Positions 1 to 64,000 of a stretch of 64,000 nt of DNA are shown one piece after another. The position numbers and the translations under genes are program-made. This DNA is from Siphonodentalium dalli (Eukaryota; Mollusca; Scaphopoda; Gadilida; Siphonodentaliidae), in assembly GCA_032622095.1 (NCBI GenBank), contig CP136065.1, forward strand, positions 93,751,343 through 93,815,342. Direction: 5' to 3'. Position 1 is the stretch's first letter; each line of letters opens with the position of its first letter. The notes under the pieces are model-generated. The model had not been told where the DNA came from, made no database searches, and saw only the letters and a program-made list of their open reading frames with translations.

Positions 1-107
1 CCCTGCGAACAAACACGTACTCCTTTCTCTCTGGTTGATGTTTTATTCTTGTTAATCACTCAATTCGGATCCATGGCACATGTATCAACTACATTATTGT
101 TTGGCTA

Positions 108-250
108 TGAAGAACCCTTCAGCATCCAAGAGAACCCTAGTTACACACCGACGAACCCTATCAATTACAGAGAACCTTTTCTGACACCGATGAACATTTG
201 AGTTCTTACAGAGAACCCTTGAGTTATTCAAAGAACCCTTAATTCTTAGA
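108..250. repeat. Degenerate short tandem repeat with AGAACCCT core
   Basis: Seven or so imperfect copies of a motif containing GAACCCT, spaced 20-35 bases apart. It lies just outside the part of the flank shared with copies 2 and 3, so it is not in the array unit. Confidence 0.5.
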
Positions 251-430
251 GTGCATGTGTGGGTTGGGGTGTCAAGTTGGAAATTGCCAACCGTTGAAAA
301 GCTGGGGCACCAGTTGAGAAATTAAAATTGAGCCACAAGGGGTGTCTGGTCTGGTTCACGGTGGTGCAGTTGAAAATTGTAAGTCGGACATCCTTCAGTG
401 CATGGAGACCCTCTAGCCACGCCCCTGGTC
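250..430. repeat. Dispersed ~165-bp repeat, member 1
   Basis: Begins GGGGTGTCAAGTTGGAAATT, has CTGGTTCA in the middle and ends AGACCCTCTAGCCACGCC. It shares order and motifs with 1828-1982 and with 8158-8350 (see findings). Non-coding. Confidence 0.45.
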
Positions 431-559
431 AGGACGAGCTTTGCAAACAGCTTTAAATAGTAAGGTCGTATTACAAGTGTAGCCTAATAAGCGTTGATGT
501 CATACAAAGTAGCTCGCTGTGTTATACACTAGTACATCCTTGTGGTATCCTTTCACCCA

Positions 560-1245
560 AGCTTCTCCAATCACCACACCAAAGCACAACGCGTCCGATA
601 TTTAACACACGAGTTACAAGCTAAATGTCCGCATGGATACAAAATTAACAAATTTCCCAGTCCAAATAGACCGTATATATAACTCCGGTAAGAATGAATA
701 TAACAAACCAAAAGTAAGTCGTGCCCCCCCCCCCCCCCCCCCCCGAGCTGTGCTATCACCACACCAAAACACAGATTAGTTACAAGCTAAAATGTTCTTT
801 CGGACACAAAGTTCCAAGTGTTAAACAAGGGTCGTAACTCTGGTAAAAAGAATAATGGATGAAACCCATAATATGTGGCTATCGCAAAAGACAATGGAAT
901 CCGATAACTATAAAAGTTACAAGCTGAAATGTCTGTACGGTAAAAAATTCAAACAGGGACCGTAATTTTAGTAACAAAAATTAATGGACTAAAGCCGTAA
1001 TACATTTATGTGTGTAGCATACCTAAACATATGTGCTATCACCATGACAATTGACAACGACATCCGACAATTACCACCCGAGTTGCGAGCTTAAATGTTC
1101 CTGAGGACACACATTTCCAGAGCCGTAATTCTGGTAAACAATAATGGACGAAATCCCCCGATACGTGCTATCACCACACAAAAGGACGACGAAATCCGAT
1201 AATTAGCACCCGGGTAGCAAGGTGATCTGTTTGGACAGACGGGGG
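560..1245. repeat. Degenerate 125-185-bp tandem repeat, 3' of copy 1
   Basis: Five diverged units, each with CTATCACCACACC or a variant, then a CCGATAATTA-like stretch, then GAGTTACAAGCTAAATGTTC or a variant. Units begin near 569, 752, 878, 1036 and 1169. A C-run at about 723-744 interrupts the array. There is no coding potential. Confidence 0.7.
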
Positions 1246-1827
1246 GAAGATTCAAGATTCAAGATTTTAATTCCTCAAGTTCTCTCCTAATCAGAAGACA
1301 TAAGAGAACAAAACAAAAAGAGTGAAATAAGATAAAATTACGGGGCAGAAACATTGTGCGTTGCCAGGTCGGTGGTTGATGCACCGAAAATCCGATGGAG
1401 ATCGGGTGCATATAAATCGACTTGATCTTTTAGAATGGGACACCGAAGTTTTCGACAATTCGTTTGTGTATGTTAACTAATAGAAAAACAACATTCACGG
1501 TGGCGACATTTTAACCATGAGACGCCTGCTACTTCACAATACTGATGTGTGACAGATCGTGGTCCGAATTGTTAACATTCAATATGGGATAGGCCTGGGA
1601 AATTGGGAAAGATAATCGTGTGGATGTTTGGAATATTTAATTAAAACGCATAAATGTCACCCATCTTCCACAGATATTGAACCAAAAAGAAGGCAGCGAT
1701 GAAAAATAACATGACATAAAAACCAGGTAAATAAATGCCATTTTATTTTTAAGTAACTTGTTTATGCCCTTCGCACAGTTTCGTACCTACATGTACGGTC
1801 AAACGTACGAACTTAATGATCATCAAT

Positions 1828-1982
1828 TGGGGTGTCAGGTTGAAAATTAACAATAGTTGGAAATATGGCGGTACCGGTTGTATACCTAAATGGGCGTACA
1901 AATGAACTTGGGAGTATGGTCTTGTTCAAATGGGTGCCGATGGAAAGTTGAAGGTGGAGACCATCTAGCCACGTCCCTTAGC
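1828..1982. repeat. Dispersed ~165-bp repeat, member 2
   Basis: Begins GGGGTGTCAGGTTGAAAATT and ends GAGACCATCTAGCCACGTCCC. Present 3' of all six forkhead copies. Confidence 0.45.
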
Positions 1983-2022
1983 TGATGTTGGCGGATTCTG
2001 ACTATTGATAAGTGCATGATAA

Positions 2023-2028
2023 TTTATT
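2023..2028 (-). promoter_or_regulatory. Candidate poly(A) signal of forkhead copy 1
   Basis: AATAAA on the minus strand about 390 bases past the stop codon. The same surrounding sequence is conserved 3' of every copy (for example near 11056, 17676, 23615, 37650 and 56037). It fits the position of a 3' UTR end, but hexamers of this kind are common in AT-rich DNA. Confidence 0.35.
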
Positions 2029-2414
2029 TATCTCAATAATAACAATTTATACAACTGTAAATTTTAGCACAGTTATATAATGACAGGATGTCAAGCAGAC
2101 AATTCAAGTAATATACAATTCTACTTGAGTAAATTTACAATCTCATCCGCCATCGTAACTATAACAACGTAAATAAAGAGTAACAAACAGATATCCATAA
2201 ATGCAAAACTGAATTTGAAGAAAGCAAGTATCGTTTTGTAATGAATGTAACACACTATTCTAGTTTTGATAAATGAAATTAATTTGATGGAAATTAGTAA
2301 TAAGCGCCCCATAGTGGGTTTCCACTTTGTTTCAGCTGGTGAAACGGAATTGTCGTGTTGTACGGTTTGCAATTATGGAATATCATACATCAATAATGTT
2401 CATGAATACAAAAT

Positions 2415-5045
2415 TTAAGCAATAAGGTGACTAGACTGAGCACTGTCTACATAGAGTTCGTTGGGCGAAGATTGGAAAGACGGCGCTGACAATGTAGATT
2501 CCATAACAGGAGGAGTGTAGTATGAAGAACCGAAGTGGTATGGATGTTGATAGCCGTATCCATACTGCTGGTAACCGCTGAAGCTGTATGTCGGATTGAA
2601 CTGATACGGAGGCACGGGTGGGTAACTGTATGCATTTATAGGGTAGGAATATTGTTCGTATTTAGCACTTGACTGTGGTTGCACACAAGCTGGTGTGTCG
2701 ACCGGTTGAATCGTACGTAGTGGTGGACTACTTGAAAGATCACTGATATACGATGAGTCCAATGTATAGTCAGTCGGTCGTCTGTTGACATCGAACTCTG
2801 GGCTGGAATCCAACAATGTCTCGTAACCACTATCCACACTGATGTTTGGTGACGAGTAACTAATACTATTCGCCGAAGCACATGGAGACAGAACCGCATA
2901 ACCTACTGGCGAAGCAGGCTCGCTGGCGACGAATGGTTGAACTGGTGACGTGGTTGTCGGGAGCCGTTCGGGATGTTGCTCGTTTGTTGTTGGGTTAACT
3001 GACGGCACGATGTCATCACGTGGTGATAGATCGCAGAACTGCGACTCGAACACTTTTCGCGGCTCAGCTGACATGGAGAGGTTGTGTCTGAATGTCTCCA
3101 TTCTATGTGACAACGCAGTGGATACACGGTCCCAGAACTGGCCGGCGTTTACTCGGTGGAAACCCCAACGCAGGGTGTTGGTACCGCTCTCTCGGTCGAC
3201 GTTAGATCGGTAGTCTCCTTTGGCGAATGTTGGAAGGCTGGTGGGGACGATGGTCCAGAGGAAGGTAGCTCTGCCGAGAGGTCCTGACTGAAGCTGGCCG
3301 CGACCGACGCCGATCTTGGTGAAGCATTTTGTTTTGGAGAGACTGTGTCTGACGGCGTTCTTCCAGTGTTCTCTTGTCGAATGTCGGAAGAATGAGAAGC
3401 GATGCTTGATGTAGCGGTATATCTCGGTGATTGGAAGGCAGAAGTTTGGAGATCTCAGGACGGCGATGTAGATGAGTTCGGTGTAGGAGTAGTTGGGCTT
3501 GACGTTGATGTCATCGCTGACGTCAAGGCGTTCGTACAGGGCGACGAAGTTGTTGACGACTTTGCGGAGATCTATGTCGGTTTCTTGTGAAAATTGTGTT
3601 TTCGTTTGCTGATCGTAGGTACCTGGAAGCAGAAGACGATTCTAGTTAGAAACAATAATGGGCGTGTTGTGGTTAAAGAAAGTTAGATAACTCCATATCC
3701 TGATCAACAGGGCATTATCTTATTACCTAACATCAGATCATTTAAAGCTGTTTTAACCGGATACGTACTCTGTTTAGCGTGCGTATATATGGCCTTGGTA
3801 TTACGTAGGCTACGTAGCCATACATGATTGTATATATATTAAACATACGCAAGTCACCAAATCAACCATTAAATCATGGGACCAGACCAACATTAGAATC
3901 ATAATCAGCAAAAACGGACATAACGTCAGAAGAAGAACTATCTACTGTGAACAATATATATTCTCCACAAAAATATATATGTGTTACAATGTAGTCTTTA
4001 ACAAACTGAAAGGTTATGAGGGTGTTCTCAACATTTGACTGCGTTTTACTATGCGGATATGCCTTTAATTAACAAAACATAAGGGTGGTGACGGTATGCA
4101 GGATACCCTTAAAGATGCGGGCGGCGTTGGCGGTGTGTGTTAATGTATTCACCTACGTCAAAACCGCCATAAACAGAAAGAATAGTAAGATATAGACAGA
4201 AATATGACATAAACAGTGTGTTATTGTCCAATTTTTTTCCCTTTGTTGTGTAAACAAAAGCAAAAAACTTTACGTTTCCTGGCTTTTGTTTAGATCCGGA
4301 TATAGTAAACATAAAGAGCGTTATGGAAATAATAAAGAGCATTTATATCACTTGTGTGTGATTTACCAAAAAAATTGCGCTGTGTTATGTAAACAGAAGC
4401 ACAACTTCTGTATCACGGACAGGCTCTTATTTACGTACTCCATCGTACGTCTTGACGACAATATACTATTTACGCGCTTATTATGTTTGGCATATGAACA
4501 AAACTATATAGATTTTAATATTCATTCTGTTGATGGCGATTTGAACAAATATGAATATTTCTGCAACGAACGCCACCCGTGCCTTTAAGTCTACGCGGAC
4601 CATACACGGTTAGAAGTCCGGGATTACTGTGACCACCCAATAGAATCATAGAGCAATATTACACGTGTACTCCTTTTTACAGTGCGGATATGCTTTTAAG
4701 GAAAGTGGAGGATGGAAATGATGAGAAGAGACAAAATGTCTTGTTAGATCTGTCTATTCGTGTATTTGAAATAGAAAATTATGGTGGATGTACAAATTTT
4801 ATCGCACATGTTTACCAACATTCACTTTTTACGGTTATATGAATTTAATTATTATTGTTTTGTAACATCTATCAATGATAGCACTGGCCACTGTGGGGTT
4901 GGTGGGCAATGTATTTAGCGTTATATGATTTTAGAAGGGTGTGACGACATTTAATGAACATACCTGGCCGGTGCTGGAGAAGATGGCGAACCTTTTCAGA
5001 ATGATCATCCTGGATGGAGAATTCGTCGGAAAATTTGCGCTTCAT
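2415..5045 (-). CDS. Forkhead-domain transcription factor, copy 1 (two exons)
   Basis: Exon 1 is 4964-5045 and exon 2 is 2415-3622, with a 1341-bp GT-AG intron (donor GTATGT, acceptor TTCCAG). The phase-1 join gives 429 residues. The start is the ATG of MKRKFSDEFS; a more upstream ATG seen in other copies is cut off here by an in-frame TGA. Residues 69-154 (3243-3500) form a forkhead domain: KPNYSYTELI at the start, helix 3 HWKNAVRHSLSKTKCF with the Asn, Arg and His typical of DNA-contacting positions, then a wing ending in LWTIVP. The rest is Ser/Pro-rich and ends in a Tyr-rich stretch at about 360-410. Forkhead proteins bind DNA in the nucleus as monomers. The wing reads GRGQLQ here against GRGQPQ in other copies. 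The subfamily is not recognisable to me. The frame is open throughout exon 2. A possible poly(A) signal on this strand is at 2023-2028. Confidence 0.85.
4286..4588 (+). other. 100-codon antisense ORF in forkhead intron
   Basis: Plus-strand ORF, starting FRSGYSKHKERYGNN and ending NERHPCL, inside the copy-1 intron. It is repeated open in copy 6 (58279-58581) and, fused to element DNA, in copy 5 (up to 41073). In copies 2 and 3 (13315 and 20634) a 7-base insertion breaks it. A weakly similar stretch near 33050 suggests it derives from a dispersed repeat. No known domain seen; likely not a gene. Confidence 0.2.
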
Positions 5046-6720
5046 AATTGTCTGATGGCGTGTGGGTGGTTTATCTTTGTAAGCTCAGAAACTAAGACTG
5101 AATGAAAGTCGTCGATCATGGGGGCACATTTAAACGGATCTATTGTTTTTACAATGAGTTCTGCTGACACCCATTTGGAAGCCCTCGAGAAAACCGCCCG
5201 CGTCATTGTTTAAATAATATTGACCAATCGCGTTGCAGCAATGAAGGCATGCCTTGTACTGACTAACGGAAAGTTCAACTCAATTAACGCAGTCAGTGGT
5301 CACAACTAATTAGGAGACACGATTGGTGTACTGGCCATGTGATTACTGAAGACTAGTGAACATAGCTGACTATGTGTTGACACTGATGTTGCCCATTCGT
5401 GGCAGTGTTGAACGGAGATGCATCGTGATTTTTTTTTCGAAATTGAAACTCTTTGAATGAGTAAATAATTGTGACACTGATACTCCGGTTGTTGGCGGTT
5501 GACCAGCTTGTTGTGAAACGAAAACTGGTAATTGCAAGTATTGTTTTTATGTTTTGCCCGATGAGCTGAAATTTATCTTAGGAAGTTTTGGATTATTCAG
5601 TGTCAAATCGAACGGTGGATTTTAAAATTTAGTCAATACACTCAAAATCCCTTAAAACGATTTCTTTATATAATATATGTAATGCTACTTGTAAATTGTG
5701 AATGTCTTCCAATTTCGAGCCAGAGTAATATAAGATTGCCATATGTTTATCACCCGATAATTCGACCCGAACAAAGTAGTAAATACTTACATGTGTAAAG
5801 TTCAAATTCATTATGTTCTCTGAAATGGTAACGTCGATGTGGTTCACGTGGTTGGAATAGTTCAATCTTAGTTGATATATATGTATATTATTTCACTGGA
5901 GGTATATAGTGTTTTGGATTTTAACTTATCGGCTTTGTTCACCGAAAAAGTCCATAATATGTCTTTAACTCATTTATCGGTCTATTTTGCCACACAGACA
6001 CAGACCGCGATGAACACAATGCTAATATATTTATGATAATATAATATACATATATGTATAACTAGATATATTTGAAACTAGTTCATAGTAACTTTAGTGC
6101 CATTTTTACAAATGTCCATTTTGTGGATATGATTGTTCATGCTGTTTGTTCTGTCACACCAAATATTGTTGTATATTGGCATATATGCAGTATTACATTA
6201 TCTGTCTAACAATTATAACTCAGCAGTTCATTCATCATAACAGGATCAGATAACCAGGGACAGTGTGTTGATTTTCTTTCTGCGACAGTGCAAGCGATTT
6301 GCTTGATTGAGCGCTATGGCGCGAAAAAGGTCGTCGACTCGGAAGGAATTGGTAAGAAAGTGATTTTGGTGTCATTCGACGCGGGATAATCCCTGAAATA
6401 ATATGTCCAAAATCCCCTATAATATTCTTTGGGGGAAATTCAGGGTCCAACATGACCGTCGCCTGTTTCAAAAGGCATTAAGTCATTTTGATTAGATTTT
6501 AGTGAGAAATCGTGTGAAATGTATACAAATGTATATATTTATGTGACATATAACATAATTCTATGAAAACATTAGAAAACACACTACCCAAGATGGAAGC
6601 CAAAATGGCCACAGGAAGTGCAAGCTTCGAATATTGTAACTCATTTATTCTTAATCAGTTCGTTCTGGTTCGATCGGGGGAAAAAGAATGAGGCTTAAGT
6701 TTTCCATTAGTGTAAACAAT
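5046..6720. other. 5' flank of copy 1
   Basis: Non-coding as far as I can see. It contains the expected 5' UTR and promoter region of the forkhead gene and is conserved upstream of the other copies. A 78-codon minus-strand ORF at 5629-5865 is present in several copies (see separate entry). No convincing TATA box can be placed without a mapped start. Confidence 0.5.
5629..5865 (-). other. Conserved 78-codon ORF upstream of exon 1
   Basis: Reads MNYSNHVNHIDVTISENIMN and onward, and recurs at 28119-28355, 42043-42279 and 59550-59786. It is on the forkhead strand about 600 bases upstream of exon 1. Against it being a gene: the copy-3 version (21920-22140 region) has an in-frame TAA, the versions at 13000 and 20380 have an 8-base deletion, and no family is recognisable. 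It is probably just conserved by recent duplication. A 5' UTR or upstream exon is possible. Confidence 0.2.
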
Positions 6721-7325
6721 ATTTATTTTGGACAACATCGAAGACTCTATTAGTGGTGCACGTGACAGCGGATGTGAATTGATAGTCACCGGTGACTTCA
6801 ATGAAGATCAAACCCATACCCCTCGAGGGTACATTCATAACTTAAGTAGCGCATGCGGTCTCAAGCAATATAATAAAATCTCCAACACACTTTACTGAAA
6901 ATTCGAGAACTATTTTGGATCTTTTTCTCGTATCAAACCCAGACACAGTCAAAGATTACACCATTCTCGACCGTTTCATGCAGACTTGAAGCGATATCAC
7001 TGCCCAGTTAATGTACTTTTTAAATATGGAAACAACAGGCCTAAAAATACTATAAAACGCACTATTTGGAATTACAACCTTGCTGATTACGTTAAAATGA
7101 ACCAAGCTTTTGATGAATGGAATAACTCAGATGATCTTAATAACTATAATTGTAACTCATTGACAAGTACTGTAACCACAAAAATAATGAACGTAGCGAA
7201 AACATTTATACCAAATAATGTAATACTAGTCCGCAGAGATAATCCACCATGGCTTACTTGCAACATCCGTAGACTAATAAGGGAACGGAGAAAAATCCCT
7301 CAGTGTGACCTCTCGATGGGTGCCT
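6721..7325 (+). pseudogene. Decayed non-LTR retrotransposon ORF2 fragment
   Basis: Reading frames with frameshifts and a stop near 6897 encode the end of an AP-like endonuclease domain (ELIVTGDFNED, then YHCPVNV) and the linker to the reverse transcriptase (NNVILVRRDNPPWLTCNIRR). The longest open piece is 6986-7372. Sequence after about 7325 is not LINE. The last 150 bases recur at 13798-13945, where the second 6.6-kb block begins. Confidence 0.65.
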
Positions 7326-7441
7326 ACCATTTTTCCAAAATGTATGTGTGGGTTTGGGGTGTCAAGTTGTAAATTTCCAACCGTTGAAAATCTGGGGCAC
7401 CAGTTGGGAAATTAAAATTGAGCCACAAGGGGGGTGTCTGG

Positions 7442-9563
7442 GCCCTGTTTCATGAAAGCAACTTATGACATAGTTGGGACTTAAGATGGTCATAAGTTCA
7501 AACTTCAGTCATAAGTGCGTTTCACGAACAAGGTCTTAACTTAAGATGGTCTTAACTTTGGTCTTAACTTTGGTCTTAACTTTAAGACTGCTGTGAGGTG
7601 TCATAAGATAATCTTAAAGTTAAGACCAACGTGGCATATCGATCACAAGTATGGCGGCCTATGTTATTTTGCAATTACGGAGATATCTGTACATTGTCTG
7701 GGTGGGCAATTCGTCGTCTGGTATACAGGGTCGTGGATACATAGTGAGAGGGGGTGTTCGCCTCGAAATGTCCAACTATACACCCAATTAAACAACACCA
7801 AATTCTCTTTGGGTTTAAACATTCCAACTGGTACCTCAAACATTCCAAGACCAAAGTTTGGAGAGGGCACCCCCCCCCCACCGTATAACCATAGGGTTAA
7901 TTTGGTAAAAACAATTCAGAGTACAGACTTATCAGGGACGTGGCGAATGGGGTTTGTGTGTTGTCTACCCCCCCCCCCCCCCCCCCCCCCCCACCACACA
8001 CACACACTTTGGTCAAAATGTTTAGCACTTGGAAATTTCATGCCTGACAAGAACATTAATCGTACACTTTATATAGGTTTCAATTGTTTGAATTTCTAAA
8101 TAGTAAAGAAATGTGTTGTTTTAGACAAACAGCAGCAACCGAAAATCACCAACTTTAGCGGCGTCAGGTTAGAAATTTCGTACTGTTGGAATATTTTAGA
8201 TACCAATTGGAAAGTTTGAATCCAACGGGTGGGGTGGACATGGCATTTCGCGAACATGGAAGTTTGGCCCGGTTCAATTAAGGGGCGGGTGCAGTTGGAA
8301 ATTGCACGATGTACCACCCCCCCCCCCCACAGGGACCAACTAGCCACCCCGAGCATCGTCGAATGTAGGATATAGTCAATTATCAGCTGTGTATGTGACC
8401 TATAGATAATATATATTATAAAATTGTATTACCCACGAATTAAACTTTTGATAAGAATTATGGCCTAGCTCAAAGCTCACACTCTCCTCTATGTTATTCC
8501 ATGTGTGTGTGTGTGTGTGTGTGTGAGATGGGGTAAAATGAGATCAATTAATGTATTGATTCTTTCCTCTTTCCAAATTTCCGTCGGCTGTTTACAAAGC
8601 AGATCATGTCATATAGGAAAGGTAACACAAACGGTCTTTATCAAAATATGTTTTAGAAATAGTGACAATTTTCTATAGAGAATATCATTTTTATTGAGTT
8701 TATGCCCACGCCCATATGTCGTGATTTTCAAGGCTGTCCAAATTCTTGTCATGTTTTTTTTTGCAGGGGTGGGATGACCGTTGTACAGCATACTGTATAT
8801 ATGATATACACACCCGTAACGATGACACCCCTTAATACGAGTGTGCTAACGAAAACGTAGTTTTATATATATATATCCATGGTATGACAACCGCATAAAA
8901 CATCTGCATAAAAATAATTAAAAAAATATTTTTCATTTCCATTTGAATCGAAAAATGACCTATGTGTGTCCTAATGACATCGCCGATTTATTTTGATTAT
9001 TGCTACACGTAGAGAGCGGTGGTCGATAATATACGAGTCATGTCGGCTCACATAAAAAAAATCGCCGCCTGATCATTGCTCTCAGTTGATTAACTCGGCG
9101 TGAATGCATGGTCGCAGTCATGCATCGATCCATATAATTATATTGTCTTATTTCTGACACCGCCACTCGTCAGTAAACGCAAAGCTCGTCATTTTAAGAG
9201 CCTGCGATGTACTCGTGATGTTCGAATTCACATCGTGTAACTCATACAAGTCTAAGATCCATATGCGAATAAAAGGCCATGCATTGACTATAGACACTAA
9301 GATACATGCGCTGATTCGCCCACCCACCCCAGCCGCTATCCAGCATCCCTGTCACACAATAATGTCAACTCGGACTCGGCTCTTTCTCGATAACCTCTCA
9401 ATGCCGTACATAAAGATTGCACAAGCCCACATTGTTTTCGTTCCGGACTGTAGAAAATTGTCGATAACCAGTCTAAATGAGCGGGAACTTAACTTACTAT
9501 TTAAGTAGGACTTAATCTTGTTTTGTGAAACGCGTTCTTGAAACGGAAAAGTTACATCATAAG
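7442..9563. mobile_element. Non-autonomous TIR element (PIF/Harbinger-like), right end lost
   Basis: The left end reads GCCCTGTTTCATGAAA after TGG. The uninterrupted site is seen 3' of copy 1 at about 342-352 (GTGTCTGGTCTGG). The other end, ATGAAACAGGC followed by TGG, survives at 54474-54488. A 3-bp target duplication and this type of terminus fit PIF/Harbinger. Subterminal inverted copies of GCGTTTCAC and TCTTAA-rich repeats flank an interior with C-runs, a (TG)n tract at about 8500 and no transposase. Here the right end is missing, joined to flank at a shared TAAG. ORFs in the interior (for example 7593-8099) resemble no known protein. Confidence 0.6.
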
Positions 9564-9739
9564 TCGGACATCCTTCAGCGGAGTCCCTCTAGCCACGCCC
9601 CTGGTCAGGACGAGCTTTGCAAACAGCTTTAAATAGCAAGGTCGTATTACAAGTGTATCAATAAGCGTTGATATCATACAAAGTAGCTCGCGGTGTTATA
9701 CACTAGTACACCCTTGTGGTATCCTTTCACCCAAGCTTC

Positions 9740-10405
9740 TTCAATCACCACACCAAAGCACAACGCGTCCGATATTTAACACCCGAGTTACAAGCTAAAT
9801 GTCCGCATGGATACAAAATTAACTAATTTCCCAGTCCAAATAGACCGTATATATAACTCCGGTAAGAATGAATATAAGAAACCAAAAGTAAGTCCCCCCC
9901 CGAGCTGTGCTATCACCACACCAAAACACAGATTAGTTACAAGCTAAAATGTTCTATCGGCACAAAGTTCCAAGTCTTAAACAAGGGTCGTAACTCTGGT
10001 AAAAAGAATAATGGATGAAACCCATAATATGTGGCTATCGCAAAAGACAATGGAATCCGATAACTATAACATCCAAGTTACAAGCTGAAATGTTTGTACG
10101 TTAAAAAATTCAAACAAGGACCGTAATTCTAGAAAAAAAAATGAATGGACGAAAGCCTTAGTACATGTATGTGTGTAGCGTATCTAAACACGTGCTATCA
10201 CCATGACAATTGACAACGACATCCGATAATTACCACCCGAGTTGCGAGCTTATATGTTCCTAAGGACACACATTTCCAGAGCCGTAATTCTGGTAAACAA
10301 TATTGGACGAAATCCCCCGATATGTGCTATCACCACACAAAAGGACGACGATATCCGATAATTAGCACCCGAGTAGCAAGGTGATCTTTTTGGACAGACG
10401 GACGG
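9740..10405. repeat. Degenerate tandem repeat, 3' of copy 2
   Basis: Same five-unit array as 3' of copy 1, with a shorter C-run. It lies in the first 6.6-kb block. The rest of 9564-11448 is unit DNA (the GATCGGGTGCATATAAATCG stretch and the 3' UTR region of copy 2) without recognisable genes. Confidence 0.65.
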
Positions 10406-11448
10406 AAACATCAGCTATATGCACCGAAAATCCTATGGGGATCGGGTGCATATAAATCGACTTGATCTTTTAGAATGGGACACCGAAGTTTTCGACAATT
10501 CGTTTGTGTATATTAACTAATAGAAAAAACAATATTCACGGTGGCGACATTTTAACCATGAGACGCCTGTTACTTCATAATACTGATGTGTGACAGCTCG
10601 TGGTCCGAATTGTTAACATTCAATATGGGATAGGCTTGGGAAATTGGGAAAGATAATCGTGTGGATGTTTGGAATATTTCATTAAAACGCATAAATGTCA
10701 CCCATATTCCACATATATAGAACCAAAAAGAAGGCAGCTATGAATACAAAAAAACATGACATAAAAACTAGGTCAATAAATGCCATTTTATTTTTAAGTA
10801 ACTTGTTTATGCCCTTCGCACAGTTTCGTACCTACATGTACGGTCAAACGTACGAACTTAATTATCATCAATTGGGTTGAAAATATTATAGTTGGAAATA
10901 TGGCGGTACCGGTTGTACCCAAATGGGCGTACAAATGAACTTGGTATTATGGTCTGGTTCAAATGGGTGCCGATGGAAAGCTGATGGTGGAGACCATCTA
11001 GCCACGTCCCTCAGCTGATGTTGGCGGATTCTGACTATTGATAAGTGCATGATAATTTATTTATCTCAATAATAACAATTTATACAACAGTAAATTTTAG
11101 CACAGTTATCTAATGACAAGATGTCAAGCAGACAATTCAAGTAATATACAATTCTACTTGAGTAAATTTACAATCAAATCCGCCATCGTAACTATAACAA
11201 CGTAAATAAAGAGTAACAAACAGATATTCCATAAATGCAAAACTGAATTTGAAGAAAGCAAGTATCTTTTTGTAATGAATGTAACACACTATTCTAGTTT
11301 TGATAAATGAAATTAATTTGATGGAAATTAGTAATAAGCGCCCCATAGTGGGTTTCCACTTTATTTCAGCTGGTGAAACGGAATTGTCGTGTTGTATGGT
11401 TTGCAATTATGGAATATCATACATCAATAATGTTCATGAATACAAAAT

Positions 11449-12577
11449 TTAAGCAATAAGGTGACTAGACTGAGCACTGTCAACATAGAGTTCGTTGGGC
11501 GAAGATTGGAAAGACGGCGCTGACAATGTAGATTCCATAACAGGAGGAGTGTAGTATGAAGAACCGAAGTGGTATGGATGTTGATAGCCGTATCCATACT
11601 GCTGGTAACCGCTGAAGCTGTATGTCGGATTGAACTGATACGAAGGCACGGGTGGGTAACTGTATGTAGTTATAGGGTAGGAATATTGTTCGTATTTAGC
11701 ACTCGACTGTGGTTGCACACAAGCTGGTGTGTCGACCGGTTGAATCGTACGTAGTGGTGGACTACTTGAAAGATCACTGATATACGATGAGTCCAATGTA
11801 TAGTCAGTCGGCCGTCTGTTGACATCGAACTCTGGGCTGGAATCCAACAATGTCTCGTAACCACTATCCACACTGATGTTTGGTGACGAGTAACTAATAC
11901 TATTCGCCGAAGCACATGGAGACAGAACCGCATAATCTACTGGCGAAGCAGGCTCGCTGGAGACGAATGGTTGAACTGGTGACGTGGTTGTCGGGTGCCG
12001 TTCGGGATGTTGCTCGTTTGTTGTTGGGTTAACTGACGGCACGATGTCATCACGTGGTGATAGATCGCAGATCTGCGACTCGAACACTTTTCGCGGCTCA
12101 GCTGACATGGAGAGGTTGTGTCTGAATGTCTCCATTCTATGTGACAACGCAGTGTATACACGGTCCCAGAACTGGCCGGCGTTTACTCGGTGGTAGCCCC
12201 AACGCAGGGTGTTGGTACCGCTCTCTCGGTCGACGTTAGATCGGTAGTCTCCTTTGGCGAATGTTGGAAGGCTGGTGGGGACGATGGTCCAGAGGAAGGT
12301 AGCTCTGCCGAGAGGTCCGGACTGAGGCTGGCCGCGACCGACGCCGATCTTGGTGAAGCAATTTGTTTTGGAGAGACTGTGTCTGACGGCGTTCTTCCAG
12401 TGTTCTCTTGTCGAATGTCGGAAGAATGAGAAGCGATGCTTGATGTAGCGGTATATCTCGGTGATTGGAAGGCAGAAGTTTGGAGATCTCAGGACGGCGA
12501 TGTAGATGAGTTCGGTATAGGAGTAGTTGGGCTTGACGTTGATGTCATCGCTGACGTCAAGGCGTTCGTACAGGGCG
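11449..12577 (-). pseudogene. Forkhead gene copy 2, 5'-truncated (no exon 1)
   Basis: This is exon 2 of the same family: the full forkhead domain and the whole Ser/Pro/Tyr-rich tail are open to the TAA at 11449. The 5' end is missing. At 12575-12577 the coding sequence runs straight into DNA that lies upstream of exon 1 in the intact genes, joined at a shared GCG. The acceptor site, about 27 residues of exon 2, the intron and exon 1 are all gone. The frame stays open into the flank to a GTG at 12648, but that extension has no ATG, so a normal start is lacking. Helix 3 has KTNCF against KTKCF elsewhere. It could be a recent pseudogene, or a gene using a new promoter and a non-AUG or internal start (the first internal in-frame ATG is the Met of HRMETF). 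Confidence 0.8.
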
Positions 12578-13249
12578 TTGCAGCAATGAAGGCATGCCTT
12601 GTACTGACTAACGGAAAGTTCAACACAATTAACGCAGTCAGTGATCACAACTAATTAGGAGACACGATTGGTGTACTGACCATGTGATTACCGAAGACTA
12701 GTGAACATAGCTGACTATGTGTTGACACTGATGTTGCCCATTCGTGGCAGTGTTTAACGGAGAAGCATCGTGATTTTTTTTTCGAAATTGAAACTCTTTG
12801 AATGAGTAAATAATTGTGACACTGATACTCCGGTTGTTGGCGGTTGACCAGCCTGTTGTGAAACGAAAACAGGTAATTGCAAGTATTGTTTTTATGTTTT
12901 GCCCGATGAGCTGAACTTTATCTTAGGAAGTTTTGGATTATTCAGTGTCAAATCGAACGGTGGATTTTAAAATGTAGTCAATACACTCAAAATCCTTTAC
13001 AACGATTTCTTTATATAATATATGTAATGCTACTGGTAAATATTATGAATGTCTTCCAATTTCGAGCCATAAGATTGCCATATGTTTATCACCCGATAAT
13101 TCGACCCGAACAAAGTAGTAAATACTTAAATGTGTAAAGTTCAAATTCATTATGTTCTCTGAAATGGTAACGTCGATGTGGTTCACGTGGTTGGAATAGT
13201 TCAATCTTAGTTGATATATATGTATATTATTCCACAGGAGGTATAGTGT
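12578..13249. other. 5'-flank DNA displaced next to exon 2 of copy 2
   Basis: Matches 5232-5900 (upstream of exon 1 in copy 1). At 13245-13249 it joins intron sequence through a shared AGTGT, and intron DNA then runs to 13797. Gene order is therefore exon 2, 5' flank, intron, LINE. The same flank-intron joint recurs in copy 3 at 20564-20568. Confidence 0.75.
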
Positions 13250-13797
13250 GTTATTGTCAATTTTTTTCCCTTTGTAGTGTAAACAAAAGCTAAAAACGTT
13301 ACGTTTCCTGGCTTTTGTTTAGATCCGGATATGGTAAACATAAAAAGCGTTATGGAAATAATAAAGAGCATTTATATCACTTGTGTGTGATTTACCAATA
13401 TAATTGCGCTGTGTTATGTAAACAGAAGCACAACTTCTGTAACACGGGCAGGCTCTTATTTCTTATTTACGTACTCCATCGTACGTCTTGGCGACAATAT
13501 ACTATTTACGCGCTTATTATGTTTGGCATATGAACAAAACTATAAAGATTTTAATATTCATTCTGTTGATGGCGATTTGAACAAATATGAATATTTCTGC
13601 AACGAACGCCGCCCGTGCCTTTAAGTTCTACGCGGACCATACACAGTTAGAAGTCCGGGATTACTGTGACCACCCAATAGAATCATGGTAGAGCAATATT
13701 GCACGTGTACTCCTTTTTACAGTGCGGATATGCTTTTAAGGAAAGTGGAGGATGGAAATGATGAGAAGAGACAAAATGGCTTGTTAGATCTGTCAAA

Positions 13798-13945
13798 ACC
13801 ACAAAAATAATGAACGTAGCGAAAACATTTATACCAAATAATGTAATACTAGTCCGCAGAGATAATCCACCATGGCTTACTTGCAACATCCGTAGACTAA
13901 TAAGGGAACGGAGAAAAATCCCTCAGTGTGACCTCTCGATGGGTG
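13798..13945 (+). pseudogene. Duplicate tail of the decayed LINE fragment
   Basis: Identical to 7175-7325. It marks the start of the second tandem block and abuts forkhead intron sequence on its left. Confidence 0.65.
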
Positions 13946-14064
13946 CCTACCATTTTTCCAAAATGTATGTGTGGGTTTGGGGTGTCAAGTTGTAAATTTC
14001 CAACCGTTGAAAATCTGGGGCACCAGTTGGGAAATTAAAATTGAGCCACAAGGGGGGTGTCTGG

Positions 14065-16177
14065 GCCCTGTTTCATGAAAGCAACTTATGACATAGTTGG
14101 GACTTAAGATGGTCATAAGTTCAAACTTCAGTCATAAGTGCGTTTCACGAACAAGGTCTTAACTTAAGATGGTCTTAACTTTGGTCTTAACTTTGGTCTT
14201 AACTTTAAGACTGCTGTGAGGTGTCATAAGATAATCTTAAAGTTAAGACCAACGTGGCATATCGATCACAAGTATGGCGGCCTATGTTATTTTGCAATTA
14301 CGGAGATATCTGTACATTGTCTGGGTGGGCAATTCGTCGTCTGGTATACAGGGTCGTGGATACATAGTGAGAGGGGGTGTTCGCCTCGAAATGTCCAACT
14401 ATACACCCAATTAAACAACACCAAATTCTCTTTGGGTTTAAACATTCCAACTGGTACCTCAAACATTCCAAGACCAAAGTTTGGAGAGGGCACCCCCCCC
14501 CCCCCACCGTATAACCATAGGGTTAATTTGGTAAAAACAATTCAGAGTACAGACTTATCAGGGACGTGGCGAATGGGGTTTGTGTGTTGTCTACCCCCCC
14601 CCCCCCACCACACACACACACTTTGGTCAAAATGTTTAGCACTTGGAAATTTCATGCCTGACAAGAACATTAATCGTACACTTTATATAGGTTTCAATTG
14701 TTTGAATTTCTAAATAGTAAAGAAATGTGTTGTTTTAGACAAACAGCAGCAACCGAAAATCACCAACTTTAGCGGCGTCAGGTTAGAAATTTCGTACTGT
14801 TGGAATATTTTAGATACCAATTGGAAAGTTTGAATCCAACGGGTGGGGTGGACATGGCATTTCGCGAACATGGAAGTTTGGCCCGGTTCAATTAAGGGGC
14901 GGGTGCAGTTGGAAATTGCACGATGTACCACCCCCCCCCCCCACAGGGACCAACTAGCCACCCCGAGCATCGTCGAATGTAGGATATAGTCAATTATCAG
15001 CTGTGTATGTGACCTATAGATAATATATATTATAAAATTGTATTACCCACGAATTAAACTTTTGATAAGAATTATGGCCTAGCTCAAAGCTCACACTCTC
15101 CTCTATGTTATTCCATGTGTGTGTGTGTGTGTGTGTGTGAGATGGGGTAAAATGAGATCAATTAATGTATTGATTCTTTCCTCTTTCCAAATTTCCGTCG
15201 GCTGTTTACAAAGCAGATCATGTCATATAGGAAAGGTAACACAAACGGTCTTTATCAAAATATGTTTTAGAAATAGTGACAATTTTCTATAGAGAATATC
15301 ATTTTTATTGAGTTTATGCCCACGCCCATATGTCGTGATTTTCAAGGCTGTCCAAATTCTTGTCATGTTTTTTTTTGCAGGGGTGGGATGACCGTTGTAC
15401 AGCATACTGTATATATGATATACACACCCGTAACGATGACACCCCTTAATACGAGTGTGCTAACGAAAACGTAGTTTTATATATATATATCCATGGTATG
15501 ACAACCGCATAAAACATCTGCATAAAAATAATTAAAAAAATATTTTTCATTTCCATTTGAATCGAAAAATGACCTATGTGTGTCCTAATGACATCGCCGA
15601 TTTATTTTGATTATTGCTACACGTAGAGAGCGGTGGTCGATAATATACGAGTCATGTCGGCTCACATAAAAAAAATCGCCGCCTGATCATTGCTCTCAGT
15701 TGATTAACTCGGCGTGAATGCATGGTCGCAGTCATGCATCGATCCATATAATTATATTGTCTTATTTCTGACACCGCCACTCGTCAGTAAACGCAAAGCT
15801 CGTCATTTTAAGAGCCTGCGATGTACTCGTGATGTTCGAATTCACATCGTGTAACTCATACAAGTCTAAGATCCATATGCGAATAAAAGGCCATGCATTG
15901 ACTATAGACACTAAGATACATGCGCTGATTCGCCCACCCACCCCAGCCGCTATCCAGCATCCCTGTCACACAATAATGTCAACTCGGACTCGGCTCTTTC
16001 TCGATAACCTCTCAATGCCGTACATAAAGATTGCACAAGCCCACATTGTTTTCGTTCCGGACTGTAGAAAATTGTCGATAACCAGTCTAAATGAGCGGGA
16101 ACTTAACTTACTATTTAAGTAGGACTTAATCTTGTTTTGTGAAACGCGTTCTTGAAACGGAAAAGTTACATCATAAG
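14065..16177. mobile_element. Second copy of the PIF/Harbinger-like TIR element
   Basis: Same element in the second 6.6-kb block, with the identical truncated right joint. It was therefore already truncated before the block duplicated. Differences are mainly in C-run and TG-run length. Confidence 0.6.
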
Positions 16178-16356
16178 TCGGACATCCTTCAGCGGAGTCC
16201 CTCTAGCCACGCCCCTGGTCAGGACGAGCTTTGCAAACAGCTTTAAATAGCAAGGTCGTATTACAAGTGTATCAATAAGCGTTGATATCATACAAAGTAG
16301 CTCGCGGTGTTATACACTAGTACACCCTTGTGGTATCCTTTCACCCAAGCTTCTTC

Positions 16357-17025
16357 AATCACCACACCAAAGCACAACGCGTCCGATATTTAACACCCGA
16401 GTTACAAGCTAAATGTCCGCATGGATACAAAATTAACTAATTTCCCAGTCCAAATAGACCGTATATATAACTCCGGTAAGAATGAATATAAGAAACCAAA
16501 AGTAAGTCCCCCCCCCCCCCCGAGCTGTGCTATCACCACACCAAAACACAGATTAGTTACAAGCTAAAATGTTCTATCGGCACAAAGTTCCAAGTCTTAA
16601 ACAAGGGTCGTAACTCTGGTAAAAAGAATAATGGATGAAACCCATAATATGTGGCTATCGCAAAAGACAATGGAATCCGATAACTATAACATCCAAGTTA
16701 CAAGCTGAAATGTTTGTACGTTAAAAAATTCAAACAAGGACCGTAATTCTAGAAAAAAAAATGAATGGACGAAAGCCTTAGTACATGTATGTGTGTAGCG
16801 TATCTAAACACGTGCTATCACCATGACAATTGACAACGACATCCGATAATTACCACCCGAGTTGCGAGCTTATATGTTCCTAAGGACACACATTTCCAGA
16901 GCCGTAATTCTGGTAAACAATATTGGACGAAATCCCCCGATATGTGCTATCACCACACAAAAGGACGACGATATCCGATAATTAGCACCCGAGTAGCAAG
17001 GTGATCTTTTTGGACAGACGGACGG
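16357..17025. repeat. Degenerate tandem repeat, 3' of copy 3
   Basis: Near-identical to the array at 9740-10405, displaced by about 6.62 kb. The flank onward to 18068 likewise mirrors 10405-11448. Confidence 0.65.
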
Positions 17026-18068
17026 AAACATCAGCTATATGCACCGAAAATCCTATGGGGATCGGGTGCATATAAATCGACTTGATCTTTTAGAATGGGA
17101 CACCGAAGTTTTCGACAATTCGTTTGTGTATATTAACTAATAGAAAAAACAATATTCACGGTGGCGACATTTTAACCATGAGACGCCTGTTACTTCATAA
17201 TACTGATGTGTGACAGCTCGTGGTCCGAATTGTTAACATTCAATATGGGATAGGCTTGGGAAATTGGGAAAGATAATCGTGTGGATGTTTGGAATATTTC
17301 ATTAAAACGCATAAATGTCACCCATATTCCACATATATAGAACCAAAAAGAAGGCAGCTATGAATACAAAAAAACATGACATAAAAACTAGGTCAATAAA
17401 TGCCATTTTATTTTTAAGTAACTTGTTTATGCCCTTCGCACAGTTTCGTACCTACATGTACGGTCAAACGTACGAACTTAATTATCATCAATTGGGTTGA
17501 AAATATTATAGTTGGAAATATGGCGGTACCGGTTGTACCCAAATGGGCGTACAAATGAACTTGGTATTATGGTCTGGTTCAAATGGGTGCCGATGGAAAG
17601 CTGATGGTGGAGACCATCTAGCCACGTCCCTCAGCTGATGTTGGCGGATTCTGACTATTGATAAGTGCATGATAATTTATTTATCTCAATAATAACAATT
17701 TATACAACAGTAAATTTTAGCACAGTTATCTAATGACAAGATGTCAAGCAGACAATTCAAGTAATATACAATTCTACTTGAGTAAATTTACAATCAAATC
17801 CGCCATCGTAACTATAACAACGTAAATAAAGAGTAACAAACAGATATTCCATAAATGCAAAACTGAATTTGAAGAAAGCAAGTATCTTTTTGTAATGAAT
17901 GTAACACACTATTCTAGTTTTGATAAATGAAATTAATTTGATGGAAATTAGTAATAAGCGCCCCATAGTGGGTTTCCACTTTATTTCAGCTGGTGAAACG
18001 GAATTGTCGTGTTGTACGGTTTGCAATTATGGAATATCATACATCAATAATGTTCATGAATACAAAAT

Positions 18069-21000
18069 TTAAGCAATAAGGTGACTAGACTGAGCACTGT
18101 CAACATAGAGTTCGTTGGGCGAAGATTGGAAAGACGGCGCTGACAATGTAGATTCCATAACAGGAGGAGTGTAGTATGAAGAACCGAAGTGGTATGGATG
18201 TTGATAGCCGTATCCATACTGCTGGTAACCGCTGAAGCTGTATGTCGGATTGAACTGATACGAAGGCACGGGTGGGTAACTGTATGTAGTTATAGGGTAG
18301 GAATATTGTTCGTATTTAGCACTTGACTGTGGTTGCACACAAGCTGGTGTGTCGACCGGTTGAATCGTACGTAGTGGTGGACTACTTGAAAGATCACTGA
18401 TATACGATGAGTCCAATGTATAGTCAGTCGGTCGCCTGTTGACATCGAACTCTGGGCTGGAATCCAACAATGTCTCGTAACCACTATCCACACTGATGTT
18501 TGGTGACGAGTAACTAATACTATTCGCCGAAGCACATGGAGACAGAACCGCATAATCTACTGGCGAAGCAGGCACGCTGGCGACGAATGGTTGAACTGGT
18601 GACGTGGTTGTCGGGAGCCGTTCGGGATGTTGCTCGTTTGTTGTTGGGTTAACTGACGGCACGATGTCATCACGTGGTGATAGATCGCAGATCTGCGACT
18701 CGAACACTTTTCGCGGCTCAGCTGACATGGAGAGGTTGTGTCTGAATGTCTCCATTCTATGTGACAACGCAGTGGATACACGGTCCCAGAACTGGCCGGC
18801 GTTTACTCGGTGGTAGCCCCAACGCAGGGTGTTGGTACCGCTCTCTCGGTCGACGTTAGATCGGTGGTCTCCTTTGGCGAATGTTGGAAGGCTGGTGGGG
18901 ACGATGGTCCAGAGGAAGGTGGCTCTGCCGAGAGGTCCGGACTGAGGCTGGCCGCGACCGACGCCGATCTTGGTGAAGCATTTTGTTTTGGAGAGGCTGT
19001 GTCTGACGGCGTTCTTCCAGTGTTCTCTTGTCGAATGTCGGAAGAATGAGAAGCGATGCTTGATGTAGCGGTATATCTCGGTGATTGGAAGGCAGAAGTT
19101 TGGAGATCTCAGGACGGCGATGTAGATGAGTTCGGTATAGGAGTAGTTGGGCTTGACGTTGATGTCATCGCTGACGTCAAGGCGTTCGTACAGGGCGACG
19201 AAGTTGTCGACGACTTTGCGGAGATCTATGTCGGTTTCTTGTGAAAATTGTGTTTTCGTTTGCTGATCGTAGGTACCTGGAAGCAGAAGACGATTCTAGT
19301 TAGAAACAATAATGGGCGTGCTATGGTTAAAGAAAGTTAGATAACTCCATATCCTGATCAACAGGGCATTATCTTATTACCTAACATCAGATCATTTAAA
19401 GCTGTTTTAACCGGATACGTACTCTGTTTAGCGTGTGTATATATGGCCTTGGTATTACGTAGCCATACATGATTGTATATATATTAAACATACGCAATTC
19501 ACCAAATCAACCATTAAATCATGGAACCAGACCAACATTATAATTATAATCAGCAAAAACGGACATAACGTCAGAAGAAGAACTATCTACTGTGAACAAT
19601 ATATATTCTCAACAAAAATATATATGTGTTACAATGTAGCCTTTAACAAACTGAAAGGTTATGAGGGTGGGGACGATGGTCCAGAGGAAGGTGGCTCTGC
19701 CGAGAGGTCCGGACTGAGGCTGGCCGCGACCGACGCCGATCTTGGTGAAGCATTTTGTTTTGGAGAGGCTGTGTCTGACGGCGTTCTTCCAGTGTTCTCT
19801 TGTCGAATGTCGGAAGAATGAGAAGCGATGCTTGATGTAGCGGTATATCTCGGTGATTGGAAGGCAGAAGTTTGGAGATCTCAGGACGGCGATGTAGATG
19901 AGCAATGAAGGCATGCCTTGTACTGACTAACGGAAAGTTCAACACAATTAACGCAGTCAGTGATCACAACTAATTAGGAGACACGATTGGTGTACTGACC
20001 ATGTGATTACCGAAGACTAGTGAACATAGCTGACTATGTGTTGACACTGATGTTGCCCATTCGTGGCAGTGTTTAACGGAGAAGCATCGTGATTTTTTTT
20101 TCGAAATTGAAACTCTTTGAATGAGTAAATAATTGTGACACTGATACTCCGGTTGTTGGCGGTTGACCAGCCTGTTGTGAAACGAAAACAGGTAATTGCA
20201 AGTATTGTTTTTATGTTTTGCCCGATGAGCTGAACTTTATCTTAGGAAGTTTTGGATTATTCAGTGTCAAATCGAACGGTGGATTTTAAAATGTAGTCAA
20301 TACACTCAAAATCCTTTACAACGATTTCTTTATATAATATATGTAATGCTACTGGTAAATATTATGAATGTCTTCCAATTTCGAGCCATAAGATTGCCAT
20401 ATGTTTATCACCCGATAATTCGACCCGAACAAAGTAGTAAATACTTAAATGTGTAAAGTTCAAATTCATTATGTTCTCTGAAATGGTAACGTCGATGTGG
20501 TTCACGTGGTTGGAATAGTTCAATCTTAGTTGATATATATGTATATTATTCCACAGGAGGTATAGTGTGTTATTGTCAATTTTTTTCCCTTTGTAGTGTA
20601 AACAAAAGCTAAAAACGTTACGTTTCCTGGCTTTTGTTTAGATCCGGATATGGTAAACATAAAAAGCGTTATGGAAATAATAAAGAGCATTTATATCACT
20701 TGTGTGTGATTTACCAATATAATTGCGCTGTGTTATGTAAACAGAAGCACAACTTCTGTAACACGGGCAGGCTCTTATTTCTTATTTACGTACTCCATCG
20801 TACGTCTTGGCGACAATATACTATTTACGCGCTTATTATGTTTGGCATATGAACAAAACTATAAAGATTTTAATATTCATTCTGTTGATGGCGATTTGAA
20901 CAAATATGAATATTTCTGCAACGAACGCCGCCCGTGCCTTTAAGTTCTACGCGGACCATACACAGTTAGAAGTCCGGGATTACTGTGACCACCCAATAGA

Positions 21001-21328
21001 ATCATGGTAGAGCAATATTGCACGTGTACTCCTTTTTACAGTGCGGATATGCTTTTAAGGAAAGTGGAGGATGGAAATGATGAGAAGAGACAAAATGGCT
21101 TGTTAGATCTGTCTATTCGTGTATTTGAAATATATAATTATGGTGGATGTACATATTTTATCGCACATGTTTACCAACATTAACTTTTTACGGTTATATG
21201 AATTTAAATGATTTTAGAAGGGTGTGACGACATTTAATGAACATACCTGGCCGGTGCTGGAGAAGACGGCGAACTTTCTCAGAATGATCATCCTGGATTG
21301 AGAATTCGTCGGAAAATTTGCGCTTCAT
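18069..21328 (-). CDS. Forkhead-domain transcription factor, copy 3 (rearranged intron)
   Basis: Exon 1 is 21247-21328 (start MKRKFSDEFS) and exon 2 is 18069-19276, both with the same splice signals as copy 1, giving 429 residues. An in-frame ATG at 21412 would add 28 residues (MCPHDRRLSF...). The forkhead domain (about 18897-19154) and the tail are intact; the tail has ASVP where copies 1, 5 and 6 have ASEP. The intron is 1970 bp because it holds an insert: a 237-bp duplicate of the forkhead-coding sequence (19666-19902) followed by DNA normally found upstream of exon 1 (to about 20564), after which normal intron resumes. The duplicate lies in sense, so aberrant splicing or read-through is conceivable. 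Exon 2 of this copy and of copy 2 belong to the 6.6-kb duplicated blocks. Confidence 0.8.
19666..19902 (-). pseudogene. Forkhead-domain fragment inside the intron of copy 3
   Basis: A sense-strand duplicate of most of the forkhead-coding sequence, reading IYIAVLRSPNFCLPITEIYR through the helix 3 RHSLS motif to LWTIVP, with no stop inside. The left joint shares GGTG between intron and exon sequence, and the right joint shares AG with the upstream flank. Neither end coincides with a splice site of the intact gene, so it is more likely debris of template switching than a spare exon. It matches copy 3 itself closely in sequence, which suggests a young event. Confidence 0.8.
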
Positions 21329-22689
21329 AATTGTCTGATGGCGTGTGTGTGGTTTATCGTTGTAAGCTGAGAAACTAAGACTGAATGAAAGTCGTCGATC
21401 ATGGGGGCACATTTAAACAGGTATATTGTTTTTACAATGAGTTCTGCTGACACCCATTTGGAAGCCCTCGAGAAAACCGCCGGCGTCATTGTTTAAATAA
21501 TATTGACCAATCGCGTTGCAGCATTGAAGGCATGCCTTGTACTCACTAACAGAAAGTTCAACTCAATTAACGCAGTCAGTGATTACAACTAATTAGGAGA
21601 CACGATTGGTGTACTGACCATGTGATTACTGAAGACTAGTGAACATAGCTGACTATGTGTTGACACTGATGTTGCCGATTCGTGGCAGTGTTGAACGGAG
21701 AAGCATCGTGATTTTTTTTTCGAAATTGAAACTCTTTGAATGAGTAAATAATTGTGACACTGATACTCCGGTTGTTGGCGGACCAGCCTGTTGTGAAACG
21801 AAAACTGGTAATTGCAAGTATTTTTGTTATGTTTTGCCCGATGAGCTGAAATTTATTTTAGGAAGTTTTGGATTATTCAGTGTCAAATCGAACGGTGGAT
21901 TTTAAAATTTAGTCAATACACTCAAAATCCCTTAAAACGATTTCTTTATATGATATATGTAATGCTACTTGTAAATTGTGAATGTTTTCCAATTTCGAGC
22001 CAGAGTAATATAAGATTGTCATATGTTTATCACCCGATAATTCGACCCAAACAAAGTATTAAATACTTACATGTGTATGGTTCAAATTCATTATGTTCTC
22101 TGAAATGGTAACGTCGATGTGGTTCACGTGGTTGGAATAATTCAATCTTAGTTGATATATATGTATATTATTCCACTGGAGGTAGTGTTTTGGATACTAA
22201 CTTATCGGCTTTGTTCACCGAAACAGTCCATAATATGTCTTTAACTCATGTATCGGTCTATTTTGCCATACAGACCCAGACCGCGATGAACACAATGATA
22301 ATATATTTATGATAATATAATATACATATATGTACAACTAGATAAATTTGAAACTAGTTCATAGTAACTTTTGTGCCATCTTTACAAATGTCCATTTTGT
22401 AGATATGTTTGTTTATGCTGTTTGTTCTGTCACACCAAATATTGTTGTATATTGGCATATATGCATAATACATTATCTATCTAACAATTATAATTCAGCA
22501 GTTCATTCATCATAACAGATTCATATAACCAGGGTCAGTGTGTTATCTAATCTCAAAAACTAATAGTTTTATGCATTAATTAATTGTTTATTTTTTCTAT
22601 TTAAATGGCTTCCGTTTTATTTAAACACAGAACTGCTTTCCGAAATTTTGCGAATATCCACTTTGCGGGTTAGGACCATTATTTAATGG

Positions 22690-22965
22690 GCGGTGACGGT
22701 ATGCAGGATACCCTTAAATGTATGTGTGTAGCGTATCTAAACACGTGCTATCACCATGACAATTGACAACGACATCCGATAATTACCACCGAGTTGCGAG
22801 CTTAAATGTTCCTAAGGACACACATTTCCAGAGCCGTAATTCTGGTAAACAATAATGGACGAAATCCCCCGATATGTGCTATCACCACACAAAAGGACGA
22901 CGATATCCGATAGTTAGCACCCGAGTAGCAAGGTGATCTGTTTGGACAGACGGACGGAAACATCA
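22690..22965. repeat. Shortened tandem repeat, 3' of copy 4
   Basis: Only the last two units (near 22747 and 22875) remain. The left edge is a joint at about 22686, where GGTTAGGACCATTATTTAATGG sequence like that at 31137 meets GGCGGTGACGGTATGCAGG intron-like sequence and then the array. From 22965 to 24007 is the ordinary 3' flank. Confidence 0.6.
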
Positions 22966-24007
22966 GCTATATGCACCGAAAATCCTATGGGGATCGGGTG
23001 CATATAAATCGACTTGATCTTTTCGAATGGGACACCGAAGTTTTCGACAATTCGTTTGGGTATATTAACTAATAGAAAAACAATATTCACGGTGGCGACA
23101 TTTTAACCATGAGACGCCTGTTACTTCATAATACTGATGTGTGACAGCTTGTGGTCCGAATTGTTAACATTCAATATGGGATAGGCTTGGGAAATTGGGA
23201 AAGATAATCGTGTGGATATTTGGAATATTTCATTAAAATGCATAAATGTCACCCATATTCCACAGATATAGAACCAAAAAGAAGGCAGCTATGAATACAA
23301 AAAACATGACATAAAAACTAGGTCAATAAATGCCATTTAATTTTTAAGTAACTTGTTTATGCCCTTCGCACAGTTTCGTACCTACATGTACGGTCAAAAG
23401 TACGAACTTAATTATCATCAATTGGGGGTATCAGGTTGAAAATATTACAGTAGGAAATATGGCGGTACCGGTTGTACCCAAATGGGCGTACAAATGAACT
23501 TGGGATTATGGTCTGGTTCAAATGGGTGCCCATGGAAAGCTGATGGTGGAGACCATCTAGCCACGTCCCTCAGCTGATGTTGGCGGATTCTGACTATTGA
23601 TAAGTGCATGATAATTTATTTATCTCAATAATAACAATTTATACAACAGTAAATTTTAGCACAGTTATCTAATGACAGGATGTCAAGCAGACAATTCAAG
23701 TAATACACAATTCTACTTGAGTAAATTTACAATCAAATCCGCCATCGTAACTATAACAACGTAAATAAAGAGTAACAAACAGATATTCCATAAATGCAAA
23801 ACTGAATTTGAAGAAAGCAAGTATCTTTTTGTAATGAATGTAACACACTATTCTAGTTTTGATAAATGAAATTAATTTGATGGAAATTATTAATAAGCGC
23901 CCCATAGTGGGTTTCCACTTTGTTTCAGCTGGTGAAACGGAATTGTCGTGTTGTACGGTTTGCAATTATGGAATATCATACATCAATAATGTTCATGAAT
24001 ACAAAAT

Positions 24008-25215
24008 TTAAGCAATAAGGTGACTAGACTGAGCACTGTCTACATAGAGTTCGTTGGGCGAAGATTGGAAAGACGGCGCTGACAATGTAGATTCCATAAC
24101 AGGAGGAGTGTAGTATGAAGAACCGAAGTGGTATGGATGTTGATAGCCGTATCCATACTGCTGGTAACCGCTGAAGCTGTATGTCGGATTGAACTGATAC
24201 CGAGGCACGGGTGGGTAACTGTATGTAGTTATAGGGTAGGAATATTGTTCGTATTTAGCACTTGACTGTGGTTGCACACAAGCTGGTGTGTCGACCGGTT
24301 GAATCGTACGTAGTGGTGGACTACTTGAAAGATCACTGATATACGATGAGTCCAATGTATAGTCAGTCGGTCGCCTGTTGACATCGAACTCTGGGCTGGA
24401 ATCCAACAATGTCTCGTAACCACTATCCACACTGATGTTTGGTGACGAGTAACTAATACTATTCGCCGAAGCACATGGAGACAGAACCGCATAATCTACT
24501 GGCGAAGCAGGCACGCTGGCGACGAATGGTTGAACTGGTGACGTGGTTGTCGGGAGCCGTTCGGGATGTTGCTCGTTTGTTGTTGGGTTAACTGACGGCA
24601 CGATGTCATCACGTGGTGATAGATCGCAGATCTGCGACTCGAACACTTTTCGCGGCTCAGCTGACATGGAGAGGTTGTGTCTGAATGTCTCCATTCTATG
24701 TGACAACGCAGTGGATACACGGTCCCAGAACTGGCCGGCGTTTACTCGGTGGTAGCCCCAACGCAGGGTGTTGGTACCGCTCTCTCGGTCGACGTTAGAT
24801 CGGTGGTCTCCTTTGGCGAATGTTGGAAGGCTGGTGGGGACGATGGTCCAGAGGAAGGTGGCTCTGCCGAGAGGTCCGGACTGAGGCTGGCCGCGACCGA
24901 CGCCGATCTTGGTGAAGCATTTTGTTTTGGAGAGGCTGTGTCTGACGGCGTTCTTCCAGTGTTCTCTTGTCGAATGTCGGAAGAATGAGAAGCGATGCTT
25001 GATGTAGCGGTATATCTCGGTGATTGGAAGGCAGAAGTTTGGAGATCTCAGGACGGCGATGTAGATGAGTTCGGTATAGGAGTAGTTGGGCTTGACGTTG
25101 ATGTCATCGCTGACGTCAAGGCGTTCGTACAGGGCGACGAAGTTGTCGACGACTTTGCGGAGATCTATGTCGGTTTCTTGTGAAAATTGTGTTTTCGTTT
25201 GCTGATCGTAGGTAC
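24008..25215 (-). pseudogene. Forkhead gene copy 4, exon 1 missing
   Basis: Exon 2 is full length (1208 bp) with its TTCCAG acceptor, an open forkhead domain and an open tail, which has VPRYQF where the others have VPSYQF or VPPYQF and shares ASVP with copy 3. The intron continues normally to about 26036, then jumps into repeat DNA that elsewhere lies 5' of the gene. The exon 1 sequence (MKRKFSDEFS ... QHRP) is found near copies 1, 3, 5 and 6 but not between 26036 and 38000. About 1.9 kb of repeat DNA carrying a reverse-transcriptase fragment stands in its place, after which the normal 5' flank resumes at 27951. As it stands the gene lacks a start. It might survive through an alternative first exon. 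Confidence 0.8.
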
Positions 25216-26036
25216 CTGGAAGCAGAAGACGATTCTAGTTAGAAACAATAATGGGCGTGCTATGGTTAAAGAAAGTTAGATAACTCCATATCCTGATCAA
25301 CAGGGCATTATCTTATTACCTAACATCAGATCATTTAAAGCTGTTTTAACCGGATACGTACTCTGTTTAGCGTGTGTATATATGGCCTTGGTATTACGTA
25401 GCCATACATGATTGTATATATATTAAACATACGCAATTCACCAAATCAACCATTAAATCATGGAACCAGACCAACATTATAATTATAATCAGCAAAAACG
25501 GACATAACGTCAGAAGAAGAACTATCTACTGTGAACAATATATATTCTCAACAAAAATATATATGTGTTACAATGTAGCCTTTAACAAACTGAAAGGTTA
25601 TGAGGGTGCTCTGAACATTTGACTGCGTTTTACTATGCGGATATGCCTTTAATTAACAAAACATAAGGGTGGTGACGGTATGCAGGATTCCCTTAAAGAT
25701 ACGAGCGGCGTTGGCGGTGTGTGTTAAAATATTCACCTCCGTCAATAACCGCCATAAACGGAAAGAATAGTAAGATATATAGACATAAATATGGCATAAA
25801 CAGTATGTTATTGTCAATTTTTCCTGGTTTTCCTGGTTTTTGTTTAGATCCGGATATGGTAAACATAAAGAGCGTTATGGAAATAATAAAGAGCATTTAT
25901 ATCACCTGTGTGTGATTAACCAATATAATTGCGCAGTGTTATGTAAACAGAAGCACAACTTCTGTAACACGGGCAGGCTCTTATTTACGTACACCATCGT
26001 ACGTCTTGACGACAATATACTATTTACGCGCTTATT

Positions 26037-26227
26037 GTATGGAAATGAGGATCAGACAACAAGCCCGAGGGCTTATATGAAGTCTTCTCCTCTTTTGCGA
26101 CATGCCCCTTCCCAAATAAGTGAGGGAGGGGTATCGAGCAGACGGGAAATAATAGAAATAATAGTTTTAAAGGAGAAGTAACTAAGTTGGGATGGACACA
26201 GCGGAAGATAGTGTTAGGGATAGCAGG

Positions 26228-26288
<61 letters not shown>

Positions 26289-26621
26289 TGAGAGAGAGAG
26301 TGAGAAAGTAGAGGGGACAGAGTTTTCAATAATTTATTTGCTGCGTGGTGAAAATTATGCTCGTAGTAATATGCATGCGTCAGGCTTCACGGGAGGGGGT
26401 CAATCGCAATGGCCAATTCCTATTTCATTTCAATGGGGTTCACTGCGAATATTGCTGTATTCTTCATGTAGAATCATTTCACGTATATACAGGATAGTGA
26501 CAAGTAAGTAACTTACAAAATAATCGTTATCGGAAGACATTTAGTACTACATATATAATGGGGAACATCGTGCTGCCGCATAACGCGGCCGGAATCCAAA
26601 GCAATTTGTTACCAATACAGA
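26037..26621. other. Repeat DNA replacing exon 1 of copy 4
   Basis: From the joint at about 26036 the sequence matches 29431 onward, then a (GA)n tract (26232-26310), then LINE 3' DNA resembling 30010-30320. No gene seen. Confidence 0.6.
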
Positions 26622-27950
26622 TCATGGAAATCTTTTTGTTCTCATAATATATGTCTGTACTGCATTAAATATTTGTTTGTTTTCGCGAAGACTAAGCTCT
26701 CTTGACCCCCGCATTAGTGTATTCTCAGATAAGGCAACATTTGGTAGGGAGTCATATAGTTCTCTTCTGGGCTCTTGATAAAATATACATTCAAAGAGAT
26801 AGTGGTAAGTTGTCTCAAATTCCCCACATAGACAGAAGGGGGAAATTGTTACATGGTTATCTGTCAGGTCGCCACTTAGGTGGCTGCAGTTCAATCTTAA
26901 CCGGGTATGGAGGATATGAGATTTACGACATTTACTATGATAAAAATAGGCAGGTGGACGTATATTGTCACTGTTCAGTTCCTTTTTGAAGTCTTCGATT
27001 GTACTGCTGCTCTTTGTAGTTTCTGACAGTTTGTTCCATTCGGTAATTGCAGATGGTAAGAAAGAATCCATATAATAGTCATAATTAATATTCGAGGGTA
27101 GTCTTATATGTTCAAATCTGAAGTTATATCTGGAATTATTTGCCTGAATTGGTCGTACATAATTTCTTAAAATTGATGGAGCAGTTCCTCGTATCATTTT
27201 AAAAAATTGGCACAGCTTGTGTTTTCTACGGCGTGAAGAGAGGAGTTCCCAGCCAGTCTCTGACAAAAGGCACGCGTTACTCGTACTGATGGTTGCACCT
27301 GTTACTATTCGGGCCATTTCATACTGAACCTTTTCAATGTCATCACTAAGATAATCAGGGCAGTTATCCCAAACAGGGGAGGCATATTCCAGTATTGGTC
27401 GGATAAATGTATAATGTATTTTTTCAAGCGTTACTCTGCTTAGCCTGTATCTGTGTTTACGTACTAGATTTACTCGACTCCATGCTTTGTCAAGCATAGA
27501 TCTGATGTGGATACCCCAAGAGCCCATGTTGTCGAAAGTAAGTCCCAGATGTTTATGGCTGTCAACCTCAACAATTGTCGCGGTTCCCATGGTCAAATGT
27601 GGATGATATACTGGTGTTTCTTTCCTGGAGATTAAGAGAGATTCCGTTTTCAGGGGATTGAATTTTACAAGCCATTCTGATGCCCAACACATGAGAGTTT
27701 CGAGGTCATCGTTGATTAGTTTTGCGGCCATGGTGGGGTCTTCGATAGTAAGAAATAGAGAAGTGTCATCAGCAAATAGACGAATGTTGCATCGTATATT
27801 TTCGGTTATATCATTAATATAAATTAAAAACAGAAGTGGGCCTAATACTGAGCCTTGCGGCTCACCTGCTGTTACATCTTGTAGTTCCGAACGTGTGCCG
27901 TCTATGACAACCTGTTGTTGTCTACATTCTAGATACGATTTCATCAAGTT
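26622..27950 (-). pseudogene. 5'-truncated non-LTR reverse transcriptase
   Basis: A 441-codon ORF with no start of its own, cut at its 5' end at about 27950. It carries the second half of a reverse transcriptase: GEPQGSVLGPLLFLIYINDI at residues 28-47 and the catalytic LFADD at 57-61, followed by the thumb region (HKHLGLTFD, IRPILEYASPVWD). It ends in a Cys/His knuckle (CLCG at 372, HYLFEC to 387). The motifs fit the Jockey/CR1 group of LINEs. The N-terminal endonuclease and RT motif A are absent, so it cannot be autonomous. It sits where exon 1 of forkhead copy 4 should be. Shorter copies of the same LINE tail occur at 30323, 44260 and 61746. Confidence 0.85.
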
Positions 27951-29190
27951 ATAAATAATTGTGACACTGATACTCCGGTTGTTGGCGGTTGACCAGCCTG
28001 TTGTGAAACGAAAACTGGTAATTGCAAGTATTTTTTTTATGTTTTGCCCGATGAGCTGAAATTTATCTTAGGAAGTTTTGGATTATTCAGTGTCAAATCG
28101 AACGGTGGATTTTAAAATTTAGTCAATACACTCAAAATCCCTTAAAACGATTTCTTTATATGATATATGTAATGCTACTTGTAAATTGTGAATGTTTTCC
28201 AATTTCGAGCCAGAGTAATATAAGATTGTCATATGTTTATCACCCGATAATTCGACCCGAACAAAGTAGTAAATACTTACATGTGTATGGTTCAAATTCA
28301 TTATGTTCTCTGAAATGGTAACGTCGATGTGGTTCACGTGGTTGAAATAATTCAATCTTAGTTGATATATATGTATATTATTCCACTGGAGGTAGTGTTT
28401 TGGATACTAACTTATCGGCTTTGTTCACCGAAACAGTCCATAATATGTCTTTAACTCATTTATCGGTCTATTTTGCCATACAGACCCAGACCGCGATGAA
28501 CACAATGATAATATATTTATGATAATATAATATACATATATGTACAACTAGATAAATTTGAAACTAGTTCATAGTAACTTTAGTGCCATCTTTACACATG
28601 TCCATTTTGTAGATATGTTTGTTTATGCTGTTTGTTCTGTCACACCAAATATTGTTGTATATTGGCATATATGCATAATACATTATCTATCTAACAATTA
28701 TAATTCAGCAGTTCATTCATCATAACAGATTCATATAACCAGGGTCAGTGTGTTGATTGTTTTCTGCGACAGTGCAAGCGATTTGCTTGATTGAGCGCTA
28801 TGGCGCGAAAAAGGTCGTCGATTCGGAAGGAATTGGTAAGAAAGTGTCTTTGGTGTCATTCGACGCGGGATAATCCCTGGAATAATATGTCCAAATCCCC
28901 TAAAATATTCTTTGGGGGAAATTCAGGGTCCCACATGGCCGTCGCCTGTTTCAGAAGACAATAAGTCATTTTGATTTTAGTGAGAAATCGTGTGAAATGT
29001 ATATATTTCTGTGACACTATAACACAATTCTATCTTTGAGTGAAAACATTAGAAACACACTACCCAAGATGGAAGCCAAAATGGCCACAGGCAGTGCAAG
29101 CTTCGAATATTGTTACTCATTTATTCTTAATCAGTTCGTTCTGGTTCGATAGGGAGAGAGGAAAAAAAGACTGAGGCTTAAGTTTTCCAT
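27951..29190. other. 5' flank of the copy 4 unit
   Basis: Matches 5465-6720 and is near-identical to 41876-43115 and 59388-60622. It holds the 78-codon ORF at 28119-28355. No other gene seen. Confidence 0.5.
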
Positions 29191-29191
29191 C

Positions 29192-29935
29192 AGTGTAAAC
29201 AATATTTATTTGAACGAAAGAACAGAACATTGACAATTATACATATAGAAGAAAAAAACATAGTTCAAATGAGAATTGGGTAACAAGCCATGAGTTTTCC
29301 ATTCGGACGTTAACTGACCATTCATACAGACAATAAATTCTGCCAGAGTTAGTGTAAACATATTTTTATTTCCAAATCCAACATAACATAATATACAGAT
29401 GATACAAATATGTAAAAATAGAAGAGATAATGTATGGAAATGAGGATCAGACAACAAGCCCGAGGGCTTATGTGAAGGCTTCTCCTCTCTGGCGACATGC
29501 CCCTTCCCCAATAAGTGAGGGATGGGTATCGATCAGACGGGAAAGGATAGAAATAATGTTTTTTTAGGAGATATGGAGATATATAACTAAGTTTGTGTTA
29601 GGGATGGAAGCAGGGAGAAGATAGTGTTAGGGATAATATTCATAATCTCCTCCCTTCTATCACTCCTCCATCTTTCTGATCCCTGCACTCGCTTAACTAA
29701 CTTCCCAACATTTATTTGAAAACACAGAACAATATTCAAATTCCCGTCCTTTTTACCCTGTAGCTGTCTGTATTGACACTCGGGGTAACATTTTTGGAGG
29801 AAAAGATTTTTATAAAAGCCATAGGCTCATGGCTTGTTATCTAATCCTCATTTGAACTATGTTTTTTTTTTCTCAATATGTATAATTGTCAATGTGATGT
29901 TCTGTTCTTTTGTTCAAATAAATATTGTTTACACT
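29192..29935. repeat. Foldback structure: about 105-bp inverted arms, 530-bp loop
   Basis: Left arm 29192-29294 (AGTGTAAACAATATTTATTT ... CCATGAG) is the reverse complement of right arm 29826-29935 with a few mismatches. Each arm, read outward, ends in CAAATAAATATTGTTTACACT, like the 3' end of a retrotransposon, so this could be two LINE or SINE tails in opposite orientation. The loop contains no recognised gene. Confidence 0.65.
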
Positions 29936-30322
29936 AAGAGACAGGAGAGAGGGAGAGAGAGAGATAGGGAGAGAGAGCGGGGTGAGAAAGTAGAAGACAG
30001 GAGGGGGACAGATGCATCGTGAAATGATGACAGTGGTGGGGAGTTTTCAATAATTTAGTTGTTGCGTGATAAAAAATGATGCTCGTCTATAGTAATATGC
30101 ATGCGTCAGGCTCCATGGGGGGGGGGGGGTAATCGCAATGGCCAATTCCTATTTCAATGGTGTTCACTGTGAATATCGCAGCATCCTTTATGTGGAATCA
30201 TTTCACGTATATACAGAACAGTGACAAGTAAGACTACATATATAATGGGGAATATCGTGCTACCGCATAACGCGGCCGGAATCCAAAGTAATTTGTTGCC
30301 CGTACAGATCATGGAAATCTTT

Positions 30323-30840
30323 TTGTTCTCATAATATATGTCTGTACTGCATTAAATATTTGTTTGTTTTCGCGAAGGCTAAGCTCCCTTGATGTCCGCA
30401 TTTGAGTATTCTCAGATATAGGACAACATAGGGTAGGGAGTCATATAGTTCTCTTCTGGGCACTTGATAAAATGTACATTCAAAGAGATAGTGGTAGGTT
30501 GTCTCAAGTTCCCCACATAAACAGAAGGGGGACATTTTTACATGGTTATCTGTCAGGTCACAACTCAGGTGGCTGCAGTTCAATATTAACCGGGTATGAA
30601 GGATATGAGATTTACGGCATTTACTAAGATAAAAATAGGCAGGTGGACGTATATTGTCACTGTTCAGTTCCTTTTTGAAGTCTTCGATTGTACTGCTGCT
30701 CTTTTTAGTTTCCGGCAGTTTGTTCCATTAGGTAATTGTAGATGGTAAGAAAGAATCCATATAATAGTCATAGTTAATATTCGAGGGTAGTCTTATATGT
30801 TCAAATCTGAAGTTATATCTGGAATTGTTTGCCTGAATTG
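30323..30840 (-). pseudogene. LINE ORF2 C-terminal fragment
   Basis: Encodes the same C-terminal region as the ORF at 26622 (open part 30329-30583, with CLCGELETTYHYLFEC). An in-frame stop and other changes follow upstream, and it ends abruptly at about 30840. Confidence 0.7.
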
Positions 30841-32580
30841 GTTCTTAGTTTACTCTTGTGCCTCCAAAAATTCATTTTAAAGAACGAGGTATGAACAAAC
30901 GGGACGAAACTAATCACCTTGAATAGTCCACAATGGCCGCTAAAATAAAGTGGTAAATTTTGCTTCAGTGTGTCCCACAATAGCTTACAATTTGTGGCTG
31001 AAAGATCTAATTCTCTAATCTCAAAAACTAATAGTTTTATGCATTAATTAATTGTTTATTTTTTTCTATTTAAATGGCTTCCGTTTTATTTAAACACAGA
31101 ACTGCTTTCCGAAATTTTGCGAATATCCACTTTGCGGGTTAGGACCATTATTTAATGGGTATAATTATGGTGTGAATTTTCGAAGTCAGAGTGTTTTCAC
31201 TGTATAGGAACGTTCTATCGCCGATTTGTGATGGTTCTTGATTGATTTGTGACGGTTCCTTGTTATCTAAATTATACATTTTCGCGAGTTTATGACCGTT
31301 AAAACGCAATTTTTGAACCATTTAGGTGATAATTCGATTAGTTTTTCCATTCCCCTCATAATATATGGTTCCAAATAACGTAAATATCATGACAATCCTA
31401 TTGTGCGAGTAATAACAACGACGAAAACTGCTAATTGTGATATCTCGATCGGTTCCCTCCCGATCGAGTCGGCTCTCTCCCAATTTAATCGGTTCTGTCC
31501 GGGAAATACGATGACTATTATTTGGAAGGATACGTGAAATAACCAAGTGAACACAACGAAATATCAATTATGTTGAATTTACACCACTTATGATCAATTT
31601 CGGTGAGTTACACTGCCTTCTTATATATAAATATGTATCAACAGTAGTAACAGAATCGTTCACTTTATTGTGACGCAAAGCATGCAATTTGACATGAATG
31701 GTCAATGTGAACTGCGAGGACTGATTATTTTCCCCAACAAACCAATCATAATGGTCGACTATTTCAAAATGGCCGCCACTTTTTTTCAATATGGCCGCCA
31801 CTTTTTTTCAAAATGGCCGCCACTGTTTTTCAAAAAGTCGCATTTTCAGCTTGTATTAAACTCATACGAACCACGTTACTTCCATTCCTTATTCGAAAAT
31901 GGTCGCCGCCCATGCAGATGGGTTCATATAGGTGACCCATGCCATTTCTCGGTTCCTTTATATATTAAGGTAAAAAAAAAGGTGCTGTAATTTGCCCCCA
32001 CAAGACGCATTAAATAGTCACCACAAACCCCGCCCGATCCAAAATTGACGGCGGTCAACCGAATTTGGATCGGGGGGGGCTGTTTGTGGTGTCTTGTGGA
32101 CACGTGTTTTAATTTCATTTTATCCACAGTTGTCATTTCACCTTGGGGCAGTATGAACGATAAAGTGAGTCCGAGTCGATTTAGCCAGTCCATGTACCGG
32201 TATATAGTTTGTAATTAAGTTCGTTTTAACTCTATTTTGGGCTTACTTGTGCAATTTGTGTTATTTATATAAATGCTTCATATACAAACAGGCAGCTAAG
32301 CTTATACGAGTGTATTAACATTTCACTCGATGATATTTGGATGGTTCGAGCGAAATGAAAACTGTATTCAATAAAATTAAATAAATACACATAAAACATG
32401 GTCTATCCAAATATGTTGGTGTACAACTCCATGACAAAACATCACAAATTATTGTAAAAAGATTATGTGCTTATTACTTGCTTGTTTTATTTGTTAAGTC
32501 GTTCCTTGTTTACGTATTATATAGTTTTTTTGTTATTAAATAACATTTGATATTTTAATTTGATTTATTTCATTATTTAT
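30841..32580. other. Unit DNA without recognisable genes
   Basis: Also present at 62270-64000, and a short part (31016-31160) recurs at 22545-22690. Contains three ATGGCCGCCACT-type repeats (about 31770-31830) and a long palindrome (32019-32091). The ORFs here resemble nothing known. Confidence 0.5.
32019..32091. repeat. Long palindrome (hairpin)
   Basis: CACCACAAAC and CCCGATCCAAA on the left pair with TTTGGATCGGG and GTTTGTGGTG on the right around a GGCGG centre. CAAGAC/GTCTTG further out may extend the stem. It may be a MITE remnant. Confidence 0.6.
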
Positions 32581-32594
32581 TCCTATGGGATCAA

Positions 32595-32755
32595 AATGGT
32601 TGGAAACTAAAAATTGTAATCGAAAAGTAATCAGTTACATTTTACTAAAGTAATTGTAATCGTAATCAATTACATTTGAAAACAATGTAATCAATAATCG
32701 TAATCATGACATGTAAATCAAAAGTAATTGTAATCGTAATCCCAACCCTGGCTAG
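32595..32755. mobile_element. Possible hAT-type MITE end
   Basis: Rich in alternating GTAATCGTAATC and AATTACATT, closing in CCCAACCCTGG. On the minus strand this begins CAGGGTTGGGATTACG, resembling hAT-type termini. The other end and a target duplication were not found. Confidence 0.35.
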
Positions 32756-35104
32756 AATTGAACACATATCCCACCTGGAATTTTCAACCACATACATTCA
32801 TTTATCAATTAAAGTCACTTTGTGGTTTGCACTCCAAAATACGCGTAATAATAGTCGCTTTTTAAGTTTTCCCGATATAGAAATAACTCGATAAACACTT
32901 GAAATACCTTTCTGTGAGCAGTATAATAATGTCACAGACAGACAAATTGGAGTCATGAAAAATACAACTTTGAACCGGATGTTTGGGTTCCAAAAAAAAC
33001 AAAAACATTTGTGCGACATGGAACAGAAAGAGCGTTCCGTGTTAATCTATTTTTTGATATGGTAGAAATAAAGAGCATTTGTTTTACTTCTGTACGAAAA
33101 ATTGTAAACAGTTGGAAAATGGCTCTGACCACAGTATGTATTTCTCAAAGCATATGAGGCCGGTATATATACTTATCAACATTTCTTGTATTTGCAACCA
33201 ATCTTATACATCCTTAGAAATTACTTAGACAAAATTTGGAAGCTCGAATGAGCCATGCCCATTTAAATTAACCGAATATCATGACAGTAGATGTCTAATT
33301 TCATTGGGTCAATTATGCAGGCGTGCACGATTATATATGATCCTATACCCAACATGACTTTTAATATGTTGTATCTGCCACTCGAAGTGAAGGTGATGCC
33401 ACTTAATACTCTTATTTCTTAATACATTTGTTGGATTATGTATGTAACATCCGCTGCAACCATTATCGGGTTTAAAACTTTTGTTACACACAACTAAATG
33501 ATCCTAAAGTGCAGAAATCGTTCGAATAAATATCATGGGAAAAAACCGTCACAGCCGTGATTACCTTGAAATAGAACCGTAACACTCATAAGTTGTGATT
33601 AGGAGGCTAATGCTCCAAATTATCGACACACATCAGGGGGGCCGGAAAAAACTGCGGGACACAACGTACCGGGGGTGGGGGGTACATAGGCGTCAAAAAT
33701 TTACACGTAATTTTTTTCCTTATTCATTTAGGGGGGGTTGTCGGAAAAAAATTGCATGTAATTGTTTTCCAAATATGTGTTTTCAGACTCACAACTTCAA
33801 TTTTCTCTCATTTTATAGAATATGGATTAACCTTAATATCCAAATCATATATACATGAGTACTACAATCCACCTAAAACAATTTTGGATAACCACTGTCT
33901 TGGTTTACATGTGATATTGACCCCATTAACCCTCTTAATAATGCCGACTATGTCAGTGTCTACCAGTCGAATGCAGAATTCTACCCTGCGATCGCTTATC
34001 TGGCAAATTTTTACTGCAGAACTATCCCATATATTAAACAATTTCTCCTCCAATGGTATCAGAAAACAGTTATATGCTGGTATCTCACTCATCTCATTTG
34101 CATCTTTTTCAAAGTCGAGGTAATGACTAGTTGTCATTTTTTTTAAAGTGCATACAAAGCGTTGCGATCACCAATATACATGTTTGTACATGTCATGACA
34201 TCACGAGGTACAAATCTGCGTTAGACAGTGACAATTTTAGTCATAATAATCTAAACTAAGTTACCAAGCACCTTCTCGTGAATTGTATGCTCTGGTGTTT
34301 TTTTCGGTTTCCGGTCAAACCGAGTTGTTGTCCGGCTGGGGTAGATTTGATTTTTATGGGGGGGGGGGGGGGAATGGTCAGTGGAAAAAACTGCAGTTTT
34401 TGCTGTTTGGGGGGGGGGGGTACCCAAACCGAAGAAAACAGTTTTTCCACCCTGTGTAGCACATAACCAGTCACTTCATGTATGCATTGGGTAGTTTGGG
34501 TGTATGTATAGTATGGGCATTTGCGCTGCAGGTATATGTATGGCGAACAGTACATAATGATTTGGATGTACCACAGTTGATAATATATCATTAATTTCTA
34601 TGATAGGCAGTTTCTGTTGGCCTAGATTCATAGGGTAAACATACTGATATTGTTTTATTCATATTTATTATGAATGTACAAAAGGAAAATTGTAGTATTA
34701 TTTCATAGCTGCGTATACCTATATAAAATGAAACTGATATAGGGATGTGAGTATGCAATATTTATGGCTGGTGTACCGATACAAGATTGGCTTTTGGCCA
34801 CAATATATTTCAGTAGTTTAGTTTTTTATAAATGCCGGTAGATCTCCACAGCAGCACCCGATTGCAGCCAATCTTTCCTAAAAACACATGAAAAGTTTTG
34901 GATGCAAACGGTATGCAGAGGTGGCAACTCGGACCTATATAATAGTATATTTGATATTTGGTAGAAAGTGCAATGTAGTCAATTTAAAGGAACACAATAC
35001 ATATTTCACAACATAGCTCCAAGGCTATTTTTCAGTGTCTTTTATTTACAAGTTCAGTTAAACATTTTTTGTTTAACGAAGAGCATTGGCTTCATCGATG
35101 GTCT
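32756..35104. other. Non-array DNA, nothing recognised
   Basis: No unit repeats and no ORF with a recognisable domain. G-runs at 34357-34372 and 34410-34420. The part nearest 35104 may be 3' UTR of the LINE-type element whose ORF1 follows. Confidence 0.4.
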
Positions 35105-36436
35105 TTAGTGTGAGCTTGTTCCCACTTGATGACTTTTTGTAGAAATTCTACCGTCGAATGTCCAGTAGGAGTCAATTTTACCAGCTTTTTTCAAAACTGA
35201 TAGTTCCTTGACTACTGCTTGTCTTGTTTCTGTCAGGCTTTCAGTGATGATAATCGAACTTCTCCCTTTTAGGCCCTTTTTGCTCATATATACTTGGAAT
35301 TTAGTTGTCCACAAATTGAAGCGGGCAATGATTTGTACAGTTCTCTTTGATGCGGTGGGTTGTGATGTGGCATTTCTCGAGGATTTATCTGGAAGCATGC
35401 GAATTCCACCCAGGGGATGAGCTCTGCTAATTTCATGTGGTCTGAGATCTGAGTTTAGCAAATTTAACTGATTTACCTTTCTAGTGATTAGGCCTATCCA
35501 GTCAAATTTCTTAAAGCCACTTGGTTGTAGAGTGTCCGGAATTTCCACATTATGGAATACGAGACAATTTCTTCGGCTATATTGCTCGGAGCCCTCAAAG
35601 AGATTATCAGCATGGTTTACTGCCTCGTTGAAACTCGAATCTATCATTTTTTGTATGTCCTCCGTGTTTGTAGATTGAGATTTGTCCAGAACATTTGTAT
35701 TTCTTTCAACTTGTTTTCTTAGATCTTTATTTTCCTCTTTCAACTTGAATATTTCTTCTTTAAGATATGTGATTTCAGTTTTTATAACAGTCATGTCACT
35801 TTTAACCTCCTCTACTTCATTTTTAGTTTCATCTATAGATTTCTTTATTGAGCTTTCTATGTGGGTATTCAGGTTAGAGAACATTTTGGTCATATTTGCT
35901 ATCTCATTACTTATTGATGTGAATTCCTCCTTGATGGATATCTTGATTTGATCTTTTATTGATCTATCAATATGTTCTTCCATCGACTCATCTAGGGTGA
36001 CCTTTCGTCTATTTATTCTACTCGGAGATTCATCGTCAAAAGACCGTTTCACTGGTTTCCGCTGTCGTAATACTTGCAGGCGCTGAGATGTGGCACTGAA
36101 ATTTTTAATGAAGGCAGATGGAGATCCCAATGGAGAAGTTATGGGGCTGAAATTTGGCGTGCTTTGTTGGCTCAAAGGTAGAAAGTTTTCATCAGCCACT
36201 GTGTTTATGACCTCCATTATGGTGTCGTTTCGGCAGTCATCTTTGAAATTTGCTCCTACTAGTAACTCTTTTGATTTGGGCAACTGCAGTGCATCAGGGT
36301 CAATGCTTGGTGTGTCCATACCTTCTTCATTATCGTGGCAGAGTTCCGACGACGACGTACCCATGGCTGAATCTGCAGCTGATTGACTTCCATCTGTGTG
36401 TGTGATTTCAGTTTGTTTATGTTCCTCATCCGCCAT
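35105..36436 (-). CDS. L1-type retrotransposon ORF1 protein (solo)
   Basis: 443 residues, intact, ATG start (MADEEHKQTE). An acidic Ser/Thr-rich N-terminus with SP motifs is followed by a long Lys/Glu-rich coiled coil at about 155-260 (LKEEIFKLKEENKDLRKQ). Next comes an RRM-like part opening with EQYSRRNCLVFHNV (about 282-295), and a C-terminal domain ending WTFDGRISTK (about 423-432). This order matches L1-type ORF1p (transposase 22 family), RNA-binding chaperones that coat LINE RNA. No ORF2 follows in 33000-35100, so the element is partial or the ORF was mobilised alone. The 5' leader (36437-36669) ends where forkhead unit DNA resumes. Being unbroken, it may be young or domesticated. Confidence 0.75.
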   Translation of the reverse strand: MADEEHKQTEITHTDGSQSAADSAMGTSSSELCHDNEEGMDTPSIDPDALQLPKSKELLVGANFKDDCRNDTIMEVINTVADENFLPLSQQSTPNFSPITSPLGSPSAFIKNFSATSQRLQVLRQRKPVKRSFDDESPSRINRRKVTLDESMEEHIDRSIKDQIKISIKEEFTSISNEIANMTKMFSNLNTHIESSIKKSIDETKNEVEEVKSDMTVIKTEITYLKEEIFKLKEENKDLRKQVERNTNVLDKSQSTNTEDIQKMIDSSFNEAVNHADNLFEGSEQYSRRNCLVFHNVEIPDTLQPSGFKKFDWIGLITRKVNQLNLLNSDLRPHEISRAHPLGGIRMLPDKSSRNATSQPTASKRTVQIIARFNLWTTKFQVYMSKKGLKGRSSIIITESLTETRQAVVKELSVLKKAGKIDSYWTFDGRISTKSHQVGTSSH

Positions 36437-36669
36437 TTTGGTTGCCAGGTCGATGCTATTTTTAGATGCTAGATATGGAAGTCCTATTAATGTCTCAAAA
36501 CCAACAGTTGGTAGTTTCTATTTAGTTTAATTTAGTACATTAGTCAATTTATGAGATTGATGTACATTCTTTTCACTTGTAATACATTGTGAAGTCGCTC
36601 CTTTCTCCGAACAAAACGAGAAAACTCTTCACTGAAATTTACTCCGTCTCGCCTTGTTCCGCCATCTTG

Positions 36670-37005
36670 GAGCTGAAATGTTTGTACGGTCAAAAATTCA
36701 AACAAGGACCGTAATTCTAGAAAAAAAATGAATGGACGAAAGCCTTAGTACATGTATGTGTGTAGCGTATCTAAACACGTGCTATCACCATGACAATTGA
36801 CAACGACATCCGATAATTACCACCGAGTTGCGAGCTTAAATGTTCCTAAGGACACACATTTCCAGAGCCGTAATTCTGGTAAACAATAATGGACGAAATC
36901 CCCCGATATGTGCTATCGCCACACAAAAGGACGACGATATCCGATAATTAGCACCCGAGTAGCAAGGTGATCTGTTTGGACAGACGGACGGAAACATCAG
37001 CTATA
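36670..37005. repeat. Shortened tandem repeat, 3' of copy 5
   Basis: Two and a half units. The left edge at 36670 is the 5' end of the inserted LINE-type element whose ORF1 is at 35105-36436. From 37005 to 38041 is the ordinary 3' flank of the family. Confidence 0.6.
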
Positions 37006-38041
37006 TGCACCGAAAATCCTATGGGGATCGGGTGCATATAAATCGACTTGATCTTTTCGAATGGGACACCGAAGTTTTCGACAATTCGTTTGGGTATATT
37101 AACTAATAGAAAAACAATATTCACGGTGGCGACATTTTAACCATGAGACGCCTGTTACTTCATAATACTGATGTGTGACAGCTTGTGATCCGAATTGTTA
37201 ACATTCAATATGGGATAGACTTGGGAAATTGGGAAAGATAATCGTGTGGATATTTGGAATATTTCATTAAAACGCATAAATGTCACCCATATTCCACAGA
37301 TATAGAACCAAAAAGAAGGCAGCTATGAATACAAAAAACATGACATAAAAACTAGGTCAATAAATGCCATTTAATTTTTAAGTAACTTGTTTATGCCCTT
37401 CGCACAGTTTCGTACCTACATGTACGGTCAAAAGTACGAACTTAATTATCATCAATTGGGGGTATCAGGTTGAAAATATTATAGTTGGAAATATGGCGGT
37501 ACCGGTTGTACCCAAATGGGCGTACAAATGAACTTGGGATTATGGTCTGGTTCAAATGGGTGCCCATGGAAAGCTGATGGTGGAGACCATCTAACCACGT
37601 CCGTCAGCTGATGTTGGCGGATTCTGACTATTGATAAGTGCATGATAATTTATTTATCTCAATAATAACAATTTATACAACAGTAAATTTTAGCACAGTT
37701 ATCTAATGACAGGATGTCAAGCAGACAATTCAAGTAATATACAATTCTACTTGAGTAAATTTACAATCAAATCCGCCATCGTAACTATAACAACGTAAAT
37801 AAAGAGTAACAAACAGATATTCCATAAATGCAAAACTGAATTTGAAGAAAGCAAGTATCTTTTTGTAATGAATGTAACACACTATTCTAGTTTTGATAAA
37901 TGAAATTAATTTGATGGAAATTATTAATAAGCGCCCCATAGTGGGTTTCCACTTTGTTTCAGCTGGTGAAACGGAATTGTCGTGTTGTACGGTTTGCAAT
38001 TATGGAATATCATACATCAATAATGTTCATGAATACAAAAT

Positions 38042-41000
38042 TTAAGCAATAAGGCGACTAGACTGAGCACTGTCTACATAGAGTTCGTTGGGCGAAGATT
38101 GGAAAGACGGCGCTGACAATGTAGATTCCATAACAGGAGGAGTGTAGTATGAAGAACCGAAGTGGTATGGATATTGATAGCCGTATCCATACTGCTGGTA
38201 ACCGTTGAAGCTGTATGTCGGATTGAACTGATACGGAGGCACGGGTGGGTAACTGTATGTAGTTATAGGGTAGGAATATTGTTCGTATTTAGCACTTGAC
38301 TGTGGTTGCACACAAGCTGGTGTGTCGACCGGTTGAATCGTACGTAGTGGTGGACTACTTGAAAGATCACTGATATACGATGAGTCCAATGTATAGTCAG
38401 TCGGTCGTCTGTTGACATCGAACTCTGGGCTGGAATCCAACAATGTCTCGTAACCACTATCCACACTGATGTTTGGTGACGAGTAACTAATACTATTCGC
38501 CGAAGCACATGGAGACAGAACCGCATAATCTACTGGCGAAGCAGGCTCGCTGGCGACGAATGGTTGAACTGGTGACGTGGTTGTCGGGAGCCGTTCGGGA
38601 TGTTGCTCGTTTGTTGTTGGGTTAACTGACGGCACGATGTCATCACGTGGTGATAGATCGCAGATCTGCGACTCGAACACTTTTCGCGGCTCAGCTGACA
38701 TGGAGAGGTTGTGTCTGAATGTCTCCATTCTATGTGACAACGCAGTGGATACACGGTCCCAGAACTGACCGGCGTTTACTCGGTGGTAGCCCCAACGCAG
38801 GGTGTTGGTACCGCTCTCTCGGTCGACGTTAGATCGGTAGTCTCCTTTGGCGAATGTTGGAAGGCTGGTGGGGACGATGGTCCAGAGGAAGGTAGCTCTG
38901 CCGAGAGGTCCGGACTGAGGCTGGCCGCGACCGACGCCGATCTTGGTGAAGCATTTTGTTTTGGAGAGGCTGTGTCTGACGGCGTTCTTCCAGTGTTCTC
39001 TTGTCGAATGTCGGAAGAATGAGAAGCGATGCTTGATGTAGCGGTATATCTCGGTGATTGGAAGGCAGAAGTTTGGAGATCTCAGGACGGCGATGTAGAT
39101 GAGTTCGGTGTAGGAGTAGTTGGGCTTGACGTTGATGTCATCGCTGACGTCAAGGCGTTCGTACAGGGCGACGAAGTTGTCGACGACTTTGCGGAGATCT
39201 ATGTCGGTTTCTTGTGAAAATTGTGTTTTCGTTTGCTGATCGTAGGTACCTGGAAGCAGAAGACGATTCTAGTTAGAAACAACAATGGGCGTGCTATGGT
39301 TAGATAACTCCATATCCTGATCAACAGGGCATTATCTTATTACCTAACATCAGATCATTTAAATTGTTTTAACCGGATACGTACTCTGTTTAGCGTGTGT
39401 ATATATGGCCTTGGTATTACATAGCCATACATGATTGTATATATATTAAACATACGCAATTCACCAAATCAATCATTAAATCATGGAACCAGACGAACAT
39501 TATAATTATAATCAGCAAAAACGGACATAACGTCAGAAGAACTATCTACTGTGAACAATATATATTCTCAACAAAAATATATATGTGTTACAATGTAGCC
39601 TTTAACAAACTGAAAGGTTATGAGGGTGCTCTGAACATTTGACTGCGTTTTACTATGCGGATATGCCTTTAATTAACAAAACATAAGGGTGGTGACGGTA
39701 TGCAGGATTCCCTTAAAGATACGGGCGGCGTTGGCGGTGTGTGTTAAAATATTCACCTTCGTCAATAACCGCCATAAACGGAAAGAATAGTAAGATATAG
39801 ACATAAATATGGCATAAACAGTATGTTATTGTCAATTTTGTTTCCTTTGTTGTGTAAACAAAAGCAAAAAACGTTACGTTTCCTGGTTTTTGTTTAGATC
39901 CGGATAGACCCCGAAGCCACGACAAATAGTTTTCATGGCTGGCTCAACCGATTTTCGTGGCTGGTTAACTAGCTAAGCCGGCTCAGTCATGACGTTCGTG
40001 GCTGACGAAATATGGCGGCTGAGCCGGCTGAGATGTTGTCATTCAGCGTATTCTCGTTTCCGAAACGTTCCTAATCCCCTGTTACCGGTTATAGACGCCG
40101 TTTTTTTTTTTAGCGTTTGTGGTAAACCCGTAGAATTCCAGACCACACGTAATCTTTTGATGTTGGGCTTTTCCATTATGGCGAAAATTCACGAAGGACT
40201 GGTATGGATATACTATATGTAGTTTCCCATCTAATCGGTATGAGAAGTTACATTTGGGACTTCTGTCGACTTCAGACTGCTACCATCACTGCCATCTTGC
40301 GATATATGCATGCATGAATGATGAACCCGATAGTAATGATATATAATATTTCAAACTATTTTCTATTCTTATGTGTATTATATATTGACAAATGCCAGCG
40401 ATGTCCGAGACTGTGTTGTCGATATAAACAATTTATATTTTAACCCTTTCAATACCGAATGGATGCGCTCATTCAGTTATATGAAAGCATGCATTGGGAT
40501 AGTCTATTCCACACTAAGGGGGCCGGTGTTCTGATAATATAACAACCATGCCGTGTCCATGTGAGTATATGCCAATATTAGGTAATGTGGTTTAGTTCTT
40601 TGCGATTCACAGTACAGTTGTGCTTGACATATAAGCCCATGCACATGGCTCAGCCATTTTACAATTCCGGTGGCGGAGATTTTTAAATGTGGCTGGCGTT
40701 AGCGATAATATGGCTGGCGGCGGCTTGTGGCCAATATGGCTGGCGGCGGCGGCGTGCGATGGCGGCTTCGGGCTCTAGATCCGGATATGGTAAACATAAA
40801 GAGCGTTGTGGAAATAATAAAGAGCATTTATATCACCTGTGTGTGATTAACCAATATAATTGCGCTGTGTTATGTAAACAGAAGCACAACTTCTGTAACA
40901 CGGGCAGGCTCTTATTTACGTACACCATCGTACGTCTTGACGACAATATACTATTTACGCGCTTATTATGTTTGGCATATGAACAAAACTATATAGATTT

Positions 41001-41458
41001 TAATATTTATTCTGTTGATGGCGATTTGAACAAATATGAATATTTCTGCAACGAACGCCGCCCGTGCCTTTAAGTTCTACGCGGACCATACACAGTTAGA
41101 AGTCCGGGATTACTGTGACCACCCAATAGAATCATGGTAGAGCAATATTGCACGTGTACTCCTTTTTACAGTGCGGATATGCTTTTAAGGAAAGTGGAGG
41201 ATGGAAATGATGAGAAGAGACAAAATGGCTTGTTAGATCTGTCTATTCGTGTATTTGAAATATATAATTATGGTGGATGTACATATTTTATCGCACATGT
41301 TTACCAACATTAACTTTTTACGGTTACATGAATTTAAATGATTTTAGAAGGGTGTGACGACATTTAATGAACATACCTGGCCGGTGCTGGAGAAGACGGC
41401 GAACTTTCTCAGAATGATCATCCTGGATTGAGAATTCGTCGGAAAATTTGCGCTTCAT
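38042..41458 (-). CDS. Forkhead-domain transcription factor, copy 5 (element in intron)
   Basis: Exon 1 is 41377-41458 and exon 2 is 38042-39249, with conserved donor and acceptor, giving 429 residues. A 28-residue N-terminal extension is possible from the ATG at 41542. Forkhead domain and tail are intact. Changes specific to this copy are SFNGYQ, GYQYPYH and the C-terminal SSRLIA. The intron is 2127 bp long because an 869-bp element with terminal inverted repeats sits in it at 39907-40775, flanked by a 12-bp target duplication. The splice sites are untouched, so splicing could still work. Subfamily not assigned. Confidence 0.85.
39895..40787. mobile_element. 869-bp TIR element in copy 5 intron with 12-bp target duplication
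   Basis: The element is 39907-40775: it begins GACCCCGAAGCC and ends GGCTTCGGGCTC, inverted repeats matching at 11 of 12 positions. TAGATCCGGATA occurs directly on both sides (39895-39906 and 40776-40787) and once in the uninterrupted introns of copies 1, 3, 4 and 6. The interior has GGCTGGCGGCGG repeats and a piece matching 45490-46165. It encodes no transposase. I cannot name the superfamily; 12 bp is longer than usual for common DNA transposons. Confidence 0.75.
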
Positions 41459-41542
41459 AATTGTCTGATGGCGTGTGTGTGGTTTATCGTTGTAAGCTGA
41501 GAAACTAAGACTGAATGAAAGTCGTCGATCATGGGGGCACAT

Positions 41543-43865
41543 TTAAACAGGTATATTGTTTTTACAATGAGTTCTGCTGACACCCATTTGGAAGCCCTCG
41601 AGAAAACCGCCCGCGTCATTGTTTAAATAATATTGACCAATCGCGTTGCAGCATTGAAGGGATGCCTTGTACTCACTAACGGAAAGTTCAACTCAATTAA
41701 CGCAGTCAGTGATCACAACTAATTAGGAGACACGATTGGTGTACTGACCATGTGATTACTGAAGACTAGTGAACATAGCTGACTATGTGTTGACACTGAT
41801 GTTGCCGATTCGTGGCAGTGTTGAACGGAGAAGCATCGTGATTTTTTTTTTCGAAATTGAAACTCTTTGAATGAGTAAATAATTGTGACACTGATACTCC
41901 GGTTGTTGGCGGTTGACCAGCCTGTTGTGAAACGAAAACTGGTAATTGCAAGTATTTTTTTTATGTTTTGCCCGATGAGCTGAAATTTATCTTAGGAAGT
42001 TTTGGATTATTCAGTGTCAAATCGAACGGTGGATTTTAAAATTTAGTCAATACACTCAAAATCCCTTAAAACGATTTCTTTATATGATATATGTAATGCT
42101 ACTTGTAAATTGTGAATGTTTTCCAATTTCGAGCCAGAGTAATATAAGATTGTCATATGTTTATCACCCGATAATTCGACCCGAACAAAGTAGTAAATAC
42201 TTACATGTGTATGGTTCAAATTCATTATGTTCTCTGAAATGGTAACGTCGATGTGGTTCACGTGGTTGAAATAATTCAATCTTAGTTGATATATATGTAT
42301 ATTATTCCACTGGAGGTAGTGTTTTGGATACTAACTTATCGGCTTTGTTCTCCGAAACAGTCCATGATATGTCTTTAACTCATTTATCGGTCTATTTTGC
42401 CATACAGACCCAGACCGCGATGAACACAATGATAATATATTTATGATAATATAATATACATATATGTACAACTAGATAAATTTTAAACTAGTTCATAGTA
42501 ACTTTAGTGCCATCTTTACAAATGTCCATTTTGTAGATATGTTTGTTTATGCTGTTTGTTCTGTCACACCAAATATTGTTGTATATTGGCATATATGCAT
42601 AATACATTATCTATCTAACAATTATAATTCAGCAGTTCATTCATCATAACAGATTCATATAACCAGGGTCAGTGTGTTGATTGTTTTCTGCGACAGTGCA
42701 AGCGATTTGCTTGATTGAGCGCTATGGCGCGAAAAAGGTCGTCGATTCGGAATGAATTGGTAAGAAAGTGTCTTTGGTGTCATTCGACGCGGGATAATCC
42801 CTGGAATAATATGTCCAAATCCCCTAAAATATTCTTTGGGGGAAATTCAGGGTCCAACATGGCCGTCGCCTGTTTCAAAAGACAATAAGTCATTTTGATT
42901 TTAGTGAGAAATCGTGTGAAATGTATATATTTCTGTGACACTATAACACAATTCTATCTTTGAGTGAAAACATTATAAACACACTACCCAAGATGGAAGC
43001 CAAAATGGCCACAGGCAGTGCAAGCTTCGAATATTGTTACTCATTTATTCTTAATCAGTTCGTTCTGGTTCGATAGGGAGAGAGAAAAAAAAGACTGAGG
43101 CTTAAGTTTTCCATCAGTGTAAACAATATTTATTTGAACGAAAGAACAGAACATTGACAATTATACAAATAGAAGAAAAAAACATAGTTCAAATGAGAAT
43201 TGGGTAACAAGCCATGAGTTTTCCATTCGGACGTTAACTGACCATTCATACAGACAATAAATTCTGCCAGAGTTAGTGTAAACATATTTTTATTTCCAAA
43301 TCCAACATAACATAATATACAGATGATACAAATATGTAAAAATAGAAGAGATAATGTATGGAAATGAGGATCAGACAACAAGCCCAGGGCTTATGTGAAG
43401 GCTTCTCCTCTCTGGCGACATGCCCCTTCCCCAATAAGTGAGGGATGGGTATCGATCAGACGGGAAAGGATAGAAATAATGTTTTTTTAGGAGATATGGA
43501 GATATATAACTAAGTTTGTGTTAGGGATGGAAGCAGGGAGAAGATAGTGTTAGGGATACTATTCATAATCTCCTCCCTTCTATCACTCCTCCATCTTTCT
43601 GATCCCTGCACTCGCTTAACTAACTTCCCAACATTTATTTGAAAACACAGAACAATATTCAAATTCCCGTCCTTTTTACCCTGTATCTCTCTGTATTGAC
43701 ACTCGGGGTAACATTTTTGGAGGAAAAGATTTTTATAAAAGCCATAGGCTCATGGCTTGTTATCTAATCCTCATTTGAACTATGTTTTTTTTCTTCTCAA
43801 TATGTATAATTGTCAATGTGATGTTCTGTTCTTTTGTTCAAATAAATATTGTTTACACTAAGAGG

Positions 43866-43901
<36 letters not shown>

Positions 43902-44522
43902 GGAGAGAGAGCGGGGCGAGAAAGTAGAAGACAGGAGGGGGACAGATGCATCGTGAAATTATGACAGTGGTGGGGAGTTTTCAATAATTTAGTTGTTGCG
44001 TGATAAAAAATGATGCTCGTCTATAGTAATATGCATGCGTCAGGCTCCATGGGGGGGGGGGGGGGGTAATCGCAATGGCCAATTCCTATTTCAATGGTGT
44101 TCACTGTGAATATCGCAGCATCCTTCATGTGGAATCATTTCACGTATATACAGAACAGTGACAAGTAAGACTACATATATAATGGGGAATATCGTGCTAC
44201 CACATAACGCGGCCGGAATCCAAAGTAATTTGTTGCCCGTACAGATCATGGAAATCTTTTTGTTCTCATAATATATGTCTGTACTGCATTAAATATTTGT
44301 TTGTTTTCGCGAAGGCTAAGCTCCCTTGATGTCCGCATTTGAGTATTCTCAGATATAGGACAACATAGGGTAGGGAGTCATATAGTTCTCTTCTGGGCAC
44401 TTGATAAAATGTACATTCAAAGAGATAGTGGTAGGTTGTCTCAAGTTCCCCACATAAACAGAAGGGGGACATTTTTACATGGTTATCTGTCAGGTCACAA
44501 CTCAGGTGGCTGCAGTTCAATA
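41543..44522. other. 5' flank of the copy 5 unit
   Basis: Matches the 5' flanks of copies 4 and 6, including the 78-codon ORF (42043-42279), the foldback (43116-43859) and a truncated LINE tail (44260-44522, minus strand). It stops abruptly at about 44523, where another LINE fragment begins. Confidence 0.55.
43116..43859. repeat. Foldback structure, copy 5 unit
   Basis: Same inverted-arm structure (arms at about 43116-43217 and 43749-43859). It is followed by a (GA)n tract at 43868-43900 that is longer than in the other units. Confidence 0.6.
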
Positions 44523-44526
44523 TTGA

Positions 44527-45490
44527 TTTAAACAATATTTATTAGCCCCAATATTACATTTATGATGAACAACATTTAGATGATGGAAACATGAGTAGAA
44601 TAGAAAAGGGGAAGAGGATTTAGCAGCAAGCAGATATGTGCTTTTGTTGAGCTATCTCCTCAGACAAGTAGAAAAATTGTAGACATCAAGGAAGATCGAG
44701 CGAATGGCAAGTGGTCGAGTTAGAGAAACCATAGGTTTAAGAAGTGATGGTATATTAATATTATGATGTACAGACGAGTTTACAATAAGTGTTGAAATGA
44801 TAAATAAGCTTATGTGGATAATAATGAGAGGGGTGTATTCACAAGGAATACGAGACAGAGATAGGTGAAGCGATAGAAATAAAGAGCTTGTATGTGAAAG
44901 AAAAGTCAGTACCACTGTTATGAACATTTTTAGACTAACTTGTGGAAAGAATTATTTTGAAAATGATTTGTTTTGAAAATAAATGTGGAAACTAAATATG
45001 GAAACTAAATATGAAAACTAAATATGAAAACTCCATGGGTTATCGTTGCTATGCCGTTGAATTGTTAGTGTATTGTTTGAAACGTCCGCTTTTTTGAATG
45101 AAGTATTGCGTAGCTCGGAATATTTCATTATTTATTTCAGATGATAGCAATGGTATGCCTTTGAGTAAGATCTTGGTAGTTAAGAAAGTCGGGTCAATAT
45201 TTGAGAATGAGTCAGACCTGAGTTGAGTATATCTTTGACAGAATAATAGAAAGTGTTCAGCGCTTTCTACATCCCCGCATACACATTTGTCACAATCGCG
45301 TAAATGGTTTTCACGAAGGTCACGATTTAGATTACTACACTTGAGTCTTAAACGGGCATGCAATATTTGGGTTTCGCGATTTAAACAATAATCAAAATGT
45401 TGGACTTTCAATGAATTTCTCCGTTTTTCTATATCTAGTCGTGACTTGAAGATCACGTTAACGCTTAACCGGCCGATGCATTTGATCGTT
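44527..45490 (-). pseudogene. 5'-truncated LINE, C-terminal ORF2 fragment
   Basis: The minus-strand ORF at 45049-45561 carries a LINE C-terminal region (ILHARLRLKCSNLNRDL, then CVCGDVESAEHFLLFC, a CxC-H-C knuckle) related to, but distinct from, the LINE at 26622. Its first ~25 codons (MEKPNIKRL...) lie in DNA shared with the TIR element at 40108-40220, so the ORF start is a fusion by juxtaposition. The 3' UTR runs to an AATAAATATTGTTTAAATC end at 44527. Confidence 0.65.
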
Positions 45491-46161
45491 TTTTTTAGCG
45501 TTTGTGGTGAACCCGTAGAATTACAGATCACACATAATCTTTTGATGTTGGGCTTTTCCATTATGGTGAAAATTCACGAAGGACTGGCATGGATATATAC
45601 TGTGTAGTTTCCCATCTAATCGGTATAAGTAGTTACATTGGGACTTCTGTCGACTTCAGACTGCTATCATCACTGCCATCTTGCGATATATGCATGCACC
45701 ATTGAATGATGAACCCGATAGTAATGATATATAATATTTCAAACTATTTTCTATTCTTATGTGTATATATATATATTGACAAATGCCAGCGATGTCTGAG
45801 AATGGGTGTTATAAACAATTTATATTTTAACCCTTTCAATACCGAATGGATGTGCCCAGTCAGTTTTATGAAAGCATGCATTGGGATAGTCTATTCCACA
45901 TTAAGGGGCCCGGTGTTCTGATAATATAACAACCATGCCGTGTCCATGCGAGTATATGCCAACATTAGGCAATGCGGTTTAGTTCTTTGCGATTCACAGT
46001 ACAGTTGTGCTTGACATATAAGCCCATGCAAACGGCTCAGGCATTTTACAATTCCGGCGGCGGAGATATTTAAATGTGGCTGGCGTTAGAGATAATATGG
46101 CTGGCGGCGGCTTCTGGCCAATATGGCTGGCGGCGGCGGCGTGCGATGGCGGCTTCGGGCT
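45490..46161. mobile_element. Partial copy of the GGCTTCGGGCTC TIR element
   Basis: Matches 40108-40775 including the GGCTGGCGGCGG repeats and the right terminus GGCTTCGGGCTC. The left part is replaced by LINE DNA. Confidence 0.6.
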
Positions 46162-46916
46162 CTATCGGTATCCGCTGGGCCGATTTCCCGGTATCCGCTG
46201 GGCCGATTTCCACCATTTTTGGGGTGTTGGTGTTTGACCACCTGACCTTGACCTTCAAAATGGTCAATTCAAGGTCAAAGCCCGGACGAAGTCGGGTCAC
46301 CTTCTAGTCTATTATATATTTTGAAAGATCTGTGTGTGTGTGTGTGTATCTGTCTGTGTGTGTGTAATCGATGGACTCAGCCGATTTCGATGAAACTTGG
46401 TATGTGGGGGTATTTTCGGCCGGGGACGAACATAGGCATATTAATTTGTCCGTGCGACGTGACCTTGACCTTGAAATCTGGTCATTTCAAGGTCAAACGC
46501 CCGAATATCACGGGATTTTGACGAAACTTGGTATGTGGGGGTACTTTCTTATGGCGAGTCTCATAAGCATATTCATTTGCCCGTGCGACGTGACCTTGAC
46601 CTTGAAATCGGGTAACTTCAAGGTCAAATCGCCAATTTTGATGGGATTTCGACGAAATTTGATACGTGGGGTTACTTTTGTCCACTGATTGTTTTGGACG
46701 GGTACAATCGTGACCCCGACCAGACATTGACCTTCAAAATTATCAATTCAAGGTCAAATCGGGTAAAACCGGATGGATTTCGACGGGCACGTTTGTCGGG
46801 TACTTTTGTCCGGGCAGTGTTTTTGGACTGGTCAAATCGTGACCCCACTTGACCTTGACCTTCAAAATGGCCAATTCAAGGTCAAAGCCCGGACGAAGTC
46901 GGGTCACCTTCTAGTA
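46162..46916 (+). mobile_element. Helitron-like non-autonomous element(s)
   Basis: Repeated TGACCTTGACCTTGAAAT / CAAGGTCAAA modules. Two copies of a Helitron-type 3' end: a short CCCGG...TCGGG hairpin, a spacer, then CTAGT, at about 46279-46307 and 46887-46915. The left end begins TC (TCTATCGGTATCC). No Rep/helicase is encoded. A (TG)n tract sits at 46330-46365. Confidence 0.55.
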
Positions 46917-47395
46917 TGATATACACACCCGTAACGATGACACCCCTTAATACGAGTGTGCTAACGAAAACGTAGTTTTATATATATATCCATGGTGACA
47001 ACCACATAAAACATCTGCATAAAAATAATAAAAAAGTTACTCTAACAAATATTTTTTATTTCCATTTGAATCGAAAAATTACCTATGTGTGTCCTAATGA
47101 CATCGCCGATTTATTTTGATTATTGCTACACGTAGAGAGCGGTGGTCGATAATATACGAGTTATGTCGGCTCACATAAAAAAATCGCCGCCTGATATCGT
47201 CGATGGAATAATTGATTTTTTCGGAGACATCACGTCGAAATTCACATCTCAGGGTGGCCTCAATAACACACTAAAGGGGAGGATAAAATCACTGGAAAAA
47301 ATTTCAGTTCAACCAAACAACACCTTGAGCAGTCTGCCGATGAACATAAATGTGAGGAGAGTTGGAAATCTGACCTGGGTGCATTTTCATCGCAT

Positions 47396-48829
47396 ATGTA
47401 TGAGGAATTGAATAAATTCGCATACAACGTTCTTCGGACCATTCATTCGCCTGCATACTTTGAGAACATGGCGAACATGTCGCTGACCTCAGATCCAGCG
47501 ATGTCATACACGCCCACTCCATCACCAGCACCAACCAATGTGATAACTACAGAATCACATACAAACCCACAACTCAACTTATTCAATGATGTCAAAGGTG
47601 CAGACAGAAAACCCAAGGTATCTGAATCTAGACATGCTGCAGAAGACAGTGACCGCCCAAAGCCAGATATTATTGATACCGTGATACTCGGGGCAAGCAA
47701 CTGTGCCGGCATCGACCTGGATAAAGCCAATGTTAAAAACTTTTCTGTTAGCGGATCGAGTTTTGGTACAATAACTGAGCTCTTAACTGACGTCGAGAAA
47801 GACCAAAGTGTTGGCAAATATCCGGAGTATGTTAAGTGTGTATTGGTTCATCTGGGAACGAATGACATATCCATCAATAAATGCAATTCAAATTCTGTCA
47901 CACTGAATATCTCCGACGCTATTCCTATGATAGTGAAAATGTTCCCAAACGCCAAAATCAAGCTTTGCAGCATTCCACTGAAGAAAGGCAGAGGCACTTA
48001 CACAGACAAATATAACGATGTGGTGAGTGTTACAAATGATTTTATGATCCAAATGTGTGAAAGGAGAGAACAATGTGAAATTCTGAACATCAGCGAGAAA
48101 TTCTCGACTATACACGGCGTAAGGAGCGAGATGTATAGCAAACGCGACAGTCGAGGCATTCATTTCAGTACCACTGGCAGAGCATCATTGATGGACGCCT
48201 TCTTATCTGAAATTAATTTGGATAAGCCTAGTGCTAGTTCGCGACCAACCGGAAGTGCCAGTCAAAACAACGCTAGGAGCCCCCCGGCGAACTTGGATCC
48301 CTCTGCAGACAAGTATGTTGATGACAAATCATCGCACCGAAAAAGAGGATCACTTCATTCAGATAAGACCCCCACCCGACAAGTGGATACCAACCACGAC
48401 GAAAGTAGCCAGGGTTGGTCAAAGGGACCAATCAAAACTAGACGTGTTTTCGTTGGAAATCTCAGCGCCGAAACTACCAAGGAGGACATTGAAGATCGTC
48501 TGGATATGCTCGGTATTCGATTCTCTATTGTGAGGCTATTTCATGGCCGCCCTGGTAGGAACTCCACCTCGGCCAGAATAAATGTTCATATGGATGATGT
48601 GCCCATGGTTTTCGAAAACAATGTGTGGGAGCCCCATGCCTTCTGCAGATTCTGGCTCTCCAAACGAGGTTTTAGCGAAATGAACTTAAGCAAGAGCTAT
48701 TCCTATGGCTACCAGGATCGATCGTCTCGAATGAGCTACAGCAGTTATCGATACAACAGTGAGCCGACTGAAATGCATGTTAACAGTATCAATGTGAGCG
48801 GTTCTGTTGCTTACCAGCAAGAAGAGTAA
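47396..48829 (+). CDS. LINE ORF1: SGNH-hydrolase-like and RRM-like protein
   Basis: 477 residues. Residues 93-273 resemble an SGNH/GDSL esterase: VILGASN (99-102, candidate nucleophile Ser101), VHLGTND (GTND 154-157), and D251/H256 in DSRGIHFSTTG as the Asp-His pair. A basic, Ser-rich linker leads to an RRM-like domain at 349-420 (RRVFVGNLSAETTKEDIEDRL). Esterase-bearing ORF1 proteins are known from CR1-group LINEs, where the domain is thought to aid RNP or membrane interaction; here that is inferred. Upstream coding sequence in another frame (47199-47335, IVDGIIDFFGDITSKFT) suggests the true N-terminus is longer and frameshifted near 47330. Confidence 0.75.
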   Translation: MYEELNKFAYNVLRTIHSPAYFENMANMSLTSDPAMSYTPTPSPAPTNVITTESHTNPQLNLFNDVKGADRKPKVSESRHAAEDSDRPKPDIIDTVILGASNCAGIDLDKANVKNFSVSGSSFGTITELLTDVEKDQSVGKYPEYVKCVLVHLGTNDISINKCNSNSVTLNISDAIPMIVKMFPNAKIKLCSIPLKKGRGTYTDKYNDVVSVTNDFMIQMCERREQCEILNISEKFSTIHGVRSEMYSKRDSRGIHFSTTGRASLMDAFLSEINLDKPSASSRPTGSASQNNARSPPANLDPSADKYVDDKSSHRKRGSLHSDKTPTRQVDTNHDESSQGWSKGPIKTRRVFVGNLSAETTKEDIEDRLDMLGIRFSIVRLFHGRPGRNSTSARINVHMDDVPMVFENNVWEPHAFCRFWLSKRGFSEMNLSKSYSYGYQDRSSRMSYSSYRYNSEPTEMHVNSINVSGSVAYQQEE

Positions 48830-48951
48830 CTCTATCTCGTAAACCCAATAGTCACTGTTACTGTTATAAACCTAAGTTTTTCTTTTCTAGCTCATATCTC
48901 ACATCTTATTACTCATATATTTTTACAACTTCTTATATATCACCTCTCAAT

Positions 48952-51900
48952 ATGCCTACTAATGAAAACTTGTTGACTATTGGCACATGGAATGTCACTG
49001 GAATATTGGGGAGTAGTAGCTACCTCAGTCGGTTGCTGAGTGATGGATATATAGATATCTTTGGAATAAGCGAGCATTGGCTCCATGAACATAACGTACA
49101 CTTTCTCGATACGATATGTAAATCGTATTCTCACAGCGCCGTGTACGATTTCTCACAGCGACTCCCACTTCAAAGGGGAAGATATAAGGGTGGTATCGCA
49201 ATATTTTGGCACAAACGATATGACAATTGCATATCTGTTATTTCATGCGACGATGATCGAATATGCGGCATACAATTACAGCTCTCCCCAGATAATTTCC
49301 TCTATGTTTTTCAAGTATATCTCCCATCAACAAACTACTCGACTGAATTCTATGCTGAGTACGTTCAGAATGTGTCAGATCTAATCGTTACATATTCATC
49401 ATTGGGCATTGTCATGGGTGATTTCAACGGAAATTTAAGCAAACGAGATGCGCGTAATCTTTGCTTCCATAAACTTCTTAACGACCGTGAATATATTTCG
49501 GCAAACAACACCAATAGTTGCACGGGGCGACTTGCAACGTTTGTTCCTCCCGGTTCTTCAGATGGGACAATCATTGATCATATTCTTGTTCACCAAGACG
49601 ATATTCAGCGAATTCTTCGCGTAGCTGTCCTTGATGACAATGAGGAGAATACATCAAATCACAGACCTATTCTCATGACAATATCATATGACGTAGTACA
49701 CTCGCAAGGGAAATCTCCACAAGCTACATGGGATTGGAGAAAATTTCTAGCTAACGAAATTATGGTTTCAAATTATCGATCCTCGATCGAGTCTTCATTG
49801 CCTGAACTTAATGCATCTGATACACGCGACCTCGACCATTGTTATAACAAAACCGTATCGAGTATACAGTCAGCTTCGGAAGCGTCCGTTCCAAAAAAAA
49901 TCGTTCAAACCGTATTTGAAGCCATACTGGAATGCTTCGTTGACATTGTTACACCGCGAAATGCGTACATCTAGAAATGCCTGGTTATCCGAAGGTAGAC
50001 CAAGAGGTGATTCGCATGCGAGCTATGCTAATTATAAAGCATCAAAATGTAGGTTTAGGAGAGAATTACGTAGATGTAACTCGAAATTCATGTCCACACA
50101 AAATAATGATATTGACCATGCCGCTGAAATGGATCAGGAATTGTTTTTCAAGAAGTTCAACTCAATCAGATCGAATCGTAAGGAAACAACCAGTAACTTA
50201 TTTGAAGTCAATGGCAATATCCTAAGAACACCAACTGATATAATTAATGCGTTCGCAGATTACTATGAAAATCTTTATTCGCCTCTTAGTTCTGACACAT
50301 TTGACAACGCACACCACATAGAAGTCAATAATCGAGTAGAGAAACTCCTTGATAGTCCGGTACACGGTGCTCTAGATGATATACTTACATACACAGTGTC
50401 ACCGGAAGAAGTTACTTCAGTTCTGAAGTCAGTGAAAAAGGGCAAGGCAGCTGGATCTGACATGTTATGTTACGAACATCTTATATACGGCGGCACACAG
50501 CTACATGCTCATATTGCTAAACTTATATCGTTAATGCTCGATTATTCACATATTCCACACCAAGCAAAGCTTGGGATCATTGTTTCATTATACAAGGGGG
50601 GTGGCAAGCCTAAATCAAAATTCGATAGTTACAGGGCCATAACTCTACTAGACTACTACCTGTGTTTTATAAACTCTTTGAAAGAGTTCTTCTGAACCGC
50701 ATTGAAAGAAATGTCCCAACTCTCGTCGTGACACATGCTCTGCAACATGGCTTTCAGAAAAACATAAGCTGTTTGATGTCCTCTTATATAGTCCAGGAAA
50801 GTATCTCATACGCGTTAGAAAATAATTCTCGCCTCTTTTCATGCTTTCTTGACGCTCACAAAGCGTTTGATACTGTCTGGGTTAATGGTCTTTTGTTTAA
50901 ACTACAAGAACGTGGAGCAAATGGGAAAATTTTGCAAATATTCAGTCAATTTCTCCGTGGAGTCTCATGTACCGTACGATATGGAAATCTTAGTTCTCGG
51001 GTAATAACAATAAGTCAAGGTACCAGACAAGGGGAAACTTTATCACCAATATTCTATGCTATTTATATAGATGATCTACTAAAAGAACTTGAATTGTCGA
51101 ATTTTGGTCTAAGATTGCATGGGATCAACTGTTGTTCTCCAACCCAGGCAGATGACATGACGTTACTATCGCTCTCGTCTCTTGGCTTACAGAAGCTATG
51201 TGATGTATGCAGCAATTATAGCAGAAAGTGGCGTTTTTTATACAATGAAAATAAATGTAAAGTTATTGTCTTCAATGTGAAGCCCAGAATATACCATTCT
51301 CCACGAACTTGGTTAATTAACGACCGTCCAATTTTAGAAACGGACACAATAACGCATCTTGGCATTCCTTTGCATAAAACAATCTTTCAAAATATACTCA
51401 CTGAAAGCATATGCTCAAAATTGCGTTCTACCTACTTGATGCTCACCAATGCTGGCCTACATGCAGGCGGTATAACACCCCAAAGCTCTATGATCATTTA
51501 CAAATCTATTGTACTGTCGCGTGGCCTCTATGGTTCTGAATTTCTTTCTGACACTTCTGCGACAAACAGGATTAAAATAGAACGGATGCACCGTTTTTGT
51601 TTGAAGCGTATACAGGGTCTACCGACTGCTTGCAGAACTGATATAGTACTAAGCATGGTTGGAACATACCCGCTTGAATCATGTGTAGAAGCCCGAAAAC
51701 TTTCATTGTTTGGATCGCTCTGTCGCTTAGCACCTAGTAAAGCATGCAAAGCTATTTTTGAATGCAGACTTCATCACTTTGTTCACTCAACAGCAACACA
51801 CATCTCGTTTATAGGCGATGTTGTTGCCATTGTTGAGAAATATAATCTTATGGATATCGTCGATGAGTACATACGTTCTGGTCTCTTCCCATCAAAAGAG

Positions 51901-52509
51901 ATATGGAAATCTCGTGTAAAGACTAACATACAAATTGTCAATGAGGCAGAATGGAACATGCGTGTGACGTCAGACATAGCTTTCACCCGCTTTCTGAGAA
52001 TTCATCATACGCTCAGTATGAGCAAACTCTGGCGTTTATGCCGAAAATTTCCCCAAAACAAACAATGCTACACCACGACAGCACTGGTTATCAATGCAAC
52101 CACTTGCCGAGATGAAGGGAAATGTCCTAATTGTGAGCGCATGTATGTCGACAAAGTCAAACACATCCTAATTGACTGTAAGGAGTTGACACTGATACGA
52201 AACAACATGTTTTTTGGCTTAATCGACCGTTATGGTATACCTTGTTTCATTGCCGTTGACGAATTAAATGATGATGACATGATATCCCTTCATCTCACGC
52301 ACGTCAGTGATAGCATACAACACGTTATTGATGATATTGATTGTTTTACTAACTACATGATCGGATTTACTGCACAACTGTGGTTGGCATACAACACTCT
52401 CGCGCAAGCGAACGGAATGAATACAACTCATTCCAATGTTCAAAATATGTTAACGTGGCGTTTGAACAGGCTATGGTCTTACAATCTCGTCCAAATACGG
52501 ATACGATAG
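48952..52509 (+). pseudogene. LINE ORF2: endonuclease / reverse transcriptase, two frameshifts
   Basis: Part 1 (48952-49905) is an AP-like endonuclease: TWN (12-14), SEHW with Glu41, MGDFN with Asp157/Asn159, IIDHI with Asp209, SNHRP with His237. Frame shifts at an A8 run near 49896. Part 2 (to about 50645) leads into the RT (GSDMLCYEHL, YKGGGKPKSKFDSYRAITLL). An extra 8 bases near 50653 shift the frame again. Part 3 (to 52509) has RT motif A CFLDAHKAFD (Asp64 counted from 50662), GTRQGETLSPIFYAIYIDD and catalytic QADD (Asp164/165; the usual aromatic residue is Gln), and a C-terminal CPNC...H...C knuckle at 488-506. The rest of the frame is open, so decay is recent. The function would be target-primed reverse transcription of its own RNA. 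Confidence 0.85.
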
Positions 52510-53106
52510 GCGAGAATCGCATGCGTTTTGATATGTCGATGCCGTCTGGAGAGTTTGGCGGGACCAGCATCCCGTCTCGATTTGCTCAGTCTACCCTTGA
52601 TGCTATAAAGTGGTAGCCGCGGGCGCTTATATATAGAGTTGTTTTTATGAGCCATCAGGCCCCCGCGGCAGCGGTCGCTGGCGCGACCTGACTGCCTCGA
52701 TATCAATTTGAAAAAGGGGTGACGTTGCTTAACGTTTCCCAACAGGTCTTAGACAGTGTTTTTGAAACGTGTCTCTTTGTGGTGTCATTCTTTTGGTATG
52801 ATTTTTTACTAAATAACGGGTATGTTAGAGTTACATTTCTTTGAATTTTACAATCGAAACATATTCGCATGCGATGCTGAGTCACGCGGGACACGGCAAA
52901 CTAAATCGCGCGCAAATTGGCTTGCGATTTTTCAGCATCCCACCCCATTTGGCATGCGATAGCGTTTGTACTAGGTGGTTTGAAACCACCGTGATCATAC
53001 GTCACTATAATTATGCGTGCATGCTTCTGTAAACAAAATGTGTGCACGGAGTACACATATTACTGGTAGTGTGGTATCTACAACATAACTATCACAACCA
53101 TCATCG

Positions 53107-53140
<34 letters not shown>

Positions 53141-53258
53141 AATCATCATCACCATCATCATCATCTTCATCACCATCATAAACAACATTATCCCATCTTC
53201 TTCCCATCTTCATCATCATCACCATCATCACCATCAACAGTATCATGGTAATCAGCAT

Positions 53259-53289
<31 letters not shown>

Positions 53290-53565
53290 TCTGTCACCAA
53301 TCTCAACATCATCTCATCATCGTACCATAATATTGGCCATCCGAGTAACATCATCATCCTCATCATCCTCATAGTCATCATGGTCATCAAACCCATCATT
53401 GTACATATGTGTAAATACGCCTTTCTCATCATACTAATTGTTATTCATATTCTATAACATTTATTGATAATATTATTTTGTTCAACTTGATGTGCATAAC
53501 AATGTTATATACTTTATAAAATCTTCAATGATTGGAGGAAATAAAGATATAATAATAATAATAAT
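52510..53565 (+). other. 3' UTR of the LINE with (CAT)n and (TAA)n tail
   Basis: Non-coding. The (CAT/ATC)n tract at about 53096-53400 produces low-complexity His/Met/Asp ORFs in several frames that are not genes. The element ends in AATAATAATAATAATA before the target duplication. Confidence 0.7.
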
Positions 53566-53587
53566 AAAAAAATCGCCGCCTGATATC

Positions 53588-53948
53588 ACATGGTAATGAA
53601 ATGTAGGGAACTTAATGAACTTAGAATAAAATACCTGAATCCCTACTACTACCAGAGACCCAACACTCACAAACTAGCCGCTCTTTTCAACTCCCGAAAT
53701 CAAAAGACAGTTAAAAATCTATCAGTTTTTATTAAGAAGATCCTAGAAATATTCAAGTCCGCCTGAGGCTTATTACCACCCGCCTGACATATTGAAACAG
53801 CCGAATACCGTCCAACATTTCTATATTCTATTATTATGCCATATATAATTTATACATGTATACCTGTACTGAAATATATTGTATATTATATCCATATATA
53901 TCTGTAATGTCTTAATTTGACGATCAGAATAAACAATTGAATTGAATT
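53588..53948 (+). pseudogene. 5'-truncated LINE tail
   Basis: Encodes the last ~50 residues of a LINE ORF2 (NELRIKYLNPYYYQRPNTHK ... KKILEIFKSA, stop at about 53766), then an AT-rich 3' UTR and an (ATTGA)n tail at 53934-53948. Pentamer tails are typical of some CR1/L2-group LINEs. It is a different family from the full-length LINE. Confidence 0.6.
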
Positions 53949-54689
53949 GATCATTGCTCTCAGTTGATTAACTCGGCGTGAATGCATGGTCGCAGTCATG
54001 CATCGATCCATATAATTATATTGTCTTATTTCTGACACCGCCACTCGTCATTTTAGGAGCCTGCGATGTACTCATGTTCGAATTCACATCGTGTAACTCA
54101 TACAAGCCTAAGATCCATATGCGAATATAAGGCCATGCATTGACTATAGACACTAAGATACATGCGCTGATTCGCCCACCCCACCCCAGCCGCTATCCAG
54201 CATTTCTGTCACACAATAATGTCAACTCGGACTCGGCTCTTTCTCGATAACCTCCCAATGCCGTACATAAAGATTGCACAAGCCCACATTTTTTCGTTCC
54301 GGACTGTAGAAAATTGTCGATAACCAGTCTAAATGAGCGGGAACTTAACTTACTACTTAAGTAGGACTTAATCTTGTTTTGTGAAACGCGTTCTTGAAAC
54401 GGAAAAGTTACATCATAAGATCCACCTTAGATCTTAGATTAAGTCCATCTTAAGATAATCTTATGACCTTTTTCATGAAACAGGCTGGTCTGGTTCATGG
54501 TGGTGCAGTTGAAAATTGTAAGTCGGACATCCTTCAGCGGAGACCATCTAGCCACGCCCCTGGTCAGGACGAGCTTTGCAAACAGCTTTAAATAGCAATT
54601 TCGTATTAGAAGTGTAGCATAATAAGCGTTGATGTCACACAAAGTAGCTCGCGGTGTTATACACTAGTACACCCTTGTGGTATCCTTTC

Positions 54690-55385
54690 ACCCAAGCTTC
54701 TCCAATCACCACACCAAAGCACAACGCGTCCGATATTTAACACCCGAGTTACAAGCTAAATGTCCGCATGGATACAAAATTAACTAATTTCCCAGTCCAA
54801 ATAGACCGTATATATAACTCCGGTAAGAATGAATATAAGAAACCAAAAGTAAGTCGTGCCCCCCCCCCCCGAGCTGTGATATCACCACACCAAAACACAG
54901 ATTAGTTACAAGCTAAAATGTTCTATCGGCACAAAGTTCCAAGTCTTAAACAAGGGTCGTAACTCTGGTTAAAAGAATAATGGATGAAACCCATAATATG
55001 TGGCTATCGCAAAAGACAATGGAATCCGATAACTATAACATCCAATTGCAAGTTACAAGCTGAAATGTTTGTACGGTCAAAAATTCAAACAAGGACCGTA
55101 ATTCTAGAAAACAAATGAATGGACGAAAGCCTTAGTACATGTATGTGTGTAGCGTATCTAAACACGTGCTATCACCATGACAATTGACAACGACATCCGA
55201 TAATTACCACCGAGTTGCGAGCATAAATGTTCCTAAGGACACACATTTCCAGAGCCGTAATTCTGGTAAACAATAATGGACGAAATCCCCCGATATGTGC
55301 TATCACCACACAAAAGGACGACGATATCCGATAATTAGCACCCGAGTAGCAAGGTGATCTGTTTGGACAGACGGACGGAAACATC
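54690..55385. repeat. Degenerate tandem repeat, 3' of copy 6
   Basis: Full five-unit array with a C-run at about 54860. It follows the right end of the TIR element (54485) and its TGG target duplication. From 55385 to 56428 is the ordinary 3' flank. Confidence 0.65.
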
Positions 55386-56428
55386 AGCTATATGCACCGA
55401 AAATCCTATGGGGATCGGGTGCATATAAATCGACTTGATCTTTTCGAATGGGACACCGAAGTTTTCGACAATTCGTTTGGGTATATTAACTAATAGAAAA
55501 ACAATATTCACGGTGGCGACATTTTAACCATGAGACGCCTGTTACTTCATAATACTGATGTGTGACAACTTGTGGTCCGAATTGTTAACATTCAATATGG
55601 GATAGGCTTGGGAAATTGGGAAAGATAATCGTGTGGATATTTGGAATATTTCATTAAAACGCATAAATGTCACCCATATTCCACAGATATAGAACCAAAA
55701 AGAAGGCAGCTATGAATACAAAAAACATGACATAAAAACTAGGTCAATAAATGCCATTTAATTTTTAAGTAACTTGTTTATGCCATTCGCACAGTTTCGT
55801 ACCTACATGTACGGTCAAAAGTACGAACTTAATTATCATCAATTGGGGGTATCAGGTTGAAAATATTATAGTTGGAAATATGGCGGTACCGGTTGTACCC
55901 AAATGGGCGTACAAATGAACTTGTGATTATGGTCTGGTTCAAATGGGTGCCCATGGAAAGCTGATGGTGGAGACCATCTAGCCACGTCCCTCAGCTGATG
56001 TTGGCGGATTCTGACTATTGATAAGTGCATGATAATTTATTTATCTCAATAATAACAATTTATACAACAGTAAATTTTAGCACAGTTATCTAATGACAGG
56101 ATGTCAAGCAGACAATTCAAGTAATATACAATTCTACTTGAGTAAATTTACAATCAAATCCGCCATCGTAACTATAACAACGTAAATAAAGAGTAACAAA
56201 CAGATATTCCATAAATGCAAAACTGAATTTGAAGAAAGCAAGTATCTTTTTGTAATGAATGTAACACACTATTCTAGTTTTGATAACTGAAATTAATTTG
56301 ATGGAAATTAGTAATAAGCGCCCCATTGTGGGTTTCCACTTTGTTTCAGCTGGTGAAACGGAATTGTCGTGTTGTACGGTTTGCAATTATGGAATATCAT
56401 ACATCAATAATGTTCATGAATACAAAAT

Positions 56429-58967
56429 TTAAGCAATAAGGTGACTAGACTGAGCACTGTCTACATAGAGTTCGTTGGGCGAAGATTGGAAAGACGGCGC
56501 TGACAATGTAGATTCCATAACAGGAGGAGTGTAGTATGAAGAACCGAAGTGGTATGGATGTTGATAGCCGTATCCATACTGCTGGTAACCGCTGAAGCTG
56601 TATGTCGGATTGAACTGATACGGAGGCACGGGTGGGTAACTGTATGTAGTTATAGGGTAGGAATATTGTTCGTATTTAGCACTTGACTGTGGTTGCACAC
56701 AAGCTGGTGTGTCGACCGGTTGAATCGTACGTAGTGGTGGACTACTTGAAAGATCACTGATATACGATGAGTCCAATGTATAGTCAGTCGGTCGTCTGTT
56801 GACATCGAACTCTGGGCTGGAATCCAACAATGTCTCGTAACCACTATCCACACTGATGTTTGGTGACGAGTAACTAATACTATTCGCCGAAGCACATTGA
56901 GACAGAACCGCATAATCTACTGGCGAAGCAGGCTCGCTGGCGACGAATGGTTGAACTGGTGACGTGGTTGTCGGGAGCCGTTCGGGATGTTGCTCGTTTG
57001 TTGTTGGGTTAACTGACGGCACGATGTCATCACGTGGTGATAGATCGCAGATCTGCGACTCGAACACTTTTCGCGGCTCAGCTGACATGGAGAGGTTGTG
57101 TCTGAATGTCTCCATTCTATGTGACAACGCAGTGGATACACGGTCCCAGAACTGGCCGGCGTTTACTCGGTGGTAGCCCCAACGCAGGGTGTTGGTACCG
57201 CTCTCTCGGTCGACGTTAGATCGGTAGTCTCCTTTGGCGAATGTTGGAAGGCTGGTGGGGACGATGGTCCAGAGGAAGGTAGCTCTGCCGAGAGGTCCGG
57301 ACTGAGGCTGGCCGCGACCGACGCCGATCTTGGTGAAGCATTTTGTTTTGGAGAGGCTGTGTCTGACGGCGTTCTTCCAGTGTTCTCTTGTCGAATGTCG
57401 GAAGAATGAGAAGCGATGCTTGATGTAGCGGTATATCTCGGTGATTGGAAGGCAGAAGTTTGGAGATCTCAGGACGGCGATGTAGATGAGTTCGGTATAG
57501 GAGTAGTTGGGCTTGACGTTGATGTCATCGCTGACGTCAAGGCGTTCGTACAGGGCGACGAAGTTGTCGACGACTTTGCGGAGATCTATGTCGGTTTCTT
57601 GTGAAAATTGTGTTTTCGTTTGCTGATCGTATGTACCTGGAAGCAGAAGACGATTCTAGTTAGAAACAACAATGGGCGTGCTATGGTTAAAGAAAGTTAG
57701 ATAACTCCATATCCTGATCAACAGGGCATTATGTTATTACCTAACATCAGATCATTTAAAGCTGGATACGTACTCTGTTTAGCGTGTGTATATATGGCCT
57801 TGGTATTACGTAGCCATACATGATTGTATATATATTAAACATACGCAATTCACCAAATCAACCATTAAATCATGGAACCAGACCAACATTATAATTATAA
57901 TCAGCAAAAACGGACATAACGTCAGAAGAACTATCTACTGTGAACAATATATATTCTCAACAAAAATATTTATGTGTTACAATGTAGCCTTTAACAAACT
58001 GAAAGGTTATGAGGGTGCTCTGAACATTTGACTGCGTTTTACTATGCGGATATGCCTTTAATTAACAAAACATAAGGGTGGTGACGGTATGCAGGATTCC
58101 CTTAAAGATACGGACGGCGTTGGCGGTGTGTGTTAAAATATTCACCTCCGTCAATAACCGCCATAAACGGAAAGAATAGTAAGATATAGACATAAATATG
58201 GCATAAACAGTATGTTATTGTCAATTTTTTTTCCTTTGTTGTGTAAACAAAAGCAAAAAACGTTACGTTTCCTGGTTTTTGTTTAGATCCGGATATGGTA
58301 AACATAAAGAGCGTTCTGGAAATAATAAAGAGCATTTATATCACCTGTGTGTGATTAACCAATATAATTGCACTATGTTATGTAAACAGAAGCACAACTT
58401 CTGTAACACGGGCAGGCTCTTATTTACGTACACCATCGTACGTCTTGACGACAATATACTATTTACGCGCTTATTATGTTTGGCATATGAACAAAACTAT
58501 ATAGATTTTAATATTTATTCTGTTGATGGCGATTTGAACAAATATGAATATTTCTGCAACGAACGCCGCCCGTGCCTTTAAGTTCTACGCGGACCATACA
58601 CAGTTAGAAGTCCGGGAATTACTGTGACCACCCAATAGAATCATGGTAGAGCAATATTGCACCTGTACTCCTTTTTACAGTGCGGGTATGCTTTTAAGGA
58701 AAGTGGAGGATGGAAATGATGAGAAGAGACAAAATGGCTTGTTAGATCTGTCTATTCGTGTATTTGAAATATATAATTATGGTGGATGTACATATTTTAT
58801 CGCACATGTTTACCAACATTAACTTTTTACGGTTATATGAATTTAAATGATTTTAGAAGGGTGTGACGACATTTAATGAACATACCTGGCCGGTGCTGGA
58901 GAAGACGGCGAACTTTCTCAGAATGATCATCCTGGATTGAGAATTCGTCGGAAAATTTGCGCTTCAT
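56429..58967 (-). CDS. Forkhead-domain transcription factor, copy 6 (cleanest copy)
   Basis: Exon 1 is 58886-58967 and exon 2 is 56429-57636, with the shortest intron of the array (1249 bp, GT-AG). The predicted protein is 429 residues: N-terminal MKRKFSDEFS, forkhead domain at about 69-154, Ser/Pro-rich middle, Tyr-rich end. An in-frame ATG at 59051 allows a 28-residue extension. The tail has LSQCAS where the others have LSPCAS. No insertion or rearrangement interrupts the gene, so this is the best template for the family. The second base beyond the Gly codon at the exon joint differs silently (ACA for ACC). Confidence 0.87.
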
Positions 58968-60622
58968 AATTGTCTGATGGCGTGTGTGTGGTTTATCGTT
59001 GTAAGCTGAGAAACTAAGACTGAATGAAAGTCGTCGATCATGGGGGCACATTTAAACAGGTATATTGTTTTTACAATGAGTTCTGCTGACACCCATTTGG
59101 AAGCCCTCGAGAAAACCGCCGGCTCATTGTTTAAATAATATTGACCAATCGCGTTGCAGCATTGAAGGCATGCCTTGTACTCACTAACGGAATGTTCAAC
59201 TCAATTAACGCAGTCAGTGATCACAACTAATTAGGAGACACGATTGGTGTACTGACCATGTGATTACTGAAGACTAGTGAACATAGCTGATTATGTGTTG
59301 ACACTGATGTTGCCGATTCGTGGCAGTGTTGAACGGAGAAGCATCGTGATTTTGTTTTCGAAATTGAAACTCTTTGAATGAGTAAATAATTGTGACACTG
59401 ATACTCCGGTTGTTGGCGGTTGACCAGCCTGTTGTGAAACGAAAACTGGTAATTGCAAGTATTTTTTTTATGTTTTGCCCGATGAGCTGAAATTTATCTT
59501 AGGAAGTTTTGGATTATTCAGTGTCAAATCGAACGGTGGATTTTAAAATTTAGTCAATACACTCAAAATCCCTTAAAACGATTTCTGTATATGATATATG
59601 TAATGCTACTTGTAAATTGTGAATGTTTTCCAATTTCGAGCCAGAGTAATATAAGATTGTCATATGTTTATCACCCGATAATTCGACCCGAACAAAGTAG
59701 TAAATACTTACATGTGTATGGTTCAAATTCATTATGTTCTCTGAAATGGTAACGTCGATGTGGTTCACGTGGTTGAAATAATTCAATCTTAGTTGATATA
59801 TATGTATATTATTCCACTGGAGGTAGTGTTTTGGATACTAACTTATCGGCTTTGTTCACCGAAACAGTCCATAATATGTATTTAACTCATTTATCGGTCT
59901 ATTTTGCCATACAGATCCAGACCGCGATGAACACAATGATAATATATTTATGATAATATAATATACATATATGTACAACTAGATAAATTTGAAACTAGTT
60001 CATAGTAACTTTAGTGCCATCTTTACAAATGTCCATTTTGTAGATATGTTTGTTTATGCTGTTTGTTCTGTCACACCAAATATTGTTGTATATTGGCATA
60101 TATGCATAATACATTATCTATCTAACAATTATAATTCAGCAGTTCATTCATCATAACAGATTCATATAACCAGGGTCAGTGTGTTGATTGTTTTCTGCGA
60201 CAGTGCAAGCGATTTGCTTGATTGAGCGCTATGGCACGAAAAAGGTCGTCGACTCGGAAGGAATTGGTAAGAAAGTGATGTTGGTGTCATTCGACGCGGG
60301 ATAATCCCTGGAATGATATGTCCAAATCCCCTAAAATATTCTTTGGGGGAAATTCAGGGTCCAACATGGCCGTCGCCTGTTTCAAAAGACAATAAGTCAT
60401 TTTGATTTTAGTGAGAAATCGTGTGAAATGTATATATTTCTGTGACACTATAACACAATTCTATCTTTGAGTGAAAACATTAGAAACACACTACCCAAGA
60501 TGGAAGCCAAAATGGCCACAGGCAGTGCAAGCTTCGAATATTGTTACTCATTTATTCTTAATCAGTTCGTTCTGGTTCGATAGGGAGAGAGAAAAAAAAG
60601 ACTGAGGCTTAAGTTTTCCATC

Positions 60623-61363
60623 AGTGTAAACAATATTTATTTGAACGAAAGAACAGAACATTGACAATTATACATATAGAAGAAAAAAACATAGTTCAAA
60701 TGAGAATTGGGTAACAAGCCATGAGTTTTCCATTCGGACGTTAACTGACCATTCATACAGACAATAAATTCTGCCAGAGTTAGTGTAAACATATTTTTAT
60801 TTCCAAATCCAACATAACATAATATACAGATGATACAAATATGTAAAAATAGAAGAGATAATGTATGGAAATGAGGATCAGACAACAAGCCCGAGGGCTT
60901 ATGTGAAGGCTTCTCCTCTCTGGCGACATGCCCCTTCCCCAATAAGTGAGGGATGGGTATCGATCAGACGGGAAAGGATAGAAATAATGTTTTTTAGGAG
61001 ATATGGAGATATATAACTAAGTTTGTGTTAGGGATGGAAGCAGGGAGAAGATAGTGTTAGGGATACTATTCATAATCTCCTCCCTTCTATCACTCCTCCA
61101 TCTTTCTGATCCCTGCACTCGCTTAACTAACTTCCCAACATTATTTGAAAACACAGAACAATATTCAAATTCCCGTCCTTTTTACCCTGTAGCTGTCTGT
61201 ATTGACACTCGGGGTAACATTTTTGGAGGAAAAGATTTTTATAAAAGCCATAGGCTCATGGCTTGTTATCTAATCCTCATTTGAACTATGTTTTTTTTTC
61301 TCAATATGTATAATTGTCAATGTGATGTTCTGTTCTTTTGTTCAAATAAATAATGTTTACACT
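60623..61363. repeat. Foldback structure, copy 6 unit
   Basis: Same inverted-arm structure (arms at about 60623-60725 and 61255-61363). Confidence 0.6.
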
Positions 61364-63434
61364 AAGAGGCAGGAGAGAGAGAGAGATAGGGAGAGAGAGC
61401 GGGGTGAGAAAGTAGAAGACAGGAGGGGGACAGATGCATCGTGAAATGATGACAGTGGTGGGGAGTTTTCAATAATTTAGTTGTTGCGTGATAAAAATGA
61501 TGCTCGTCTATAGTAATATGCATGCGTCAGGCTCCATGGGGGGGGGGGGGGGTAATCGCAATGGCCAATTCCTATTTCAATGGTGTTCACTGTGAATATC
61601 GCAGCATCCTTCATGTGGAATCATTTCACGTATATACAGAACAGTGACAAGTAAGACTACATATATAATGGGGAATATCGTGCTACCGCATAACGCGGCC
61701 GGAATCCAAAGTAATTTGTTGCCCGTACAGATCATGGAAATCTTTTTGTTCTCATAATATATGTCTGTACTGCTGCATTAAATATTTGTTTGTTTTCGCG
61801 AAGGCTAAGCTCCCTTGATGTCCGCATTTGAGTATTCTCAGATATAGGACAACATAGGGTAGGGAGTCATATAGTTCTCTTCTGGGCACTTGATAAAATG
61901 TACATTCAAAGAGATAGTGGTAGGTTGTCTCAAGTTTCCCACATAAACAGAAGGGGGACATTTTTACATGGTTATCTGTCAGGTCACAACTCAGGTGGCT
62001 GCAGTTCAATATTAACCGGGTATGAAGGATATGAGATTTACGGCATTTACTAAGATAAAAATAGGCAGGTGGACGTATATTGTCACTGTTCAGTTCCTTT
62101 TTGAAGTCTTCGATTGTACTGCTGCTCTTTTTAGTTTCCGGCAGTTTGTTCCATTAGGTAATTGTAGATGGTAAGAAAGAATCCATATAATAGTCATAGT
62201 TAATATTCGAGGGTAGTCTTATATGTTCAAATCTGAAGTTATATCTGGAATTGTTTGCCTGAATTGGTTCTTAGTTTACTCTTGTGCCTCCAAAAATTCA
62301 TTTTAAAGAACGAGGTATGAACAAACGGGACGAAACTAATCACCTTGAATAGTCCACAATGGCCGCTAAAATAAAGTGGTAAATTTTGCATCAGTGTGTC
62401 CCACAATAGCTTACAATTTGTGGCTGAAAGATCTAATTCTCTAATCTCAAAAACTAATAGTTTTATGCATTAATTAATTGTTTATTTTTTCTATTTAAAT
62501 GGCTTCCGTTTTATTTAAACACAGAACTGCTTTCCGAAATTTTGCGAATATCCACTTTGCGGGTTAGGACCATTATTTAATGGGTATAATTATGGTGTGA
62601 ATTTTCGAAGTCAGAGTGTTTTCACTGTATAGGAACGTTCTATCGCCGATTTGTGATGGTTCTTGACTGATTTGTGACGGTTCCTTATTATCTAAATTAT
62701 ACATTTTCGCGAGTTTATGACCGTTAAAACGCAATTTTTTAACCATTTAGGTGATAATTCGATTAGTTTTTCCATTCCCCTCATAATATATGGTTCCAAA
62801 TAACGTAAATATCATGACAATCCTATTGTGCGAGTAATAACAACGACGAAAACTGCTAATTGTGATATCTCGATCGGTTCCCTCCCGATCGAGTCGGCTC
62901 TCTCCCAATTTAATCGGTTCTGTCCGGGAAATACGATGACTATTATTTGGAAGGATACGTGAAATAACCAAGTGAACACAACGAAATATCAATTATGTTG
63001 AATTTACACCACTTATGATCAATTTCGGTGAGTTACACTGCCTTCTTATATATAAATATGTATCAACAGTAGTAACAGAATCGTTCACTTTATTGTGACG
63101 CAAAGCATGCAATTTGACATGAATGGTCAATGTGAACTGCGAGGACTGATTATTTTCCCCAACAAACCAATCATAATGGTCGACTATTTCAAAATGGCCG
63201 CCACTTTTTTTCAATATGGCCGCCACTTTTTTCAAAATGGCCGCCACTGTTTTTTCAAAAAGTCGCATTTTCAGCTTGTATTAAACTTATACGAACCACG
63301 TTACTTCCATTCCTTATTCGAAAATGGTCGCCGCCCATGCAGATGGGTTCATATAGGTGACCCATGCCATTTCTCGGTTCCTTTATATATTAAGGTAAAA
63401 AAAAAAGGTGCTGTAACAAGACGCATTAAATAGT

Positions 63435-63508
63435 CACCACAAACCCCGCCCGATCCAAAATTGACGGCGGTCAACCGAATTTGGATCGGGGGGGGGCTGT
63501 TTGTGGTG
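63435..63508. repeat. Long palindrome (hairpin), copy 6 unit
   Basis: Same palindrome as at 32019-32091, with a slightly different G-run. Confidence 0.6.
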
Positions 63509-64000
63509 TCTTGTGGACACGTGTTTTAATTTCATTTTATCCACAGTTGTCATTTCACCTTGGGGCAGTATGAACGATAAAGTGAGTCCGAGTCGATTTA
63601 GCCAGTCCATGTACCGGTATATAGTTTGTAATTAAGTTCGTTTTAACTCTATTTTGGGCTTACTTGTGCAATTTGTGTTATTTATATAAATGCTTCATAT
63701 ACAAACAGGCAGCTAAGCTTATACGAGCGTATTAACATTTCACTCGATGATATTTGGATGGTTCGAGCGAAATGAAAACTGTATTCAATAAAATTAAATA
63801 AATACACATAAAACATGGTCTATCCAAATATGTTGGTGTACAACTCCATGACAAAACATCACAAATTATTGTAAAAAGATTATGTGCTTATTGCTTGCTT
63901 GTTTTATTTGTTAAGTCGTTCCTTGTTTACGTATTATATAGTTTTTTTGTTATTAAATAACATTTGATATTTTAATTTGATTTATTTCATTATTTATTCC

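Follow-up and report, generated by a model that had tools for sequence, protein, structure and literature searches.

Tandem arrays of a forkhead gene on two chromosomes of the scaphopod Siphonodentalium dalli

Forkhead copies in the window

The window, which is the whole 64,000-nucleotide stretch of chromosome C5 that we analysed, carries six forkhead open reading frames (copies A to F) and one loose forkhead-domain fragment, all on the minus strand, as an earlier sequence-only reading had reported (Table 1). The span given there, 2415-58967, proved exact, running from the last base of the copy A stop codon to the A of the copy F ATG, and the helix 3 motif WKNAVRHSLS is present in all seven (the six copies and the fragment). 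That reading had also described six two-exon genes. Copies A, C, E, and F fit a two-exon, 429-residue model with a GTATGT donor and a CCAG acceptor, and this part of the claim therefore stands for four of the six copies and fails for B and D. The exon 2 of copy B is broken off at ∼12577, where promoter-like and intron-like pieces come next, and a search for its exon 1 found none. In copy D, neither promoter nor exon 1 is present, and homology picks up again at 27952. The loose fragment abuts intron-like and promoter-like sequence. Retroelements surround the forkhead copies.

Table 1. Positions of forkhead copies, promoter elements, and repeat units in the window
Feature	Position	Strand
Copy A exon 2 (forkhead domain, extension, tail, stop)	2415..3622	-
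Copy A exon 1 (MKRKFSDEF...)	4964..5045	-
Copy A promoter element ATTGTAAAAACA	5144-5155	
Repeat unit, 6.6 kb	7174..13794	.
Copy B exon 2, 5'-truncated	11449..12577	-
Partner of the 7174-13794 unit	13797..21113	.
Copy C exon 2	18069..19276	-
Loose forkhead-domain fragment, in copy C intron region	19639..19902	-
Copy C exon 1	21247..21328	-
Copy C promoter element	21427-21438	
Copy D, exon 2 alone	24008..25215	-
Reverse-transcriptase ORF, followed by resumed homology from 27952	26625-28067	
Copy E exon 2	38042..39249	-
Copy E exon 1	41377..41458	-
Copy E promoter element	41557-41568	
Copy F exon 2	56429..57636	-
Copy F exon 1	58886..58967	-
Copy F promoter element	59066-59077	

The copies had been called divergent, which they are not: five window copies of full length share 98-100% identity with the copy E protein; the truncated copy B matches the same protein at 98% over residues 34-408. 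At the DNA level, window self-alignments of at least 2 kb (plus strand) showed 95.3-99.4% identity, which excludes chance. The closest pair, namely the 6.6-kb unit and its partner, matched at 99.4% over 5.4 kb and at 100% over 1.2 kb. Moreover, the window contains four occurrences of the promoter element ATTGTAAAAACA, where 0.03 would be expected, and an exon 1 lies ∼100 bp downstream of each.

A second array, a single-copy relative, and the Fox class

Beyond the window, a seventh full copy lies at C5:93821691-93822899, and a second array, with 17 copies of which 15 are intact, occupies 369 kb of another chromosome (C4:194.32-194.69 Mb). Across the window array and the C4 array, intact two-exon models with an open frame and splice signals were found in 20 of 24 copies; the remaining four are broken by (i) a stop in L003, (ii) a frameshift in L017, (iii) the truncation of B, and (iv) the missing exon 1 of D. 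The proposed young local expansion is consequently young but not local, since two chromosomes and three sub-arrays are involved. The window array is larger and younger than the first reading held, and the two-chromosome total is ∼20 intact copies.

A third chromosome, C3, bears a single-copy relative (55% identical) whose exon 1/exon 2 layout is that of the array copies, and whose acceptor site lacks a unique placement. A promoter block of 51 bp is common to array a (L014) and the C3 gene, with none of 1000 shuffles scoring as well; the copy F promoter alone gave no significant match to C3 (70 of 1000 shuffles). Among the parts listed, TTAGGG repeats occur at one of nine contig ends (400 bases each), namely the start of C3.

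Near-identical Fox gene pairs occur elsewhere in the assembly, which suggests that it may keep some haplotype duplicates, and within the family L004/L005, L009/L010, and L012/L013 are identical or nearly so. Both observations would fit a smaller true array in which haplotypes or misjoined contigs had been counted twice. We nevertheless consider such inflation improbable: the window copies vary in spacing (∼6 to 18 kb), in insertions, and in 1-5% of bases, and therefore two haplotypes cannot yield six window copies, while synonymous distances of 0.29-0.59 separate the three sub-arrays. The presence of copies among retroelements on two chromosomes, in addition to the single gene, might alternatively point to a forkhead gene carried as cargo by a self-inserting mobile element. 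All array copies, however, are clustered and same-strand, and a probe of promoter plus exon 1 gave matches confined to the two arrays; we regard this explanation as the most improbable of those weighed here. Retroposition is unlikely as well, because intron and promoter are retained.

Support for the forkhead profile was clear (Pfam Forkhead PF00250, 76.4 bits; cut-off 27), and a winged-helix fold was recovered, with forkheads as the best PDB matches among those listed by Foldseek. With WKNAVRHSLS retained in the six window copies and the fragment, the array proteins may still bind DNA. The sole PDB match of the C-terminal extension, a beta-glucosidase (E 0.33), was taken as chance, and a search of NCBIfam, a library of bacterial and archaeal proteins, gave no match. 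Pfam searches of the genome for molluscan haemocyanin and the annelid erythrocruorin linker were likewise negative, as they were in the control genomes, and both proteins may still be present.

The sequence-only reading had left this forkhead unplaced, and neither PDB sequence scores nor our tree assigned it to a class. Against the Fox classes of solved structure, the family scored at best 62 bits, whereas the same genome's own FoxM, N2/3, O, and K scored 79-198 bits. A FoxM-like gene is present in the genome, although loss of FoxM has been reported for panarthropods. The tree placed the family as sister to four FoxN rows (91/70, unstarred). Nine groupings were tried, one of them already in the tree and eight by AU test, where grouping with N1/4 (0.58) or N2/3 (0.57) was not rejected, nor was grouping with A, K, M, O, P, or L050 (0.13-0.49). 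The clade II intron inside the forkhead domain is absent from the arrays and the C3 gene, in which the domain lies in one exon, unlike the split domains of the genome's own FoxK, O, M, and P. Four further rows from this genome, putatively Q2-like, clustered by themselves in the free tree as a starred group (98/99) that did not include the family. The tree position weakly suggests a place beside FoxN.

Selection and possible gene conversion along the copies

The earlier proposal that the domain is kept while the tails drift agrees with the omega values between arrays, which were 0.014-0.054 for the forkhead domain, 0.045-0.22 for the segment after it, and 0.28-0.41 for the tail. The dN/dS comparison proposed there gave, for the window array, a whole-gene omega of 0.58 and a domain omega of 0.11. 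Within arrays, tail omega was ∼1.1 in the window array (W) and 4.1 in b2, the latter resting on very few synonymous changes. Pooled over W and b2 only, with array a kept out, variants numbered 13S:3N in the domain (p = 4e-6 versus neutral) and 5S:30N in the tail (Fisher p = 7e-6, domain versus tail). The five intact W copies alone gave 4S:1N and 2S:13N, and array a gave 9S:2N and 25S:49N, for domain and tail, respectively. L003 and L017 were excluded from dN/dS and variant counts; copy B contributed its remaining codons to dN/dS and to the W variant counts, and was excluded from fixed-difference counts and trees. Purifying selection on the forkhead domain is strong, and within arrays the tails evolve close to neutrality.

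Such tails, together with the broken copies and the surrounding retroelements, are also compatible with a decaying array of mostly non-functional passengers of a repeat-rich region, in which the domain constraint would be a legacy of a functional ancestor or would have passed from a single functional copy to the others by gene conversion. We think this unlikely, although less so than assembly inflation: most copies retain open two-exon frames, and the pooled domain variants depart from the neutral expectation.

The synonymous pattern is mosaic along the copies, which suggests gene conversion across the forkhead domain. Every array was monophyletic in both the head and the tail trees, and the conflict between these trees was not significant (AU p = 0.35, with b held together in the head tree). 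Gene-tree conflict was accordingly dropped as proof of gene conversion, and homogenisation of the domain is backed by the synonymous ratios, not by tree conflict.

Proposed history and comparison with known arrays

We consider it probable, for the scenario as a whole, that a C3-type gene gave rise to the C4 array and this in turn to the C5 array, with unequal crossing-over and gene conversion. The ancestor would have been one forkhead gene with two exons, and the C3 gene would be its surviving single-copy relative. The ancestral gene would have been (i) duplicated onto C4 as DNA, promoter included, and (ii) amplified in tandem there, after which (iii) a lineage near C4 sub-array b would have given rise to the younger C5 array. 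Unequal crossing-over would have multiplied and broken copies, and forkhead-box segments may have been swapped by gene conversion, among copies as well as among arrays. Presumably expressed, the arrays would most probably provide, at high dose, a single transcription factor whose DNA specificity is fixed and whose tails vary, possibly for use in the germline or early embryo. The likeliest reading of the sequence is that the family is an orphan FoxN-like transcription factor that was amplified recently, still codes for protein, and can be compared with the mammalian Obox/LEUTX arrays. A fuller version, which we offer tentatively as a possibility, would see a forkhead class of its own, an orphan that carries a distinctive conserved extension, a ∼20-gene dosage array on two chromosomes, and a DNA-binding segment homogenised between chromosomes by gene conversion; this would be an independent forkhead counterpart of Obox/LEUTX, probably in germline or early zygotic control.

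Forkhead genes are mostly single-copy or in small ancient clusters, and the human FOXD4L copies are a multi-copy Fox case. With ∼20 near-alike, apparently coding copies, a constrained domain, free tails, and a single-copy relative of the same layout, the present arrays are a test case that would allow asking (i) whether transcription-factor arrays evolve for dosage, (ii) how binding specificity stays fixed through gene conversion, and (iii) whether other animals deploy them as mammals do Obox and LEUTX.

Spiralian FoxQ2 expansions, with as many as 13 genes within a single annelid (PMC12828049, PMC9539403), are also lineage-specific and partly tandem; their copies are old and divergent, whereas the window-array copies are 98-100% alike and lie apart from the putatively Q2-like rows in our tree. 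FoxT, a class that includes arthropod fd3F/Crg-1 and Owenia/Lingula FoxT, is placed in or near FoxN1/4, with eight FoxT-like genes in Capitella, where FoxT is hinted by maximum likelihood only (PMC8918179, PMC9539403); compared by description only, it is a candidate relative, with a FoxN1/4 vicinity and an expansion in one annelid. Planarian FoxN(P) and FoxA(P), likewise compared by description only, are divergent lineage-specific Fox subfamilies, one of them beside FoxN (PMC7859237), but are listed there as single genes, not an array. The cat flea, with >30 Fox genes in total and a high number put down to tandem duplication (PMC8918179), shares tandem Fox duplication but is an arthropod.

The mammalian ETCHbox homeobox arrays, namely rabbit LEUTX and mouse Obox/TPRX2, are likewise large lineage-specific tandem arrays of a divergent transcription factor with some broken copies, and gene conversion between copies is reported there, concentrated toward the DNA-binding box (PMC8208926). 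The present arrays differ in encoding a forkhead instead of a homeobox, in lying on two chromosomes, and in having fewer broken copies (4 of 24, against 45% in rabbit LEUTX; PMC8208926). Furthermore, an embryonic role is known for the ETCHbox arrays and conjectural for the forkhead arrays. The forkhead arrays may work like Obox and LEUTX: an array, drift, and broken copies are seen, and putative homogenisation of the box has the support of synonymous ratios but not of tree conflict.

Gene copies, neighboring elements, and copy number

All six forkhead ORFs in the window, as well as the one domain fragment, lie on the minus strand. Four of the copies (A, C, E, and F) are complete, each encoding 429 residues in two exons with an identical donor (GTATGT) and acceptor (CCAG), while B is truncated at its 5' end and D has no exon 1; an AATAAA or ATTAAA occurs 386-387 nt past the stop in all six, including B and D. 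In a protein search with copy E as the query, the five full-length window copies showed 98-100% identity to it, and copy B was 98% identical across its remaining residues. The nearest pair of DNA units in the window shares 99.4% identity across 5.4 kb and 100% across 1.2 kb.

Across the genome (2.23 Gb, nine contigs), a protein search, whose counts are lower bounds, located at least seven near-full copies and the fragment on the window's contig (C5), at least 17 copies on C4 (194.32-194.69 Mb), and one relative on C3 (55% identity to the query); the remaining Fox genes scored far weaker. The C4 copies comprise sub-array a, with six copies at 76-78% identity to the query, and the 11-copy sub-array b, in which ten long copies are 84-86% identical to the query and the eleventh is frameshifted, its alignment broken into three segments. 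Of the 17 C4 copies, 15 have an intact two-exon frame, as does L019, the seventh full C5 copy, just outside the window; thus, the arrays hold 20 intact copies out of 24, with the L001 locus, whose promoter match is split in two, counted among them. Moreover, a 358-bp probe of promoter plus exon 1 gave 25 hits, a few of them partial, all inside the spans of the two arrays. At C4:194629892-194690053, four loci lie on one strand in the order L007, L009, L010 (like L009), and L006 (like L007), which is odd for simple tandem duplication of these near-identical pairs.

Three further pairs of Fox loci are near-identical, namely L061/L062 (C6, 194.00 and 195.55 Mb), L063/L064 (C1, 110.7 and 113.2 Mb, inverted), and L065/L066 (C2, 189.08 Mb, and C5, 60.09 Mb), the three identities being 99.9% over 5.4 kb, 98.8% over 5.8 kb, and 97-99% in blocks. 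These are either retained haplotypes or recent segmental duplications. Such pairs suggest that haplotype duplicates may survive in places in the assembly, and the exact array copy numbers are therefore provisional.

Pfam matched four of the eight other ORFs scanned in the window, all four retroelement-like; the esterase-like ORF scored 30.9 bits, under the Pfam cut-off of 32.9. Searches of the window for tRNAs and against Rfam returned no matches. A 470-codon open frame is perhaps a retroelement first ORF, and both sites of a short tandem repeat (unit TTTCAAAATGGCCGCCACTTTT) sit in a 4.6-kb block duplicated at 98.8%.

Coordinates of features in and around the forkhead copies
Feature	Position	Strand	Basis
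Reverse-transcriptase ORF	window 26625-28067		Pfam
Non-LTR retroelement (esterase-like, endonuclease, and reverse-transcriptase ORFs)	window 47267-52506	+	Pfam
470-codon open frame	window 35108-36517	-	no Pfam match
Short tandem repeat, two sites	window 31762-31835; 63187-63260
Conserved extension C-terminal to forkhead domain	locus L018:3284-3946; window 56981-57598	-

Selection and probable gene conversion

By Nei-Gojobori counts, dN/dS of the forkhead domain was 0.033-0.053 when the C5 array (W) was compared with the C4 sub-arrays and 0.014-0.054 when the latter were compared with one another, and that of the segment directly after the domain was 0.045-0.22. For the tail, values were 0.28-0.41 between arrays and, within arrays, 1.1 (W), 0.71 (a), and 4.1 (b2, where the synonymous distance is merely 0.003). 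Among pooled variants of W and b2 (seven copies each), synonymous-to-nonsynonymous counts were 13:3 in the domain, whereas they were 5:30 in the tail (p = 7e-6), and the corresponding counts for array a by itself were 9:2 and 25:49. Further, the tail variants of W and b2 were richer in amino-acid changes than the fixed W-b differences in the tail (34:47; p = 0.005), but themselves showed no departure from neutrality (p = 0.13).

We also took the ratio of third-position differences in codons 1-150 of the alignment to those in the tail. Comparisons of array a with b or W gave 0.25-0.42, those of W with b 0.60-0.70, those of all three with C3 0.69-0.72, and that of b1 with b2 1.53 (p = 0.3). Within b2, the 87 domain codons hold nine synonymous variants and the ∼250 tail codons one (p = 3e-5). 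Arrays also have alleles in common at codons 28, 79, 91, 93, and 143. Trees of the first part and the tail showed no significant conflict, so gene conversion, which these patterns support, is put forward as probable rather than demonstrated.

Origin, predicted structure, and Fox class

The C3 gene has the exon 1/exon 2 layout of the array genes, its acceptor not being uniquely fixed, and shares a 51-bp promoter block with the array-a copy L014 (score reached in none of 1000 shuffles); the copy F promoter alone gave no significant match to C3 (70 of 1000 shuffles). ATTGTAAAAACA lies 109-110 bp before the ATG in 14 of 15 aligned array promoters, and in the same 14 a GATTGGT is found a further 73-83 bp upstream; the C3 promoter contains both, 82 bp apart. 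In the window, this 12-mer was observed four times (0.03 expected), each upstream of an exon 1. The retention of intron and promoter points to spread by DNA duplication, rather than by retroposition. The C5 array may derive from a b-like lineage, an order read from synonymous distances of 0.29 for W-b, 0.59 for W-a, and 0.44-0.51 for b-a.

Modeled with AlphaFold from six sequences, at modest quality (mean pLDDT 63.6, pTM 0.63), the protein is predicted to have a winged helix, an N-terminal helix, and, after the wing, a conserved extension of strands and a long helix. All 50 of the Foldseek matches listed from the PDB were forkhead structures, and the extension had no credible match among PDB sequences; it is perhaps a diagnostic mark of the family's Fox class.

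Against PDB sequences, the family domain scored 61.7 bits with FoxA2, 58.9 with FoxN1, and 57.7 with FoxN3, and the C3 stretch 61.0 with FoxP4, 59.2 with FoxN1, and 58.5 with FoxA2; same-genome controls scored 198 (FoxK), 189 (FoxO), 141 (FoxN2/3), and 79 bits (FoxM, a modest margin). In a 40-row tree, the family adjoins FoxN (support 91/70, not starred), its stem being 2.03 changes per column long, and AU tests of eight groupings rejected none (p 0.13-0.58). The family domain is without an intron, whereas the FoxK, FoxO, FoxM, and FoxP domains of the same genome contain one. FoxT is placed by others in or near FoxN1/4 (PMC8918179). We regard the family as an orphan that is, at best, FoxN-like.

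Comparison with known expansions

Earlier work describes as many as 13 FoxQ2 genes in a single annelid (PMC12828049), eight Capitella genes with some similarity to FoxT (PMC9539403), and, in the cat flea, tandem duplication of Fox genes (PMC8918179); in the open-access literature searched, we found no report of a 20-copy array of closely similar forkhead genes. The nearest mode of evolution is that of the mammalian ETCHbox genes, for which PMC8208926 gives 27 LEUTX copies in rabbit and 66 Obox loci in mouse, and reports that more conversion events were detected when the homeobox was analyzed by itself than when the whole gene was.
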